Assembly (NCBI RefSeq): GCF_002864685.1 | Contig: NZ_NMQZ01000010.1 | Coordinates: 62,001 to 126,000, forward strand | DNA: 64,000 bases | Direction: 5' to 3' | From: Alloalcanivorax mobilis | Lineage (GTDB): Bacteria; Pseudomonadota; Gammaproteobacteria; Pseudomonadales; Alcanivoracaceae | Shown here: positions 1 through 64,000 of the stretch, piece by piece | How positions within the stretch are numbered: position 1 is the first letter of the stretch | Layout of the letters: each line of letters starts with the position of its first letter | The notes under the pieces: model-generated | Databases searched by the model: none | Seen by the model: only the letters and a program-made list of their open reading frames with translations | Told to the model about the DNA's origin: nothing | Translations under genes and position numbers: made by a program

Positions 1-707
1 TAGATGCCGCCAATCACCAACAAGAACAACGCTACCACCCCCCAGACCTTGCGCAGGGCGCGAAGCCGAACCGACCAGGGCTGTCGAGCGCTTCTCGGCG
101 CGACCTGGGGTTGCAACCGGGCCCAAAATGCCACCATCGAGCACATCAGTACGACGCTAAGCAGGCCGGGCAGGAACGCAGCAGCAAACAGTTTCCCGAT
201 GTTGGTTTCGGTGAGAATGCCGTAAATGATCAGGATGGTGGACGGCGGGATAAGAATGCCCAATGTTCCGCCTGAAGCGATGGTCCCCGAGATCAGTTTC
301 TCCGAGTAGCCCAGCTTTCGCATTTCTGGGTAAGCCACCTTAGCGATGGTAGCGGTGGTCGCGATAGAAGAACCACAGATCGCTCCGAAGCCGCCGCTGG
401 CACCGACCGCGGCCATTGCGATACCGCCTCGACGATGGCCTAAAAAGGACCTTGCCAGCTCGAAAAGCTCGCTGGCCATACCGGCTCGCGCTGCGATATT
501 GCCCATTAGAAGGAACAATGGAATAACGGACAAAGTGTAGGAAAACCCCGTGCTCTTGATTACCAGCACGGTGCTGATCAACGAGACATCCCAGCTTCTC
601 AATAGAGCCAAGCCGGCGAAGCCCACCAGGCCCATCGCGATGGCGATAGGCACCCGCAGCCCCATGAGCAGAAAAACGACCAGAAAACCAATAAGCGAAA
701 CGGTCAT
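1..707 (-). CDS. dctM: TRAP transporter large permease, DctM family (C-terminus cut by window edge)
   Basis: Reading leftward from the ATG at 707 there is an open frame to the window edge, starting MTVSLIGFLVVFLLMGLRV. It contains the GASGGFGAICGSSIATTATI segment and the ASGGTLGILIPPS loop typical of DctM permeases, between long hydrophobic stretches. DctM is the 12-helix inner-membrane subunit that moves a carboxylate with sodium after delivery by the periplasmic binding protein. The start is supported by GAGGTGA just upstream and by the directly adjoining stop of the small permease gene (TGA then ATG). About 235 residues are visible of the usual ~430. It is the last visible gene of the leftward operon that begins at 7246. 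Confidence 0.93.
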   Translation of the reverse strand, partial: MTVSLIGFLVVFLLMGLRVPIAIAMGLVGFAGLALLRSWDVSLISTVLVIKSTGFSYTLSVIPLFLLMGNIAARAGMASELFELARSFLGHRRGGIAMAAVGASGGFGAICGSSIATTATIAKVAYPEMRKLGYSEKLISGTIASGGTLGILIPPSTILIIYGILTETNIGKLFAAAFLPGLLSVVLMCSMVAFWARLQPQVAPRSARQPWSVRLRALRKVWGVVALFLLVIGGI

Positions 708-1253
708 TCAATCACCTCTATTGGCAAGGTCAAGGAGTGACGACTCCTGCGACGACAGCAGAGGCTTCATGGCTTGCGGCCCCTTCAATAAAACGATGGC
801 GCCGCGGACGATCGATAACACGGCGGTCAACATCAGCATGAAAGCCATCAAATAGATGAACCAGCCAATCGGTATGCGCAGATGGGAACTGACGTCGCCA
901 TCGCCGAGTGTGCGCGCCGCCAGAACAAAGCACGCTTGCCCTAACAGGCCCAAGGCAACGCCGCTGACCCAGTCGGCCAATGAGCGGGTCAGCCGGTCAA
1001 GCCAGCCCCGGTAGAAATGATCCACCAGGTCCAGGCCCACGTGATCGCCGCGCCAGGACACCACCGGCAACGCCGTGAACAATAGGATAACCATCAGCAT
1101 TTCACTGACCTCCAGGGCGCCCGTTATCGGCTGAAAGAACTTGCGCCCGAGCACATCGGTAAAGGTCAGTACCATTAAGGTGAACAGCGCCAAACCCGAT
1201 ACCAGCAAGAGCAACCGATTCAGATAGGCAGGCAGACGGCGCAACATAGTCAT
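708..1253 (-). CDS. dctQ: TRAP transporter small permease, DctQ family
   Basis: This is a 181-residue membrane protein with four predicted hydrophobic segments, the usual DctQ size and topology. The N-terminal helix is followed by the charged TFTDVLGRKFF stretch and ALEVSEMLMV, both recognisable DctQ features. It forms the membrane complex with the DctM subunit encoded immediately downstream. Its ATG overlaps the stop of the binding-protein gene by four bases (ATGA), which indicates translational coupling. A start at the second Met (1247) is equally possible. The substrate cannot be read from this subunit. Confidence 0.92.
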   Translation of the reverse strand: MTMLRRLPAYLNRLLLLVSGLALFTLMVLTFTDVLGRKFFQPITGALEVSEMLMVILLFTALPVVSWRGDHVGLDLVDHFYRGWLDRLTRSLADWVSGVALGLLGQACFVLAARTLGDGDVSSHLRIPIGWFIYLMAFMLMLTAVLSIVRGAIVLLKGPQAMKPLLSSQESSLLDLANRGD

Positions 1254-2257
1254 TGCTCAAGATCCTTTCGATACCGCTGGATCACCGCGTCGGGATCCTG
1301 GATACCTTTATCGCGTGCCAGCGTTCTCCAGTTATCCAACAGTGCCGTGGAACGCTGACCCACTTCCTGTACCAACGACCGGGGCGCCGGATCGACCTGG
1401 ATACCGGCCTCGACGGCGTGCTCGCGCGCCCTGGTATCACGCTCATCGAGCCGGCGACCTAGATCGCGGGAGAAAGGCACCCCCGAGAGCGCTTGAATGC
1501 TTTGCTTGTCCTCATCGCTGAGGTCTTTCCAGCGTGCTTTGTTCATCACCACCATCATGGCGGAGCTATAAAGGCCTCCCTGAAAGGCGGTGACATACTT
1601 AATCAGACCCATCAGATTGTAGGTTTCCAGAGATTCCATTGGCAGCCAGGCGCCATCGACCACGCCATTGGCGATCAGCTCATAGGACTCGGTGGCCGGC
1701 TTCTGCGAAGCGTTTACGCCGAGTACTTGCGCCACGTCACTGACGACGCCACCGCCGACCCGGTATTTGAGGCTCCGCAGATCGTCCATGCTCTTGATCG
1801 GCTTGCGGGTGTTGAAGACCTGGCCGGGCCCGTGCACGAAAAGCGCGAGAATCTTCACGTCTTTAAACTCCGCTTGCATCACCGGAGTTCGTTTAACGAG
1901 CCTGTAGAACGCCGCCGAGCTGGCTTCCGCGGTATGGGTGTTGGCAGGCATTTCCACCAGCTTGGTCAACGGAAACCGCCCGGGCGTGTACCCGGCCACG
2001 GCGACGCCCACATCCGCCAGACCATCGCGGATGGCATTGTAATGATCGGCCGGGCTGGCGACCGGTTGTGGCAGAACGTTGAATCGTACGTTGCCGTCGG
2101 TGGCTTCGGTAACCGCCTTTTGCCAGTCATCCACCGCAGCGTAAATTGAATTACTCTTCGGCAACCATTGTGATACGAACAGGGTTTCCGCGGCCTGGGT
2201 AGTGGGCCATGCAGCGGACAGAGCGAGGGCTACTAGAACTACGCGAACGCCTTTCAT
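1250..2257 (-). CDS. dctP: TRAP transporter periplasmic solute-binding protein, DctP family
   Basis: The 335-residue protein has a clear signal peptide (MKGVRVVLVALALSAAWPTTQA, cleaved near residue 22) and the DctP fold. The LKYRVGGGVVSDV region falls where DctP proteins carry the arginine that binds the ligand carboxylate, followed by the VDGAWLPMES segment. It would capture a carboxylic acid in the periplasm for the DctQM permease. It sits at the end of an operon with an acyl-CoA synthetase, so the likely role is import of the acid that the synthetase activates (inference). The SD is AGGAGAAA upstream of ATG 2257. A 105-bp gap separates it from the DUF2889 gene. Confidence 0.93.
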   Translation of the reverse strand: MKGVRVVLVALALSAAWPTTQAAETLFVSQWLPKSNSIYAAVDDWQKAVTEATDGNVRFNVLPQPVASPADHYNAIRDGLADVGVAVAGYTPGRFPLTKLVEMPANTHTAEASSAAFYRLVKRTPVMQAEFKDVKILALFVHGPGQVFNTRKPIKSMDDLRSLKYRVGGGVVSDVAQVLGVNASQKPATESYELIANGVVDGAWLPMESLETYNLMGLIKYVTAFQGGLYSSAMMVVMNKARWKDLSDEDKQSIQALSGVPFSRDLGRRLDERDTRAREHAVEAGIQVDPAPRSLVQEVGQRSTALLDNWRTLARDKGIQDPDAVIQRYRKDLEQ

Positions 2258-2362
2258 CGTTTTCTCCTCTTGATTATTTTTATGGTCTTGGCGACCTTTT
2301 TAAGCGCGCCAGAGGCGCGAATAGCTCATGCAAATAATCACCGGCCGCCCGGTGGCCTGATT

Positions 2363-2932
2363 TTATTGCTTACCTTTCTCATAAAACCGGGGATAAAACT
2401 GACGAACCACCGGACTATCGACCGCCATGGAATAACAGCTGTCGATGTAAAAGGGTCGTTCGGTGATATCCCCCGTAGTCATGCTGCTTTCGCTTGAGCG
2501 GTTCTCGCGATGCGATGACAGGGTCTGAAACGCGACCGTGGCAACGCCAAACAACATTTCTTTGAGATGGGTACATCCGCAGGTACCACCCAACGCTTCA
2601 TTCAGGCTGCGACGCCAGCCACGGGACAGATTGGCGCCGATCAACCGACTGATGTTGCTACCGCCACCCTGGCAGAATCGGTAGGGGACGGCGTCCATTG
2701 AATAAACAATATCCGTCACGTCCATCACGTCATTGATGGTCACTCGGGCGGCGATGTCGTGGATAAAGTCCCCCGGCACCAGCCGCCCCCGGGTCAAATC
2801 GTAATAGTCGAAGTATTTCGAGTCGGTGATCCGCGCTTCGATGTCCCAGAGCGCATCGTCACGAAGATAGCTTTGGTACTGAAGCGCCCTTTTATGGCTA
2901 CAGCTGCGCTCAACGGGTTCCGGTAAAGGCAT
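2363..2932 (-). CDS. DUF2889 family protein
   Basis: I recognise the DUF2889 pattern: an ALWDIEARITDSKYFDYYD block near the N-terminus, then PGDFIHDIAARVTIND, PYRFCQGG, and the conserved GGTCGCTHLKE near residue 130 (Cys-Gly-Cys-Thr-His). The biochemical function of this family is not known to me. DUF2889 genes frequently sit in CoA-dependent catabolic clusters with acyl-CoA synthetases and acyl-CoA dehydrogenases, as here. ATG 2932 is chosen because GGAG lies seven bases upstream; a longer frame from a TTG at 2965 lacks a ribosome site. The product is 189 residues. The conserved Cys and His residues suggest a metal or ligand site, but this is only a suggestion. Confidence 0.82.
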   Translation of the reverse strand: MPLPEPVERSCSHKRALQYQSYLRDDALWDIEARITDSKYFDYYDLTRGRLVPGDFIHDIAARVTINDVMDVTDIVYSMDAVPYRFCQGGGSNISRLIGANLSRGWRRSLNEALGGTCGCTHLKEMLFGVATVAFQTLSSHRENRSSESSMTTGDITERPFYIDSCYSMAVDSPVVRQFYPRFYEKGKQ

Positions 2933-3010
2933 CTGGGGACTCCGGGTTAGTGAATGGCTGGCCAAGAGCGATCCATGTGCTCTCTCGCTGGCGAGCGGTG
3001 GCGTTTGCCG

Positions 3011-4567
3011 CTAAACGGTTTCCGCGGTTCGCCAATAGGGCGCACGAAGCTCCGCCTTCAGGGGCTTGCCGGCGCCGGACAGCGGCAAAGCGTCTCGAAC
3101 CTCCATGCTACGGGGGCATTTATAACCGGCCAGATAGGACCGGCAGTGCTCCAGAATCTCTTCATAGGAAGCGGAGCCGCCTTCCTTGAACACCACCACG
3201 GCATGAACCGCTTCACCCCACTCCTCCGAGGGAATGCCAATTACCGAGCAGTCCTTCACTGCGGGGTGTTTATAAACCGCATTCTCGACCTCCCGGGAAT
3301 AGACGTTCTCACCGCCGCTGACGATCATGTCCTTGACGCGGTCGGTCAGATAGACAAACCCGTCCTCGTCCATATAGCCGCCATCACCGGTGCATAACCA
3401 GCCATGACAAAAGGCCGCTTCCGTCAGCTCCCGCTGATTCCAGTAGCCCAGCATGATCTGCGGTCCACGCAATGAAATTTCGCCATGCTCGCCGCGCGGC
3501 AGCTCGGCTCCGCCACCAGGCACGGTGATACGTACTTCCATGCCGAAAGCGACCCGGCCAGTGGCCACTCGCTTACTGCACTGGTGCTCGGAATCAAAGT
3601 GGTATTTCCAGGGCAGTGACAACGACAGTGCGGTACTTTCAGTGAGGCCGTAACCTTGTATGAAGGTGCAATCAGGCAACCTTTCCAACGCCGCCGCCAG
3701 TACGCTTTCCGACATCGAAGAGGCGCCGTACTCGATATAACGCAGGCTGGACAGATCGAACTCCTGCGAGCGCGGGTGATTCAACATCATGTTGATCATG
3801 GTCGGCACAAACAGACAGTACGTTACCCTGTGACGCTGAATGATCCGCATGCCCAGCTCAGCGTCGAACTTCGGCAGGCACACATGGGTTCCACCGGCCA
3901 GCGTCAACGCGAAGGCTGGAATCGATCCGGCCATATGGAAGAAGCCGGCGGAGTGCATAAAAACGGTTTCCTCGGTGAAATGCAGCGAGGCAATCCAGTT
4001 AACGGCCGCGTACAACAGGTTGGTGTGCGACAGCATCACTCCCTTGGAGAAGCCGGTGGTGCCGCCGGTGTAGCAGATACTGCATAACTCTTCGCCCTCG
4101 CCGCCGGCGTCGGCGGCCGGCTCGTGTTCCGCGATCAAGCTTTCGTAGTCCGCCATCCACGCCGGCGTTTCGCCCTCGCCCATGAAGACCACTGACTCAA
4201 TGCCGGCAGCGGTCTCCTGTCGCAACCGCGGCACCAGCCCCACGAAGTTTTCGTCGCATAACAGAAGACGCGGGCTGCAATCATCCAGTGCGTAAATGAT
4301 CTCCGCCGGTGCCCAGCGGGTATTGATCGGCACCGATACGGCGCCGGCCCAGGCGACCGCAAAGAAAGCTTCGAAGTAGTTGTCACTGTTGAGTGCCAGT
4401 ATCGCCACCCGGTCGCCCGGCTGGATGCCCTGGGATTGTAAACCGGCGGCCAGCCGTGCCACTCGTTGTCCTACCTCGGCCCAACTGCGCTCACGGTCCC
4501 TGTAAATCGTGGCTGTATACTGTGCCCGAGTTTGCACCGCCCGGGTCAAACAAGACGTAAAACGCAT
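3011..4567 (-). CDS. Acyl-CoA synthetase (AMP-forming), class I adenylate-forming enzyme
   Basis: This 518-residue ANL-family ligase activates a carboxylic acid to its CoA thioester via an acyl-adenylate. Visible motifs in order are the P-loop YTGGTTGFSKGVMLSH, the YGLTES block, the GWLCTGDGGYMDEDGF hinge region with YLTDRVKDMIVSGGENVY, and the C-terminal SGAGKPLK carrying the catalytic lysine. ATG 4567 is chosen over an upstream in-frame codon because GGGAGG lies seven bases before it. The gene sits between a gene of unknown function and the DUF2889/TRAP genes, so it probably acts on the acid brought in by the transporter. The window has a second, similar ligase at 26937-28499. The exact substrate is unknown. 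Confidence 0.93.
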   Translation of the reverse strand: MRFTSCLTRAVQTRAQYTATIYRDRERSWAEVGQRVARLAAGLQSQGIQPGDRVAILALNSDNYFEAFFAVAWAGAVSVPINTRWAPAEIIYALDDCSPRLLLCDENFVGLVPRLRQETAAGIESVVFMGEGETPAWMADYESLIAEHEPAADAGGEGEELCSICYTGGTTGFSKGVMLSHTNLLYAAVNWIASLHFTEETVFMHSAGFFHMAGSIPAFALTLAGGTHVCLPKFDAELGMRIIQRHRVTYCLFVPTMINMMLNHPRSQEFDLSSLRYIEYGASSMSESVLAAALERLPDCTFIQGYGLTESTALSLSLPWKYHFDSEHQCSKRVATGRVAFGMEVRITVPGGGAELPRGEHGEISLRGPQIMLGYWNQRELTEAAFCHGWLCTGDGGYMDEDGFVYLTDRVKDMIVSGGENVYSREVENAVYKHPAVKDCSVIGIPSEEWGEAVHAVVVFKEGGSASYEEILEHCRSYLAGYKCPRSMEVRDALPLSGAGKPLKAELRAPYWRTAETV

Positions 4568-4597
4568 TGCATTTCCTCCCGAAATCACCGTGATCGA

Positions 4598-5704
4598 TCA
4601 GATCGGCACATGCTTTTGAGCAATCTGGTATTTTGGGTAGCCCTTGGCGACGCCGTATTCGCTGACGCCGAAACCGGTCTGGCCATCGCATTCCACCTTG
4701 GTGAAATGATCACCGAGTTGACGGATCTGACGACGCACCTCGGCATCGTCCAGATTCCACACATAGTGATCGCTATGCTCTTGCCCCATATCGTCACCAT
4801 GATTCCAACCGTTATGGCCACCGTAGCCACCGCCTTTAAGGAAAAAGCGAGCCGGCATCGGATGCAGCGTCAGTCGGCGCCGGCTGCCATCCCGGTAGTG
4901 CAGATCAAGCGTGCCTCCGGACCAGGTCTGGCCAAGCGGGTCGTCCGCCCAAGCGATGTCGTGATCGACATGATCAATATGGCGCTCAACGCCGTTCTTA
5001 TCGATTTCCAACGCGGACAGAAAGAACGGGTTACCCGGCTCACGCTCCTTGAAAAACATGGATAGTGCGAAGTCTTCGAACTGGTAGGTCACCCAGAACC
5101 AAAAGAAGCCCTTGTAATCGGGCAGCGATTGCCCACTAACCATGTCGGTCTGACTCACCGAACGCACGCCCCAGGAATGGTCGCGCTGCGAATACCAGTT
5201 GTCCGGCGTGACCTGAAAACGGCGCCCATTCAGATCGATCCAGCCCTCCATGCGGCCAAACTGTGTCATTCGCGTCAGATCCTCTTCCACGCGGTTGCGC
5301 TTGCGTCGAAAGCTTTGATGTTCTTCCACCCCCTTGAAGCTCGCGTGCCAGTGCACGTCGAAAGTGAGACCGGATTCGTTCTCCTCGAGAACCAGACGAT
5401 GGTGTTTGAGACCTTCCAGGATCTCGAAACGCAGCGGCCCGACACGAGTTTTCAACGGCGCATTGCCCAGCCTCCGCGAACCCCGGAACGAGTGTTGAAC
5501 GTTGTCCACCGTCACTCCGGCGAATACGTCCATAAGGTTCTTGTTCGGGTACCAGCCAAGGCCCAGATCAATCATCATGTCACCAGAATCCTTTGGCGCG
5601 CCGGTGTACCAGTAACGTTCTGTCCAGCGATCATCGCTGGAAACGACGTGATTGAACGTGGTCGGAAGTTGATGGCCAATCAGGTCGTCTTGCGGCGAAA
5701 GCAT
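4598..5704 (-). CDS. Conserved protein of unknown function, possibly lipocalin/AttH-like beta-barrel
   Basis: The frame continues further upstream, but the start is placed at ATG 5704 because GGGAGA precedes it and the upstream residues (RRDWPPIVAV and so on) look like non-coding translation. The 368-residue product is rich in Trp, His and Gly, has many alternating polar and hydrophobic strands, no signal peptide and no membrane segment. Blocks such as NWYSQRDHSWGVR and GFFWFWVTYQFEDFA recall large lipocalin-like proteins (AttH/CrtC-type or recent DUFs) that accompany terpene and steroid catabolic genes. I cannot assign a reaction. Its position between the aminoglycoside-phosphotransferase-like gene pair and an acyl-CoA synthetase implies a role with the same substrate. 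Confidence 0.75.
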   Translation of the reverse strand: MLSPQDDLIGHQLPTTFNHVVSSDDRWTERYWYTGAPKDSGDMMIDLGLGWYPNKNLMDVFAGVTVDNVQHSFRGSRRLGNAPLKTRVGPLRFEILEGLKHHRLVLEENESGLTFDVHWHASFKGVEEHQSFRRKRNRVEEDLTRMTQFGRMEGWIDLNGRRFQVTPDNWYSQRDHSWGVRSVSQTDMVSGQSLPDYKGFFWFWVTYQFEDFALSMFFKEREPGNPFFLSALEIDKNGVERHIDHVDHDIAWADDPLGQTWSGGTLDLHYRDGSRRRLTLHPMPARFFLKGGGYGGHNGWNHGDDMGQEHSDHYVWNLDDAEVRRQIRQLGDHFTKVECDGQTGFGVSEYGVAKGYPKYQIAQKHVPI

Positions 5705-5735
5705 TGTGAGTCTCCCTTGGGTTTGTCTTTTTAAT

Positions 5736-6182
5736 TCATGGCGGAAAATCGACCGCTGCGATGCGGCGACGTTCGGCAGCCAGCCAGGCCTGCAGAACAT
5801 CGCGGATCGCCATCTCGATGCGACGCCGCCGTTGCGGGTCCTCGATGTCGGCGGTGTTGTAGAACCAGTCAATCCAGACGTCGATACCGCGACGATAGGA
5901 GGCCAATCTCGACGCCATGTCGGCGCCTTGCGTAGGCGGCTCAATGACGGGCCCGGCCAGCCCCTGGGCCAGCTCGGAAAGCCGCGCCTGCCCCGCTTTC
6001 AGAGCGTCTATCTGCTCCTCCAGCATCGCTGGCGACCAGTCGGCCATGGCCTGAATCTTATCCAGCACGTCGATGATCGCTCGCACTTGGCCCTGAGCGT
6101 GTGCGCTCGGCAGCGCCTCAAGAATTTCGTCGCGTAGCGTGGCTTTGATGGCCATAAGGTAATGTTGGACGTCCAGATTCAT
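5736..6182 (-). CDS. Small helical protein coupled to the kinase-like gene, function unknown
   Basis: The 148-residue product is Ala, Arg and Gln rich and almost wholly helical, with no signal peptide, membrane segment or recognised motif. Its ATG overlaps the stop of the upstream kinase-like gene by four bases (ATGA), so the two are translationally coupled and their products probably act together. I do not recognise the family. Small helical partners next to APH-type kinases occur in other CoA catabolic clusters, which is consistent with an accessory subunit (inference). Confidence 0.75.
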   Translation of the reverse strand: MNLDVQHYLMAIKATLRDEILEALPSAHAQGQVRAIIDVLDKIQAMADWSPAMLEEQIDALKAGQARLSELAQGLAGPVIEPPTQGADMASRLASYRRGIDVWIDWFYNTADIEDPQRRRRIEMAIRDVLQAWLAAERRRIAAVDFPP

Positions 6183-7246
6183 GCCACCGCCTTGATCATG
6201 CTCATCAATCCCATCATTGCCGCCGAACGCTGCAGCGCCATAGCCGCCAAACGGATGTCATGGACGCTGCCTTTACGCACCCGCTCCTCGGCGCCGATCA
6301 ACATTGAGGCCTGCTTATACTGACCTAGAACCTCGAAATAGCGCAGCGCCGCCGGATCGACGCGACGACCCGAGCGCTGTTCATATTGGTGATAAAAGGC
6401 TTGGCGGCCGAGCAGCCCGGAAAGAGTGGTATCAGTGCCACCAAAGGCTCGCATTCCGGCCCAGGCCAGGTCTTCATGGGGATCGCCAAGATGGGTCAGC
6501 TCCCAATCGAGAATGCCGGAGATCCGTCCTTCGTGGACCAGGAAATTTCCGACCCGATAATCGCCGTGAAGCAGCACCACTTCGGGAGCTACCGGCGCGT
6601 GGGCTCGTAACCAAGCGTCAGCGAAGCGCATCGCGCTGTCTTCCAAAGTACCGGAGGAGCCCGCCGCGTGACGTGTCCAGCGCTCGATCTCAAGCAAAGT
6701 GCAGTTCTCGGCAGACACTCCCGGTGTCAACCCTGCCACATCGGTGCCACCCCATGCGCAGCCATGAATGGCCGACAGCGCCGCGGCGAAATCCTGCTCT
6801 ATCAGAGACCGGTCGTCGGAATGACACTGGTCGCCGGCATCGGAAAGCACGCTGTTCGCCATCATCGGCATGAGTGTAGTGCCCTGTAGATGCCCAACGA
6901 TCATGAACGGTGCTCCGATCACCTCGGCATCATCACAACACCAGTAAGGCTGGGGAATCGGCAACTCCGGAATCCCATCAAGACAGGACAGCGCGACAAA
7001 CTCCGGCCATGCCGAATAGGGTGCCAACAGACCGTTGGGATCACCGATTCGCAGAATCAACTGGCGCGCTTCAGCGCTGTCTTGCCGCAGCCCAAAACTG
7101 ATCGTGATCCAAGAAAGGCCGGCGGTGAATCGGCTCAAATCGGAGATTGTCACGGCGGCATTGATCTGATTACTCAGATAGGATTCCAACCGTGGCACCA
7201 GTGCCTCCGTCCGCCAGATTGCCAGGTTTTCACCCTGCCTTGTCAT
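6179..7246 (-). CDS. Aminoglycoside-phosphotransferase-fold kinase (ACAD10/11-type)
   Basis: The 355-residue protein has the APH kinase fold. The Brenner-type catalytic loop VLLHGDYRVGNFLV lies near residue 227, followed by the metal-binding ILDWELTHLGDPHEDLAW. In eukaryotes a homologous domain is fused to acyl-CoA dehydrogenases (ACAD10/ACAD11), where it phosphorylates 4-hydroxyacyl-CoAs. A bacterial counterpart inside a catabolic cluster may phosphorylate a hydroxyacyl intermediate rather than an antibiotic. It is the first gene of its operon. The SD GGGGA lies before ATG 7246, and the TetR-type palindrome at 7306-7319 is 60 bp upstream. The substrate is unproven. Confidence 0.88.
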   Translation of the reverse strand: MTRQGENLAIWRTEALVPRLESYLSNQINAAVTISDLSRFTAGLSWITISFGLRQDSAEARQLILRIGDPNGLLAPYSAWPEFVALSCLDGIPELPIPQPYWCCDDAEVIGAPFMIVGHLQGTTLMPMMANSVLSDAGDQCHSDDRSLIEQDFAAALSAIHGCAWGGTDVAGLTPGVSAENCTLLEIERWTRHAAGSSGTLEDSAMRFADAWLRAHAPVAPEVVLLHGDYRVGNFLVHEGRISGILDWELTHLGDPHEDLAWAGMRAFGGTDTTLSGLLGRQAFYHQYEQRSGRRVDPAALRYFEVLGQYKQASMLIGAEERVRKGSVHDIRLAAMALQRSAAMMGLMSMIKAVA

Positions 7247-7704
7247 TGCCTGTCCCCTTGTTGACTGCTGTTGCCAACTGATCTGATAAAGGAATTTAAT
7301 AATAAACCGACCAGACGGTCAATGAAATTTCGAAAAAAATCAAAGTTCTTTTTTGGCACACATATAAGAAATATATGTATACCTTTAAATGGCCGCTACC
7401 CGCTCATTACCGCCAGTCAGCCCCCACGGTCTGGTGCAAAGGCACACCTGGTGCCCCCGCCGGTCGGATCAAACACCCCAGGGCTCTACTGTTAATAATC
7501 TGGAGAAAAACTGAAAACGCCGGCACACCGTCTTGCACGGTAGCGGATTACTCGCCGACGGTGAAGGAGGAGTGATCGTCACCGCCGAACCGCCGAAATG
7601 GTGTTATTTCGTTGGGTTTCCGGATATGCGCCCGGGCTTAAGCGCGGCTCAGTGACAATGGATATGAGCAGCACAACATGGCGATCATATAAACCGAATA
7701 GCCA
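7247..7704. other. Non-coding gap between two leftward operons
   Basis: No convincing gene is seen on either strand. The right part follows the stop of the crotonase gene from the neighbouring operon; the left part is the promoter region of the kinase operon. It is AT-rich around 7290-7390 and contains the operator at 7306-7319. Confidence 0.6.
7306..7319. promoter_or_regulatory. Predicted TetR operator, copy 1
   Basis: ACCGACCAGACGGT is an imperfect palindrome matching the consensus ACCGNCYRGNCGGT shared by five other sites in the window. It lies 60 bp before the kinase gene that heads the operon running to the TRAP transporter. The regulator is inferred to be the TetR protein at 28805-29407. 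Confidence 0.75.
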
Positions 7705-8910
7705 TCAACGCCCGGAGAATACGAATTTCTTATTCTGAAGAAACGACTGTATTCCTAACATTGCGTCGTTGCTGTCGGCACAACGGGACAGCGCTTCGGT
7801 TTCCCGAACCAGTTGGTCGGACAGTGTTCGGTCATAACTGCCCCGAAGTAGCCCCCTCGCCTCGCCGAACGCCAATGTCGGCCCAGTGGAGAGTTTCACA
7901 GCCAAGGCCTTGGCCCGCGGAAGCAGGTCCCGACCCGGTAGGTTTCTCGTCGCCAGCCCCCACTCCACCGCCTCTTCCGCGTTCAGAACGCGACCTTCAA
8001 AATAGAGCTCCGCCGCGCGCCGTTGTCCGATCAGCCGGGGTAAGTACCAGGAGTTGCCACCGTCCATCGACAGGCCCAGCGCGCCGAACCCGGTGGCGAC
8101 GCGCAGATCGTCGGCCACGTATACGATGTCCGCGACATAGAGCAGGCCCAGGCCACCGCCAGCCGCCGCGCCCTGAACCGCGGCGATCACCGGAACCGGC
8201 AGCCGGGATAGTATGTTCAGCGCCTGGTGATAAGCGGCGGTCATTTGATACAGGACAGCCGACAACCGTTTTTCTGAAAACCCGGCCAGGAAATTCAGAT
8301 CACCGCCGACGGTAAAATGCTCACCGGCGGCGCTGATCAGAAGCGCCCGAATCGACGGATCACCGCTGCAACGAATCGCCACCCGCTGCAGTTCCTCCGC
8401 CATGCTCAAGTCAATGGCGTTACGCGATGCCGGGCGGTTAAGTGTCAGTTCAGCAAGCCCGTCTTTCACCGTAAAGGTAACGGCTTCCGATGTTTCGCTC
8501 CGCGGCGGCCCAGACAAAGCCTGCTGCCAGAGAGCGCTGTCGGTAAGTTGACGCAGATGCGCCACACGGCACTCCGAGAATTGCAGCTCGTGAACGAATT
8601 CCGCCACCAGCGGACGACCGGATGCGCGGGCCAAGCCCTGGTATTCGCCACGAACCAACAGCCCGCCCGCTTCCAGTCTGTGAAAGGTTTCAGGCTGGGC
8701 ACGAGCGTCGAAAAGCCGCCCCAAACGTCCCCAGAAGTTACGCCGTGTGCTCTCGGCGCCAGTGTATTCACCGCCCAGGTCAGCGGGCATGCCCTCGGTC
8801 ATGTGCGCCGTGAAACGTGGATGCAATACCCGATCCAGAGTTTCACGATCACCTTCGGCAAGCGCGGCGTACAGCGCTTGTGCCACCTCGATCATCTCCG
8901 ATGTTTCCAT
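7705..8910 (-). CDS. SnoaL/NTF2-like domain fused to an enoyl-CoA hydratase/isomerase (crotonase)
   Basis: Residues 1 to about 125 look like an NTF2/SnoaL cone (MIEVAQALYAALAEGD, then LHPRFTAHMTEGMP). Residues 140-401 form a crotonase with the oxyanion-hole segments EHFTVGGDLNFL and GAAAGGGLGLLYVADIV. At the positions of the two hydratase glutamates it has Gly and the GLSMDGGNSWYLP arrangement, i.e. a lone aspartate as in PaaG and enoyl-CoA isomerases. Isomerase or ring-opening hydrolase activity is therefore more likely than plain hydration. It is the last gene of the operon starting at 15497, and GGGAGGAAAA precedes the ATG. The domain fusion is unusual for crotonases. Confidence 0.88.
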   Translation of the reverse strand: METSEMIEVAQALYAALAEGDRETLDRVLHPRFTAHMTEGMPADLGGEYTGAESTRRNFWGRLGRLFDARAQPETFHRLEAGGLLVRGEYQGLARASGRPLVAEFVHELQFSECRVAHLRQLTDSALWQQALSGPPRSETSEAVTFTVKDGLAELTLNRPASRNAIDLSMAEELQRVAIRCSGDPSIRALLISAAGEHFTVGGDLNFLAGFSEKRLSAVLYQMTAAYHQALNILSRLPVPVIAAVQGAAAGGGLGLLYVADIVYVADDLRVATGFGALGLSMDGGNSWYLPRLIGQRRAAELYFEGRVLNAEEAVEWGLATRNLPGRDLLPRAKALAVKLSTGPTLAFGEARGLLRGSYDRTLSDQLVRETEALSRCADSNDAMLGIQSFLQNKKFVFSGR

Positions 8911-8936
8911 TTTTCCTCCCTCGCCAGGTCACTGGC

Positions 8937-10091
8937 TCAAAGGCGTTTGGCGACTTCCTCCAACATCACTTCGGTTGCGCCGCCTCCAATGGTGAGAACA
9001 CGGGCATCCCGAACCATGCGTTCTATCGGCGTGCCCGTCATGTAACCCGTGCCACCATGCAACTGCAGGCACCCGTGCACCACCTCTTGCAGGGTTTCCG
9101 CCGCGTAGGCTTTCAACATGGAAACCTCGGCGATCACGTTCTGTCCGTTCTCGATCATGCGTGCGCACTGATAGGTGAGCGCTCTGGCCGCCGCGGCACG
9201 GGCGGTGAGATCGGACAGCTTTTGCCGCACGGCCTGCTGCTCCCACAAGGTCTTCCCAAACGCCTTTCGCGTCTTCACGTAATCAAGGGTCAGCTCAATG
9301 GCTTTCGAGCACTGGCCGGCGCACAGACCGCCCACCAGAAGACGCTCGTGCTGAAAGGTATCGACGATGTAGTAAAAGCCTTTGCCCTCCTCGCCGATCA
9401 TATTGCCGCTGGGTATGCGCACGTCATCGAAGTAAAGTTCGGCCGTATCCGAGCAGCGCCAACCGTGCTTGTCCAGTTTTCGTGCCACGGTAAATCCCGG
9501 TGTATCCCGTTCGACGATGAACATGGATAAGCCACGGCTGCCGCCGCCATTGGGATCAGTACGCGCGGCGACGATATAGACATCACCCTGCACGCCGTTG
9601 GTGATGAACATCTTCGCGCCATTGATTATCCAGTCGTCGCCGTCCCGGGTGGCGCGGGTACGCAATGCCGCTACGTCGGAGCCAGCGTCCGGTTCGGTCA
9701 CGCAGATGGCGCCGATCCTGTTCCCGGCACACGCATCGGGCAGATAGCGCTGCTTTTGCGCCTCACTGCCCCGTTTGACGATGTGCGACAAAGACATATC
9801 GGTGTGAACGGTGACCGAGGACGCGAAACCACCGAAGGTGCTCCGAGACAACTCCTCGGCGAACATAACCGCCGCGGTGACAGGCAACCCGCTGCCGCCA
9901 TAGGCTTCCGGTGTGCTGATGCCAAGAAATCCCAGATCGCCCATCTGTTTGAAAATCTGTCGGGGAATAAGACCTTCCAACTCCCAGGCCTCACCGTGGG
10001 GCACCACCACTTCTTCAACGAACCGGCGTATCTGTTGCCGTATCATCTCCAAGTGGTCGTCCAGCGGCGGTTCATTAAAGAAAAATGCCAT
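8937..10091 (-). CDS. Acyl-CoA dehydrogenase (IVD/LCAD-like catalytic Glu arrangement)
   Basis: This 384-residue FAD enzyme introduces an alpha,beta double bond into an acyl-CoA. The family signatures are ICVTEPDAGSDVAALRTRA in the middle and LQLHGGTGYMTGTPIERMVRDA near the end. The common C-terminal catalytic glutamate (usual YEG) is replaced by GGGATEV. FQHERLLVGG supplies a glutamate at the place used by isovaleryl-CoA and long-chain dehydrogenases, which suggests a branched or bulky substrate (inference). ATG 10091 is chosen because GGGAG lies eight bases upstream; an in-frame ATG at 10097 is too close to it. The electron acceptor would be ETF, which is not encoded here. Confidence 0.92.
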   Translation of the reverse strand: MAFFFNEPPLDDHLEMIRQQIRRFVEEVVVPHGEAWELEGLIPRQIFKQMGDLGFLGISTPEAYGGSGLPVTAAVMFAEELSRSTFGGFASSVTVHTDMSLSHIVKRGSEAQKQRYLPDACAGNRIGAICVTEPDAGSDVAALRTRATRDGDDWIINGAKMFITNGVQGDVYIVAARTDPNGGGSRGLSMFIVERDTPGFTVARKLDKHGWRCSDTAELYFDDVRIPSGNMIGEEGKGFYYIVDTFQHERLLVGGLCAGQCSKAIELTLDYVKTRKAFGKTLWEQQAVRQKLSDLTARAAAARALTYQCARMIENGQNVIAEVSMLKAYAAETLQEVVHGCLQLHGGTGYMTGTPIERMVRDARVLTIGGGATEVMLEEVAKRL

Positions 10092-10127
10092 GCTCATCGC
10101 TCCCTGTCTCAAGGCTGACCGAAGTCG

Positions 10128-11288
10128 TCATTCATGGATATGTATCGTTCCACGCCGGGCCAGCAGGCCGATTTCATCGTCCTGCAGACCAATACCGGCA
10201 AGAATCTGTCGACTGTGCCGTCCCGGTGGGACCACGCCATGGCGAATGCGGCCCGGGGTGCGTGAAAACCGTGGTGCCGGCGCCGGCTGTGTAACGTTAT
10301 CGATCTCGACGAAGGTGTCACGCGCGCGGTGGTGAGGGTGCTTCGGTGCCTCGTGCAGATCCAGCACCGGAGACACACAGACATCGCTGCCCTCCAGGCA
10401 CCGGCACCACTCATCGCGGCTCTTGCGTTGGAATATGTCCGCCAGCAGGTTCCGTTGTTCTGGCCAGGACGCGCGCCGCCACTGTTCATGCAGCCGTGGC
10501 TCATCCGTTTCCAGTTTACTGAGCAGCAACTGATAGAATTTGGGTTCGATAGCACCGACGGCCAAATGTTTGCCATCGGCGCAAAGATAGGCGCGGTAAA
10601 AAGGCGCCGCGCCATCAAGAAAATTGGATTCGCGCTGCGACTGCCACTGCCCCCCCGCCGCCAGGCCGTAGAACAGGCTCATCAAAGTCGTTGCGCCATC
10701 GCACATGGCGGCGTCGACCACCTGCCCCTGGTCACCACGTTGTGCCTCAAGCAAGGCACTGACCAGGCCGAACGCCAACAGCAGGCCGCCACCGCCATAG
10801 TCACCGATCAGGTTCAGCGGCACTGTCGGTGGCTGGCCATCGGAACCGATGGCATGCAGCGCCCCGGCCAGCGCGATGTAGTTGATGTCGTGCCCGGCGA
10901 CGCGGGATAACGGCCCTGTCTGCCCCCAGCCAGTCATGCGCCCATATACCAGTTTTGGATTGCGCGCGTGGCAGATCTCCGGCCCCAGGCCGAGACGCTC
11001 CATCACACCGGGTCGATAACCCTCGATCAATGCGTCAGCCTCTTCCACCAGCCGCAGCACCAAGGCAATGGCATCCGGATCCTTGAGATCCACGGCCAGC
11101 GAGCGGCGCCCCCGATCAACCACACTGGTGGGGCCCTTGAAACGCTCCAGAGCCGGCTCACCGGCACCCGGTTTACGTTCAATGCAGATCACATCGGCGC
11201 CCAGGTCCGCCAGCAACATGGCGCAGAATGGCCCTGGTCCAATGCCAGCCATTTCAACGACGGTGATCCCGCTGAGCGGTCCAGACAT
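10128..11288 (-). CDS. Alpha-methylacyl-CoA racemase-like protein (CaiB/BaiF class III family)
   Basis: The 386-residue protein has the class III CoA-transferase fold. It also carries the racemase residues: His133 in [12 protein letters not shown] and Asp163 in [10 protein letters not shown], spaced by 30 as in characterised alpha-methylacyl-CoA racemases (His126/Asp156 in the mycobacterial MCR). It probably epimerises the alpha-methyl centre of a 2-methyl-branched acyl-CoA so that a stereospecific dehydrogenase can act. This is the most substrate-informative gene in the cluster, because such racemases occur in isoprenoid and sterol side-chain degradation. GGGAG lies eight bases before the ATG. 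A CoA-transferase role cannot be excluded. Confidence 0.85.
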
Positions 11289-11291
11289 AAT

Positions 11292-12503
11292 TTACTCTCC
11301 CGGGGCGGCGACCAGGCCGCGTTGCAACAATCGGCCGTATTCGGCGCTGGTAACGCCAAGCCGTTCGGAAAGCATGCGCTCGGTGTGCTCGCCAAGGCGC
11401 GGCGCGGCGGTGGCGGGCACCCGTTCGCAATCGGAAAAATTCAGCGGCGACGCCGGCGTCAGTAGCGAACCAATGCCCGGCTGCCATACTTGCTCAAACA
11501 TCGGGTTAGCCAATGAACAGGCCGGATCGCTGGCGACCAGCCCGGCCACACTCTGATAGCGGCCCCAGCACACGCCCCGCTCGTCAAAGCAGGCGCGAAT
11601 CTGCTCGAAATCACGCTCGGCGAACCAGGGCTCGAACAACGCGGCAAGTACCTCGCGGGCCCGGTAACGGTCACCCTCTTGGCGGAAGTCCAATCCCTGT
11701 TGCCGCGCCAAACCCTCGATCCGATCGCCGCACCCGGTGGCATCGCAAAGCGCGCGCCACTGTTTCGCGGTCAATGCGACCACCATCAGCCGCTCGCCGT
11801 CGCGGCTGAGAAAATCGCGGCCAAAAGCCCCGTACAGATAATTACCACTACGCTCCCTCTCCACCCCCTGTTGCGCCTCGGCGATAAAGCCCAGGTGCCC
11901 AAGCGTGGCCATGGCGACATCTTCCAGAGCCAACCGCACCTGCTGGCCGCGGCCGCACCGACGCCGATGACGTTCCGCGGCCAGCAGGGCGGTGGCCAGC
12001 ATCTGACCGGATATCAGGTCCCAGGCTGGCAGCAGATGGTTGACCACGCCGCTTTCGCCAGTGAGCAGCGGCAAACCCGTGGCGGGATTGACGGTGTAAT
12101 CGACGGCCGAGCCACCGTGGCGGTCGCCCATCAGCACCACCTGAACAAGGTCGGCGCGTCGCTTCTTCAGAGCCTCGTAATCGAGCCAGCCACGCGCCGG
12201 GAAGTTGGTCGCCATCAGACCAGCGTCCTCGCCCGGCGCGGTGATCAGCGCCTGAGCCAGTTCGCGCCCTTCTTCGCGGCTCAGGTCCAGCGCCGCGGAG
12301 AATTTGCCTTTGTTGAGCCCCGCCCAGAACAGGCTGACGTTGTTATCAGTAACCGGCCAACGGCGATAGTCGAGCCCGCCACGCAGATCATCGATACGCC
12401 ATACCCGGGCGCCAAGTTGAGCCAGGGTCATGCCACCGAGGGGCGCGGCGACGAACGCGGAAAGTTCCACCACGTCCATTCCGGCGAGAACACTAGCCGA
12501 CAT
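11292..12503 (-). CDS. Class III CoA-transferase-fold protein, mesaconyl-CoA C1-C4 transferase-like
   Basis: This 403-residue CaiB/BaiF family member carries GGSAVDYTVNPATGLPLLTG, with the conserved Asp135 in the position of the catalytic aspartate. That block resembles 2-methylfumaryl-CoA isomerase (mesaconyl-CoA C1-C4 CoA transferase), which moves CoA within one molecule. It may shift CoA within a dicarboxylic ring-cleavage product, or transfer CoA between acids (inference). The start at 12503 is supported by GGGAGA and overlaps the end of the upstream dehydrogenase gene by 11 bases; the longer upstream frame is not protein-like. It is followed three bases later by the racemase-like gene. 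Confidence 0.85.
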   Translation of the reverse strand: MSASVLAGMDVVELSAFVAAPLGGMTLAQLGARVWRIDDLRGGLDYRRWPVTDNNVSLFWAGLNKGKFSAALDLSREEGRELAQALITAPGEDAGLMATNFPARGWLDYEALKKRRADLVQVVLMGDRHGGSAVDYTVNPATGLPLLTGESGVVNHLLPAWDLISGQMLATALLAAERHRRRCGRGQQVRLALEDVAMATLGHLGFIAEAQQGVERERSGNYLYGAFGRDFLSRDGERLMVVALTAKQWRALCDATGCGDRIEGLARQQGLDFRQEGDRYRAREVLAALFEPWFAERDFEQIRACFDERGVCWGRYQSVAGLVASDPACSLANPMFEQVWQPGIGSLLTPASPLNFSDCERVPATAAPRLGEHTERMLSERLGVTSAEYGRLLQRGLVAAPGE

Positions 12504-14205
12504 CGTCGTCTCCCTCGCGCAACGCCTCTTCGAGCAGCCCTCTGGCGATGACCTTGAGCGCCAGGGTCTCCTCGGCGCCTTCGAAGATCGACAGCACCCG
12601 GGCATCGACGAAATAACGGCTCACCGGCATCTCTTCGGCGTAACCCATACCACCGTGCAACTGAAGGGCCTCCCGCGTAACGGTCTCCGCGCCGCGACAG
12701 GCGAGCAGCTTGGCCTGGCTGGCCAAACGGCGCCCGGCGGGGGTCGTCAGATCCGCCGCCACGGCGTAGGCCAGTTGCCGGCAAGCCAGATAGCACCCCG
12801 CCATACGGGTAAGTTTGCCGAGTGTCAGCGGATAAGCGGCCAGGGGTTCACCGAACACACGGCGGTCACGGCTATATTGAACAGCGGCGCCGAGCGCCGC
12901 GCGCATCACTCCACAGGCGCGCCCGGCGGTTTGCAGGCGCCCTCCCATCATGCCCGTCATCGTCAGATAGAAACCTTTGCCCAGGCCGTTCTCGCCACCG
13001 ATCAGGTGGTCGGCGGGCACAAAGTAATCCTCGAAGGCGAGTTCAAAGGAGTGCATTCCACGATAGCCGATGGTGGCGATGGCGCGGCCGGTCAGGCGAC
13101 CATCACGCTCGCCGCCCACGGCAAAGTCGTGACCGTCGAAGGACGGTTTCTCCACCAGAAACGCACTCAGCCCGCGATGGCCCTTACTCCGATCCGGGTC
13201 GGTGCGGGCGATCACCAACAGTAATCCTGCCTTGCCGGCGAATGTGCACCAGGTCTTGGTGCCATTCAGCCGCCAGCCGCCCTCCACCGGGGTCGCGCGC
13301 AACGCCAGCCCGGCGACATCCGAACCGTAGTCCGGTTCGGTAATGGCGATGGCACACAGCGGTTCGCCGTTGGCGATGCGCGGCAACCAGTGTGCTTTCT
13401 GATCCTCGGTGCCACCGGCCAGCAACGCCCGGGTGAGAATTTCCGGGCGCGTGATCAGGCTGCCCGCGCCCCCCAGCGACACCTCGGAGAGCGCCTCGGT
13501 GACCACCAGCATCATCAGGTTGTCGTCGCTGCCGTCGTCGGCGCTGCCGCCGTAACGGGTGGGCACCGACAGGCCAAACAGCCCCAGTTCGCGCAGTGGC
13601 TGCAACAACGCTTCCGGAACGGTAAGGTCTTCGCGGTGGATCGCCTCCGCCAGCGGCGCGACGCGCTCGCGCGCCAGACGCTGGAACGCGTCTCGGGCCA
13701 TGGCCAGCTCCTCGCTGAGCGGCGGCTCACCGATGGCGCCTTCATGGGCCACCAGTAAGCGGCCGGTCTCCGCCAGGGCAGCGGCGCCGATCACTTCCCC
13801 TCTTAACGTCGCTACGACGTCGTTCGCCATCCATTGATACAGGCGTTGCCGGTCGTCATTGGCATCGATATCCAGAAACACCCGTTCCAAACGCGTGGCG
13901 ACGCTCGGCAGGGTCTCGACGATAGACACCAACGCCAGACGGCGCTCAAGCGGGCCTTGCAGAAGGTCCCATCGATCGAACAGACATTGAGCCGCGGCCA
14001 GCTCGGCGCTGGACAGCGCCAGCTGATAGCTGCTCTCTTGCCAGTATTCAAACCGCTCGACGTCAAGCGTCCCGGATCGGGCACAACGAGCCGTCAAACC
14101 TTGCACCGCTTCCTGGAAAAACGACCGCAACATAGGCAGCAAAACGGCGATCTTCTCCCGGGCGTCGGGCTGGCGTGCATAGGAAAGATTACTTATGCCA
14201 GTCAT
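12493..14205 (-). CDS. Long acyl-CoA dehydrogenase with helical N-terminal extension
   Basis: At 570 residues this is about 190 longer than a standard acyl-CoA dehydrogenase. Residues 1-165 form a helical extension (REKIAVLLPMLRSFFQEAVQ, later RVFLDIDANDDRQRLYQWMA); the dehydrogenase body follows. The body has IAITEPDYGSDVAGLALRAT, LQLHGGMGYAEEMPVSRY and the canonical catalytic glutamate in LSIFEGAEET. It would oxidise a different acyl-CoA intermediate from the shorter enzyme at 8937-10091. ATG overlaps the stop of the FAD oxidoreductase gene (ATGA). The extension resembles those of large FadE-type enzymes, but I cannot name a precise subfamily. Confidence 0.9.
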   Translation of the reverse strand: MTGISNLSYARQPDAREKIAVLLPMLRSFFQEAVQGLTARCARSGTLDVERFEYWQESSYQLALSSAELAAAQCLFDRWDLLQGPLERRLALVSIVETLPSVATRLERVFLDIDANDDRQRLYQWMANDVVATLRGEVIGAAALAETGRLLVAHEGAIGEPPLSEELAMARDAFQRLARERVAPLAEAIHREDLTVPEALLQPLRELGLFGLSVPTRYGGSADDGSDDNLMMLVVTEALSEVSLGGAGSLITRPEILTRALLAGGTEDQKAHWLPRIANGEPLCAIAITEPDYGSDVAGLALRATPVEGGWRLNGTKTWCTFAGKAGLLLVIARTDPDRSKGHRGLSAFLVEKPSFDGHDFAVGGERDGRLTGRAIATIGYRGMHSFELAFEDYFVPADHLIGGENGLGKGFYLTMTGMMGGRLQTAGRACGVMRAALGAAVQYSRDRRVFGEPLAAYPLTLGKLTRMAGCYLACRQLAYAVAADLTTPAGRRLASQAKLLACRGAETVTREALQLHGGMGYAEEMPVSRYFVDARVLSIFEGAEETLALKVIARGLLEEALREGDDDVG

Positions 14206-15497
14206 TCAACGTATTCCGTGACCCGCTCGGCGGCCCACTTTGCGGTCAGAGCACAAGCCTGGGTGCCACCATCGCCATAGTCCTTAACGCCATCCCCGAC
14301 CTGCCAAAGGTTCTCTATCGGCGTGTCCTGGGGCATGTCGAACCCGGCGCAGGAACGCTGGGCTGGCCAGTCGCCACGCATCACCCGCACCGACAGCATT
14401 TTGGCGTCGCTGAAGCCCGGGAATTCGTCGCGCAGGTCCTGCAGGGTATGCTCGATTTCCTTTTCTTCGTCGAAATCAGCCAGTGCCGGACGAGGCACAC
14501 CGTAGGCCACGTATTGATACCAGCCGTCCGGCGCCAGTTCGGGGCAGGTGGCGGTCAACTCGCCCATATTGCACAGACGCCGGGTGCGGCCGAAGGTAAT
14601 CAGGCCGGGCGCATCGACCAGGCGTTCCCGGGTGGCGAAGTTCACCACGATATTCGCCGCCGGCCGTAGGGTTTCGCGGGCCTGGCGCAGATAATCCTCA
14701 CCAAGGGCGTCACCGCCGCTCAGCAGCGCGGTCCCCAGAGGCCCCATGTTGCTGATCACGGTGGCCGCCGACAGAGTTTCCTCGCCTTCGCTACGGGCCA
14801 CCGTTACGCCGGTGACGCGACCGTCCTCCACGGTCAAGCCGGTCACCGGGCAACCGGTGCGAATTTCACCGCCGCGTTGGCGGATGCCCGCGGCCAGATC
14901 ATCCCAGATCCCCTGGGTGCCGCGCGGGCAGAATCCAAACCGTTTGAAGGCGCCTTTAACAGCGAAGTAAGTGAGAAACGCCCGGGCCGGCACTTCATCC
15001 GCGTTGGCAGCGAAAATGGCGGCGCACAAATTGCGAAAGATGGCGTGGACGGTAGAGCTGCTGGTGTATTTACCCAGCCACTCCTCGGTGGACAGCGACG
15101 CTTCTGGCAGATCGCCGCCGCGGGCATCAGAGAACTTGGCCCCGATTTTGGCCGCCTTTTTGGTGAAGCCGCCAAGCAGCATGCCCCAACCGCCCTTTGA
15201 AACATTAATCAGCTTGCCTTTAATGCGGAACACCGTAGCGGGGCTAGGTTCACGAATATCCAAAGGCACATCAAGCAGTGAGAAAGTTTCTTCGAAGGTG
15301 CTCCCCAGCTCGATAGCAATGGCGCCCACGTTCACCGTGAAACCGTCGATTTGCTCGCTGCCGGCGCGACCGCCAACGCGATCCAGGCGTTCCAGCACCA
15401 GCACTTTCCGGCCGGCCGCTGTCAGGCGCGCGGCGGCACACAGACCACCGGCACCGGCGCCGATGATGATGCAGTCGTAATGGGACGTCGTAGTCAT
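14202..15497 (-). CDS. FAD-dependent oxidoreductase, phytoene-desaturase/amine-oxidase-like
   Basis: The 431-residue protein begins with a dinucleotide-binding motif, CIIIGAGAGGLCAAARLTAAG, and continues ERLDRVGGRAGSEQIDGFTV as in phytoene desaturase and 3-ketosteroid-dehydrogenase-like flavoproteins. Near the C-terminus NLWQVGDGVKDYGDGGTQAC is the second FAD-contact segment. It would remove hydrides from, or desaturate, a hydrophobic or ring substrate. The start at 15497 is supported by GAGGATC; an upstream in-frame codon at 15536 has no such site. It is the first gene of a six-gene operon whose predicted operator is 50 bp upstream. The reaction is inferred at family level only. Confidence 0.85.
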   Translation of the reverse strand: MTTTSHYDCIIIGAGAGGLCAAARLTAAGRKVLVLERLDRVGGRAGSEQIDGFTVNVGAIAIELGSTFEETFSLLDVPLDIREPSPATVFRIKGKLINVSKGGWGMLLGGFTKKAAKIGAKFSDARGGDLPEASLSTEEWLGKYTSSSTVHAIFRNLCAAIFAANADEVPARAFLTYFAVKGAFKRFGFCPRGTQGIWDDLAAGIRQRGGEIRTGCPVTGLTVEDGRVTGVTVARSEGEETLSAATVISNMGPLGTALLSGGDALGEDYLRQARETLRPAANIVVNFATRERLVDAPGLITFGRTRRLCNMGELTATCPELAPDGWYQYVAYGVPRPALADFDEEKEIEHTLQDLRDEFPGFSDAKMLSVRVMRGDWPAQRSCAGFDMPQDTPIENLWQVGDGVKDYGDGGTQACALTAKWAAERVTEYVE

Positions 15498-15546
15498 GCA
15501 TTGATCCTCGTAGTTACTGGGCCAATCGGGCCTCATTCTTTTATAT

Positions 15547-15560
15547 TCCGCCTGGACGGA
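15547..15560. promoter_or_regulatory. Predicted TetR operator, copy 2
   Basis: TCCGCCTGGACGGA is a palindrome matching the shared consensus with symmetric T/A end substitutions. It lies in the 100-bp gap between two leftward operons, 50 bp before the FAD oxidoreductase start. Confidence 0.7.
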
Positions 15561-15597
15561 CTATTTAAAATTTGCACTCATGCGAATCACCACCGGC

Positions 15598-17124
15598 TCA
15601 GGCCCCTGGCAGAGCAGCCTCCTGATGTCGCAATGGCAGCCCCAACCGTGCACGGCGGGATAACCACGGAGCCGGCCGGTAGCGAGGGTCGCCACGCTGT
15701 TTCTGAATGCGTTCCAGAATCGTCAGAACACGCCCGGCACCGAGACGGTCGCCCCAGGCCAAGGGGCCGTGGGGATAACCAAGCCCAACGGACACCGCAT
15801 CGTCGATATCCGCAATCGAGGCAATCCCGCGTTGAGAAATCTCAGCGGCGATATTGACGATCATCGCAAGCACGCGCTGGGCAATGAATCCCGGGCTGTC
15901 ATGGATCACTGTTACTGGCACTCCGTCTGCGGCGAGCAGCGCGTGGGCGGCATCCCGTGCCTGCGAAGACGTGGCGATGGTCAACATCAGCGTGATGTGG
16001 CCGGTCAGGCCAATAAGCGGGTCCACCGCCACGCAACGTTCCGGGTTCAGGCCGTCACGCGCGCACACCGTGGAAGCGTCGTCGCCCCACGGCTGAATAA
16101 TGAGCAGCGCGGCCTGCTCGGGCTGGTCGCCCAGGGTTAGCCCTTGTGCTCGTACCCGCTCGCCCAGAAGGTCCGCATGCTCGGCCTTCGGATCGATCCA
16201 AACCGGGCCTTTCAGGGTGAGTTCGGGTGGCACCGGTGCAGGTGATCGAACCGCTTTACCTTCATGGTATCGATACCAGCCCTCGCCGCTCTTGCGACCA
16301 TACAGGCCCGCCGCCACCCGGGGCGGCACCAGCGACGACGGCCGGAAACGGGGCTCGTGTTGAAATTGCTCGTAAATGGATTGCATCACCTGGCCGGACA
16401 CGTCCAAGCCGGTGAGGTCGAGCAATTCGAAGGGCCCCATCCGGAAGCCAAGCCCTTCGCGCAGCACCCGGTCGATGGCGGCATAATCGGCGACACCCTC
16501 TTCCAGCAGCCGCAGCCCTTCGGTGTACAGCCCCCGGCCAGCGTGGTTGATCAGAAAGCCGGGCTGGTCCTTCGCGATCACCGCCCGGTGCCCGGTGCTG
16601 GCCACCAGGGCGCCAAGACGTTCGACAGCGGACGGCGCGGTGCGCACCGCGGCAACGATCTCCACCACTTTCATCAGCGGCGCGGGATTGAAAAAGTGCA
16701 GCCCTGCCACCCGCTCCGGATGGCGGCAGCGCGCGGCGATGGCGGCCACCATCAATGACGACGTATTGCTGACCAGCAGAGCCTCCGCACGCACATGCCC
16801 TTCCAGATCCACTAGCAACGCCTGCTTGGCATCCAGGCGCTCGACGATCGCCTCTATCACCAGATCACACTCGGCCAGATCAGCAAGTTTCTCCGCCACC
16901 GCCAACCGAGCGCCGGCGGCGTTTTTCTGCGCCGCGCTCAGGCGCCCCTTTTCCTGTGACCGTTGCCACCGGGCGCGCACCTCGGCCACGGCATCCGTGG
17001 CGGCTCCGGCGACGCTGTCGTGACAAAGCACCCGGTGCCCGGCCTGGGCAAACAATTGGGCGATGCCACGGCCCATGACCCCAGCCCCCACCACGCCAAT
17101 GCATCGCGGTTCAATCGCGTCCAT
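15598..17124 (-). CDS. 3-hydroxyacyl-CoA dehydrogenase with two C-terminal domains (PaaH/HbdA-like)
   Basis: This 508-residue NAD enzyme oxidises 3-hydroxyacyl-CoA to 3-ketoacyl-CoA. The Rossmann motif GVVGAGVMGRGIAQLFAQAG is at the N-terminus; NTSSLMVAAIA and GLHFFNPAPLMKVVEIV carry the catalytic Ser/His/Asn region. A second dimerisation domain (DSPGFIAQRVLAMIV, GLGYPHGPLAWGD) is present, as in PaaH of the phenylacetate pathway. ATG 17124 is preceded by GAGAGAG and overlaps the end of the upstream crotonase gene by 14 bases. It is the terminal gene of the nine-gene operon starting at the Rieske oxygenase. Confidence 0.93.
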   Translation of the reverse strand: MDAIEPRCIGVVGAGVMGRGIAQLFAQAGHRVLCHDSVAGAATDAVAEVRARWQRSQEKGRLSAAQKNAAGARLAVAEKLADLAECDLVIEAIVERLDAKQALLVDLEGHVRAEALLVSNTSSLMVAAIAARCRHPERVAGLHFFNPAPLMKVVEIVAAVRTAPSAVERLGALVASTGHRAVIAKDQPGFLINHAGRGLYTEGLRLLEEGVADYAAIDRVLREGLGFRMGPFELLDLTGLDVSGQVMQSIYEQFQHEPRFRPSSLVPPRVAAGLYGRKSGEGWYRYHEGKAVRSPAPVPPELTLKGPVWIDPKAEHADLLGERVRAQGLTLGDQPEQAALLIIQPWGDDASTVCARDGLNPERCVAVDPLIGLTGHITLMLTIATSSQARDAAHALLAADGVPVTVIHDSPGFIAQRVLAMIVNIAAEISQRGIASIADIDDAVSVGLGYPHGPLAWGDRLGAGRVLTILERIQKQRGDPRYRPAPWLSRRARLGLPLRHQEAALPGA

Positions 17125-17968
17125 ACGACTCTCTCTCATCGGCCGATGCACCGACATCAAAGCGGGAATCGCGGAAGTTCGGAGCGCGCTTGTTCAGAAA
17201 GGCGCTCAGCCCTTCACTGAACTCCGCACTCAACAGGCAGCTCGCCTGGTCGTCCTCTTCGCGGTGTAGCGCCTCGGCAAGTGTCGGCGCGGGCTCGTTG
17301 AGGCGTGCCTTCATCCGCGCGAAAGCGCGGGGCGGCAGTGCGGCCAGACGCTCCGCCCTGGCCACGGCGGTGGCCATCACGGCGTCGTCGTCCACCCGTT
17401 CGTCGGCCAAACCACAAGCCACCGCTTCGTCACCGGAGACCGCATCGCCACGGGTCAGTAATTGCCGGGCACCGGCGACTCCGACCCGACGGGGCAACGT
17501 CAGCAGCAACCCCCAGTCCGGGGTCAAGCCCAGCTTCAGAAACGGAAACAGGATACGGGTACGATCACCGACCACGATCTCGTCGCCGAGCAAGGCCATG
17601 CCCACCGCCGCCCCGGCGGCCACGCCTTCCATTGCCGACACCACCGGCAAGCGCGCACTGGCGAGCAAGCGACACAGCACTTGAATATGGCGCATCCGGG
17701 CGCGGGCGTCGTGCTCGCTCAGGTCACCCATGCTATGAACATCGCCGCCGGCCGAGAACATGCCGTCGACACCACCTAGCACCAAGGCGCGACAGGCGGG
17801 CGTGGCCAGCGCTTCGCCGATCACCGCGGTGAGCGCCTCGCGTACCCGATGGTCCATGGCGTTGCGCTTCTCCGGGCGGTCGATCAGGATGCGCAGCACG
17901 CCTTCGGCCGGCCGATCCAGGCGTACCAGCGGTGGCGCTCCACGGATCAATTTATCCAGATCGCTCAT
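17111..17968 (-). CDS. Enoyl-CoA hydratase/isomerase family protein (PaaG-like Asp active site)
   Basis: The 285-residue crotonase has oxyanion-hole segments DGMFSAGGDVHSMGD and GVAAGAAVGMALLGDEIV. The active-site region reads LKLGLTPDWGLLLTLPRRVG: an aspartate where PaaG and delta-3,delta-2-enoyl-CoA isomerases have theirs, and no glutamate at either hydratase position. Isomerisation of an unsaturated or ring acyl-CoA is thus more likely than hydration. ATG 17968 overlaps the thiolase stop (ATGA); the long upstream frame extension is not protein-like. Confidence 0.9.
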   Translation of the reverse strand: MSDLDKLIRGAPPLVRLDRPAEGVLRILIDRPEKRNAMDHRVREALTAVIGEALATPACRALVLGGVDGMFSAGGDVHSMGDLSEHDARARMRHIQVLCRLLASARLPVVSAMEGVAAGAAVGMALLGDEIVVGDRTRILFPFLKLGLTPDWGLLLTLPRRVGVAGARQLLTRGDAVSGDEAVACGLADERVDDDAVMATAVARAERLAALPPRAFARMKARLNEPAPTLAEALHREEDDQASCLLSAEFSEGLSAFLNKRAPNFRDSRFDVGASADERESYGRD

Positions 17969-19167
17969 GCGCCTTCCCGCCCGACAATGGATACCGAGCA
18001 AACGTTCTGCGATGGCTGTCCGCCCAGGTTGTGAGTGAGGCCGAGTACCGGATCGGGTAGTTGGCGTTCTCCAGCACGGCCCTGCAATTGAAGATACATT
18101 TCGTACAACATACGAATGCCGCTGGCACCGATCGGATGACCGAAGCATTTCAGGCCGCCATCGATCTGGCAAGGCAGCGCGCCGTCGGCGTCGAACACGC
18201 CATCGAGCACATCGTTCACCGCCCCGCCCTGCTCGGAAATAAACAGGTCTTCCATCGTCACCAGCTCGGTGATCGAGAAGCAGTCGTGCACCTCGAGCAT
18301 GCTGATCTGCTCGCGCGGGTTGGTGATACCCGCTTCCTGATAGGCTTTACGTGCCGCTATCCGGGCGGTGTGCACGTAGCTGCCGTCCCAGTCATTACTT
18401 TGCAGTTCCCAGCCATTGGACACCGAGACCTGCAGACCCTTGAAGGTGACGAGGTCCCGTTTGCCGAGCCCACGGGCGATCTCTGGCGTGGTGACGATCA
18501 CCGCGGCGGCGCCGTCGGAGACGCCGCAACAGTCGAACAGGCCAAGGGGCTCGGCGATGGTCGGCGCGCGTAATACCTGCTCCTCGGTGATCGGCTTGCG
18601 CAGATGAGCCTTGGCATTGAGCGCGCCGTTGGCGTGGCTTTTCACCGAGACATGGGCCATGGCCCGTTTCAGCAGATCGGGCTCGACCCGATGCTTCTGC
18701 TGGTAGGCGGCGGCCAGTTGCGCGAAGTTAGCCGGCGCCACCGCGTTCGGGTACCACTGTGGAATATAAGTGCCGACGGTGGCGACGGGCAGGCCGCCGT
18801 AGCCGGTGTCCTTGAGTTTTTCCACGCCCAATGCGATTGCAATGTCGCAGGCGCCGGAGGCCACCGCGTAGACGGCGCCCCGAATCGCCTCGGACCCGCC
18901 CGCGCAGAAATTCTCCACCCGGGTCACGCCAATGTTCGGCAAACGCAGAGCGATGCCCATGGGCGTGCCACCACGGCCGACGCCCACATCGTCCATATGA
19001 GTGGAAAACCAGGCGGCGTCCAGTTGTTCGGGGCCGATGCCCGCGTCCGTCATCGCCTCGTTGTAGGCCTCGACCATCAGATCCTCGGGGCTGGCATCCC
19101 AGCGCTCGCCGAAGCGGCTGCATCCCATACCGAGAATCGCCACCTTGTCTTTGATACCTGTCGCCAT
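17965..19167 (-). CDS. Thiolase, SCP2/lipid-transfer type
   Basis: The 400-residue thiolase-fold protein has the nucleophile cysteine in VENFCAGGSEAIRG, the HDCFSITEL block, and the C-terminal GGLKCFGHPIGASG with the second catalytic His/Cys set, so it appears catalytically intact. Thiolases of this SCP2-like group, including steroid side-chain aldolases such as Ltp2, work in complex with DUF35 (OB-fold) partners. Here the gene directly upstream encodes a DUF35 domain fused to an HMG-CoA-synthase-like domain, only three bases away. It would carry out C-C cleavage, either thiolytic or retro-aldol. GGAG lies before ATG 19167. Confidence 0.9.
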   Translation of the reverse strand: MATGIKDKVAILGMGCSRFGERWDASPEDLMVEAYNEAMTDAGIGPEQLDAAWFSTHMDDVGVGRGGTPMGIALRLPNIGVTRVENFCAGGSEAIRGAVYAVASGACDIAIALGVEKLKDTGYGGLPVATVGTYIPQWYPNAVAPANFAQLAAAYQQKHRVEPDLLKRAMAHVSVKSHANGALNAKAHLRKPITEEQVLRAPTIAEPLGLFDCCGVSDGAAAVIVTTPEIARGLGKRDLVTFKGLQVSVSNGWELQSNDWDGSYVHTARIAARKAYQEAGITNPREQISMLEVHDCFSITELVTMEDLFISEQGGAVNDVLDGVFDADGALPCQIDGGLKCFGHPIGASGIRMLYEMYLQLQGRAGERQLPDPVLGLTHNLGGQPSQNVCSVSIVGREGA

Positions 19168-19170
19168 GAG

Positions 19171-20649
19171 CTACTCCGATTTTTCCGGCTGTTGCGATGC
19201 GTCACGCAGCGGCGTGGCTTTCCAGAAATAGCGGTTGAATCCGCGTGTCTCGTCGGTGTCCTTGATGCGAAATACCATCTCCACCGCACAGCCACTGCTG
19301 ATGTCGCCGCGTTCCACATCGGTAAAGTCCATCAAGATGCGCCCGCCGCCGTCGAAATCGACCTGACCATACTGATGCGGCGGCGACATGTGCCAGGACA
19401 GATATTCCGCCGACCAGCTCAGTACCCGGCCCTGGCGCTCGGCGAGCTTCCAGGACTCCTGGGAGTCCTGCACGGGCTTGCCCGGCGTATAACTGATGCG
19501 AGACGGCGGAAAATGCACCTCGCCGGTCTCCCGGCAACGCCCGGCCACCAGGCCAAGAATGGCGCGGCGGTGCCGGTAAAGGGTGGTGAGCGCGGTCTTC
19601 TTATCCTGCTCGCCGCGCATACCGCGCTCCAGATGCAGACGGCCCTGGAAAGACAGGAAGCGGGTATAGGCGGTTTCCTCGCGGCCGCGTTCCAACCAGC
19701 CCTCCAGACCCACCACCGGACGAAAGTGATCAATGGCCTCGGTGACCCGGAACACCAGCGCCTCGCCACCGTTACCAAACTGTGTCAGTAACACGATCTG
19801 GCCAGGGCGGGCCCGCTGCAAGACGCCAGCGAGCAACAGCAGGCCATGAGCCACACCGGTGTTGCCGGCCCGCTCGGCGAGGTTATCGACCACCGCTTCC
19901 GGTGGAATCCCGCAGCGGGCTGCGAGCCGGGTATCCACTTTTGCAAACGCGGCGGGGAAAATGAAATGATCCACGGCAGCGGCCTCGACACCGGCCTGCG
20001 TCAGCGCCTCGGCAATCACCTCTGGCATCTGCCGGTCGATGCCCTCATCGCGCACCCAGCGTTCCTCCCAGTGGTAATCGATGCTCTCGCCAGTGCGGCG
20101 AAAACGGTCGACGAAATCCACGGTACGGTGCGCGCCGCCCAGATATTCCGCCAGCACGCCATCGCTGCCAAGCAGCACGGCGGCGGCACCATCGCCGTAG
20201 TCCAGTTCCGCGGCGCTGGCGGCGGAGGTCTGGCGGTTATCGGCAGCCAGTAACAGCGTCTCCCCCTGGCCACCGCGCACGGCGGCAAGCGCCTGAGCCA
20301 GCGCCGACAAGGCGACACGCTGGCTGCCAGTCACATCCTGGGCCAGCACACGTTCGTCCAGGGTCAGCGCCTCGGCGACGATACCGGCGTTGAGCCGCTC
20401 CGCGAACGGCAGTGATGAAGACGCCAGCGCCAGCGCCCGCACCCGGGAACGATCATCCCCGGGCCCCAGACAATCGCGAGCCGCGGCCACCGCCATGGTG
20501 ACGCTGTCCTCGTCCCAGTTCGCCATGGTGCGATGACCACGCGCCTTGCCCGCAAACTGCGGCGCATACCAGGCGTTGGCGTCGAACACCGCCCGGCGAC
20601 TGAGCCGCAACCGGGGCAGGTAGGCGCCGTATCCAACAATACCGATCAT
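19171..20649 (-). CDS. HMG-CoA-synthase-like protein fused to a DUF35 OB-fold domain, catalytic residues missing
   Basis: Residues 1 to about 345 follow the HMG-CoA synthase/KAS III fold (MIGIVGYGAYLPRLRLSRR, LDYGDGAAAVLLGSDG, AGNTGVAHGLLLLAG). Residues 380-492 form an OB-fold DUF35 domain (EYLSWHMSPPHQYGQVDFDG, SSGCAVEMVFRIKDTDETRG). The nucleophile cysteine is replaced by Ser109 in DVTGSQRVALSAL, and the conserved His of the FHTP-type motif is replaced in FIFPAAFAKV, so condensation activity is unlikely. By analogy with the archaeal thiolase/HMG-CoA synthase/DUF35 complex, it may be a structural and CoA-binding partner of the adjacent thiolase (inference). AGAGGA precedes the ATG. Confidence 0.85.
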   Translation of the reverse strand: MIGIVGYGAYLPRLRLSRRAVFDANAWYAPQFAGKARGHRTMANWDEDSVTMAVAAARDCLGPGDDRSRVRALALASSSLPFAERLNAGIVAEALTLDERVLAQDVTGSQRVALSALAQALAAVRGGQGETLLLAADNRQTSAASAAELDYGDGAAAVLLGSDGVLAEYLGGAHRTVDFVDRFRRTGESIDYHWEERWVRDEGIDRQMPEVIAEALTQAGVEAAAVDHFIFPAAFAKVDTRLAARCGIPPEAVVDNLAERAGNTGVAHGLLLLAGVLQRARPGQIVLLTQFGNGGEALVFRVTEAIDHFRPVVGLEGWLERGREETAYTRFLSFQGRLHLERGMRGEQDKKTALTTLYRHRRAILGLVAGRCRETGEVHFPPSRISYTPGKPVQDSQESWKLAERQGRVLSWSAEYLSWHMSPPHQYGQVDFDGGGRILMDFTDVERGDISSGCAVEMVFRIKDTDETRGFNRYFWKATPLRDASQQPEKSE

Positions 20650-20678
20650 GCCTTGGTTCCTCTTTCCGGAATCGAAAA

Positions 20679-21581
20679 TTACCAGCAGCGACGCAGGAAG
20701 GCGCCGGCTTCGTCGAGTGCGGCGCGCGCCTCTGGAAGCTCGTGCATGAACTGCTGGAATACATGAATCATGCGCGGGTAGACCGCCAGCTCGACGGCGT
20801 TGCCCGCATCCCGAGCGAGCTCCACGAACCGGCGCGAATCATCGAGCACGGTTTCCGCCTCCCCGACCTGCAGCAGCATCGGTGGCAGCCCGTTCAATGA
20901 CGCGTACAAAGGAGAGGCCGCCGCATCGTCGGCGGCGATGCCAGCGCCCAGATAACCCGCCGCCATCGACTGAATCATCGGCCGTTGATGAATCGGATCG
21001 GCGTCGGCACGGCTTTCATAGCTCTCGCCGGTGGCAGCCAGGTCGGTCCAGGCGGACATCAGCAGCGCGCCGGCCGGCAGCGGTTCGCTCTGGTCGCGTA
21101 GGCGCAACAGCAGATTGAGCGCCAGATTGGCGCCAGCGGAATCACCGGCCAGGGCAATCCGCGCCGGATCGATGCCCTCTTCGATCAGGAAACGGTAAAC
21201 GGCCAGGCCATCCTCCACCGGCGCGGGATAGCCGTATTCCGGCGTGCACCGATAGTTCACGCCCAGCACCCGGCAACCCGCCGTGCGCGACAAATGCAGC
21301 ATCAACTCGGCGTGCGAAGCGACCGAGCCAACGCGGAAACCACCACCATGGAAGTAGATCAACGTACGAGTGTCGTCGGCGCCAGGCGCCGCAATCCAGG
21401 CTACCGGTACGCCCTTCGCGTCGAAGTAATGAGGCGTGATCGGCTCCCGAGGCTGGAACAGTCGTTCCCAATCAGCCCGCATTTCGGCCACCGATGTATC
21501 CCGGCGCCATCTGCCATAGACCCCACGCACCCGCTCGATCACTGCTTTCAGTGCCTGGTTGTCAGCGCTTTGAACATTCAT
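20679..21581 (-). CDS. Alpha/beta hydrolase, hormone-sensitive-lipase family esterase
   Basis: The 300-residue cytoplasmic hydrolase has the HSL oxyanion motif YFHGGGFRVGS, the nucleophile elbow ALAGDSAGANLALN, and a C-terminal histidine in YPRMIHVFQQF. It would hydrolyse a carboxylic ester or possibly a lactone of the pathway. ATG 21581 overlaps the stop of the SDR gene by four bases; the GTG nine bases upstream is less likely. Confidence 0.92.
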   Translation of the reverse strand: MNVQSADNQALKAVIERVRGVYGRWRRDTSVAEMRADWERLFQPREPITPHYFDAKGVPVAWIAAPGADDTRTLIYFHGGGFRVGSVASHAELMLHLSRTAGCRVLGVNYRCTPEYGYPAPVEDGLAVYRFLIEEGIDPARIALAGDSAGANLALNLLLRLRDQSEPLPAGALLMSAWTDLAATGESYESRADADPIHQRPMIQSMAAGYLGAGIAADDAAASPLYASLNGLPPMLLQVGEAETVLDDSRRFVELARDAGNAVELAVYPRMIHVFQQFMHELPEARAALDEAGAFLRRCW

Positions 21582-22318
21582 TGCCCGCACCCCATGCCGC
21601 CGGAAACACCAAGAACCTCACCGGTGATGAAACCGGCCTCGTCGGAGGCGACAAAGGCAACGGCAGCGGCGATTTCATCAACCCGCCCCAGCCGCCCCAC
21701 CAGAGTGGCACCCACCATGGCTCGATACAGCTTGTCGCCGCCGTCAACCAGCGCCTCCTTGAGCATCGGCGTTTCCACTGGCCCTGGAGCGATCACATTG
21801 GAGGTAATGCCATAACGGGCGTTCTCACGAGCCATCGAGCGGGAAAATGCCAACACCGCCCCTTTACTGGCGGCATACACAGCGCCACCGGCGGAGCCCA
21901 GCCGGGCCGCTTCGGAAGCGATGTGTACCAGCCGGCCGTAACCGGCACTCTGCATCGCCGGCAACACCGCCCGTGTCACGGCGAGCACCGCGGTCAAATT
22001 GACCGCCAGCAAGGCCTGCCATTGGGCCGGCGAAGTCTCCGTGAACCAGGCATGCTGATCCATGCCGGCGTTATTGATCAGTATCTGAAAGGGCGGCTCA
22101 TCGACCAAGGCGTGTTCCACCGCCGCCGTGTTGGTCAAATCCAGCTCCAGAAAGACGCTCCCCAGACGTTCGGCAAGTGGCCGGCCGGCGGCTTCATCGA
22201 TATCGGCGATCACTACCGCGGCGCCTTCCCCAGCCAGACGTTCGGCGATACCGGCGCCGATGCCTTTGGCGCCCCCGGTCACCAGTGCCCGCTGCCCTTG
22301 AAAGCGATTCGATACCAT
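21578..22318 (-). CDS. Short-chain dehydrogenase/reductase (SDR)
   Basis: This 246-residue classical SDR has the cofactor motif TGGAKGIGAGIAERL, then the NNAG block (ILINNAGMD), catalytic Ser in HIASEAARL and YAASKG. Asp at the end of beta-2 (VIADIDEA) predicts NAD preference. Given the dioxygenase genes it could oxidise a cis-dihydrodiol, or a 2-hydroxycycloalkanecarboxyl-CoA as BadH does; sequence alone does not decide. It lies four bases after the crotonase gene in the Rieske operon. Confidence 0.92.
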   Translation of the reverse strand: MVSNRFQGQRALVTGGAKGIGAGIAERLAGEGAAVVIADIDEAAGRPLAERLGSVFLELDLTNTAAVEHALVDEPPFQILINNAGMDQHAWFTETSPAQWQALLAVNLTAVLAVTRAVLPAMQSAGYGRLVHIASEAARLGSAGGAVYAASKGAVLAFSRSMARENARYGITSNVIAPGPVETPMLKEALVDGGDKLYRAMVGATLVGRLGRVDEIAAAVAFVASDEAGFITGEVLGVSGGMGCGQ

Positions 22319-22321
22319 GGC

Positions 22322-23152
22322 TCAGCGGCCCTTGAAAACGGGATCGCGCTTTTCGATCACCGCCGCCAAGCCTTCGCGGGAATCGGCGCTGCCGGAAAGC
22401 TCCGAAACGGTACGGCTCTCTTCTGGCAGGCAAGCCTCCACGCCCAAGCCGGCGCCGTTCCAAACCAGACGCTTGGTAGCGGCGAGGGCCAAGGGCGCGC
22501 CGGTGGCGATCCGCCGGGCCCAATCACGTGTTTGCGAATCCAGATCCGTCGTCGGCACCACGCGGTTGACCAGACCCATGTCCAACGCTTCGGCCGCGTC
22601 GATCACCGGGTTGTTGAGCAGAATGTCCATGGCGCGGCGTAAGCCGACGATACGCTGCAGCGTCACCGTGGCACCGGCGTCCGGGGCCATGCCAACGCGG
22701 GTCGCACCGGCCATGAAACGGGCGTCGTCGGCGGCGATCACCAGGTCCGCCGCGCACACCAGACCCAGGCCACCGCCGCCGGCGGCGTACCCTTGCACAC
22801 TGGCAATCACCGGTTGATTGAGCCGGATCAAGGCGCCGGACACGATCTGCAGATACGACGTCGCCTGACGAAGGTAGTCGGGCAACTGTTCGCCTTTGGC
22901 GGCAAAATCACGCACGTCGCCACCGGCACAGAAATGCCGGCCCTCGCCGGACAAAATCACAACCCGCAGACGGGCATCTCCGTGACAAGTCATAACCACG
23001 TCGTAAAGCCGGCGCAGAAGCTCCACGCTAAGCCCGTTAGCCGCGTCGGGGCGATTCAGCCGGATGTGCGCGATGCGACCGCTCTCAATGTCCAGCCGTA
23101 CCGGACCCTCTTTGATCACCGCTTCGACGTCGGAATTATTTTCCGTTTTCAT
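22322..23152 (-). CDS. Enoyl-CoA hydratase/isomerase family protein (Asp-type active site)
   Basis: The 276-residue crotonase has GRHFCAGGDVRDF and GYAAGGGGLGLVCAADLVI for the oxyanion hole. Its active-site loop reads TRVGMAPDAGATVTLQRIVG, again an aspartate rather than the paired hydratase glutamates. It lies directly downstream of the dioxygenase subunits, so it may act on the hydroxylated or dearomatised CoA ester as isomerase, or as a BadI-like ring hydrolase (inference). GGAGG precedes ATG 23152. Confidence 0.9.
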   Translation of the reverse strand: MKTENNSDVEAVIKEGPVRLDIESGRIAHIRLNRPDAANGLSVELLRRLYDVVMTCHGDARLRVVILSGEGRHFCAGGDVRDFAAKGEQLPDYLRQATSYLQIVSGALIRLNQPVIASVQGYAAGGGGLGLVCAADLVIAADDARFMAGATRVGMAPDAGATVTLQRIVGLRRAMDILLNNPVIDAAEALDMGLVNRVVPTTDLDSQTRDWARRIATGAPLALAATKRLVWNGAGLGVEACLPEESRTVSELSGSADSREGLAAVIEKRDPVFKGR

Positions 23153-23165
23153 GGCGCCTCCGTTT

Positions 23166-23657
23166 TCAAATCAAGAACGACATGGAATAAAGAGCCTTGT
23201 CGTTGTTCACCAGATGGACGGTCTTGCGCGCCATGCGCAGCTCGCCGTTCACGCGACGCAGCAGATACTCATTGCGCGATGCCCAAACGATGTCGCCGCG
23301 CAGGTTGGACTCGAACACCAGGGCGTTGCTGATCGCGCGAATTTCATCACCCCCTTCGTCCAGCACTTCAACGTTGGACACTACACGCCGGAGCCGTGAT
23401 CGGGGCGCCTGGGCGTGCCGTTTCCCGGTGTGCAACTGGCGAATACGCAGGGCGATTCGCGACCGGTTGTCGTAGACGATGGACATGTCCCGTTCCGGGT
23501 CGCTGTGATCGCCGTTGGCGGGAATCCAGTAAACTCCGTCGTCGGTCCAAAGCGCTTCCCAGTCATCGTAGGCGTGGCCATCTTGGAAGCGGGCTTCACG
23601 ATAAATAAACTGAGTCACTTCGCTGAGCAGGCCGTCGGTATCCCGATTAAGCGCCAT
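23166..23657 (-). CDS. Ring-hydroxylating dioxygenase, beta (small) subunit
   Basis: The 163-residue protein has the small-subunit cone fold typical of alpha3beta3 Rieske oxygenases: FIYREARFQDGHAYDDWEAL, YDNRSRIALRIRQL, RLRRVVSNVEV and RNEYLLRRVNG, ending in MSFLI as these subunits do. It is structural and lacks metal ligands. ATG 23657 overlaps the alpha-subunit stop (TAATG) with GGAGGAG upstream; the longer upstream frame is not preferred. Its presence places the enzyme among the aromatic ring dioxygenases rather than alpha-only Rieske demethylases. Confidence 0.93.
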   Translation of the reverse strand: MALNRDTDGLLSEVTQFIYREARFQDGHAYDDWEALWTDDGVYWIPANGDHSDPERDMSIVYDNRSRIALRIRQLHTGKRHAQAPRSRLRRVVSNVEVLDEGGDEIRAISNALVFESNLRGDIVWASRNEYLLRRVNGELRMARKTVHLVNNDKALYSMSFLI

Positions 23658-24919
23658 TACCGCTCCTCCATGATTGTCCGGTAGTGTTGCCACATACCGC
23701 GCGACGGCACTTCGTCGGTGGCGTCGCCGACCATGAAGCCGTCCTCGTCACGACGCTCCCGGTTTTTTCCACGCCCAAGAAACACCCACTCCGGGTCGCG
23801 AACCTGAATACCGCGCTGATTGCGTTCATACATTTCCGAGTCGTCGGCCAGCAGAAAACCCGCCGGTCCCACCGAGCCCATGGTCTGCTGCCGAAGCCGG
23901 CGGTTCATTTCCGGCGCGCCCTTGAACTGCAGGGCGGTAACGTGCTGAACGGTTTCATTTACCGCCAGCGGTTGCAGTACGAAAATCTGAATTTCGGCGA
24001 TAAAGAGATTAGGAAAAATCATCGTGTGCGGAGTGCCGTCTATCATGATCTCCCTGGCTTTGTTCTCCCCATAGGCAGCGTTCATAGCCGCGACGTACTC
24101 GGGCATGCGCGCAGCCGAGGTGCCGAACCAGCCCAGCGGCTTATCAAGCCGTCGGAACTCAGGCCGCAGATCGTTCTCGGAATGACCATTGCCCAGATAA
24201 CGTGCCACCGCCGTGGAATCACTGCTGTATAAATCGCCAATGCCGCTTTGCGCCACGCTGAAAATAGAGGCATGAACAAACTGCGGGTGGTAGCCATCGG
24301 TTTCGTTTTCGAGCAGGAATTTCCAGTTGGCCCGCGCCTTGTGCTTGAGAAAACCAGCGGTAATTTCCACTTCGCCTTCCGGCGAATTGCGAACAAGCCG
24401 GTCGATGGCCTCACGGGCGCCGCCCAGGTGCTCTTCAAGCGACGGGCCTTGCTCCGCGAAAGAACCAAAAATAAAGCCTTTGTATTCGGCCACCCGCGCC
24501 ACTCGCCCCAACCCCAGTTCTTCCCGGTCGGTGCCTTCATATCCGGATGGAAACGGATAACCACGCAACTGGCCGGTATTGGAAAAGGTCCAGCCGTGAT
24601 AGGGGCAAGTAAAGGTCCGGCTGTTGCCTTTATCAAAAACGCACACCTGATTACCCCGATGGGTGCAACGATTGAGCAGCAGATGAATCTGGTCGTTGCG
24701 ATCGCGCGTCATGATGACAGGCTGCGGGCCAATGGACTTCAACACGTAGTCATTCGCGTTGGGCACTTCACTGGTATGCCCCACGTAGACCCAGGTCCGA
24801 TACCAGATCTTCTCAAGCTCTGCTTGGTAGAGAGCTTCGCTGGTGTACACCGAACCGTGTACATGCTCCGGACGAATCAACTCATTGATATCCGGTATCG
24901 CTGCGGCTTGAGCACTCAT
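23657..24919 (-). CDS. Ring-hydroxylating dioxygenase, alpha (large) subunit, Rieske type
   Basis: This 420-residue oxygenase component has a Rieske cluster with Cys85-His87 (CTHRGN) and Cys105-His108 (CPYHGW). The mononuclear iron site is seen in ENETDGYHPQFVHASIF with His211 and His216. It inserts dioxygen, normally as a cis-diol, using electrons from the ferredoxin (25287) and reductase (25678). The start at 24919 is chosen for the AGGTGA site; an in-frame ATG at 24967 lacks one. Benzoate/cumate-type oxygenases are the nearest in appearance, but the substrate is not determined. It heads the nine-gene operon, 120 bp from a predicted operator. Confidence 0.93.
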   Translation of the reverse strand: MSAQAAAIPDINELIRPEHVHGSVYTSEALYQAELEKIWYRTWVYVGHTSEVPNANDYVLKSIGPQPVIMTRDRNDQIHLLLNRCTHRGNQVCVFDKGNSRTFTCPYHGWTFSNTGQLRGYPFPSGYEGTDREELGLGRVARVAEYKGFIFGSFAEQGPSLEEHLGGAREAIDRLVRNSPEGEVEITAGFLKHKARANWKFLLENETDGYHPQFVHASIFSVAQSGIGDLYSSDSTAVARYLGNGHSENDLRPEFRRLDKPLGWFGTSAARMPEYVAAMNAAYGENKAREIMIDGTPHTMIFPNLFIAEIQIFVLQPLAVNETVQHVTALQFKGAPEMNRRLRQQTMGSVGPAGFLLADDSEMYERNQRGIQVRDPEWVFLGRGKNRERRDEDGFMVGDATDEVPSRGMWQHYRTIMEER

Positions 24920-25038
24920 GTCGTCACCTAACCCCACAAATGGAAACATGTTCTTCCATCCAGCCATTCCGACTTAGCGTCGGAAATGCTCGACGGCAAA
25001 TTGGCGGGAACACTCTGTTCCGATCAACCCAATCATAG

Positions 25039-25052
25039 ACCGACTGGACGGT
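25039..25052. promoter_or_regulatory. Predicted TetR operator, copy 3 (Rieske operon)
   Basis: ACCGACTGGACGGT within the flanks ATAG and CTTT matches the shared consensus fully. It is 120 bp before the alpha-subunit ATG. A half-site (ATAGACCGG) lies at 25064-25072. Confidence 0.78.
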
Positions 25053-25195
25053 CTTTGTAAACAATAGACCGGAAACTTCTTCCAATAATTCCTTAACCCA
25101 TTGTTATTGAATGGATAAATTTTCAATATCAGCCACCTTCCGCCACCTCTTCGACCGGAAATCGTACCTCCCATCCTCCAGATCACTAGACAAAT

Positions 25196-25253
25196 CAAGC
25201 CGCTCGTTAAATAATAGACCGTCTGGCCGGTCTATTATTTAACGAGCGGCTTG
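25196..25253. repeat. Perfect 26-bp inverted repeat with 6-bp centre, built around an operator
   Basis: The left arm (25196-25221) and right arm (25228-25253) are exact reverse complements, separated only by TCTGGC. The TetR-type palindrome forms the core of the repeat. It lies in the divergent intergenic region, 33 bp before the ferredoxin ATG. Confidence 0.9.
25218..25231. promoter_or_regulatory. Predicted TetR operator, copy 4 (ferredoxin gene)
   Basis: ACCGTCTGGCCGGT sits at the exact centre of the long inverted repeat, flanked symmetrically by ATAATAG and CTATTAT. It is 56 bp before the ferredoxin start. This is the most symmetric copy in the window. Confidence 0.8.
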
Positions 25254-25286
25254 TCTGCCAACCAACCGAAGAAGTAGAGAAACGAT

Positions 25287-25610
25287 ATGCCTCGAATCAC
25301 CTATATCGAACATGACGGCACCCGGCACGATGTGGAGGCCACCGCCGGCCAAAGCCTGATGCAAACCGCCATCGATAATCTCATTCCAGGCATTCTCGGT
25401 GACTGTGGCGGCGTTTGCAGTTGCGCCACCTGCCACGTCTATGTGAATCAGGCATGGGACGACGCCTTGCCGCCAATGTCCGAATCCGAGGAGTTCCTGC
25501 TCGAAGGTGTCCCTGACCGGCAGCCCGAAAACAGCCGGTTGAGCTGTCAGTTGACGGTGGATGAGAGCATGGATGGCATGGAAGTACGTCTTCCCGAGGA
25601 GCAGTACTAA
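25287..25610 (+). CDS. 2Fe-2S ferredoxin, adrenodoxin/putidaredoxin type
   Basis: The 107-residue ferredoxin has cluster cysteines in GDCGGVCSCATCHVYV plus a fourth in RLSCQLTV, the spacing of putidaredoxin-like proteins (Cys-x5-Cys-x2-Cys-x~36-Cys). It transfers electrons from the FAD reductase (25678-26922) to the Rieske oxygenase. It is the only rightward gene of the cluster, expressed alone from the divergent region with its own operator and closed by a hairpin. AGAGAAA precedes the ATG. Confidence 0.95.
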   Translation: MPRITYIEHDGTRHDVEATAGQSLMQTAIDNLIPGILGDCGGVCSCATCHVYVNQAWDDALPPMSESEEFLLEGVPDRQPENSRLSCQLTVDESMDGMEVRLPEEQY

Positions 25611-25611
25611 G

Positions 25612-25637
25612 GAAGGGCGCGGAGCGACGCGCCCTTC
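25612..25637. terminator. Hairpin between ferredoxin and reductase genes
   Basis: A perfect 10-bp stem (GAAGGGCGCG / CGCGCCCTTC) with a six-base loop lies between the convergent ferredoxin and ferredoxin-reductase genes. The following bases are pyrimidine-rich without a strong T run, so it may end transcription from either side, but not certainly by the intrinsic mechanism. Confidence 0.6.
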
Positions 25638-25677
25638 TCCCCCCTGCTCTCAGGTTTCTCAATGCATTGGATGATCG

Positions 25678-26922
25678 TCAAACCACCTTACTCTCGACCA
25701 GCGCCTTCAACGGCCTATCCTCGCGGGCCAGATCGTCAGGCGCGGGTTGCGCGCGTGCCGCGACAAGACGGCGAGCGATCATGAAATCCTGCGGCCGGTT
25801 TACCGCGTCGGCGGAGATCAGCACACCCTCACGCAGATAGAAGGCGATAAAAGACCGCGACGCCCTCTCCCCTCGTATTACCAGTTCGTCGTAACCTTCC
25901 GAAAGACCAACCATCTGCAGTTTGAGTCCGTACTGATCGGACCAGAACCACGGGACCGCCGCATAGCGGATCGGCTCATCGCACAGCGTGGCGGCCAGCG
26001 CGCGCGCTTGCTCGGTGGCGTTGGGGACCGACTCTACACGCATATGACGGCCGTAGAAGTCATTTTCGTGATACGTGCAGTCTCCTACCGCATACACGTC
26101 AGGCACCGACGTTCGGCAACCGCTGTCCACCACGACGCCTTCCGGTAACACGGTTATCCCAGCTTCTTCCGCCAACCGGGTTTCCGGTATCAACCCGACG
26201 CCGACAATCACCAGATCCGCCTGCCGTTCGCGACCATCGGTAAGCCGCACCCAGGTGCCGGACTCCTCCGTCTCCAGGCATTTAACCGCCGCGCCGGTCA
26301 GGATTTCCACGCCGTGTTCGCGATGAACCGACTCGTAAAACTCAGACAACGCCGGCGCCGCCACCCTGGCGAGCACGCGGTCCATTGCTTCCACCACCGT
26401 GACCTTGAGGTCCGCCTTGATAGCCACGGCCGCGGTTTCCAAACCAATATAGCCACCACCGATCAGTACCAATCGAGCACCGGCGCAAAAGTGCTCTCGC
26501 AATCGCAGTACATCGTCAACGGTACGCACATAATGAACACAGTCCGAATCAGCGCCGGGCACCGGCAATGGCCGAGGGCGGCCACCGGTGGCGAGAACCA
26601 GATTGTTATAGCGCAAAGTCGAGCCGTCGGAGAGCCGCAAACGCCGCGCAATGGTGTCGATCGCCATGACACGCACACCTAAACGGCAACGGATACCGTG
26701 CCGCTGATACACCGCTTCGGGCTTCAGGTGCAAAGATTCCAGCGTGGCCTCTCCGGCGAGAAAGGCCTTCGACAATGGCGGCCGCCGGTATGGTGGATAA
26801 CGTTCCTCGCCAATCATAGTGATCGAGCCCGAATACCCTTTCTGACGAAGAGCCGTGGCCACTTCAGCGCCTGCTTGGCCCGCGCCGACAATGACTACGC
26901 CGGGAGCAGATTGATTAACCAT
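25678..26922 (-). CDS. FAD-dependent ferredoxin reductase (putidaredoxin-reductase type)
   Basis: The 414-residue NADH:ferredoxin reductase has the FAD motif GVVIVGAGQAGAEVATALR, the YPPYRRPPLSKAFL block conserved in this family, the NAD motif VLIGGGYIGLETAAVA, and the C-terminal DVYAVGDC FAD-contact segment. It passes electrons from NAD(P)H to the 2Fe-2S ferredoxin for the dioxygenase. The start at 26922 has GGAGG eight bases upstream; the stop of the preceding ligase gene overlaps this site region. It is cotranscribed with the second acyl-CoA synthetase. Confidence 0.93.
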   Translation of the reverse strand: MVNQSAPGVVIVGAGQAGAEVATALRQKGYSGSITMIGEERYPPYRRPPLSKAFLAGEATLESLHLKPEAVYQRHGIRCRLGVRVMAIDTIARRLRLSDGSTLRYNNLVLATGGRPRPLPVPGADSDCVHYVRTVDDVLRLREHFCAGARLVLIGGGYIGLETAAVAIKADLKVTVVEAMDRVLARVAAPALSEFYESVHREHGVEILTGAAVKCLETEESGTWVRLTDGRERQADLVIVGVGLIPETRLAEEAGITVLPEGVVVDSGCRTSVPDVYAVGDCTYHENDFYGRHMRVESVPNATEQARALAATLCDEPIRYAAVPWFWSDQYGLKLQMVGLSEGYDELVIRGERASRSFIAFYLREGVLISADAVNRPQDFMIARRLVAARAQPAPDDLAREDRPLKALVESKVV

Positions 26923-26936
26923 AGAATGCGCCTCCA

Positions 26937-28499
26937 TCAGGCGATACTGCGAGACGAGTCCGCCCAATAAGGCTCGCGCAATACATGCTTCATGATTTTG
27001 CCGGCCCCAGAGACCGGCAGGCTGTCTCGGAACTCGGTGCTAACCGGACACTTGTAGCCAGCGATCAAAGTCTTACAGAACACACGCAGTTCGGCCTCCG
27101 TGACCTCCTGGGCGGGTTGCAATACGACCACGGCATGCACCGCCTCACCCCACTTTTCGCTGGGAATACCAATCACCGCGCAACTCTGCACCGCCGGATG
27201 CTGGCACAAGGCGTTCTCCACCTCGCTGGAATAAACGTTCTCGCCGCCGGACACGATCATGTCCTTGAGCCGATCGACAATGAACAGGAAACCGCGATCA
27301 TCGATATATGCGACGTCGCCGGAATGCATCCATCCATCACGCAGCGCCGTGCGGGTTTCGTCCTCTCGCCCCCAATAACCCTGCATGACACCCGGCCCGC
27401 GAGTGACGATTTCGCCAACGGTCCCGGACGGCACCGGATCGCCATTCTCGCCGACAACACGCACCTCAATGCCCCACATGGCACGACCAGCAGAGCGAAG
27501 CATGCCCGCTTTCTGGCCTTCAGAACCATGGCACCAAGCCGGCAGAATCGTGTAGGGTCCACCGGTTTCCGTCATGCCATAACCCTGGTAAAAACGGACT
27601 TTTGGCAGGACCTTGAAAGCCCGTTCAAGAACCCCCTCGCTGATCGGCGATGCACCATAAAGAACACGGCTCAGGCTACCAAGGTCGTAGCGCCCTGCTT
27701 CCGGATGGTCCACCAACCGTTGCACCATGGTCGGCACCAGCAATGTGAAAGTGGCGCGATGCTCCTCAATGGCTCTCATCACCGCCACCGGCTCGAACTC
27801 ATCCACGACCACCATAGGGCAGCCACGCAGCAACGCTCGGACGATGATGCACATGCCCGCCTGATGAAAAATCGGCGCCACCCCCAGCACCACATCATCG
27901 TCGCTATAGGGCAGCTCCAGCAGATAACCGAGGGCATTGCTGAGCAGGTTGAGGTGCGAGAGCATCACGCCCTTCGGGAAACCGGTGGTTCCCCCGGTAT
28001 AGAACACACCGGCGAGATCATCACCGCTGCGGCGCGCATCCTCCGCCGGCACCGCGTCACGAAGCAAGGCTTCATAGTGCAGTAGGCCCTTTGGCGCTTC
28101 GCCATCACCGACGTAAATCACCGTGTGCAATGCCTTGGATTGCTCACGCAACGCATCCCCCCAGGACGCGAAACGCTCATCCACCAGAAGAATGCCGGTG
28201 CCGCAATCGTCCAGCGAAAATGCCACCTCGGCCTGGCTCCAGCGCGTGTTGACGGGGTTTAAGGCACCACCTGCCCACCACACGCCAAGCATGTATTCAA
28301 TGTAATAATCAGAGTTGAGACCCAGCATGCCGACCCGCTCGCCGGCTTTCAGGCCCAACCTATGCAGCGCCCCGGCCAGCCGGGCGACCCGCTCGGCCAA
28401 ATCCGCCCAGGTGCGTTGCCGGTCTCGAAAAATCACGGCCGTAGCGCCGGAGTTTTGCTGCTCGAGTCGATGCAAGGCGTGGGTCAGTTCAAACTGCAT
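26937..28499 (-). CDS. Acyl-CoA synthetase (AMP-forming), second copy
   Basis: The 520-residue ligase has the P-loop YTGGTTGFPKGVMLSH, the YGMTETGGPY block, the GWMHSGDVAYIDDRGF hinge with DRLKDMIVSGGENVY, and the lysine-bearing SGAGKIMK near the C-terminus. It is clearly paralogous to the ligase at 3011-4567, sharing long stretches, and probably activates another acid of the same pathway. GGGAG precedes ATG 28499 and a predicted operator is 87 bp upstream. Its partner gene encodes the ferredoxin reductase, tying acid activation to ring oxygenation. Confidence 0.93.
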   Translation of the reverse strand: MQFELTHALHRLEQQNSGATAVIFRDRQRTWADLAERVARLAGALHRLGLKAGERVGMLGLNSDYYIEYMLGVWWAGGALNPVNTRWSQAEVAFSLDDCGTGILLVDERFASWGDALREQSKALHTVIYVGDGEAPKGLLHYEALLRDAVPAEDARRSGDDLAGVFYTGGTTGFPKGVMLSHLNLLSNALGYLLELPYSDDDVVLGVAPIFHQAGMCIIVRALLRGCPMVVVDEFEPVAVMRAIEEHRATFTLLVPTMVQRLVDHPEAGRYDLGSLSRVLYGASPISEGVLERAFKVLPKVRFYQGYGMTETGGPYTILPAWCHGSEGQKAGMLRSAGRAMWGIEVRVVGENGDPVPSGTVGEIVTRGPGVMQGYWGREDETRTALRDGWMHSGDVAYIDDRGFLFIVDRLKDMIVSGGENVYSSEVENALCQHPAVQSCAVIGIPSEKWGEAVHAVVVLQPAQEVTEAELRVFCKTLIAGYKCPVSTEFRDSLPVSGAGKIMKHVLREPYWADSSRSIA

Positions 28500-28585
28500 T
28501 GTGATTCTCCCGAAGTTTTTCTGTTCTCATGACGGGGAGGCCGTTGGGCCTCGTCAAAATGTGACGACTTGATCATCAATCATAG

Positions 28586-28599
28586 ACCGTCCAGACGGA
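28586..28599. promoter_or_regulatory. Predicted TetR operator, copy 5 (ligase-reductase operon)
   Basis: ACCGTCCAGACGGA, with ATAG before and CTTT after, matches the consensus with one terminal change. It is 87 bp before the ligase ATG, in the divergent region shared with the TetR gene. Confidence 0.77.
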
Positions 28600-28660
28600 C
28601 TTTGAAAAGAGGAAACGTAATGCGCCTTTGAACTTGGTCTCGCCCTACCCTGTTTATTCG

Positions 28661-28674
28661 ACCGACGGGGCGGA
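28661..28674. promoter_or_regulatory. Possible degenerate TetR operator, copy 6 (autoregulation)
   Basis: ACCGACGGGGCGGA matches the consensus except at position 7 and the last base. It lies about 130 bp before the TetR start, on the regulator side of the divergent region. A weaker site is plausible for autoregulation. Confidence 0.45.
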
Positions 28675-28804
28675 ATATCTATACACTTACGCCCCCGCTT
28701 CGGCGTCCAGCTGAATTTTGATACCGGAGCGGGACTTTGGGCTCATTTAATCATTCCGCCCTGCGCCTCTGTTTTTTTCTTTACTAACAAGGAGTTACAC
28801 ATCA

Positions 28805-29407
28805 ATGAGTCGGGTACGCGCTGATGACTACGACGCCAAGAAGCAGGACATTCTCGACCAGGCCGCTGCCCTGTTCGCGGGAAAAGGCTTCCAAACCACG
28901 TCCATGATCGACATCGCCCGCGCCTGCGGCGCTTCAAAATCCAATCTGTATCACTATTTTTCCAGCAAGGAAGAGGTGCTCTACGCGATCACCAGCGAGC
29001 ACACCGAGTCCATGTACGCCGATCTCTCAGAAGTCGCCACGCTGCCACTGCCCGCCGAGGAACGTTTTTCACGTTTCGTCACGTCATTCGTGCGGCTGGC
29101 CGCGGATTCCCGCAATGAGCACCTGGTGCTGATGAAAGATATGGCTTTCCTGCCAGAGAACAAACGCGATGAACTTCTGAAGTTGGAAGGCAAGATCGTC
29201 GAGGTCTTGATTGGGCTTCTTGAGGAGATCAACCCGGGAGTGCTTAAACAGGTGGAGGTGAAGACGCCCTACGCCATGCTGCTGTTCGGCATGTTGATCT
29301 GGACCTTCACCTGGTATGAAAAGGGTGGCTCTATATCTCCCGAGGAGTTGGCCGACCGTATTACCGATCTGTTCTTATATGGCTTCAAAGATGGTACTTT
29401 TTCATAA
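28805..29407 (+). CDS. TetR-family regulator of the catabolic cluster (PaaR-like)
   Basis: The 200-residue repressor has a TetR helix-turn-helix in residues 12-60 (ILDQAAALFAGKGFQTTSM, ACGASKSNLYHYFSSKEEVL). The N-terminus resembles the TetR-type PaaR regulators of phenylacetate genes. The C-terminal domain would bind an inducer, in such systems usually a CoA thioester of the pathway. AAGGAG lies upstream of ATG 28805. It is transcribed away from the ligase operon. Six palindromes in the window share one consensus and lie before each transcription unit, and this is the only TetR gene here, so it is the obvious candidate regulator (inference). Confidence 0.92.
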   Translation: MSRVRADDYDAKKQDILDQAAALFAGKGFQTTSMIDIARACGASKSNLYHYFSSKEEVLYAITSEHTESMYADLSEVATLPLPAEERFSRFVTSFVRLAADSRNEHLVLMKDMAFLPENKRDELLKLEGKIVEVLIGLLEEINPGVLKQVEVKTPYAMLLFGMLIWTFTWYEKGGSISPEELADRITDLFLYGFKDGTFS

Positions 29408-29430
29408 AAAAATGAATCGCTACCAGTTCC

Positions 29431-29960
29431 CTAGACACTTCCCAGCCGTTCTTGGTGACGCCTTCCATACTCTACCGGCGACAGATGTTCAGTAGAACTG
29501 TGTCGCCTCCGGTTGTTATAAAACATCTCGATATAATCGATGATATCCGCTCGAGCCGCGTTCCGGCTGCTGTAAATTTGAACCACCACTTTGCCCTCAG
29601 GCTTGCGACGCCAGACCGCCATCAGTAAGGCATCAAGCGCCAGCTCTTTGGTGATCCTAGATTGCATCGACCAACCGATCACTCGCCGTGAGAACAGATC
29701 CAGCACCACCGCCAGGTACAGCCAGCGGATCGACCACCACTCGCTGTGCTCCTGAATGAAGGCGTACCTCAATCGGACTGACTGGCGAAGTACGGCGCGG
29801 CTTTTTTTAGGATGTCGCGTTCTTCGGTAACGCGCTTGAGCTCTTTCTAGAGTCGGCGAATCTCGGATTGGTCATCCGCTTTGACTCAATACTGCTCGGG
29901 CGGATAGAGGCCCGGTGTTGCCTTTGTTATGCTTCACGCTTTGCTCCTTTTGTCTCGGCG
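29431..29960 (-). mobile_element. Eroded IS3-family insertion sequence remnant
   Basis: On the minus strand, 29431-29772 encodes pieces of an IS3-type OrfB: RYAFIQEHSEWWSIR joined directly to WLYLAVVLDLFSRRVIGW, then KVVV joined to IYSSRNAARADIIDYIEMFY and RRHSSTEHLSPVEY. Two internal deletions have removed the first catalytic region and the HSDQG segment. Further right (about 29786-29910) an OrfA tail (KELKRVTEERDILKKAA) is interrupted by in-frame stops. No intact terminal repeats were found. It cannot transpose itself. It marks the junction between the catabolic region and housekeeping DNA. Confidence 0.85.
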
Positions 29961-30239
29961 CTCATTGAGCATCCTTCAAGCGAATCGCCGGAAGTCTTGT
30001 GAGACAGGCGTTCCAGGCGAGTTGGTATAGCTTTTGGTGGAAGGGTCAGGTTTACGGCAACCATCAGTCGATTCCATTTAAAAACCTATACCAAAACCTA
30101 TACTTATTCATGCGGCTGGCAAGGATTTCCATGGACTGGACTCCCACGGACCTCTATAGATTCACCGCTGCGGCAAAAACCAAGATAAGTTACTGATTTA
30201 CATACGGAATAAAGGCCAAAGAGCCAGGAAAACACTGAT

Positions 30240-32780
30240 ATGCCGAAGGACGATTTTACCGGCCACACGCCCATGATGCAGCAATATTTCGGCCTGAAAG
30301 CCGAGCATCCGGACCAGTTGCTGTTTTACCGCATGGGCGATTTCTACGAGCTGTTTTTTGGCGACGCGCAGAAGGCGTCGCGGTTGCTGGACATTACGCT
30401 CACCCAGCGCGGTCAGAGCGCGGGCAAGCCGATTCCCATGGCGGGGATTCCGTATCACGCGGCGGAGGGCTATCTGGCGCGGTTGGTGAAGCTGGGCGAG
30501 TCGGTGGTGATTTGCGAGCAGGTCGGCGATCCGGCGACCAGCAAAGGGCCGGTGGAGCGCAAGGTGGTGCGCATCGTGACGCCGGGCACGGTGAGCGATG
30601 AGGCGCTGTTGGAGGAGCGTCGCGATACGCTGTTGTGCGCGTTGCATGAGCAAGGCGGTGTGATTGGCGCGGCAAGCCTGGATCTGGCGGCGGGCCGCTT
30701 CGTGGTGACCCAGGTGCAGGGCCATGAGCAGTTGCAGGCGTTGCTGGAGCGCTGGCGGCCGGCGGAGTTGCTGCTGAATGAGTCGCATGGGTTGCCGGCG
30801 GCGCTGGCGGAGCGGCCGGGAGCGCGGGTGCGCCCGCCCTGGGAGTTCGATGCGGACGGCGCCCAGCGTCAGCTTTGCCAGCAGTTCCAGGTGCAGGATT
30901 TGTCCGGTTTCGGCCAGCCGCCGGCGGCGGCGGTGGCGGCCGCCGGGGTGCTGTTGCAGTACGCCCGTGAGACCCAGCGCAGTGCGTTGCCGCATCTGAC
31001 CGGGTTGGCGGTGGAGTCGTTCGACGACAGCGTCGCCATGGACGCGGCCACGCGCCGCAATCTGGAGCTGACCGAGACCCTGGATGGCGGCGAGCACAAT
31101 TCATTGGCGAAGGTGCTGGACAGCACCGCCACGGCGATGGGGTCGCGCTTGCTCAAGCGCTGGCTGCATCAACCGCTGTGGGACCGCGGCGTGCTGGGCG
31201 CGCGCCAAGAGGGCATCGCCGCGCTGCGCGATGGCTGGCGCTTCGAGGGCTGCCGCGAGGTGCTGGAGCGGATTGGCGATATGGAGCGGATTCTTGGCCG
31301 GGTGGCGCTGCGCTCGGCGCGGCCCCGGGATCTCACCCGCCTGCTGGCGAGCCTGGCGTCGCTGCCGGATCTGCACGCCGCCCTGCCGCAACACGCGGCG
31401 TTCGAAAGCGCCCGTCAGCGTTTGGGCACCTTTCCGGATCAGGTGGCGCTGCTGGAACGGGCGGTAATCGACAATCCGCCGATGCTGATCCGCGATGGCG
31501 GCGTGATCGCACCGGGCTACAGCGCCGATCTGGATGAGTTGCGTGCGATCAGCGAGAACGCCGGCGCCATTCTGGTGGACATCGAAAAGCGCGAACGCGA
31601 GCGCACCGGTTTCAGTACTCTGCGGGTTAAGTACAACCGGGTGCACGGCTACTATATTGAGCTGTCCCGCCGCGAGGCGGATAACGCACCCAGCGACTAC
31701 CAGCGCCGCCAGACCCTGAAGAACGCCGAGCGGTTTATTACGCCGGAACTCAAGGAGTTCGAAGACAAGGCGCTGTCCGCGTCGAGCAAGGCGTTGACCC
31801 TGGAGAAGCGCCTTTATGAGGCTCTGATCGAAACCCTGGCCGCCGATCTGGGGCCGTTGCAGGCCTGCGCGGCGGCGGTCGCCGAGCTGGATGTGCTGGC
31901 GGCGCTGGCGGAGCGCGCCGAGGCGCTGGACTGGGTGCGCCCGCAGCTGGTCGATGAAACGGTGATGGAGATCGTTGACGGCCGCCACCCGGTGGTGGAG
32001 CAGGTGTTGGACGGTGCCTTCGTGCCCAACAGCCTGCATCTGGATAACCAGCGCCGCATGGCGGTGATCACCGGGCCGAACATGGGCGGTAAGTCCACCT
32101 ACATGCGCCAGACCGCGCTGATCGCCCTGCTCGCCCACATCGGCAGCGCGGTGCCGGCGGCCAGTGCCCGCATCGGCCGTCTGGATCGCATTTTTACCCG
32201 CATCGGCTCGTCCGACGATCTGGCCGGCGGGCGCTCCACGTTCATGGTGGAGATGGCCGAGACCGCCAACATTCTCAACAACGCGACCCCGGAAAGCCTG
32301 GTGCTGATGGACGAGATCGGCCGCGGCACCAGTACCTTCGATGGCCTGAGCCTGGCCTGGGCGGCGGCCGAGCATCTGGCGCTGCGGCTGCGCGCCTTCA
32401 CCCTGTTCGCCACCCACTATTTCGAACTGACGCAACTGGCCGATCAGCTCGATGGCGTGTTCAACGCCCACCTGACCGCCAGCGAGCACAACAATCGCAT
32501 CGTGTTTTTGCATCGCGTGCAGGAAGGGCCGGCGAGCCGCAGCTATGGGCTGCAGGTGGCGCAACTGGCCGGCGTGCCCGGGTCGGTGATCCGCCGCGCC
32601 GGCGAGAAGCTGGCGGAGCTGGAACAGGGCGCGCCGCCAACCAATGCGGTGGCGCCGGCCCAGGCCGATCTGTTCGGCGTCAGCAGCGCCGTGGAGCGCG
32701 AGCTTGAGCAGATCGACCCGGATCAGCTCACGCCCAAACAGGCTCTGGAGTGGCTCTATAAGCTTAAGGATCTTATCTAA
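30240..32780 (+). CDS. mutS: DNA mismatch repair protein MutS
   Basis: The 846-residue protein has the mismatch-recognition motif DFYEL (Phe35/Glu37) in the N-terminal domain. The ABC-type ATPase is near residue 615: Walker [18 protein letters not shown], and later [18 protein letters not shown] and [11 protein letters not shown]. It recognises mismatches and recruits MutL; length and motifs are those of gammaproteobacterial MutS. AGGAAAA lies before ATG 30240. It is followed by fdxA, the same order as in Pseudomonas. The gene looks intact. Confidence 0.98.
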
Positions 32781-32940
32781 GAATCTTTTGATCTCCGTTG
32801 CCGGGCGCGAATCGCCCCGGCGGCGTTTGCGTGCTCGCCGGAGTCGGGTAGACTAGCGCCGCCCCAGCGCCGGTGCTCTGATAGAATGACGCCCCGGAAC
32901 ACCGGCATTTGCGAGAGAACACCCCTGGCGAGGACAGGCT

Positions 32941-33270
32941 ATGACGTTCGTAGTAGGCGAAAACTGCATCAACTGCAAACACACCGATTGCGTGGAAGTG
33001 TGCCCGGTGGATTGCTTCTATGAAGGCCCCAACTTCCTGGTGATTCACCCGGATGAGTGCATCGATTGCGCGCTGTGCGAGCCGGAGTGCCCGGTGAACG
33101 CCATTTTCTCGGAAGACGAGCTGCCCGAGGATCAACAGGAGTTCCTGGAGATCAACGCGGAGTTGGCGGAGAAATGGCCGAACATCACCGAACTGAAAGA
33201 CTCGCCGGACGACGCCGAGGAGTGGGATGGGGTAGCGAACAAGCGCGAGAAGCTGGTTCGCGAGTGGTAG
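32941..33270 (+). CDS. fdxA: Seven-iron ferredoxin FdxA
   Basis: This 109-residue ferredoxin has two cluster motifs: the first is the 3Fe-type [18 protein letters not shown] and the second [13 protein letters not shown]. The acidic C-terminal extension of FdxA ([18 protein letters not shown]) is complete. It is a low-potential electron carrier of uncertain specific partner. The gene follows mutS by 160 bp and ends before a hairpin shared with the convergent RsmZ-like RNA. Confidence 0.97.
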
Positions 33271-33382
33271 CCTTTGTGATGCCAGGGCGTGAGCGTCCTG
33301 GCTGGCCCACCGGTCACGTCTGGCGCGTGACCTGATACAAACAGGCTTGAAACAAACAGACCTGAATCAAAAGGGCTGAAAT

Positions 33383-33500
33383 GAGAAAGGGCGGCATCCT
33401 GCCGCCCTTTTGCTTCGAGTCGTCCTTACCCGATTGCGCTCACCTGGACCTCCTTGTCCGCTATCCTTAGCGAATCCTTGTGCCCTTATCCATGAGCACG
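33383..33500 (-). ncRNA. rsmZ: RsmZ/CsrB-type regulatory small RNA
   Basis: Read leftward, about 118 bases carry seven GGA motifs. Three are displayed in hairpin loops: CGCTA-AGGA-TAGCG, GGAC-AAGGAG-GTCC, and the terminator stem GGGCGGC-AGGAT-GCCGCCC. This is the signature of RNAs that sequester the translational repressor RsmA/CsrA. A TATAGT -10 box is read at 33512-33507, placing the 5' end near 33500, and an 18-bp GacA-type box lies about 180 bp upstream of it. The location next to fdxA and mutS, and the length, match Pseudomonas aeruginosa rsmZ. End points are estimated by eye. Confidence 0.85.
33386..33410. terminator. Bidirectional intrinsic terminator for fdxA and the RsmZ-like RNA
   Basis: AAAGGGCGGCA and TGCCGCCCTTT form an 11-bp stem with a three-base loop. 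A T-rich stretch follows on both strands. Rightward it ends fdxA; leftward it ends the small RNA. Confidence 0.88.
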
Positions 33501-33671
33501 GGAGGCACTATACCAACCGCTTTGGTGACAAAGGGTTAAAGAACGATAAAACCTTATCACCCCGAATCAGCCCTGGCCGCTCTTTCCCTTCCTCATCAAT
33601 CACTTAGCTTTTCTCGTCGCCATTTTTCGAGCAAAGTGAGGACAGAAAATTGGTAGAAATGCTTACACTCT

Positions 33672-33689
33672 TGTAAGATATGGCTTACA
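33672..33689. promoter_or_regulatory. GacA upstream activating sequence
   Basis: TGTAAGATATGGCTTACA matches the GacA-binding consensus TGTAAG-N6-CTTACA exactly. It is symmetric, so it could activate the leftward RsmZ-like RNA (about 180 bp away) and possibly a rightward transcript. Another CTTACA half-site is at 33662-33667. GacS/GacA genes themselves are not in the window. Confidence 0.85.
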
Positions 33690-33799
33690 AAACAGCGGTC
33701 GAAAAAGGGGCTTTTCAGCGCTCACCCGGCCTGCGGCAACATTGCGGTCGCACAACACCGCCAAGTTTTACAATCGCTCACGGCTTTTTACAGCAGCCT

Positions 33800-33931
33800 G
33801 AGTAGGTGGCCTGTAACATTCAAAACATGTCAGACAGGCCCTGGAGATGACAACCGGTATCCCCCCAAGGCGCTAGAGATAGCGCTCACAACCCCCCCTC
33901 TTCCACCCCCTTTGGATGAGGGGTTTTTTTT
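33800..33931 (+). ncRNA. Candidate structured small RNA, rightward, unidentified
   Basis: Between the GacA box and the HPt gene there is no protein gene, but three ordered structures are visible. Stem GGCCTGT/ACAGGCC spans 33808-33840 with an inner ACAT/ATGT pairing. A perfect hairpin GCGCTA-GAGA-TAGCGC lies at 33870-33885. A stem ACCCC/GGGGT at 33905-33924 is followed by eight T residues, an intrinsic terminator on the plus strand. No gene upstream on this strand needs that terminator. The 5' end is not defined; I do not recognise the family. Confidence 0.45.
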
Positions 33932-33995
33932 GCCCGCCGTTCCGGGTTTCTTCCCTTCGAAGCACCGCCCTCAGGCGGCCAGGCCAGGCAAAACG

Positions 33996-34343
33996 CTAAG
34001 CCATGCCCGGCGTCTTCAGCTGATCGCACGCCTTTAGGAATTCGTTTTCCAGGGCTTCCATCAACACCGCCGCCGCTGGCAGGTCGCCGCCACGGGCGTA
34101 TTGTTCGATTTCCACGCAAAGCGCCGCCACCCGGGCGGCGCCCAGGTTGCCGCTGCTGCCCTTGAAGCTGTGCGCCTGTTGCCGAGCCTGTTCCGCATCG
34201 TCGGCCGAGAAGGCCTGATGCAGTGCTTGCAGACGCTGCTGGCCATCGCGCTCGAACGACGCCACCAGGCGGTCAAATTCCTCACCCATGATTTCACGCA
34301 GCTCATCGATAACCGCGGTGTCGAGCACCGGGGGCTGTTGCAT
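33996..34343 (-). CDS. Histidine phosphotransfer (HPt) domain protein
   Basis: The 115-residue protein is a single HPt domain with the phospho-accepting His58 in QQAHSFKGSSGNLGAARV, within the usual four-helix bundle. It would relay phosphate between a hybrid histidine kinase and a response regulator, neither of which is encoded nearby. GGGAGTG precedes ATG 34343. It lies about 100 bp after the arsenosugar-type genes on the same strand, so cotranscription is possible but not certain. Proximity to a Gac-controlled RNA invites the idea of a HptB-like partner; that is speculation. Confidence 0.9.
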   Translation of the reverse strand: MQQPPVLDTAVIDELREIMGEEFDRLVASFERDGQQRLQALHQAFSADDAEQARQQAHSFKGSSGNLGAARVAALCVEIEQYARGGDLPAAAVLMEALENEFLKACDQLKTPGMA

Positions 34344-34446
34344 GCTTCACTCCCTTGATGAATAAGGCGCCCACGGGCGCCGGCCATTACCCGGCCACCA
34401 CCGGGTAATCAGGCGGCCAAGAATAAAGGGGTTGGTCCTTGGGAGA

Positions 34447-35064
34447 CTAGTCCAGCACGCCCAAAACCCGGGCCCGGCGCACATCCTCCGGGAGGTCCAC
34501 GTCCCATAACGGAGGCAACACGCTGACTCCGGGTTCATGATTCAACGCCACCAGGGTATCCGCCAGCGCATAGCCGGTGCCCAGCCGGACCCGCTCGAAC
34601 AGCGAGCCGCTGGCCCAGACCCGCGCATCACTGCCGCCGATCAACACGAAGCCACCGTCCTCGCTTGCTCCCAGCACCACCCGTCCGGTGTCCAGGCGGG
34701 TGGCGGCGAGGCGCAGATAGTCCTGGTCCAGAATCGGGCAATCGCTGCCCACCAGCAACGCCCGGGGCCACTCGTTAAGGCTTTCCGCGAGCGCCTGGCT
34801 CATCCGCTCACCGAGCCCCTCGCCCCGTTGCAGGCCCACCGTCAGCCCCAGCCGCTCGGCGTGGTGCTCAAGCGCCTCGTCGGGCTGGTCCAGCAGCAGC
34901 CGGGCCGGGCCGGAAAACGCCGCCGCCTGCTGCAGCGTCCGCGCCAACAGGGTTTCATGAACGCGCAGCGCGCCGTGCGCGCCGAGCGCCTCAATCAGGC
35001 GGGTCTTGACCTGTCCCAGGCGCGGCGCCCGGGCAAATACCAGCAACACCGTGTCAGCCATCAT
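34447..35064 (-). CDS. TIGR04282-type glycosyltransferase (DUF2064), arsenosugar-associated
   Basis: The 205-residue protein has the nucleotidyl/glycosyl-transferase A fold of DUF2064: VLLVFARAPRLGQVKTRL at the N-terminus, RALLVGSDCPILDQDYL and GASEDGGFVLIGG with acidic metal-binding residues. Members occur next to arsS and TIGR04283 genes in presumed arsenosugar synthesis operons. The start at 35064 lies five bases after the previous stop; further upstream codons read as low-complexity Ala/Arg translation and are rejected. The exact sugar or nucleotide chemistry is not established to my knowledge. Confidence 0.85.
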   Translation of the reverse strand: MMADTVLLVFARAPRLGQVKTRLIEALGAHGALRVHETLLARTLQQAAAFSGPARLLLDQPDEALEHHAERLGLTVGLQRGEGLGERMSQALAESLNEWPRALLVGSDCPILDQDYLRLAATRLDTGRVVLGASEDGGFVLIGGSDARVWASGSLFERVRLGTGYALADTLVALNHEPGVSVLPPLWDVDLPEDVRRARVLGVLD

Positions 35065-35069
35065 GGTGC

Positions 35070-35747
35070 TCAGGAACCGTAATAGTCGCGGTGCAAACGG
35101 GCCGGGTCTTCGCCGCGCCAGTAGCGCCAGCGCAGCTGCCACATCAGCAGCGTGGTGCGCCACACGCCGCGGCTTTCCCAGCGGCGGCTGTCCGCCACCA
35201 GCCGCGGCCGCAGGCAAACCGGCGGCGTGCGGGCGCACAGCCGTCGGCTCAGGGCGATGTCTTCCATCAACGGTTGCTCGGGGAAGCCGCCCAGTTCCTG
35301 GAACAGGTCACGGCGGATAAAGATGCCCTGGTCGCCGGTGGCGATGCCGGTCCAGCGCGAACGCAGGTTCATGGCGTGGCCGATCAAGAAAAGCATCGGG
35401 TGCTCCCCGGAGAGGCGCACGTCGAAACGCCCCCACAGAGCGTCGTCGGCCAGCGTTCTCAGGGCACGGACATGACCGCTCAGCACACGTCCGCAATCCG
35501 CGTGCAGGAACCACAGAAAATCACCGCTGGCGCGCTCCGCGCCCAGGTTCATCTGCCGCGCGCGGCCCCGGTCACAGTGCAGCACCAGATCCGCGTGGCG
35601 GCCGGCGATCAGCGCACTGTCATCCGTGCTGCAACCGTCCACGACAATGATTTCGTCGCCGTCGCCGAGCCGCTTGCGCAACCCTTCAAGCAGGCTCTCC
35701 AGGCAGGCACTCTCATTGAGCACCGGCATCACCACGCTCAGTTTCAT
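35070..35747 (-). CDS. TIGR04283-type family 2 glycosyltransferase, arsenosugar-associated
   Basis: The 225-residue GT-A enzyme begins MKLSVVMPVLNESACLESLL and has EIIVVDGCSTDDSALIA and FLWFLHADCGRVL (the DxD-like region), typical of GT2. It probably transfers a sugar to the deoxyadenosyl-arsenic intermediate or its derivative (inference from gene context). ATG 35747 overlaps the arsS stop (ATGA), so the two are coupled. No membrane segment is evident. Confidence 0.87.
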   Translation of the reverse strand: MKLSVVMPVLNESACLESLLEGLRKRLGDGDEIIVVDGCSTDDSALIAGRHADLVLHCDRGRARQMNLGAERASGDFLWFLHADCGRVLSGHVRALRTLADDALWGRFDVRLSGEHPMLFLIGHAMNLRSRWTGIATGDQGIFIRRDLFQELGGFPEQPLMEDIALSRRLCARTPPVCLRPRLVADSRRWESRGVWRTTLLMWQLRWRYWRGEDPARLHRDYYGS

Positions 35748-36703
35748 TCCAAGGCTCCGCCGCAACTGCTGCCCGCGCCGGCGGTGCAGCCAAAACAGTG
35801 ATCCGCCACGTAGATGTCTTCGCCGGCTTTGTCCGCCCGCAGCAACTCGGAAAGATGCGGCCGGCGGCCGCTGTGGCCCTGGGGCAGATCGAGCATCTGG
35901 TTAAAATCGCAATCGTACAGATAACCCTGATAGTCCACGCTCAGAGTATGACGACACATGACCGCGTCCAGATTGGCCACATTGTGGTTGTCACGCAGCA
36001 GGGCCATGTAGTCGTTGAACTGGTGGTGCGCCATCAGCACCGCGCCGAACCGGCTGATTGGCATATTGGTGATGGTCAGAAGCCGGTTGAAGCGAATCCC
36101 GAAATGCTCGCCCAACTCGCGTTTGTAATCCGCTTCCAGTGCCGCCTGCGGCGGCGGCAGATGGGCGCCCACCGGGTTGTAGACCAGATCCAGCGGCAAT
36201 TCGCCGTCGCCGTAGCCCAGAGCGTTGAGCCGGCGAATCGCCTCCACGCTGCCATTGAACACGCCCTTGCCGCGCTGCTTATTGACGTTCTCTTCCGAAT
36301 AGCACGGCAAAGACGCCACCACCTGCACCCGATTGGCGGCCAGAAACTCCGCCAGATCCTCATAGCCGGGTTCCCGCAGAATGGTCAGGTTGCAGCGATC
36401 AATCACCGTCACCCCCAATGCCCGCGCGGCGCGCACCAGGGCCCGGAAATGCGGGTTCATCTCCGGCGCCCCACCGGTCAGATCCAGTACTTCGATGTGC
36501 CCCTGTTCAAGCACCTCGATCACCTGGGCGATCTCCGCTTCCTGCATCATCTCGGTGCGGGTAGGCCCGGCGTTCACGTGGCAATGCACGCAGCTCAGAT
36601 TGCACAAATAGCCCAGATTCACCTGCAAAATGCTGGTTCTGCCCCGCCGTAACGGTGGGAAGTCTGTGTGGCTGCGCACCAGCAATGCACGGCTGTCTTG
36701 CAT
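35744..36703 (-). CDS. arsS: Arsenosugar biosynthesis radical SAM protein ArsS
   Basis: The 319-residue radical SAM protein has the iron-sulfur motif CNLSCVHCH (Cys34, Cys38, Cys41), then LDLTGGAPEMNPHFRALV. The C-terminal DUF3641 region has CRHTLSVDYQGYLYDCDFNQ and the HCFGCTAGAGSSCGG cysteine cluster. ArsS proteins attach a 5'-deoxyadenosyl group to methylated arsenic during arsenosugar synthesis. The methyltransferase ArsM, which supplies the substrate, is not in the window. GGGAG precedes ATG 36703. It heads the operon arsS-GT2-DUF2064. Confidence 0.93.
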   Translation of the reverse strand: MQDSRALLVRSHTDFPPLRRGRTSILQVNLGYLCNLSCVHCHVNAGPTRTEMMQEAEIAQVIEVLEQGHIEVLDLTGGAPEMNPHFRALVRAARALGVTVIDRCNLTILREPGYEDLAEFLAANRVQVVASLPCYSEENVNKQRGKGVFNGSVEAIRRLNALGYGDGELPLDLVYNPVGAHLPPPQAALEADYKRELGEHFGIRFNRLLTITNMPISRFGAVLMAHHQFNDYMALLRDNHNVANLDAVMCRHTLSVDYQGYLYDCDFNQMLDLPQGHSGRRPHLSELLRADKAGEDIYVADHCFGCTAGAGSSCGGALE

Positions 36704-37412
36704 GAATTACTCCCGTTCGAACCCGCCCGCGGCGGGTCATGACGACCAGCACGGCGGCGATTCACCACCGTCATCACTCCTATGGATGCACGGTCAGGGA
36801 AAACGTTACGTCAAAACGGGTCGGTCGGCGAGCCCGCCGAAGGGATGGGCACAAACCGCAAAGGAAATGGCGCCCTGCAAGAGATTCGGAATCGACCTCA
36901 ACTTATTGCCTTAACTGCACCTGTCGCCATATTGCAAATCAACTTACGCCAAAACTCGGCCCGAGTGCAGCACCGATTGCATCTGATCGCGTCGAATATC
37001 GATCTCGAAACTCGCCGCCGCCCGGGTCAAGCCCTGCCCAAAAACAGGATGACCAACCAGTCGCAATATGACATGGATCACACTACTCCACCTACGGTAA
37101 CGTTTGATGAGTGAAATCCTTGGTCGGGGGACCATGATTGAAGAATCTAACGCCATAAATTGTAATTAGCTCTGTTTTCCGGACGTCTGGCATTGACCAT
37201 AGTTGGCTCCTCTCTACGTGATCACGCTCATACCAGAAATGGTCTTGATTGCTAAGGGAATCTTTAGGGCTAAACAATAAAAAATGAATAAAAAAGACTA
37301 CGTTGGTAAGAAAATTTGTGTCCTATAACAGTGAGATTCAGCGCACTACGCGCCACTACTTTCTTAATGACTAGTGTCAAGTTCAAAAAATAAGGGAGCC
37401 CCAGGAGGGCCG
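36704..37412. other. Gap at the left side of the AT-rich islet
   Basis: Short frames exist on both strands, but none has a good start signal, protein-like composition or a recognisable motif. Composition shifts from GC-rich to visibly AT-richer around 36900-37300, which marks the edge of a probably acquired segment. Confidence 0.5.
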
Positions 37413-38288
37413 ATGACGTCGAATACTTACCAAGCTATTCTCAAAGAAACCAACCAGGGGCCAGAGGTCCGAAAACCCCTACTAGAAAAACTTCAGCAGA
37501 TGCGCGAAGGTCGCGCTGTAGTTTCTTTTTTTATATCACACCAAGGAACTACTCCCCTGTCCCAAGCAGACGCTGACATGATAGAAGAGGTACTTACCAA
37601 CACCGACACTTCGCAAGGCATAACACTATTATTAGATGCACCCGGGGGAGATGGTCTTGCCGCAGAGCGAATCATACAAATCTGTAAATCTTACACAGGA
37701 AGGGACTTTGAGACGGTAGTGCCATCTCGAGCAAAATCCGCAGCCACAATGGTTTGCCTGGGCTCTGATCGCATTATTATGTCTCCAACATCTGAGCTAG
37801 GCCCTATCGATCCACAGGTGCCAATGGATCTCGGCGATGGGCTGGGGGTTCGCTGGGTTGCCGCCCATCACATCATTAAGTCTTATGAGTCTCTTATGGA
37901 GCGAGCTCAACAGGCTGGTCAAATTGCCCCCTATCTACAGCAACTATCTATGTATAATCCTGTTTTGATTGACCAGTTGATCACCGTCTCAAAGCTAGCT
38001 GAAGATATTGCAGTGAACTCCATCAAGAATGGTATGCTCCAAGATAAAGAAGGCGACGAAATTCGACGACTTATAGAGCCGTTTACAAATGTTGAGTTGA
38101 CTATGTCGCATGGACGAGGTATATACGCATCCCGTGCAAAGCATTGTGGCCTTAACATTGAAGAGCTTTCAGTTGACGCAGATGAATGGGGCACTATTTG
38201 GGCGCTTTACCAGCGATCTCATTGGACTGTTAACAGCGGTGTCACCAAACTTTTGGAAACTGTAAATGCTTCATATACAAGTATCTAG
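37413..38288 (+). CDS. SDH-type serine protease-like protein (SppA/ClpP fold)
   Basis: The 291-residue protein has the ClpP/crotonase-like fold of the SDH/SppA group: AVVSFFISHQGTTPLSQAD, then ITLLLDAPGGDGLAAERII and VVPSRAKSAATMVCLGSDRI, with Ser109 the likely nucleophile, followed by MSPTSELGPIDPQ. No signal peptide or membrane segment is present, so it is cytoplasmic. ATG 37413 is chosen because AGGAGG lies just upstream; a GTG at 37374 lacks one. Base composition and codons (TTA, ATA, AGA) are unlike the GC-rich neighbours, indicating horizontal acquisition. Homologues often sit in mobile or defence-associated contexts; the target is unknown. Confidence 0.85.
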   Translation: MTSNTYQAILKETNQGPEVRKPLLEKLQQMREGRAVVSFFISHQGTTPLSQADADMIEEVLTNTDTSQGITLLLDAPGGDGLAAERIIQICKSYTGRDFETVVPSRAKSAATMVCLGSDRIIMSPTSELGPIDPQVPMDLGDGLGVRWVAAHHIIKSYESLMERAQQAGQIAPYLQQLSMYNPVLIDQLITVSKLAEDIAVNSIKNGMLQDKEGDEIRRLIEPFTNVELTMSHGRGIYASRAKHCGLNIEELSVDADEWGTIWALYQRSHWTVNSGVTKLLETVNASYTSI

Positions 38289-38300
38289 AGGGGCTTTGAA

Positions 38301-38480
38301 ATGGACCAAACGATCAGGCGACTTAACTTAGGAGATCAGAGGACGCAGGAGGCACTGGCTCAGATCGAAGTAGCTAAACAGTTCCCACTCAAGACGGGAA
38401 AGATCGTAGTAACAGAGTCAGGTAGTTGGAAATCCGCTTCAGCCACTGAATTTAATCTCCGCCCCAAGTCAGTGCTATAG
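38301..38480 (+). CDS. Small hypothetical protein downstream of the SDH-like gene
   Basis: A 59-residue frame starts at ATG 38301, 12 bases after the protease-like gene, with GAGGGG seven bases upstream. It begins MDQTIRRLNLGDQRTQEAL and ends before an intrinsic terminator at 38501. It is charged and soluble with no recognised motif. The spacing, ribosome site and shared terminator suggest a two-gene operon whose second product is a partner or substrate of the first (inference). Confidence 0.6.
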   Translation: MDQTIRRLNLGDQRTQEALAQIEVAKQFPLKTGKIVVTESGSWKSASATEFNLRPKSVL

Positions 38481-38500
38481 TTCTGAATTGCATAGTAAGG

Positions 38501-38525
38501 AGCCCGCCGCGCGCGGGCTTTTTTG
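38501..38525 (+). terminator. Intrinsic terminator of the islet operon
   Basis: The stem AGCCCGC/GCGGGCT with a five-base loop is followed by TTTTTT. It lies 20 bases after the small gene. Confidence 0.9.
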
Positions 38526-38566
38526 CTTTTGGACTTGGCCATAGGGCAAGCCAAGCACATTAGCTC

Positions 38567-38803
38567 CTATTGCCAACCGAGGATCGGCGCCAACATCTCC
38601 TTCCACACATGTCCCGTTAACAGCTCTCGGTAGATCCCATCACCGATAGGTTCTAGAGGAAGTGGCGTTCGAGAGGCATCGCCTTTCATCATCAGATAAC
38701 CTCCATTCTCCAGCCTGTATAAACGCCCCATGTATGGCACGTTCCATGACAGGTTCCGCAGGTTGAGCCAATTGTTTCCAACTCGGCATCTTTCAATATT
38801 CAT
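38567..38803 (-). CDS. Small hypothetical protein
   Basis: A 78-residue protein from ATG 38803, with GGGAG before it; a longer in-frame start at 38851 lacks a ribosome site. It begins MNIERCRVGNNWLNLRNL and contains YMGRLYRLENGGYLMMKG. No family recognised. It converges with the SDH-like operon and shares its AT-richer composition. Confidence 0.6.
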   Translation of the reverse strand: MNIERCRVGNNWLNLRNLSWNVPYMGRLYRLENGGYLMMKGDASRTPLPLEPIGDGIYRELLTGHVWKEMLAPILGWQ

Positions 38804-39389
38804 GGCTATCTCCCTCATTGATGTAATGAGTTTCCAGTTTCGGATGAGCACATAAGCATGTCGCGCGGGGATCGGATATTTTCACTATCTAGTGGCTGTG
38901 CTACCGAACTACCCAACCTGCCGATCCGACAACTAACACGTTATGGGACGACCAGTACTCAAGCCGGGATACCATCAAAATAACCAGTTTATCTGCCAAA
39001 GCTTTATGCCAAACACACGCTGATGTGCCTGTCATATGTTATGAAACTACTCTTTCTTTCCGCCCCAACGCATTAGTCTTCTAGCCAATCGACGGCCCCT
39101 TCTCAGTGAAGGGTACTTGCGTATCAGGTCATGCAGGGAAAGACAAATACGTGTCGCCGGCCAGTTTGAATGAGCTGCTTCGAATAGCAGGCGGGAAGAC
39201 CACTGCTACTCAGGAAAAGAAAGGTCAGGCACGCGAAATAGGAGTGGGCGGAGGCGACTCCTTGGTGGAACAGCGTCTTGTCCCCAAAAGTCCCGCCAGG
39301 AAATTCGACGATGCTCCGCAATACACGGAAGTGGACCCCCCGTAATTACAGACACTGCAAGACTTTTCGGGCTTCGGTGAGACGGGAAA
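38804..39389. other. Gap between small hypothetical gene and tRNA-Arg
   Basis: No convincing gene. One short rightward frame from a GTG at 39106 has no ribosome site or recognised motif. I looked for a duplicate of the tRNA 3' end that would mark an integration site and found none. Confidence 0.5.
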
Positions 39390-39466
39390 TGGTGCCCTGG
39401 ACAGGAGTCGAACCTGTGACCTAGCGCTTAGGAGGCACTTGCTCTATCCAGCTGAGCTACCAGGGC
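39390..39466 (-). tRNA. tRNA-Arg (anticodon CCT)
   Basis: The reverse strand folds as a full cloverleaf: acceptor GCCCTGG/CCAGGGC, D-arm GCTC/GAGC, anticodon stem AGTGC/GCGCT with loop CTCCTAA (anticodon CCT, reads AGG), T-arm ACAGG-TTCGACT-CCTGT, and encoded CCA. An AT-richer segment abuts its 3' side, a common place for integration. Confidence 0.97.
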
Positions 39467-39612
39467 GATGGGAAGGTATTGTAGTGATTTGAGCCGGTCG
39501 TGCCACAGGCGCGGAGCAAGTCTTTTTACCGGCACTTGCTCGCCCTTCGGGATCCGGCCTCGCGGCGGTATCCGCGAGGCGTGAACGCGGCCGGCGTGGA
39601 AGCTGTCAGGTT

Positions 39613-39850
39613 CGGGGCAAATACGCCGTGCCATTCGACCAAAAGACGTCGCTGGCTGGGCCTGCTCCTACATAAAAACACCAACCCGGCTACAGGGCCC
39701 CGTAGGAGCAGGCCATGCCAGCGACGGGTTTGATTTTGATCTTGGCGTCCGGCGTCCGGCGTCTAGCGTCCGGCCCTGAGACCTTCAGGAGCGGGGCAGA
39801 AACGCCGTGCCATTCGGCTAAAAGACGTCGCTGGCACGGCCTGCTCCTAC
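39613..39850. repeat. Cluster of three REP-like repeats
   Basis: A ~59-bp unit beginning CGGGGCA, containing ACGCCGTGCCATTCG and AAAGACGTCGCTGGC and ending GGCCTGCTCCTAC, occurs at 39613-39671 and, with few changes, at 39792-39850. An inverted partial copy (GTAGGAGCAGGCCATGCCAG onward) lies at 39702-39726. The arrangement allows large hairpins. A short tandem of GGCGTCC-type units lies at 39745-39774. Similar GTAGGAGC elements are common extragenic repeats in pseudomonad-like genomes. Confidence 0.8.
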
Positions 39851-40024
39851 GCGGCGTTGTAGAGAGTTCGTGGGGCGTCCGCACAGGGAGCTACATAGCC
39901 GCCCTTGTAGCTTGTGGCTTGCAGCTTGCGCCCTCTCTTAACCGCCTTTTACCTTTAGACGCTTTACCTGCCCGGGCGGGTGGCCTAGCTTCAAAGGCTC
40001 CTGTTATGGGGAAGGAGCCTCCCA

Positions 40025-40210
40025 ATGAAGATTCTCAGTCTGATTATTCTGATACTGGACATCATCGCCGTGATTAAGATTATTCAATCCGGCGCGGAGA
40101 TGATTGAAAAGGTGCTGTGGATATTGCTGGTGATCGTGCTGCCGTTGGTTGGTTTGCTGATCTGGGCGTTGCTGGGCCCGGGCTCGCCGGCCAAGGGGGC
40201 GCGTCGATAG
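40025..40210 (+). CDS. Small membrane protein with PLD-nuclease N-terminal (PLDc_N) domain
   Basis: The 61-residue peptide has two hydrophobic helices, MKILSLIILILDIIAVIKII and VLWILLVIVLPLVGLLIWALLG, the pattern of the PLDc_N domain seen at the N-terminus of cardiolipin synthases. GGAGCC lies before the ATG. It is convergent with the cls region, and its stand-alone role is unknown. Confidence 0.82.
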   Translation: MKILSLIILILDIIAVIKIIQSGAEMIEKVLWILLVIVLPLVGLLIWALLGPGSPAKGARR

Positions 40211-40220
40211 CGGCTGCCCG

Positions 40221-40709
40221 CTACTCCAGGGCGCGTTGTATCAGCGCCTGATTGTCCTGGCTGATCAGCCAGAACACCACGCTGGCCAGGGACACCATCT
40301 GAAACTGCATGTGCTGGCGCCGGCCTTTTTGCCAGGCCGGCGGCCAGTGGTCACGGATCGCGGCGACTTTTTCCATCGCGAACAGCATCATCACCGCCAG
40401 CGCCATCAATAACGTCGCCGCCAGCGCCGGCAGGAACGGCGTGATCAACGCGGCGAGCGCCAGCAGCATCACCGCCGGCATCAGGGTCGATGCACCCCGG
40501 GCCAGTTCCGATCCCGCGTACAGGCCGGTCAGCAACAATAAATAGACCGCCGTCAGCTGCGCCGGCAGGGCCAGCCAGTGCTGAGCCACGTCGGGGGCGG
40601 GCAGCCAGATTGCAGTGGCCACCGCGACCACCATCAGCCCATGAAAAAACTGCAGCCGGGTCAGCGGAATGAGCGAGGCCGGCAGCTCATTGTCTCTGGG
40701 CAGACGCAT
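40221..40709 (-). CDS. Hypothetical integral membrane protein
   Basis: The 162-residue protein has about four to five hydrophobic segments (FFHGLMVVAVATAIWLPA, TAVYLLLLTGLYAGS, VMLLALAALITPFLPALAAT, LLMALAVMMLFAMEKVAAI) and no recognised domain. It lies just after the cardiolipin synthase gene on the same strand, separated by about 21 bp, so the two are probably cotranscribed. Confidence 0.75.
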   Translation of the reverse strand: MRLPRDNELPASLIPLTRLQFFHGLMVVAVATAIWLPAPDVAQHWLALPAQLTAVYLLLLTGLYAGSELARGASTLMPAVMLLALAALITPFLPALAATLLMALAVMMLFAMEKVAAIRDHWPPAWQKGRRQHMQFQMVSLASVVFWLISQDNQALIQRALE

Positions 40710-40730
40710 AGCGGCTCCTGATATTCAGTG

Positions 40731-42182
40731 TCAAAGATAGGGTTCCAGCATATGGGCGAGCGCGTTGCGCACGTTCCGCCAACCCGCCATGGCACGGAAA
40801 TAGTTTTCGTCCGCCGGGGTGGCCCGCGATAGCCGGGTGTCGATCAGGGCATTGGCCTGGCTGGCGAGCGGATCATCGTAACATTCCAGGTCGAACTCAA
40901 AATTAAGGCGCAGACTGCGCGCGTCCCAATTGCCCGAGCCGAATTGCACCCAGTGGCCATCCACGGTCATCAGCTTGGTGTGATCAAACGGCGGCTTGGA
41001 CAGATAAAGCTCCGCGCCTTCGCGTACCAGCCATTTCAAGGCGTGCGTGCTGGCCCACTGAACCAGCCGCAGGTTGTTCTTTTCCGGCACCACCAGAATC
41101 ACTCTGACCCCTTTCAACATCGCCAGTTGCAGGCTGGCGAGCAGGGTCTGGTCGGGCACGAAATACGGGGTCACGATACGCAATTCGTACTCGGCGGCGC
41201 CAATCGCGGCCAGCAAGGTGAGCCGGCGTTTGTCGAAATCCGCGTCCGGCCCGGCGCTGATGCCCCGGCTGCGCACCGAGCCCAGATCCACCTCACCGGC
41301 ATAACGGTCATCCAGGACTTCCCGGCAGGTAAAGGCCCAGTCGGCCACGAACGCTCTTAGCAGGTGGAACACCACGGGGCCTTCCAGGCGGGCATGCAGA
41401 TCATGAATGCCGGGCGGTTGTTGAATGTAGCCGGCGCGAATGTTCATGCCACCACTGAACCCCACGCGGCGATCAATCACCATCAATTTGCGGTGATTAC
41501 GCAGGTTCATGTAGGGCATGCGCCAGGGCGCCATGGAATGCAGAAACCGTTCCACCCGGACACCGTGGCGTTTCAACCGCCAGGTCACCGGCGGCAATGA
41601 GTAAAGCGCCCCCACGCCATCCAGTAGCACGCGCACTTGCACACCCCGATGGGCGGCGCGTTCCAACGCCGCGGCCAGCGGTTTGCCGGCGGCGTCGTTG
41701 CCAAAAATGTAGGAGGCGAGAAAGACGCTTTCCCGTGCCTCGTCCACCGCCCGGGTCATCACCGCCATGGCGTCGGCGGCCTCCATCAGCTCGACTTTGT
41801 TGCCGTCGGTGAGAGGCAAATCAGTGAGCCGCCCCACCAACCTGGAAAGGACTTGCAGACGCGAAGTGGGCAACGGCGCGCCCGCTTGCTGGCCGGCACG
41901 CATGGCGGCGTCAATAACGCCGCCGGTGAGCATGCGGGCGCGCCGTTGAATACGGTTTACACCAAGGATCAGATAGAGAACCGCGCCGAGCACCGGTACC
42001 AGCCAGGCCACACCGGTCCAGGCGGCGGCGGCGCGTGCGTCACGCTTGTGCTGAGCAACATGTACCGTGACCGCCACCGCGCAGGCAACGCCGGCGGTGG
42101 CGGCGATCATCGGCCAGAAAGCGTGAATCCAGGCCAGCGCCACTTCTATGGGAAATGCCATCCTGGCCAGTGCGTCCATCAT
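40731..42182 (-). CDS. cls: Cardiolipin synthase (phospholipase D family)
   Basis: The 483-residue membrane enzyme joins phosphatidylglycerols to make cardiolipin. Two N-terminal helices and a PLDc_N-like segment (WTGVAWLVPVLGAVLYLILG) precede two HKD active sites: NHRKLMVIDRRVGFSGG near residue 230 and DHTKLMTVDGHWVQFGSGNW near residue 405. ATG 42182 is preceded by GGGGGAG; a further upstream codon is less likely. The sequence is intact and of normal length. Confidence 0.94.
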   Translation of the reverse strand: MMDALARMAFPIEVALAWIHAFWPMIAATAGVACAVAVTVHVAQHKRDARAAAAWTGVAWLVPVLGAVLYLILGVNRIQRRARMLTGGVIDAAMRAGQQAGAPLPTSRLQVLSRLVGRLTDLPLTDGNKVELMEAADAMAVMTRAVDEARESVFLASYIFGNDAAGKPLAAALERAAHRGVQVRVLLDGVGALYSLPPVTWRLKRHGVRVERFLHSMAPWRMPYMNLRNHRKLMVIDRRVGFSGGMNIRAGYIQQPPGIHDLHARLEGPVVFHLLRAFVADWAFTCREVLDDRYAGEVDLGSVRSRGISAGPDADFDKRRLTLLAAIGAAEYELRIVTPYFVPDQTLLASLQLAMLKGVRVILVVPEKNNLRLVQWASTHALKWLVREGAELYLSKPPFDHTKLMTVDGHWVQFGSGNWDARSLRLNFEFDLECYDDPLASQANALIDTRLSRATPADENYFRAMAGWRNVRNALAHMLEPYL

Positions 42183-42637
42183 CGATCTTGTCTCCCCCAC
42201 GGGCATAGCCCGGACGATAGCATATTACCCCTGCGCCCCGCCCCGCTTTGCGCTTTACGAATCAACTGCTTACAATGCGCGCCCCCGGTTGCCGGGGCCC
42301 CGCGCGGCCAGCACGGAGCCGGGGAACAATGATTACCCGCCGCGCTTAGGCGCGCCGGACGGAGCTCCGTCCGTTCGAGCCCGATGGCTTTGTCGCCGGG
42401 ACACTTTCCAGGCCCTTGGGCCTGTGCTTGGGCAAGCCCGCCACCCATGGCGCGCTCGCCGTTCATGCCGGCCTTCGCCGGCGTCTGACAATACCGATAC
42501 CGCTGGGTCGGCATAGCCCGGCCGGGCCAGGCCTCACGCCGTCCGGCCTTCGGCGCCCGGTGCCCTATGGCGCGCCGGCCCGCCGCTGTTGCCGCCCATT
42601 CACAATACCGCCCATTCACAATAAGAGGAGCGCAACC
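42183..42637. other. Non-coding gap upstream of the KamA-like gene
   Basis: An open frame runs through here upstream of the real KamA start, but it has no ribosome site and no protein-like composition. The gap contains an 18-bp perfect palindrome (CGGACGGAGCTCCGTCCG, 42356-42373) and a direct repeat of CGCCCATTCACAATA just before the ribosome site. Confidence 0.6.
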
Positions 42638-43990
42638 ATGCCCGATACGTCTCTGGCCATTGCGGTGCACGAAACCTTCGCAGAGCCCCATTCGCCGCGC
42701 CGTTTCAAGGTGTTCACCGCCCGTCAGATCGACCGCATCGGGCCATTGCAAGAGCTCGACGAGGAAACCCGCTTCGCCATGAAGGTGGTTGCCAGCGTGC
42801 TGCCATTCCGGGTCAACGAATACGTGATCGAAGAGTTGATCGATTGGAGCAAGGTGCCCGAGGACCCGATCTATCAGCTTACTTTCCCGCAGAAAGGCAT
42901 GCTCGCGCCGCACCACTTCGACAAAGTCGCCGCGGCTCTGCGCGGCGGCGACAAAGCGCAAATCGACGCCACCGTGGCCGAGGTGCGCGACGCGCTTAAC
43001 CCGCACCCCGCCGGACAGCTCGAACACAATATCCCTGAAGTGGATGGCGAGAAAATCGACGGCATTCAGCATAAATACAACGAGACCGTGCTGTTTTTCC
43101 CCAGCCAGGGCCAGGTCTGCCACAGCTACTGCACGTTCTGTTTTCGCTGGGCGCAGTTCATTGGCGACAACGATCTGAAAATCGCCACCAAGGAAGCGGG
43201 CCAGCTGAAAAGATACGTGCAAGCGCACCCGAAAATTACCGATATCCTGATTACCGGCGGCGACCCTCTGGTAATGAAAACCAAAAATCTGCGCGCGCAC
43301 ATCGAGCCGCTGCTGGAGCTGCAACAGATTCGCACCATTCGCATCGGCTCCAAGGCACTCACCTTCTGGCCGCATCGGTTTGTCAGCGACGACGACGCGG
43401 ACGATCTGCTCGATCTGTTCCGGCAGGTGGCCGCCGCCGGCAAGCATCTGGCGCTGATGGCCCATTACAACCATTGGAAAGAGCTGGAGCCGGCGATCGC
43501 CCGCGCCGCCATCCAGAAAGTCCGCGATACCGGCGCGCAAATCCGCGCCCAGGGTCCGCTGTTGGCGCACATCAACGACAACGCCGACGATTGGGCGCGC
43601 CTGTGGCAAACCCAGGTGGAGCTGGGCATCGTGCCCTACTACCTGTTCGTGGAGCGCGACACCGGCGCCCGCCATTATTTCGAAGTGCCCCTGGCCCGGG
43701 CCTGGCACATTTATCGCGACGCCATGCAGCAGGTTTCCGGCCTGGCGCGCACCGCGCGCGGCCCGAGCATGTCTTGCCATCCCGGCAAAGTGGAGATCCA
43801 GGGGATCACCGAAATACACGGCGAGAAGGTGTTCGTGTTGCGAATGATCCAGGGCCGCAATCCGGATTGGGTACAGCGGCCCTTCTTCGCCCGTTATGAC
43901 GAGCAAGCCACCTGGTTGAATCATCTGCGCCCCGCTTTCGGTGAATCGCGATTCTTTTTCGAGCAGGTATTGGCGGCCGGATCGGATTGA
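42638..43990 (+). CDS. KamA-family radical SAM protein (lysine 2,3-aminomutase-like)
   Basis: The 450-residue protein has the radical SAM cluster motif CHSYCTFCF (Cys161, Cys165, Cys168), preceded by NETVLFFPSQGQV. ILITGGDPLVMKTK is typical of lysine aminomutases, and the C-terminal SCHPGKVEIQG may provide the PLP lysine. It is longer than the ~340-residue EpmB lysylation aminomutases and has the N-terminal domain of KamA-type enzymes. No EF-P, epmA or lysine-fermentation gene is adjacent, so the amino-acid substrate is open. AAGAGGAG precedes ATG 42638. Confidence 0.87.
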   Translation: MPDTSLAIAVHETFAEPHSPRRFKVFTARQIDRIGPLQELDEETRFAMKVVASVLPFRVNEYVIEELIDWSKVPEDPIYQLTFPQKGMLAPHHFDKVAAALRGGDKAQIDATVAEVRDALNPHPAGQLEHNIPEVDGEKIDGIQHKYNETVLFFPSQGQVCHSYCTFCFRWAQFIGDNDLKIATKEAGQLKRYVQAHPKITDILITGGDPLVMKTKNLRAHIEPLLELQQIRTIRIGSKALTFWPHRFVSDDDADDLLDLFRQVAAAGKHLALMAHYNHWKELEPAIARAAIQKVRDTGAQIRAQGPLLAHINDNADDWARLWQTQVELGIVPYYLFVERDTGARHYFEVPLARAWHIYRDAMQQVSGLARTARGPSMSCHPGKVEIQGITEIHGEKVFVLRMIQGRNPDWVQRPFFARYDEQATWLNHLRPAFGESRFFFEQVLAAGSD

Positions 43991-44140
43991 GCACCCCGCG
44001 GTGCTTCGCCCACCAGCCGCGTTGAGACGCTTGGCCAATTGCGCTGAGACACCCTGCCTAACGCCCCCATGCAAAGCCGCGAATAATAGCGCCACTGGAT
44101 AAAAAAATGGCCGCTCTTTACGGCCCTTGGGGGCTTTGTT

Positions 44141-45202
44141 ATGACAACAGGTTTGTTGGCCCGGCGCTTGGGCGTCGGTTTTCTTTTAGTGATGCTCGGC
44201 CTGGCGCCCCTGGCCGGCTGCGATAACGATACCTCGGACCATGACAACGACGCCTCCAACGGTGGCGGCGACAATGGTAGTAATGACGGCGGTGGTAATG
44301 ATGACGGAGGGAGCGACGACGGTGGCGATAATGGCGGCGATAACGGCAGTCCGCCGACACCGACGTTGGTGATCACCAGCGACAACGCCACGGCGGTGTT
44401 GATCCAATCCCGCATGGCTCTGGATCTGCTGCCTCGCCTGCTGGTCGGAGCCAACGTATTTTACAGCAACAGCATCGCCGTTCAGGGCTACGACGATTTT
44501 CCGCCCTGCGATAACGCCGAAGGCCAGGTTCAACTGCTGGGAGACAACCCGGGCCAACCCACCACGTTGATCGCCAGCGACTGTGACGACCTCTCCTACC
44601 CGCGCAACTTCAACGGCCGGCTCGATCTGGATTTCAGCAATGCGGACGACCCGCTCAGCACCTTCACCGGATTCGCCGAGCGCATCCAGGCTTATGATCC
44701 CAACCTGCGCCTGAGCGCCAACGGCGGTTTGCGCCTGCATCCCGAGGTCCCCGACGATTACTTCGGCATCGCCGTGGCACACCAGGCCGACATCGACATC
44801 ACGCTGGAGCTGTTGCCCGGCGGCAGTGACACGCCGATCACCAGCCTGGGGTTCGATTTCCACGATTACACCAGCCGTTACTCCAGCAGCATTCACTTTG
44901 ACGACGTGCCCTTCCCACTGTTGAGCGGCGCCGGCGACGTGACATTCCGTGGTCTCGCCGAAGGCCGGGTAACGTTGACCACGCCTCGCCAACTGACCGA
45001 TCCGGATGCTTCGAACCCGCTGTGCTACGGCGATGGAGTTATTGAGGTCGAGGGTGCCGAAGGCAGCTCGGTGCGGCTCGATTACAACGGCGCCCAGGCG
45101 ATTCTCAGTGTCAATGGCGCCCTGCTGGCAAGCGGCGATTGCACCGATCTGACCCAGCAGTGGACCAGCCAGGTGGCCGCCAGCCTGCCACCTTATAGGT
45201 AG
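44141..45202 (+). CDS. Putative lipoprotein with Asp/Gly/Asn-rich linker
   Basis: The 353-residue protein starts with a lipoprotein signal ending in LAPLAGC (lipobox Cys about residue 27). About 40 residues of Asp, Gly, Asn and Ser follow (segments like GGGDNGSNDGGGNDDGG) as a flexible acidic linker. The rest is a beta-rich globular domain with paired cysteines (PPCDNAEG, SDCDDLS, LCYGDG, GDCTDLT) and no recognised family. It is probably surface- or periplasm-facing on the outer membrane. Confidence 0.8.
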   Translation: MTTGLLARRLGVGFLLVMLGLAPLAGCDNDTSDHDNDASNGGGDNGSNDGGGNDDGGSDDGGDNGGDNGSPPTPTLVITSDNATAVLIQSRMALDLLPRLLVGANVFYSNSIAVQGYDDFPPCDNAEGQVQLLGDNPGQPTTLIASDCDDLSYPRNFNGRLDLDFSNADDPLSTFTGFAERIQAYDPNLRLSANGGLRLHPEVPDDYFGIAVAHQADIDITLELLPGGSDTPITSLGFDFHDYTSRYSSSIHFDDVPFPLLSGAGDVTFRGLAEGRVTLTTPRQLTDPDASNPLCYGDGVIEVEGAEGSSVRLDYNGAQAILSVNGALLASGDCTDLTQQWTSQVAASLPPYR

Positions 45203-45260
45203 CTCCAAGGTCCAATTTATTGCACTATCCGAAGTCCGATTGAAGCTCAGGCAAAGCGGC

Positions 45261-46319
45261 ATGGACCTTGGCGACGGACAGGAACATTCACCGGTGCGGG
45301 ATTGGAGCAAGGACATCTGGGGCTGGTCTCCGGAAGACGGCCCCTGGACACCGGACCACGGCCTGCCCGCCCAATGTCTCTATCTGGCGCTCGCCACCCG
45401 TGACGCCGACCACCGGGATGGCTACGACTTCTGGCGCCAAACGGTGTTCTACGATTTCGAGGCGGACACCCCGGATGACGATCAGAAAGCCACCTTCCAG
45501 GCCCGCGCCGCCGGCCTGGTGGGGCCAGAAAGCGCCGTGTTCTGGTATCGCTCCAACCGCCTTGGCGGTCACCGTGGCGCCAGCCGGTGCCGACACGCGG
45601 ACTACGACGACTTCACCCTGGGCCTGGTGTTACAAGGCCAGCGCCGCCACCGGCTGGACAGCGGCGAGGTGCTGGTGGCCGGCCCCGGCGATCTGTTCGT
45701 TTACGATCCGACCCGCCCCTGCCGGGTCAACTGGAGCGACCATCGCGGCATCCATCTGACCCTGCCACGGCAAAGTTTACTGCCGCTGTTCGCGCTTGAT
45801 CGGATGCCCTTTCCGCTGCTGCTGGAACGCCTGCGCCAGGGGCCGATGAGCGCCTTTCTGCGCAGTCATCTGATGCACCTGGCGCTGACCGGTGGCCGCC
45901 TGTCAGCCACGCACCAGGCACTGCTGCTCGAACAAACCCGGGATCTGGCCATCGCCGCGCTCAGCGCCGCCTCACGGATGCCCACCGAAGAAGCGGCACC
46001 GGACGCCACCTACCTGGCGGCGCGCCGCCTGATGGCACGGCGCCTGGACGACCCGGACCTGGACCCGGCCGGCCTGGCGCGGGCATTGGGCTGCTCGCGG
46101 GCCACGCTGTACCGCTTGTTTTCCCGGCACGGAGTCACCGTGGCCGGCTGCCTGCGCGAGGCCCGCCTGCGCAAAGCCCATCGCCTGCTGACCAGCGCGC
46201 CGCAACACATCACCATCGCCGAACTGGCGGCGCGCTGCGGCTTTCTTGACCAGACCGGTTTCAGCCGCCTGTTTCGTCAGCGCTTCGGGCTGCGGCCCAG
46301 CGATCTGCGCCGCCGCTGA
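45261..46319 (+). CDS. AraC-family transcriptional regulator
   Basis: The ~352-residue protein has an N-terminal AraC-binding-like cupin region (DYDDFTLGLVLQGQRRHRL, VLVAGPGDLFVYDPTRPCRV). A C-terminal double helix-turn-helix follows: LARALGCSRATLYRLFSRHG and IAELAARCGFLDQTGFSRLF ending RLGLRPSDLR-like. The start at 45261 is a judgement; a TTG at 45240 is also in frame and neither ribosome site is strong. No obvious target operon is adjacent. Confidence 0.9.
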   Translation: MDLGDGQEHSPVRDWSKDIWGWSPEDGPWTPDHGLPAQCLYLALATRDADHRDGYDFWRQTVFYDFEADTPDDDQKATFQARAAGLVGPESAVFWYRSNRLGGHRGASRCRHADYDDFTLGLVLQGQRRHRLDSGEVLVAGPGDLFVYDPTRPCRVNWSDHRGIHLTLPRQSLLPLFALDRMPFPLLLERLRQGPMSAFLRSHLMHLALTGGRLSATHQALLLEQTRDLAIAALSAASRMPTEEAAPDATYLAARRLMARRLDDPDLDPAGLARALGCSRATLYRLFSRHGVTVAGCLREARLRKAHRLLTSAPQHITIAELAARCGFLDQTGFSRLFRQRFGLRPSDLRRR

Positions 46320-46341
46320 CCCGGATCACGGCGAACAGACC

Positions 46342-47739
46342 CTAAAGCAGAGCAGCCAGGCGCATCAGCGCCCGCTCCACCCGCTGGTCCCAGCGCACCG
46401 CGCAGTTCAGACGCAGACAGTGGTCGAACTTGCCTGAGGCGGAAAACAGCGCGCCGGGGGCGAAGCTGATGCCCGCTTCCAGCGCCTGTTCGGAAAGCTC
46501 CGAGGTATCCACCCCACCCGGCAGCTCCAGCCACAGCACGAAACCGCCGGCCGGCCGGCTGATGCGGGTGTTGGGCGGAAACACGGCGGCCACCCGGTCG
46601 GTCATGCGCGCCACCGCCTGGGCATGCAGAACACGCACCTGGCGCAAATGCCGATCGTAATGCCCGTGGTCCAGGAAATGAGCGAGCGCCAATTGCGACG
46701 GCGTGGCCACCGACACCGTATTGACGAACTGCAGATAACCGGCGCGCTCGTGGTGCTTGCCCGGCACCAGCCAGCCCACCCGCATGCCGGCGGACAGCGT
46801 CTTCGAACAGGATGAACAATAGTAGACCTGACCGTGCCGGTCCCAGGCTTTGACCGGCAACGGCCGCGGCCCGACCAGCGGCAGATCGCCATAAATGTCG
46901 TCCTCCACCAGGGGCACGCGGTGCGCCGCCAGCAACGCCAGCAACGCCTGCTTGCGGGCGTCGGACATGCACACGCCCAGCGGGTTGGAAAAGTTCGGCA
47001 CCACCACGCACGCGGCCACCGGCCAACGCTCCATGGCCAGTGCCAGCGCTTCCAGAGAGATGCCGTGGATCGGATCGGTGGGAATTTCCAGCGCCTTCAA
47101 ACCCAGCGACTCGATCACCTGCAGCAGGCCGTAATAGGTCGGTGACTCGATCGCCACCGTGTCGCCAGGCCGGGTCAGCAGCCGCAGGGCAATGGCCACC
47201 GATTCCTGGCAGCTGTTGGTGATCACCACCTGATCCGGCGCGGTGGCGCATTGCAACGCCGCCAGCCGGCGGGCGATACCGCTGCGCAACTCCGGCGCGC
47301 CGGGCGGGAATTCGTAGCCCACGCAGCGCCGCCGTTGTTCGCGGAGCACGGTGCGAAACGCCCGCTCCATCTGCGCCACCGGCTGAAAATCCGGGTCCGG
47401 CACCGCCGCGCCCAGATTGACCACCGCCGGGTCATTCACCACCTGCACCATGCGCAGCACCCGCTCCTGCCCGCTCACCGCCCGTGGCCGGCGGCCCGCC
47501 TTTGGCAAGCTCGGTGCCTCGCGGCGCGCCGCTGGCGCCAGCACGAAGAAGCCGGAGCGCGAGCGTGCCTCCAGAACACCGCGCTGCTCCAGCTCCCGGC
47601 AAGCACTCACCGCCGTGGCCACACTCACGCCGTAATCCTGGCCCAGCCGGCGCACGCCGGGCAGCCGTGTTCCCACCGGATAAACCCGCTTCTGAATCAG
47701 CGATTGCAGCTGATCCGCCAATTGCAGATAACGCTTCAT
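46342..47739 (-). CDS. MocR/PdxR-type regulator (GntR HTH fused to aminotransferase)
   Basis: The 465-residue protein has an N-terminal GntR winged helix (ADQLQSLIQKRVYPVGTRLP, VSVATAVSACRELEQRGVLE). A type I aminotransferase domain follows with VVPNFSNPLGVCMSDARKQA, the substrate/cofactor loop LVEDDIYGDLP and YYCSSCSKTLSAGMRVGWLV, in which the lysine would bind PLP. MocR proteins usually control a divergent gene for amine, amino-acid or vitamin metabolism; here that is the LysE-family exporter at 47928. ATG 47739 is chosen at the start of GntR homology; no strong ribosome site is seen. Confidence 0.92.
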   Translation of the reverse strand: MKRYLQLADQLQSLIQKRVYPVGTRLPGVRRLGQDYGVSVATAVSACRELEQRGVLEARSRSGFFVLAPAARREAPSLPKAGRRPRAVSGQERVLRMVQVVNDPAVVNLGAAVPDPDFQPVAQMERAFRTVLREQRRRCVGYEFPPGAPELRSGIARRLAALQCATAPDQVVITNSCQESVAIALRLLTRPGDTVAIESPTYYGLLQVIESLGLKALEIPTDPIHGISLEALALAMERWPVAACVVVPNFSNPLGVCMSDARKQALLALLAAHRVPLVEDDIYGDLPLVGPRPLPVKAWDRHGQVYYCSSCSKTLSAGMRVGWLVPGKHHERAGYLQFVNTVSVATPSQLALAHFLDHGHYDRHLRQVRVLHAQAVARMTDRVAAVFPPNTRISRPAGGFVLWLELPGGVDTSELSEQALEAGISFAPGALFSASGKFDHCLRLNCAVRWDQRVERALMRLAALL

Positions 47740-47884
47740 GGGCAGGCCCGCGCACTCAGGGGAAAGGGAACAACCAACACAGCGGCCTGGAACACACAAC
47801 TGTACCGATCCAATTTCCGTTTTTTATATCTGTATTGAGTGGCGACGTCCACCTAAGCTGATCGGCGAATCACCGAAGCACGCC

Positions 47885-47927
47885 ATGAAGAAGCACCATG
47901 AAGAGGCACGCTATGAAGAGGCACGCC
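47885..47927 (+). repeat. Tandem repeat of start/ribosome-site module before the exporter gene
   Basis: Two exact-but-one-base copies of ATGAAGAGGCACGCN (47898-47912, 47913-47927) follow a degenerate 13-base copy (47885). Each unit carries GAGG followed by ATG, so up to three alternative starts exist. Confidence 0.8.
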
Positions 47928-48527
47928 ATGAATCTGGAAAATACTTTGCCGATGATCGGCTTTATCGTGGTCATGGTCGGCACCCCCGGGCCCAACAACC
48001 TGATGCTGATGGCCGCCGGCGCCAACGCCGGTTTTCGGCGTTCCCTACCGCACATTCTGGGCATCGTCGTGGGGTGCCAGATGATGCTGCTGGCGGTGGC
48101 CGTGGGGCTGGGCCAGGTGCTGGTGCGGTTCCCCGCCCTGGCGGTGGGCTTGCGCGTGGCTGGCGCCGCCTTTTTGATCTGGCTGGCCTGGCAACTGGTG
48201 CGCCGGCGCCACCCGGATGCCAGCAACCGCGCCAGCGCCAGGCCGCTCACGTTCCGCCAGGCCGCGCTGTTTCAGTGGATCAACCCGAAGGCGTGGATGA
48301 TGATCGTCACCGCCATCGCCACCTACACCCACCCCGGCGATTACGCCCTCAGCGTGGCCGTGGTGGCCGGCCTGTTCCTGCTGCTCAGCGTGCCGCTAAT
48401 CAGCACCTGGAATCTGTTCGGCGTGGCGTTGCAGGGTTGGTTGAATCAAGGGCCGCGGCTGGCGTTTTTCAACGTCGCCATGGCGGTGCTGCTGCTGGTC
48501 TCGATGTACCCCACTTTCATTGCCTGA
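47928..48527 (+). CDS. LysE/RhtB-family amino-acid exporter
   Basis: The 199-residue membrane protein has the LysE signature MVGTPGPNNLMLMAAGANAG and FQWINPKAWMMIVTAIATY, with about six hydrophobic segments. It would export an amino acid or related metabolite. The start at 47928 is chosen for homology and GAGG spacing; two upstream ATGs in a repeat could add ten residues. It is divergent from the MocR-type regulator, which probably controls it. Confidence 0.92.
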   Translation: MNLENTLPMIGFIVVMVGTPGPNNLMLMAAGANAGFRRSLPHILGIVVGCQMMLLAVAVGLGQVLVRFPALAVGLRVAGAAFLIWLAWQLVRRRHPDASNRASARPLTFRQAALFQWINPKAWMMIVTAIATYTHPGDYALSVAVVAGLFLLLSVPLISTWNLFGVALQGWLNQGPRLAFFNVAMAVLLLVSMYPTFIA

Positions 48528-48662
48528 ACACCCTCGCCCACCGGTCGCGCGCAATCCGCCCTCATTAACGCGCAGCCCTTTTTCTCACCCGCCGAGTCGC
48601 TTAGGCTTGGCGGGCGGCCCGTCCAGGCCGGAAACGATGGCGCCGCACGGGGAAGGCTAGCA

Positions 48663-51600
48663 ATGCAAAACGGTTTCATGGTGTTGCACAGCAACCGCTT
48701 GGAAGCCCTCACCGAGCTGCTGGTGGGCTGGCTCAAACAGCAACCGCTGGCACCACTGGAGCAGGAAACCGTTCTGGTGCAATCCAACGGCATGGCCCAG
48801 TGGCTCAAGCTCAAGCTGGCCGAGCCCGATGCGCTGGGGATCAGCGCCGCCTTCAGCTTCCAGATGCCGGCGCGCTTTCTGTGGAGTGTCTACCGAGGCG
48901 TGCTTGGCGAAGATCAGGTGCCACGCACCTCGCCGTTCGATAAGTCGCGTTTGCTGTGGCGCCTTTACCGGCTGCTGCCCACCCTGGTGGACCAGGATGC
49001 GTTCGAGCCGCTGCGCCACTTTCTGCACGACGACGACGATGGCCGCAAACGCCATCAACTGGCCGAACGGCTCGCCGATCTGTTCGACGCCTATCAGGTC
49101 TACCGCGCCGACTGGCTGAGCGATTGGCAAGCAGGGCGCGATCAACTGCGCCGTGCCCCGGACAGCCAACGGGCCAGCGCGCTGCCTGCCGGCCAGGCCT
49201 GGCAGGCGCATCTGTGGCGCGCGCTGCTGCGCGATTTGCCCGAGACGCAGCGTCATCTCAGCCGCGCCGCCATTCACGAAGCGTTCCTGGCGTGCCTGCA
49301 ACAAGGCCCCAGGCCGGCGGCGCTGCCCCGTCGGTTGCTGGTGTTCGGCATCAGTGCCCTGCCCCAGCAAGCGCTGGAAGCGCTGGCCGCGCTCAGCCGC
49401 CATTGTCAGGTGTTGTTGCTGGTGCAAAATCCCTGCAAGCATTACTGGGCCGACATCGTCGAGGATCGCCACCTGCTGCGCGCGCAACTGGACGGCCGCC
49501 GCCGCCACCTGCTGAATGTGCCACCGGCCAACCCGGTGCACCCGTTGCTGGCCGCCTGGGGCAAACAGGGCCGTGACTTTATCGGCCTGCTTTACGGCCA
49601 TGACGACCCCGAGCATTACCAGGGCGCGTTCCAGAATCAGATTGATCTGTTTCTCGATCAATCGGCGCCGTTCACCCTGTTGCAGCGCCTGCAACAGGAC
49701 ATTCTGGAACTGGCGCCCACGCCACCGCCGGACCAGCGCCCCAGCGCCCCGGCGGATCGCTCGCTGACCTTCGCCATCGCCCATGGCCCACAGCGGGAAA
49801 TGGAGGTGCTGCAAGACGCGTTGCTGCAACGCTTCAGCGACGACCCCGGCTTGCGGCCCCGCGATGTCATCGTGATGGTGCCGGACATCGAAACCTATGC
49901 GCCGCACATCGACGCCGTGTTCGGGCGCCTGCAACGCAATGATCCGCGCTACTTGCCCTATACCCTCAGCGATCGCAGCGCTGGCGCCACCCTGCCCCTG
50001 GCCGGCGCGGTGGAGACGCTGCTGCATTTGCCACAGTGGCGATTCACCGCCGCCGACATTCTCGACCTGCTCGACGTGCCGGCCCTGCGCCAGCGCTTTG
50101 GCATCGGCGAAAGCGCTCTGCCGCAACTGAGTCGCTGGATCGAACAGGCCAATATTCGTTGGGGGCTGCACGAGCAACAACGCGCCAGCCTGGATCTGCC
50201 CGGCTTTGAGCAAAACAGCTGGGCCTTTGGGTTGCGCCGCATGCTGGCCGGTTATCTGCTCGGCGACGCTCAGGCCTGGCGCGGCGTCGAACCTCTGGAC
50301 GAGGTCGCCGGCCTGGGCGCTGAACTGGCCGGCCGCCTGGCCCGCCTTCTGGAGCGCCTGGACCACCATTGGCGTACCTTCCGGGAACCGGCGCGCCCGT
50401 CACAATGGCGACAACGCTTCGCCACTTTGCTGGATGACCTGTTCGCCCCCGAAAGCGACGACGATCAGGCCCTGGACGCGACATTGCGCGACGCCCTCAA
50501 TGACTGGCTGGCGGCCTGCCAGCAGGCGGATTTCGAGCAACCCTTGCCGCTCACCGTGGCGCGCCGGCCAGTGCTGGATGCCCTCAACGCGGAAAGCCTG
50601 TCGCAGCGTTTCATGGCCGGGCGCATCAATTTCTGCACGCTGATGCCGATGCGCGCCATCCCGTTTCGCCATGTCTGCCTGCTGGGCATGAAAGACGGCG
50701 ATTACCCGCGCCAGCAACAACCCATGGACTTCGACCTGATGCGCCAGTGGGGCCCGCTCGGCGACGACGGCCGGCGCATCAGCCTGTACCGCCCCGGCGA
50801 CCGTTCACGGCGCGAAGACGACCGCTATCTGTTCCTGGAAGCGCTGCTGAGCGCCCGCGACAGCCTCTATATCAGCTGGAGTGGCCGCCGCGCCCGCGAC
50901 AACAGTGAACGCCCGCCCTCGGTGCTGGTGGCGCAACTGCGCGACCACATTGATCAGCGCTGGCGCGCCGACGACGGCGGCGACCTGACCCCGGCACTCA
51001 CCGTGGAGCACCCGCTGCAACCGTTCAGCAGCCGCTATTTCTATCAAACCGGCCAGTCGGGCGCCGCCGCCCCGCCGGCCACCTACGCGGCGGAGTGGGA
51101 AGGGCTGCACCAGGGCGTCGACCTGCCTGCGCGGGCCTCGCCCCTGGCGCCACCGGACGACGACGAGCCGGTAACCGCCACCGCCCTGGGACGCTTTCTG
51201 AAACAGCCAGTGGCGCATTTTTTCCGTGAACGGCTCAAAGCCAACCTGGACCTGGAAGCGCGCACCCTGGAAGACACCGAGCCGTTCGCGCTCGCTGGCC
51301 TGGAGCAATGGCAGCTGCAGGATCGCCTTCTCGAACAGGCCCGGCGTGCCGGCGACGCCGGCTTCGAAAGCGCACTGGCGGACACCCTCGATCATCTTGC
51401 CGGCAGCGGCGAACTGCCCCTGGCGCCGTTCACCGCCGCCAGCCGCGAAGCCCTTGCCCAGCCGCTGCGTCGCCCATTGCGGGATTATTTTCAACGCTTG
51501 GCCGGTTGCCCCAACCGCCGCCCCCAGCACGAAGTGATCCTCAACCTGCCGGGCCTGCGCGTGGAAGACTGGCTCACCGATCTGCGCGACGGCGACAGCG

Positions 51601-52100
51601 GACCGCGCCGGCTGCTGTTGGTGACCGGCCGCTTGAAAGAGCGTTGGAACAAGCTCTGCCCGGCCTGGGTGGTGCACCTGCTGGCCTGCGCCGACGGGCT
51701 TGCCCTGAGCAGCGAGCTGATCGCCCAGGATGGCCGCGTCGAGTTGCCGCCGCTGCCCGCCGATCAGGCCCTGGCGCATTTACAGGACCTCGCCGCCGCC
51801 TGGCGCGAAGGCCTGTGCCGCCCCCTGCCAGTGGCCTGCGCCACCGCGTTCGCCTGGCTGGGCGGCGAGCAAAAAGAGCGCGCGGAACAGGACGCGCGCG
51901 GCGTGTTTGAATCCGGCTTCAGCCACGTCGGCGAGGGCGACAAGGACGCCGCCCTGAAACGGGCCTGGCCGGATTTCGACACCCTGCTGGCGGCCCGCGA
52001 GGCCGGCGACCCGCAACCGGCGCTGGCGGTCTGGGCGCATCGGCTGTACGCGCCCCTGTTCCAGCACTGCCAATGGCACGACCCGGGAGACGGCCAATGA
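48663..52100 (+). CDS. recC: Exodeoxyribonuclease V subunit gamma, RecC
   Basis: The 1145-residue RecC begins MVLHSNRLEALTELLV after five residues and continues VLVQSNGMAQWLKLKLAE, the conserved RecC start. FGISALPQQALEAL, TLMPMRAIPFRHVCLLGMKD and DDRYLFLEALLSARDSLYIS are also family blocks. RecC lacks ATPase motifs and forms the channel that recognises Chi in RecBCD. AAGG precedes ATG 48663. It overlaps recB by four bases (ATGA). Confidence 0.96.
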   Translation: MQNGFMVLHSNRLEALTELLVGWLKQQPLAPLEQETVLVQSNGMAQWLKLKLAEPDALGISAAFSFQMPARFLWSVYRGVLGEDQVPRTSPFDKSRLLWRLYRLLPTLVDQDAFEPLRHFLHDDDDGRKRHQLAERLADLFDAYQVYRADWLSDWQAGRDQLRRAPDSQRASALPAGQAWQAHLWRALLRDLPETQRHLSRAAIHEAFLACLQQGPRPAALPRRLLVFGISALPQQALEALAALSRHCQVLLLVQNPCKHYWADIVEDRHLLRAQLDGRRRHLLNVPPANPVHPLLAAWGKQGRDFIGLLYGHDDPEHYQGAFQNQIDLFLDQSAPFTLLQRLQQDILELAPTPPPDQRPSAPADRSLTFAIAHGPQREMEVLQDALLQRFSDDPGLRPRDVIVMVPDIETYAPHIDAVFGRLQRNDPRYLPYTLSDRSAGATLPLAGAVETLLHLPQWRFTAADILDLLDVPALRQRFGIGESALPQLSRWIEQANIRWGLHEQQRASLDLPGFEQNSWAFGLRRMLAGYLLGDAQAWRGVEPLDEVAGLGAELAGRLARLLERLDHHWRTFREPARPSQWRQRFATLLDDLFAPESDDDQALDATLRDALNDWLAACQQADFEQPLPLTVARRPVLDALNAESLSQRFMAGRINFCTLMPMRAIPFRHVCLLGMKDGDYPRQQQPMDFDLMRQWGPLGDDGRRISLYRPGDRSRREDDRYLFLEALLSARDSLYISWSGRRARDNSERPPSVLVAQLRDHIDQRWRADDGGDLTPALTVEHPLQPFSSRYFYQTGQSGAAAPPATYAAEWEGLHQGVDLPARASPLAPPDDDEPVTATALGRFLKQPVAHFFRERLKANLDLEARTLEDTEPFALAGLEQWQLQDRLLEQARRAGDAGFESALADTLDHLAGSGELPLAPFTAASREALAQPLRRPLRDYFQRLAGCPNRRPQHEVILNLPGLRVEDWLTDLRDGDSGPRRLLLVTGRLKERWNKLCPAWVVHLLACADGLALSSELIAQDGRVELPPLPADQALAHLQDLAAAWREGLCRPLPVACATAFAWLGGEQKERAEQDARGVFESGFSHVGEGDKDAALKRAWPDFDTLLAAREAGDPQPALAVWAHRLYAPLFQHCQWHDPGDGQ

Positions 52101-55100
52101 CCGAGCACGATCGCCCTTTGCCGTTGATCTTTCCTTTGCACGGCACCCGCCTGATCGAGGCCAGTGCCGGCACCGGCAAGACCTTTACCCTGGCCGCCCT
52201 GTACTTGCGGCTGGTACTGGGCCACGGCGGCGACAACGCCTTCGCCCGCGCCCTGCTGCCTCCGGAAATTCTGGTGGTGACCTTCACCGAGGCGGCCACC
52301 GAGGAGTTGCGCGAACGAATTCGCGACCGGCTCGCCGAAGCGGCCCGGGCGTTCGCCGGCGAGCCCAGCGCCGACGCCATTCTCAACACTCTGCTGAGCG
52401 ATTATCCCGACGCGGACGACCGGCGCGGCGCGGCGCGGCGCTTGGACGCCGCCGCCCAGTGGATGGACGAAGCCGCCATCTACACCATCCACGGTTTTTG
52501 CAACCGCATGCTCAAACAGCACGCCTTCGATTCCGGCAGCCTGTTCAATCTGGAACTCAACGAAGACGCCAGTGAAGAACAATACCGGGCCGCCTGCGAC
52601 TACTGGCGCACCGTGATCGCACGCTTCCCGGCCGCCGCCGCGCCGGCATTAAAAGGTGCCGGCCTGGACAGCCCCAACGCCCTGCTCGCCGCCGCCCGAC
52701 CGTTGCTCGGCCACGCCGAGCACGGCGATGCGCTGCCGGAATCGGTGCGTCACTGGCAACACGCCACCGGCCCCCAGCAGGCCGTGGAAGACCAGGCTCG
52801 CGCCAGCCTGCAAGCGGAATTGCCCGCCCTGCGCGCCTGGGTGGCGGAGGCACTGGAGCAAAAATGGCTCAGCGGCCAGACCTACAAACCGGCCTCGGTG
52901 CCGGCCATGTTCGAGGCCCTGTCCCGCTACGCGGAGGGGTTTCCCGGCACCGCCAGGGACGACCTCAAAGCACTGCACAATTTCTCCGCCGGCGGGCTCA
53001 GGCTGAATAAAGCAGGGCTCGCTCACCGCCCCGCGCTGAGCTGCCTGGAAGACCTGCAGCGAGTGCTGGAAAGCCGCGAGGACAACGCCCTGCCGCGCAG
53101 CGACCTGCTCAAACACGCGGCCGCCTGGGTCGCCCGGCGGGTGGCCGAGATGCGCCGGCAAAGCGCCACCATGGGCTTTGACGACATGCTCAGCCGGTTG
53201 CGCGACGCCCTCGCCGACCCGGCCAACGGGCCGCGCCTGGCGCGGGTGATCCGCGAGCAATTCCCGGTGGCGCTGATCGACGAATTCCAGGACACCGACC
53301 CGGTGCAGTACCGCATCTTCTCGGCGCTCTACGAGCACCAGCCGGACACCGGCTGGTTCATGATCGGCGACCCCAAGCAGGCGATTTACGCCTTCCGTGG
53401 CGCCGACGTGCACACCTACCTGGCGGCGCGCGAAGCCACCGAAACGCAGCACACCCTGGACCGCAACTTCCGCTCCGCCAGCGCCATGGTGGCGGCGGTG
53501 AACGCGCTGTTTGAACACGGCGAGTCGTTGTCCGGCGATGTGTTCCTGATGGAAGGCCGCATCCCGTTCCAACCGGTCAGTGCCCGTGGCCGCGACGACA
53601 CCCTGTGCATCGACGGCCAGCCGGCCGCCGGCCTGACCCTGTGGGTGGAAGACAACGAGCGCCCCTTGAGCAGCGGTGTCTACCGCGAGCGCCAGGCGCA
53701 GCGCGCCGCCGGTGAAATCGCGCGGCTGCTCAATGGCGCCGAAACCGGCAGCGCCGGGTTTCGCCAAGACGGCTCACTGGTGCCGTTGCGCTCCCGGGAC
53801 ATCGCCGTGCTGGTGCGCGATCGTGGCGAAGCGGCGGCCATTCGCACCGCCCTGGCCAGCCGCAACGTGCGCAGCGTTTATCTGTCCGATCAGGACTCCG
53901 TGTACGCCACTCCGGAAGCCGCCGACCTGCTGTTGTTGTTGCACGCCTGCGCCGCCCCGGAGGCGGATCTGCGCGTGCGCAGCGCCCTGGCCAGCACGGT
54001 GCTGGCCCAGCCCTACGCGGCGCTGGACGCGCTCAACCGCGACGAGCGGCTCTGGGAAGCCATGGTCGACCGTTTCCACGGCTACAAAACGCAATGGCAA
54101 CGCCAGGGCGTGCTGCCCATGCTGCGCGGCCTGCTGCTGGACTTCCAGGTGCCCGAACGGCTCAGCCGCAGCCTCGATGGCGAACGCTCCCTGACCAATC
54201 TGCTGCATCTGGCGGAATTGCTGCAACAGGCCGCCGGCCACCTGGACGGCGAGCAGGCGCTGATCCGGCATCTGCAAGACGCCCTGCAACAGGGCAACCA
54301 CAGCGGCGACGACACCATCCTGCGGCTGGAAAGCGACGACGACCGGGTCCGGGTGATCACCATTCATAAGTCCAAGGGGTTGGAGTACCCGCTGGTGTTC
54401 CTGCCGTTCGTCTGCGGATTCCGGCCCGCCGAACAAAACAAACCGCCATTGCGCTACCACGATGATGGCGCTCTGAAGGTGGACCTGGAACCGGACGCCG
54501 CCGCCGCCCTGGCCGCCGATCAGGAACGGCTCGCCGAAGACATGCGCCTGCTCTATGTGGCGCTCACCCGCGCCCAGCACGCCTGCTGGCTGGGCCTCTC
54601 GCCCTACGCGCGCGGCAGCGGCAAACACAATCAGTTGGCGCAAAGCGCCATCGGGCGCCTGCTGTTCGGCATCGACGGCGTCGCCAACGACGGCCTCAGC
54701 GCCGCCCTGGCGCCGCTGGCCAGCGACGCCATTCGCGTTGCCCCGCCGCCGGCGGACAACGACCATCACTACCGCCCGGTCGATCCGGCGCGCCCCTGGC
54801 GCGGCGCGGCGCGCTTCAGTGGCCGCGTCACCGAGCCCTGGTGGATCGCCAGTTACAGTGCCCTGAAACAGGTGGAGGAAGAGCTGGCGCCGGCCGACCC
54901 GCGCGGCGATCAACTCGCCGAGAGCGAGCCGCCGGCCGCGCAACCGGACCACCAGAGCGACGCCATTGGCATCCATGCGTTCCCCCGCGGGCCGCTGCCC
55001 GGCACCCTGCTCCACGATCTGCTCGAGCAGGCCGGCCGGGACGGCTTCGCCGCCACCCTGGCGCACCCGGCGGAGCTCGACCGGCGCGTCGAGGAAACCC

Positions 55101-55711
55101 TGGCCGCGCGACACTGGCAGGCGCATCAACCAGTGATTCAAGCGTGGTGGCGCCAGACTTTGACGACCCCCTTCGCCCTCGCCGATGGCCATGTGAGCCT
55201 GCAGCAACTCGGCGTCGCGGTGCCCGAAATGGAATTTCTGTTTCCCGCCCGGCACGTGCCGGTGGCGGAACTGGACCGCCTGATCCGCGCACACATCGCG
55301 CCAGGGGTGGCCCGCCCCCGGCTCGAAGCGGACACCCTCAACGGTATGCTCAAAGGCTTTATCGACCTGGTGTTCGAACACCAGGGGCGCTACTACGTGC
55401 TCGATTACAAATCCAACTGGCTGGGCGTGGACGACGCCGCCTACACCCGGGACACCATGACCGCCGCCATTCTCGAAGCGCGCTACGAAGTGCAGTACGC
55501 TCTCTATTTACTGGCCTTGCATCGCCTGTTGCGCAGCCGGCTTGGCGACGAATACCAGCCCGAGCAGCATCTGGGCGGCGCCGTTTATGTGTTTCTGCGC
55601 GGTCTGGCCGGAAGCGACGCTGGCGCCGTGTTCGAGCGCCCGCCGCAGGCGCTGATCGAAGCGCTGGACCGTTTATTCGTGCCCGAATCGGAGGCCGGCC
55701 ATGCAGCCTGA
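52097..55711 (+). CDS. recB: Exodeoxyribonuclease V subunit beta, RecB
   Basis: The 1204-residue helicase-nuclease has Walker A in [20 protein letters not shown] near residue 22, [18 protein letters not shown] (motif II), [19 protein letters not shown] and [13 protein letters not shown] (motifs V-VI). The C-terminal nuclease domain has [20 protein letters not shown] followed by KSN, holding the catalytic Asp/Lys. It drives 3'-5' unwinding and DNA cleavage in double-strand break repair and foreign DNA degradation. The start at 52097 overlaps the recC stop. Confidence 0.96.
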
Positions 55712-57605
55712 TCTGTTCGCCAACGCGGCGTGGCGGGACGCGCTCGCGGCACTTCGGGAGGAGGGTCTGCTGCGCGACCTGGACGTGGCGGTGGCGCACT
55801 TTCTTCATCGGCAGGCGCCGGAAACGCCCGCCGCGGTGCTGATCCTGGCGGCGCTCACCAGCGCTCAACTGGCGGCCGGCCATTTGTGTCTGGATCTACA
55901 GGAGCCGCATCTGCAACAGCGACTGTGGCCCGCCGGGCGGCCGCTGGCGCTGGCCGGCCTGCTGCCGGAACACACCGACGACTGGCCGCCACTGCTGGAA
56001 GCGGGCGCGGTGATCGCGCGGCCCGATCAGGCCGACGCGCCCCTGATCTTCGACGGCCGGCGCCTGTACCTGCGCCGTCACTGGTGTCAGGAAAGCGCCG
56101 TCGCGGAGCGCATTCGTGCCCGCCTGAGCCCCTCACTGGAGATGCCGGCGGACCTGCCCGAACGGCTCGCCGCGTTGTTTCCCGAGGCGGCCGGCGACGG
56201 CCCGGACTGGCAACAGGTAGCCTGCGCACTGGCCGGCCGGGCCGGGCTGACCCTGATCACCGGTGGCCCGGGCACCGGCAAGACCACCACCGTGGTGCGC
56301 CTGCTCGGCCTGCTGCAAGGCATCGCCATCGATGCCGGCCGGCCGCTGCGCATCCGCCTGGCGGCGCCCACCGGCAAGGCCGCCGCCCGGCTCACCGAAT
56401 CGATTGGCGCCCAGGTGGCGGCGCTGCCGGTGGCCGAACCGGTGCGCGCCGCCATCCCCTCCGCCGTCAGCACTTTGCACCGGCTGCTTGGCACCCGGCC
56501 GGACAGCCGCCATTTTCGCCATCACCGGCATAATCCCCTGCACGCGGATCTGGTGGTGGTGGACGAGGCCAGCATGATCGACATGGACATGATGGCCAGC
56601 CTTCTCGACGCGCTGGACCCAAACACCCGGCTGATTCTGCTTGGCGACAAGGACCAGCTCGCCAGCGTGGAAGCCGGCGCGGTGATGGGCGATTTGTGCC
56701 GCGACGCGGATCGCGGCGGCTACCACGACAGCACCCTGAATTATCTGCACCAGGCCTGCGGCGCGGACCTCGGCGCCTGGGCCGGTGACGGCCCGGCCCT
56801 CGCCCAGCAAACCGCCATGCTGCGCACCAACTGGCGTTTCAAGGACACCCCCGGCATCGGCGAATTGGCCAGCGCGGTCAATGGCGGTGATCCGGCGGCA
56901 GTCACCCGGGTGCTCAAGCAGTCACTGCCTGGCCTTCACAACCTGAGCCTCAACGGTCACCGCGACAGCCTCGCCGAACGGCTGCTCGACGGCGACGGTG
57001 CCCGGCCCGGCCTGCGCGCCCTGTTCACCGAAGTGCTGTCGCCGCCGGACGGCGACCAGCGGGACACCTGGGCGGCGGCGCGCCTCAAGCAACTCACCGG
57101 CCAGCAGTTGCTCAGCGGGCTGCGCGGCGGCCCCTATGGCGTCGAGCGGCTTAACCAACAGGTCACCGAGCATCTGCGCCGCCAGGGTCTGGCCGGCGAC
57201 CACGAATGGTATCCGGGCCGACCAGTGATGATGACCCGCAACGACTACCAACTCGGCTTGATGAACGGCGATGTGGGCCTCACGCTGCCCCACCCGCTCG
57301 GCCTGCGCGTCGCCTTCCAGCTGCCCGATGGCCGCGTGCGCTGGGTGCTGCCCAGCCGCCTGGACAGCGCCGAAACGGTGTACGCCATGACCGTGCACAA
57401 AGCCCAGGGGTCGGAGTTCGACCACACCCTTCTGGTGCTGCCCGAGCGGCCCCACCCGCTGCTCACCCGGGAGCTGATCTACACCGCCGTCACCCGCGCG
57501 CGCAGCGCCTTCACACTGATCCAGTATGGTGGGCCCAGCGTACTCGCCCAGGCGGTGCGCCAACGCACCTGGCGCGCCTCCGGCCTGGCGGAGAAGCTGG
57601 CATGA
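55701..57605 (+). CDS. recD: Exodeoxyribonuclease V subunit alpha, RecD
   Basis: The 634-residue SF1B helicase has Walker A in LITGGPGTGKTTTVVRLLG, the DEAS box LVVVDEASMIDMDMMASLLD, LLGDKDQLASVEAGAVMGDL and VYAMTVHKAQGSEFDHTLLV. It is the fast 5'-3' motor of RecBCD. The gene overlaps recB by 11 bases, completing a contiguous recC-recB-recD order. Confidence 0.96.
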   Translation: MQPDLFANAAWRDALAALREEGLLRDLDVAVAHFLHRQAPETPAAVLILAALTSAQLAAGHLCLDLQEPHLQQRLWPAGRPLALAGLLPEHTDDWPPLLEAGAVIARPDQADAPLIFDGRRLYLRRHWCQESAVAERIRARLSPSLEMPADLPERLAALFPEAAGDGPDWQQVACALAGRAGLTLITGGPGTGKTTTVVRLLGLLQGIAIDAGRPLRIRLAAPTGKAAARLTESIGAQVAALPVAEPVRAAIPSAVSTLHRLLGTRPDSRHFRHHRHNPLHADLVVVDEASMIDMDMMASLLDALDPNTRLILLGDKDQLASVEAGAVMGDLCRDADRGGYHDSTLNYLHQACGADLGAWAGDGPALAQQTAMLRTNWRFKDTPGIGELASAVNGGDPAAVTRVLKQSLPGLHNLSLNGHRDSLAERLLDGDGARPGLRALFTEVLSPPDGDQRDTWAAARLKQLTGQQLLSGLRGGPYGVERLNQQVTEHLRRQGLAGDHEWYPGRPVMMTRNDYQLGLMNGDVGLTLPHPLGLRVAFQLPDGRVRWVLPSRLDSAETVYAMTVHKAQGSEFDHTLLVLPERPHPLLTRELIYTAVTRARSAFTLIQYGGPSVLAQAVRQRTWRASGLAEKLA

Positions 57606-58143
57606 AGCGATAAGCCGCACGCAGGCACGCAGCACGCTTTGCGCTACGCGCAACACGCCTGTACGGAGGGGGTCTCCAGCTTGCGGATAAGCAGGCCTGG
57701 CGGGAGCCGCAACGCCGCCCGGCTGCGCCGGTTCGCGATCAGGGATCGCTCCCACAGCGGCGCTGTAGCGAGGCGGAAGCAGCAGGTTCAATTCCCGTGT
57801 GGGGAGATTCCATACTTGATTCGTGGCGTTGCCACCCACCCTTCGGGCCGCCTTCGGCGTTACAGCCGCAAGCCCATCGCGGGGTCGCGAACCTCTCATG
57901 CGTCGTTGTCGACACCAAACCGCGCCGGCGCGGTCCTGGCGGCACTATGGACCCGTGGCGGTGACGCTGCTCAGTGAGCGGGGCAAGGGCGGGGCCTGGA
58001 GGGAGCTGTTTGGCCAGGGATGGCCAAACAAACAGCGGCCATGGATGGCTTGAGCGGTCCCGGAAGGCACCGCCCTTGCCCCGCGTCCTCAATCGAGCGG
58101 CTCAACGTCGAGCAAAAAAAGCTTCCCGTTAATCCTCAACGAA
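57606..58143. other. Gap after recD with REP-like and hairpin elements
   Basis: No gene is supported. A pseudomonad-type REP sequence (TTCGCGATCAGGGATCGCTC, 57732-57757) contains the stem GCGATC/GATCGC. A nested hairpin occupies 57978-58084. Confidence 0.6.
57978..58084. repeat. Nested inverted repeats downstream of recD
   Basis: An outer 15-bp stem GCGGGGCAAGGGCGG (57978-57992) pairs exactly with CCGCCCTTGCCCCGC (58070-58084). Inside is a 10-bp perfect hairpin TGTTTGGCCA-GGGA-TGGCCAAACA (58007-58030). There is no T run after either stem, so these are not typical terminators. Confidence 0.7.
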
Positions 58144-58171
58144 ACAAAAAAAGCGGCCCGGAGGCCGCTTT
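58144..58171 (-). terminator. Intrinsic terminator of ompA
   Basis: The stem AAAGCGGCC/GGCCGCTTT with loop CGGA is followed on the minus strand by a run of T (A7 on the plus strand). It lies 26 bases after the ompA stop. Confidence 0.92.
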
Positions 58172-58196
58172 CTTATTCAGCGTTGTTCGCCAACGA

Positions 58197-59309
58197 TCAC
58201 TCGTCCTTGAACTTCGCTTCTTTCTGCTCGGTGTCCACGATGATTTCCGCGCGACGGTTCTTGGAGCGACCTTCAGCGGTATCGTTGGGGGCAACCGGTT
58301 TGCCTTCACCGTAACCTTGGGTGGTGACCTTGCTGCTGTCCACTTTGTAGTTCTCGATCAGCGCGTCCTTGACGGACTGGGCGCGCCGCTCGGACAGCCC
58401 CTGGTTGTACTGGTCGGTGCCGACGCTGTCGGTGTGACCTTCAATGCGGATCTCACCGTCTTCGCCGTTGTTCAGGCGATCAGCGGCATCGCGGACCTCG
58501 TCGTTGAACTGGCCCTGGATGTCCGCTTTGTCGAACTGGAAGTAGATGGTGTTGATGGTTTGCTCGTTGCTGTTTTCGTAGATCTGGCAGCCACGTTCAT
58601 CCACCACGGCACCGGCCGGGGTGCCCGGGCAGGCATCGCGATCGTCCGGCACGCCGTCGCCATCGCTGTCGGCGGTGACCACTTCCGCCGGCGCGGCGGT
58701 ACGGGTCTCGGTGACGTCGTCTTCATTGGCGACCGCGAACATCACGTTCAGGCCGGCGTACACCTGGCCGTTCCAGTAGTCCCTGTCGGCGGCAAAGGCC
58801 TGGCGGGTACCCAGATCCAGCAGCACGCGATTAAAGAAAGCCCGTTGAATACCCACTTCCACACCGGTCATGAAACTATGCCGTTTGTCGCCCTCGGCCC
58901 CCGTGGAACTGTTGGTCAAGTTTTCCAGTTCGAAGTCACCAAGATTGACACCAGCGTAGGGTTCGAAGCCCAGGAAGTTCACGCCGTCCATGTGATAACG
59001 CAGGCTGGCGAAAATATTCTTGGCGTCCCAGCGCTCTCCAGAATCGTATTTGCTCTCCAGATCCCCATCGGCTTCGTCATACCAGGCCTGAACCGACCAG
59101 TGCGGGCTGAAACGCCAGCCGATCTGGCCACCGTAGAAGGGCTGGTCATCGATACCATCCACGTCGCCGGTCACTTCATTGTCATAGAAAAAATACTGGT
59201 TGGCGTTGGCGCCGATGTACCAGTAGGTGTCGGGAACATTTTCCGCGAACGCATGCGAGGCGGCGAGCAGCGGCGTACACAACGCAGCCGTCATTAAGGA
59301 TTTTTTCAT
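58197..59309 (-). CDS. ompA: OmpA-family outer-membrane protein
   Basis: The 370-residue porin-like protein has a signal peptide (MKKSLMTAALCTPLLAASHAFA) and an eight-strand-type beta-barrel region to about residue 205. A thrombospondin-3-like calcium repeat DSDGDGVPDDRDACPGTP follows, then a C-terminal OmpA domain (IRIEGHTDSVGTDQYNQGLS, LSERRAQSVKDAL) that binds peptidoglycan. It links outer membrane and cell wall. AAGGAG precedes ATG 59309; an intrinsic terminator follows. Confidence 0.95.
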   Translation of the reverse strand: MKKSLMTAALCTPLLAASHAFAENVPDTYWYIGANANQYFFYDNEVTGDVDGIDDQPFYGGQIGWRFSPHWSVQAWYDEADGDLESKYDSGERWDAKNIFASLRYHMDGVNFLGFEPYAGVNLGDFELENLTNSSTGAEGDKRHSFMTGVEVGIQRAFFNRVLLDLGTRQAFAADRDYWNGQVYAGLNVMFAVANEDDVTETRTAAPAEVVTADSDGDGVPDDRDACPGTPAGAVVDERGCQIYENSNEQTINTIYFQFDKADIQGQFNDEVRDAADRLNNGEDGEIRIEGHTDSVGTDQYNQGLSERRAQSVKDALIENYKVDSSKVTTQGYGEGKPVAPNDTAEGRSKNRRAEIIVDTEQKEAKFKDE

Positions 59310-59507
59310 GGCAAGCTCCTTTTACGAGTCGTTTCCGGAATAACGACAAATGTAGAGCTCTATTGAATCCAATGGGATAGAAGAAGGTAAATAATTGAGA
59401 AAAACAGCGGGGATTTTACGTGATATAACGTTTCGGCTGTGTTTGGTTACCACCCGGTTACCCGGATCACGGAAATTCGGGTGAACCGGGTATCGCAAAG
59501 GCACTGT

Positions 59508-59831
59508 CTATTTCTTAACCCATTGCCCGGTCGGCGTCTTAACGTACTGGCCGGACGGGGTTTTTTCGATCGCCTTTTGACCCGCCAGAGTGGATACCTG
59601 CTCCAGCGTAATGCCGTTTTGTTTGGCGATCCTCTGGTACGCGTCACGGCGCTTTTGATTGATGTCCGAGCTCAGCTCCACCGCTTCCGGGGTCGCCTTG
59701 ACTACACCGAGATAGCCGTCCGGCTGTTCACCGACCAGCCCCTGGCCCTTGGCGCTGTCCAGATCCAGGGCGAAAACCTGGCCACTCAAAAGCAGGGCCA
59801 GGGCAATAAACGTGCAACGGATGATTTTCAT
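59508..59831 (-). CDS. ydbL: YdbL family protein (DUF1318)
   Basis: The 107-residue secreted protein has a signal peptide (MKIIRCTFIALALLLSGQVFA) and the DUF1318 pattern: LDSAKGQGLVGEQPDGYLG, INQKRRDAYQRIAKQNG, and a C-terminal TPTGQWVKK. YdbL is periplasmic and assists the YdbH-YnbE bridge. ATG 59831 has GAGGAG upstream; a longer frame is rejected as not signal-peptide-like. It is third in the ydbH-ynbE-ydbL operon. Confidence 0.93.
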   Translation of the reverse strand: MKIIRCTFIALALLLSGQVFALDLDSAKGQGLVGEQPDGYLGVVKATPEAVELSSDINQKRRDAYQRIAKQNGITLEQVSTLAGQKAIEKTPSGQYVKTPTGQWVKK

Positions 59832-59850
59832 ACACCGGCTCCTCGTGCCC

Positions 59851-60030
59851 TTAGAACAGTTCGCTGTCTTCCGTGAATAACTGATCGATGTCCTTTTCCA
59901 CCTTGAGGCGGATTTCATGATCGATCTTCACATTCAGATTGATGGTGATCGGGTCTTTGGGGGCTTGCAACGCCACCGTTGGCGTACACGCCGCCAGCGG
60001 CACCAGCAGCATCAGCCACGCTGTTCTCAT
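59851..60030 (-). CDS. ynbE: YnbE family lipoprotein
   Basis: The 59-residue lipoprotein has the lipobox LVPLAAC (Cys about residue 15) and ends in VKIDHEIRLKVEKDIDQLF, the YnbE core. It anchors in the outer membrane and binds YdbH to complete an inner-to-outer-membrane bridge for lipid transport. It begins at ATG 60030 and stops at TAA 59851. Confidence 0.9.
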   Translation of the reverse strand: MRTAWLMLLVPLAACTPTVALQAPKDPITINLNVKIDHEIRLKVEKDIDQLFTEDSELF

Positions 60031-60074
60031 ACCTGTCTCTCCAGATTGCCAGGTTGCAGGTCAGTGAGGGCCGA

Positions 60075-62654
60075 TCAGCGGGCCATCACCTGATCGGTAA
60101 TGGTGTCACCAATGCGCAGACTGCGCAGCAGCTCCAGCACATTTTCCTTGTGGGTGTAATTAAACACCACCGGCAGGCGGTTTTGTTGCGGGTTGATGCC
60201 CTTGATGGTCACCGCGGCGTCCAACCAGCCATCGTCGCTCATGTTCAGCTTCGCCTGGAAGGTGTCGATGCGCAGAGGATTGAGCGAATCCAACGCCAGC
60301 GCCACCGCCTGATTGGACGCCGCCATTGCCTGTACGCCACTTGAATCGAGAATCGCCAGATTCAGCTCGCTCTCGTTGGCCAGCCGGCCTTCCCTTACCG
60401 CCAGCGACCGCCGGCCCAAGCGCAACGGCAGGTAACCGCCGACCCGTCCGGCCAGCGTCACCGCCTGCTCGCTTTGCAACGCCGCCAATTTCGCCAGATC
60501 AATGCCGGTCAGCACCACTGGCTGCCAATCCGGAGACGGCCATACCAAGCGCGGCGCGCGCAGCTCACCGCCCAACAGTTGCGCACCGATGTGATCGAAA
60601 CGCCAGGTTTCCAGGTCGGTGTCCAACCCCATTTGAATCGCGGTGATCGGTGTGCCCACATCGACACTGCCCAGGGTAATCGGCTGCCGGCTGCGCACCC
60701 GGGCCTTTTCACCGTCCCAGGTCAGATCCAGATCCGCATCAAGGTGGTCGGCCGGGATGCCGCCAAACTCCAGCCTCGCGTCGCTCACGCGCAGGCGGGC
60801 GCTGGCGCTCAACGTCTTGTTCCAGCGCCAGTCGCCACCCAGGCCGACCTGCCCCGAGCGCGTGGTGAGATCCAGGCCACGGCTGATCGCCGGCAGCAGC
60901 GGCGTATCGCCGTTGAAGGTTCCTTGTAAGGGGCCGCCGCCCAGGCCGCGCCCCTTGAGTGACAGCGTCGACCCCCACTCCGGCACCCGCAGGGACGCCA
61001 GGAACGTATCGCCGCGAAATTGCGCGCCGCCGCTCACCGGCGGCAACACCCAGCGCGCGGCGACCAGGCCGGCGGCCTCGAAAACCAGATCGCCACGCAC
61101 CCCATCGGCGCTGAGGGTCAGCGGCGAGCGGGCGGTGAGGGTCAGCGGGCGCAACAACCGGTTGGCCTGCACCGCCTCGGCGATGCTGAGCCGGGCACCG
61201 GCCAGCAGGCTTAAACGTTGTTGCCAGCGCCAATCAGCATTAAAAGTGCTTTTGCCGCCCTGGCTGAACGCTGGCGGCGTACCGCCGTTGCCACGCAGTG
61301 CGCCGCCCCAGCCGTCGCCCAGGCGCGCGGCGCTGGCGGTGGCGCTGAACGGCCATTGCCGATAATGCCCATTAAGGTGCGCGGTTAACGGCCAGTCCGG
61401 TGCCCGCAGGGTGTCCACCGGCACGCGCGCGTTAATGTCCAGATCGGCATCGCGCAGGCGCAGCGTCACGGGCTCGCCATTCACGCCCACCGGGCTGATG
61501 TCCCCGCGCCAACCGCCGCTGACCCGATAGCCCTGCCAGTGGCCCTGCACGGTCAACGCGCCCCGCCACTGCACATCGTTGGGCCGCCAGTGCACCCGGC
61601 TCTCGGTGCTGGCCAGCGTGATCTGCTGATAGCTCAGTGTCAGCGGCACTTGCGTGTCGCCTTCGCTGGCCAACGGCACCGTCACCGGTTCACGCAAGCG
61701 CACGCGCACCGTCTCCGGCAAGCTCAGATCAAACGGTGCCACCGTCAAACGGCTCTCCGACCAGCCGAACTTCACTTGGCCGTTCAATCCCTCGCTGAGC
61801 CGCAACGCGCCCTGCCCGTTACCCAAGCGCGCGGCGTTGCTGGTCAGTGTCAATTCGGCGCTCCCCTGGGGGCCGGTGGCATTGATGCGCGCCTGCGCCT
61901 GCTCGACCAGGCCTGCCTCGCCACGCGCATGAATGTCCTTGCTCGGTTGTAAAACCCAGCCCTGCGACAGCGCCACCGGCTCATCCACCGCCGCTCGCAA
62001 CCGCCAGCGCGCGCCCCGCCATTCGCCATCGGCGGACAGATTTCCACGCGGGCCGCCGTCAACAGCGCCGAGCCCCACTCCCCGCAGAGCCACCTTGCCG
62101 TGGTTATCCTGGCCCGGGTTCCAGACACCATCGCTGTGCACTGTCAGTGTGCCGGTCAGCGCGGTATTGAGGTGGCCGCCCTGGATCTCGCCATTCAATT
62201 GCCAGATACCATTATTGGCGTTGTAGTCCGCCTGCGCATGGGAGTCGCGGAATTCGGCACTGGCATGCCACTGCCCCTCGCGCTGGCGCGCACGCACCGT
62301 CACCGGTGGGTAGGAATAAAGCTGTAAGGCCCACACCGTCGCTTCAAACGGCGGCAGCCAGGGCAGCCCCTCGAACGGCTCCTCGCTGTCCGGCACCGGG
62401 CAATCGCCGATGCCCAGGGTGTCCACCTCCACCACCAGCGGCCAGGCACTTTTCACCCGAACGCCGTGGGCCTGCACCGGCCGGCAGCCGTCGCGCTCCT
62501 GCCACAGCGAGGCCAACACCGGACCCTGACGCCAACCCGGGCCCTGCCAATGCCAACCCAGCAGACGCACACCAACGAGCGCGGCGGCGATCAGCAGCAG
62601 CACAACAGCAGGAATAAACCAGAGTAGATGTTTCTTTGCGTATCGCTTCGCCAT
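60075..62654 (-). CDS. ydbH: YdbH family AsmA-like intermembrane bridge protein
   Basis: The 859-residue protein has an N-terminal membrane anchor (LLWFIPAVVLLLIAAALVGV). A long beta-rich repeat body follows, typical of AsmA-like proteins, ending in the YdbH C-terminal region (VQAMAASNQAVALALDSLNP, NPQQNRLPVVFNYTHKEN). In E. coli YdbH, together with TamB and YhdP, maintains outer-membrane phospholipid homeostasis by spanning the periplasm. CAGGAG precedes ATG 62654; the longer upstream frame is not used. It heads the ydbH-ynbE-ydbL operon. Confidence 0.92.
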   Translation of the reverse strand: MAKRYAKKHLLWFIPAVVLLLIAAALVGVRLLGWHWQGPGWRQGPVLASLWQERDGCRPVQAHGVRVKSAWPLVVEVDTLGIGDCPVPDSEEPFEGLPWLPPFEATVWALQLYSYPPVTVRARQREGQWHASAEFRDSHAQADYNANNGIWQLNGEIQGGHLNTALTGTLTVHSDGVWNPGQDNHGKVALRGVGLGAVDGGPRGNLSADGEWRGARWRLRAAVDEPVALSQGWVLQPSKDIHARGEAGLVEQAQARINATGPQGSAELTLTSNAARLGNGQGALRLSEGLNGQVKFGWSESRLTVAPFDLSLPETVRVRLREPVTVPLASEGDTQVPLTLSYQQITLASTESRVHWRPNDVQWRGALTVQGHWQGYRVSGGWRGDISPVGVNGEPVTLRLRDADLDINARVPVDTLRAPDWPLTAHLNGHYRQWPFSATASAARLGDGWGGALRGNGGTPPAFSQGGKSTFNADWRWQQRLSLLAGARLSIAEAVQANRLLRPLTLTARSPLTLSADGVRGDLVFEAAGLVAARWVLPPVSGGAQFRGDTFLASLRVPEWGSTLSLKGRGLGGGPLQGTFNGDTPLLPAISRGLDLTTRSGQVGLGGDWRWNKTLSASARLRVSDARLEFGGIPADHLDADLDLTWDGEKARVRSRQPITLGSVDVGTPITAIQMGLDTDLETWRFDHIGAQLLGGELRAPRLVWPSPDWQPVVLTGIDLAKLAALQSEQAVTLAGRVGGYLPLRLGRRSLAVREGRLANESELNLAILDSSGVQAMAASNQAVALALDSLNPLRIDTFQAKLNMSDDGWLDAAVTIKGINPQQNRLPVVFNYTHKENVLELLRSLRIGDTITDQVMAR

Positions 62655-62845
62655 GCGTCTCCTGACCCGCTTCCCTTCGATACAAACAAAGGAGAAAGCA
62701 TGGCTGGGATGCAGGCTAAAAAACAAGCCCGACGACGACCGCGTGAACAGCGCTGCTTTCCGGGTTCCATCACCCGCGCTAATCCGCTATGATTGCCGCC
62801 GCTTTGCCGCTAACGGCCTGTACGGGTTGGCGACACAAGCGGACA

Positions 62846-62925
<80 letters not shown>

Positions 62926-62937
62926 AATTGACGTGAG

Positions 62938-62970
62938 AGGGTCAGTCGCTGAGAAGCACTGGCCCTTTTT
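62938..62970 (+). terminator. Intrinsic terminator of tRNA-Pro
   Basis: The stem AGGGTCAGT/ACTGGCCCT, with one G-T pair, is followed by TTTTT, 13 bases after the tRNA. Confidence 0.88.
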
Positions 62971-63023
62971 CGTTTTTGGCAGATCGTCGACATCGACTAA
63001 AACGGCTAACAGAGGTCTTCGTT

Positions 63024-63362
63024 ATGCAACGCCACCGCCAAGTCGCTCTTCGGTTGTTCACCGTGCCCACCGTGATCCTGCTAGCGTCGATCGCGATCTC
63101 GTTCGTCATCAAGCCTATCAGCGATCATTTGAAAGCCGGCGGTGCCGAGCAGTTCGGCGCGACGCTGCTCTCCAACGGCGTCCTGGCGATGCTGGCCGGC
63201 TACGCCCTGGGTTGTGTCTGGCTGACCATTAATATGTGGCGATTCCTGAGCTGGTCTCGGCGCGACCCGCCGGGTGATTGCCCGGATTGCGGAGGTGATT
63301 TGAAACCTCGCCACAACGGCCAACGTCGTTGCCCGATGTGTGGACACCGCGAAAGCGCCTGA
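63024..63362 (+). CDS. Small membrane protein with C-terminal zinc ribbon
   Basis: The 112-residue protein has two hydrophobic segments (VALRLFTVPTVILLASIAIS and VLAMLAGYALGCVWLTINMW) and a C-terminal CPDCGGDLKPRHNGQRRCPM followed by CGH, a four-cysteine zinc ribbon. AGAGG precedes ATG 63024. No family name is recognised; membrane-tethered metal binding is inferred. Confidence 0.78.
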   Translation: MQRHRQVALRLFTVPTVILLASIAISFVIKPISDHLKAGGAEQFGATLLSNGVLAMLAGYALGCVWLTINMWRFLSWSRRDPPGDCPDCGGDLKPRHNGQRRCPMCGHRESA

Positions 63363-63408
63363 AACCCTGAATATTGATCGCTCAGCGTATGAGCAAAGGC
63401 TGCGCCGG

Positions 63409-63765
63409 TCAGGCGCGCAGAACCGTGAGCACTTCTTCCAGCTCGACAATCATCTGCCGCACCATCTGATGATAGCGGGTGGATTGCTCGGCGTTGGCGT
63501 CGCCGGAAAGCTGCTGGCGGGCGCCGCCAATGGTGAACCCCTGCTCATAGAGCAGGCCGCGAATCTGACGGATGGTGAGCACGTCCTGGCGCTGATAGTA
63601 ACGGCGGTTGCCGCGGCGCTTGACCGGCTTGAGTTGCGGGAACTCCTGCTCCCAGTAACGCAGCACATGGGGTTTGACGTCGCACAGCTCGCTGACTTCA
63701 CCAATGGTGAAATAGCGCTTGCCCGGGATCGGCGGAAGTTCGTCGTTATGACTGGGTTCGAGCAT
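63409..63765 (-). CDS. MerR-family transcriptional regulator
   Basis: The 118-residue protein has the MerR winged helix [38 protein letters not shown] and RRYYQRQDV, with a short C-terminal helix and no metal-binding cysteines. This is the regulator conserved next to ihfA in gammaproteobacteria, followed by tRNA-Pro as in Pseudomonas. It overlaps the end of ihfA by 20 bases. Its target is unknown. Confidence 0.93.
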
Positions 63766-64000
63766 AGTCTTCCACCCTTTGTTTGAGTTTTTGCCCGGGG
63801 CGGAAGGTCACCACGCGACGCGCGGAGATCGGTATTTCTTCCCCGGTTTTCGGGTTACGACCGGGGCGCTCGCTCTTGTCTCGGAGGTCGAAATTACCAA
63901 AACCGGAAAGCTTCACCGGCCGATTGTTTTCCAGCGAGTCACGGATCTGTTCAAAGAACATTTCCACCAGTTCCTTGGCTTCCCGCTTGTTGAGGCCCAG
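63746..64000 (-). CDS. ihfA: Integration host factor subunit alpha (N-terminus outside window)
   Basis: The visible 84 C-terminal residues read [19 protein letters not shown], then [20 protein letters not shown] and [20 protein letters not shown], the beta-arm and core of IhfA. The gene continues beyond the window end. IHF bends DNA at specific sites as an alpha/beta heterodimer. Confidence 0.96.

What the first reader, a model, noticed from the sequence alone, without database searches (positions are those of the whole stretch)
7306..28674. One TetR operator repeated at every transcription-unit head of a 28-kb catabolic region
Five strong palindromes (7306, 15547, 25039, 25218, 28586) and one weaker copy (28661) share ACCGNCYRGNCGGT, often with ATAG and CTAT flanks. 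Each sits 50-131 bp upstream of a gene that starts a unit: kinase, FAD oxidoreductase, Rieske alpha, ferredoxin, ligase and the TetR gene. No copy was noticed inside operons. This joins about 26 genes into a single regulon and gives a search pattern for unlinked members, such as the missing ring-cleavage genes.
Basis: partly seen in the sequence, partly recalled or inferred. Interest (0 to 1): 0.75.

Follow-up and report, generated by a model that had tools for sequence, protein, structure and literature searches.

The report
PaaR-like TetR operator unites catabolic cluster
One repressor gene and six copies of its probable DNA binding site appear to switch a whole set of about 27 degradation and uptake genes on and off together, an arrangement that is kept in distantly related bacteria and resembles the known phenylacetate regulator PaaR.

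Summary
The 14-bp core alone is weak (18 exact places genome-wide, 3 of them in the cluster). With flanks the site is a 22-bp palindrome, ATAGWCCGWCNNGWCGGWCTAT. In the whole genome a relaxed pattern finds those six plus one stray. Of 57 genomes, only the two that hold this TetR have matches at 0-1 mismatch. Sites head the corresponding units beside TetR orthologs in Alcanivorax, Variovorax and Hydrogenophaga; 37 of 47 fit in a -35/-10 spacer. The core fits the published B. cenocepacia PaaR operator. Best reading: a PaaR-like TetR repressor, probably released by a pathway acyl-CoA (inferred), controls about 27 genes. Corrections: site 15547 lies inside a co-directional gene run; no unlinked regulon member was found, so the operator does not lead to ring-cleavage genes. 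Binding and effector are untested. New member of a known kind.

The parts
7303..7322 (.). operator 1, head of the kinase/ligase/TRAP-transporter unit (minus strand), 59 bp from the start at 7246
   Evidence: scores 25.5 and 20.6; candidate ATTTCA-18-TATTAT promoter around it
15544..15563 (.). operator 2, upstream of the FAD amine-oxidase-like gene; lies in a 61-98-bp gap of a minus-strand gene run
   Evidence: scores 22.6 and 16.3; counterpart in Alcanivorax S71-1-4 scores 18.0 (L058:15544); absent in six of six betaproteobacterial clusters; failed the promoter-spacer test
25036..25055 (.). operator 3, head of the Rieske-alpha unit (minus strand)
   Evidence: scores 30.3 and 25.8; TTTACA-18-TATGAT with the operator in the spacer; identical 22-mer in S71-1-4
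25215..25234 (.). operator 4, head of the ferredoxin gene (plus strand)
   Evidence: scores 29.5 and 25.2, no mismatch to the 22-mer
25196..25253 (.). perfect inverted repeat, 26-bp arms and 6-bp centre, enclosing operator 4
   Evidence: RNA fold -47.5 kcal/mol against -18.3 in shuffles; S71-1-4 lacks the perfect arms
28583..28602 (.). operator 5, head of the CoA-ligase/ferredoxin-reductase unit (minus strand)
   Evidence: scores 29.5 and 20.3; identical 22-mer in S71-1-4; TTTTCA-18-TATGAT
28658..28677 (.). operator 6, nearest to tetR
   Evidence: scores 15.9 and 22.1; block partly conserved in S71-1-4 though its score there is 7.9; a second weak site near tetR also in Variovorax SRS16 (L112:36295, 15.4)
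28805..29407 (+). TetR regulator (200 aa)
   Evidence: PF00440 + PF17932; model closest to 3ccy and PfmR 3vpr
26937..28499 (-). AMP-binding acyl-CoA ligase
25678..26967 (-). ferredoxin reductase
25287..25610 (+). 2Fe-2S ferredoxin
23657..24967 (-). Rieske oxygenase alpha
23166..23693 (-). Rieske oxygenase beta
15598..23152 (-). seven genes of the Rieske unit: enoyl-CoA hydratase, SDR, alpha/beta hydrolase, HMG-CoA-synthase-like/OB fusion, thiolase, enoyl-CoA hydratase, 3-hydroxyacyl-CoA dehydrogenase
7705..15536 (-). six genes: FAD amine-oxidase-like, acyl-CoA dehydrogenase, two class III CoA-transferases, acyl-CoA dehydrogenase, SnoaL/enoyl-CoA hydratase
1..7246 (-). eight genes: APH-type kinase, 148-aa ORF without a Pfam match, Rv3169-like, CoA ligase, DUF2889, TRAP DctP, DctQ, DctM (DctM runs about 585 bases past the left edge of the window)

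Best explanation
A TetR-family repressor (28805-29407), whose operator core is that of the phenylacetate regulator PaaR and which resembles a TetR of a paa cluster, binds a 20-22 bp palindrome placed in the -35/-10 spacer of the promoters that head the catabolic and uptake units. Its dimer blocks RNA polymerase, at its own promoter too. An acyl- or aryl-CoA thioester made by the ligase that it controls releases it, switching on ligase, Rieske oxygenase system, CoA-thioester degradation enzymes and TRAP transporter together (27 genes). Shown by sequence: sites, positions, conservation and co-occurrence with this TetR. Inferred: binding, repression and the CoA-ester effector.
For: De novo motif from seven other loci has the six sites as its six best places in the window; the matrices agree. 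Genome-wide: 6 of 7 relaxed matches are the six sites. Co-occurrence: 4 and 3 matches at 0-1 mismatch in the two genomes with this TetR, none in the other 55. In six betaproteobacterial genomes 28 matches at 0-1 mismatch, 27 on the contig that carries the TetR. Corresponding heads in relatives. Two stretches with homologous Rieske genes but without this TetR lack the site (best 9.5 and 10.4); a third has one hit of 16.7 inside a coding region. Promoter-spacer placement in 37 of 47 sites, 15 of 3000 random positions. Core fits the B. cenocepacia PaaR operator, tested there by mutation. A TetR 36% identical sits in a paa cluster of Paracoccus with a site of score 18.3 upstream of paaG. Structural neighbours include CoA-ester complexes of AibR and FadR.
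Against: No binding or expression data. Reversed-pattern controls give as many or more places in total: 7 against 7, 9 against 9, 20-44 against 8-26 per genome, 38 against 19 over 57 genomes with up to 4 in one genome; the case rests on clustering and on low mismatch numbers, not on totals. The training sites had been picked with a window-derived pattern, so its ranking is partly circular; one search was added for that reason. The random positions were not matched for composition, and the operator's own ends supply part of the -10. Five betaproteobacterial genomes carry a second TetR (43-48% identical) beside the same kind of site. 15547 has no betaproteobacterial counterpart. The kinase/TRAP unit was not found in the stretch of S71-1-4 that I took. 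Fold neighbours also include DarR, which binds a nucleotide.
Confidence: 0.86

Rival explanations
1. The sites are operators, but site 15547 does not head a separate unit: the amine-oxidase group is read through from the Rieske promoter, and 15547 is an extra internal promoter or roadblock inside one long operon.
For: Co-directional genes with a 61-98-bp gap; in six of six betaproteobacterial clusters no site precedes this gene; the site failed the promoter-spacer test. MbdR has an internal regulated promoter inside its operon (passages).
Against: The site is present in both Alcanivoracaceae clusters, scores 22.6 and 18.0, and a TATAAA lies next to it.
Confidence: 0.35
2. Another TetR encoded elsewhere in the genome, not the linked one, binds these sites.
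For: TetR paralogs beside similar sites exist in betaproteobacteria.
Against: The only other relative found in this genome at E<=1e-20 is 32% identical (C7) and its 3.6-kb locus has no site, best -1.7. Sites and the linked TetR occur together across genomes.
Confidence: 0.06
3. The palindromes are not operators but terminators, repeats or chance.
For: Site 25218 forms a very stable hairpin.
Against: Position upstream of starts, conservation between classes, spacer placement, no 0-1-mismatch match in 55 genomes without the TetR. Order-3 Markov sequences, 200 x 64 kb, reach 19.0 at most in the matrix; five of the six sites exceed that.
Confidence: 0.02

Closest known systems
PaaR of Burkholderia cenocepacia (BCAL0210; PMC2770484, passages read)
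   Same: TetR type; operator ACCGACCGGTCGGT fits the core pattern at every position; inverted repeats lie between putative -35 and -10; several units of one CoA-thioester pathway
   Different: regulates phenylacetate genes; here the units hold a Rieske system, beta-oxidation-like genes and TRAP uptake. The paaA of this genome is on another contig and its 3.9-kb locus has no site. The BCAL0210 protein itself was not compared.
MbdR of Azoarcus sp. CIB (PMC4424350, passages read)
   Same: TetR repressor of several promoters of one cluster, including one for the CoA ligase and its own; inducer is the first CoA intermediate
   Different: operator ATACN10GTAT is different; anaerobic pathway; protein not compared directly
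PaaR of Thermus thermophilus (TTHA0973; PMC6651687 and PMC9493321, passages read)
   Same: TetR with phenylacetyl-CoA as effector and a 14-bp inverted repeat
   Different: half-site AACG instead of ACCG; protein not compared directly
PDB 3ccy (Bordetella parapertussis TetR) and 3vpr (PfmR, T. thermophilus)
   Same: closest solved relatives by sequence and by fold
   Different: 36-38% and 30-31% identical; 3ccy has no function stated in the listing

Membership tests
TetR/AcrR regulators | N-terminal TetR HTH and all-helical C-terminal domain | tested here: met
   PF00440 2.3e-16 and PF17932 1.6e-22; AlphaFold model mean pLDDT 82.4, all helices; best PDB matches are TetR proteins
TetR/AcrR regulators | palindromic operator next to the regulator gene | tested here: met
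   de novo motif 81-126 bp upstream of tetR in seven of seven loci given; also in S71-1-4 and Variovorax SRS16
PaaR | operator ACCGACCGGTCGGT-like in the promoter spacer | tested here: met
   published operator fits the core pattern; spacer placement in 37 of 47 sites
PaaR | regulates paa genes | tested here: not met
   no PaaABCDE family among the cluster proteins scanned; the genome's paaA is on contig C10, its 3.9-kb locus scores -3.1 at best, and no flanked match lies on C10
PaaR | phenylacetyl-CoA as effector | not testable with these tools
   needs ligand binding
MbdR | operator ATACN10GTAT | tested here: not met
   sites read ATAG-14-CTAT with ACCG..CGGT inside
single regulon | strong sites confined to the genomes and region with this TetR | tested here: met
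   at 2 mismatches ten of the other 55 genomes have one match each, and reversed-pattern controls are as frequent in total

The most novel reading that the evidence does not exclude
An undescribed regulon for a CoA-thioester ring-degradation pathway without ring-cleavage dioxygenase genes: repressor, operator and enzymes are shared as one module between Alcanivoracaceae and Comamonadaceae, with a PaaR-type operator re-used for a different substrate. In betaproteobacteria two or three paralogous TetRs share the operator and may split one regulon between two inducers.
Probability: 0.45. Interest if true: 0.55.

Novelty: new member of a known kind. Interest (0 to 1): 0.42.

Why it matters
It assigns a regulator, a testable operator and a list of 27 probably co-controlled genes to a pathway whose substrate is unknown. 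The first promoter to test is that of the ligase, whose CoA product is the likely inducer, so the operator gives a reporter for finding the substrate. It also suggests that a PaaR-type operator serves pathways other than phenylacetate.

Tried and rejected
Core pattern as a genome search: rejected as unspecific. Of the 15 exact core places outside the cluster, 12 were held as 3-kb loci (L001, L005-L015) and score 9.9 or less at best in the matrix; three (C56, two on C67) were not fetched. The strays L021-L025 reach 13.8 (C88). Ibuprofen (ipf) pathway as the identity of the cluster: suggested to me by Rieske + thiolase + OB-domain genes (recalled); in PMC9195938 I read passages only and made no sequence comparison, so it is left open. 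Literature: searches turned up no description of this regulon in the held library; most subscription papers are missing from it, and these were judged from their listings except for the papers named below. The substrate was not identified.

Errors of mine: searches failed on wrong ferredoxin coordinates and were repeated. In one search two TetR rows were translated on the wrong strand; that tree was discarded and redone. I labelled 3vpr 'PaaR'; one search shows that it is PfmR. One search was a submission with faulty formatting.
Full report
What was checked. The finding names six palindromes and one TetR gene. All six are where stated. Three match the stated 14-bp core exactly, one has 1 mismatch and two have 2. 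The core alone is not specific: at up to 2 mismatches there are 43 places in the window (14.6 in shuffles), and in the whole genome 18 exact places, only 3 of them in the cluster, against 14 for the reversed control. The signal is in the flanks: TAGACCGNCYRGNCGGTCTA at up to 3 mismatches gives 5 places in the window against 0.05 expected.

Test from other genomes. TetR orthologs were found in Alcanivorax sp. S71-1-4 (82% identical) and in seven betaproteobacterial loci (Variovorax, Hydrogenophaga and unnamed Burkholderiales or Betaproteobacteria; 57-60%) (the other 17 loci of that call are short distant matches at 41-46% and were dropped). De novo motif search in the 250 bp upstream of tetR in the seven betaproteobacterial loci, with no pattern and no symmetry given, returns a motif like ATAGWCCGTCYNGTCGGTCTAA 81-126 bp before the start in seven of seven. 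From four of the seven loci the same six come first, but the margin is thin (13.3 against 12.3). A symmetric matrix from eight loci gives 30.3, 29.5, 29.5, 25.5, 22.6 and 15.9, next 5.0; its training sites had been picked with the window-derived pattern, so it is not fully independent. In 100 order-2 Markov sequences of 64 kb the best score was 19.7; in 200 order-3 sequences 19.0, with 0.01 places per sequence at 15.9 or more. Without S71-1-4 the symmetric matrix gives the same six, and symmetric column-permuted matrices reach a top-six sum of 78.6 at most, against 145.3.

Genome-wide. ATAGWCCGNCNNGNCGGWCTAT at up to 3 mismatches gives seven places in this genome: the six sites and one stray on C88, matrix score 13.8. 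In S71-1-4 nine places: the four with 1-2 mismatches are all in the cluster, and of five with 3 mismatches one is. In six betaproteobacterial genomes a similar 20-mer gives 28 places at 0-1 mismatch, 27 on the contig that carries this TetR, within 42 kb in each genome, and one on another contig of a fragmented assembly (its rows for S71-1-4 were cut off, hence). Among 57 genomes (own included) at up to 2 mismatches this genome has 5 places and S71-1-4 has 4; of the other 55, 45 have none and ten have one each, all at 2 mismatches. Reversed-pattern controls are as frequent or more so in total: 7, 9, 20-44 per genome, and 38 over the 57 genomes with up to 4 in one. Totals therefore prove nothing; clustering around the TetR and low mismatch numbers do the work. 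This TetR is rare: an ortholog in 2 of 57 genomes, 2 of 390 genomes of the order at E<=1e-40; in the class, at E<=1e-30, 2 of 369, one being this genome and the other 35% identical.

Conserved unit heads. In five betaproteobacterial clusters and in Variovorax SRS16 one strong site lies between the divergent Rieske-alpha and ferredoxin genes (6 of 6); the two Alcanivoracaceae have two sites there. A site lies between TetR and the divergent reductase or ligase gene in all ten clusters seen, the window's included. Sites also head units with TRAP transporter, kinase, Rv3169-like and ligase genes, branched-chain-type ABC transporter and ligase genes, flavodoxin-like and thioesterase genes, and the counterpart of the acyl-CoA dehydrogenase 8937-10112, which in five genomes is divergent from a second TetR. 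In S71-1-4 one more site heads a BNR/MMPL/DUF1302/DUF1329 unit and another the same acyl-CoA dehydrogenase; its kinase/TRAP unit was not found in the stretch taken. The site before the amine-oxidase-like gene (15547) is shared only by the two Alcanivoracaceae; in six of six betaproteobacterial clusters this gene is internal and has no site. Natural controls: stretches with homologous Rieske genes but without this TetR in Sulfitobacter and Rhodococcus have no site (best 9.5 and 10.4); in a Mycobacterium avium plasmid the best hit, 16.7, lies inside the Rieske coding sequence.

Mechanism. Of 47 sites above score 17, 37 fit between a -35-like and a -10-like hexamer with a 16-18 bp spacer, against 15 of 3000 random positions. 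The control is not matched for composition and the operator's ends supply part of the -10. The clearest cases read TTGACA-18-TATTAT at five betaproteobacterial Rieske promoters. Of the window's five sites in that set four pass and 15544 does not. The Rieske promoter reads TTTACA-18-TATGAT and the ligase promoter TTTTCA-18-TATGAT. This is the layout described for B. cenocepacia paaA, where the inverted repeat ACCGACCGGTCGGT between -35 and -10 was tested by mutation. A repressor that excludes RNA polymerase is therefore the most likely mechanism. The CoA-ester effector is an inference from PaaR and MbdR, from structural neighbours that bind CoA esters (AibR, FadR, where DarR, a nucleotide binder, also ranks high) and from the ligase being next to a site.

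Pathway. The 27 genes encode two CoA ligases, a Rieske oxygenase with ferredoxin and reductase, three enoyl-CoA hydratase-like proteins, a PaaH-like dehydrogenase, a thiolase with an HMG-CoA-synthase-like/OB fusion, acyl-CoA dehydrogenases, CoA-transferases and a TRAP transporter. No ring-cleavage dioxygenase is among them. A ring opening at the CoA-thioester level would explain this, and fits weak resemblances to oxepin-CoA hydrolase of the alternative type (below cut-off). The substrate remains unknown.

Classification. TetR family: met. PaaR: operator met, target genes not met, effector untestable; so it works like PaaR but is not filed as PaaR. MbdR: operator not met. It is a new member of a known kind, well supported by comparison and untested at the bench.

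Noticed in passing
25196-25253: Operator 4 is the centre of a perfect 58-bp inverted repeat (26-bp arms) that S71-1-4 lacks; it looks like a recent templated mutation and could form a strong hairpin if transcribed.
   Followed up: partly
25063-25072: A single half-operator AATAGACCGG lies 10 bp beyond the core of operator 3; not seen in S71-1-4.
   Followed up: no
L096:4308, L101:9863, L104:6140, L105:5595, L108:5289, L106:5375: Five betaproteobacterial clusters carry a second TetR (43-48% identical), and one a third (43%); the second sits beside its own copies of the operator, with slightly different centres.
   Followed up: partly
L117:3203: A Paracoccus plasmid has a 36% identical TetR inside a paa cluster and a matching site upstream of paaG.
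   Followed up: partly
L116:7879 and L116:8671: A 41% identical TetR on a Variovorax RA8 plasmid has sites of score 15.9 and 20.8 on either side of it, the latter before a MaoC/enoyl-CoA hydratase/OB/thiolase run.
   Followed up: no
29431-29772: Fragment that reads like the end of an IS3-type transposase (recognised by eye, not scanned) between tetR and mutS; the tetR-mutS neighbourhood is shared with S71-1-4.
   Followed up: no
19171-20649: HMG-CoA-synthase-like protein fused to a ChsH2-type OB domain beside a thiolase, in a bacterial catabolic operon; nearest solved relatives include PhlA and a hydroxymethylglutaryl-CoA synthase, 6esq.
   Followed up: partly
L112-L115: Homologous Rieske genes occur on plasmids of Variovorax (with this TetR), Sulfitobacter, Rhodococcus and Mycobacterium avium (with other TetR genes nearby); in all but the Sulfitobacter stretch thiolase and OB-fold or synthase-III-like genes are beside them.
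   Followed up: partly
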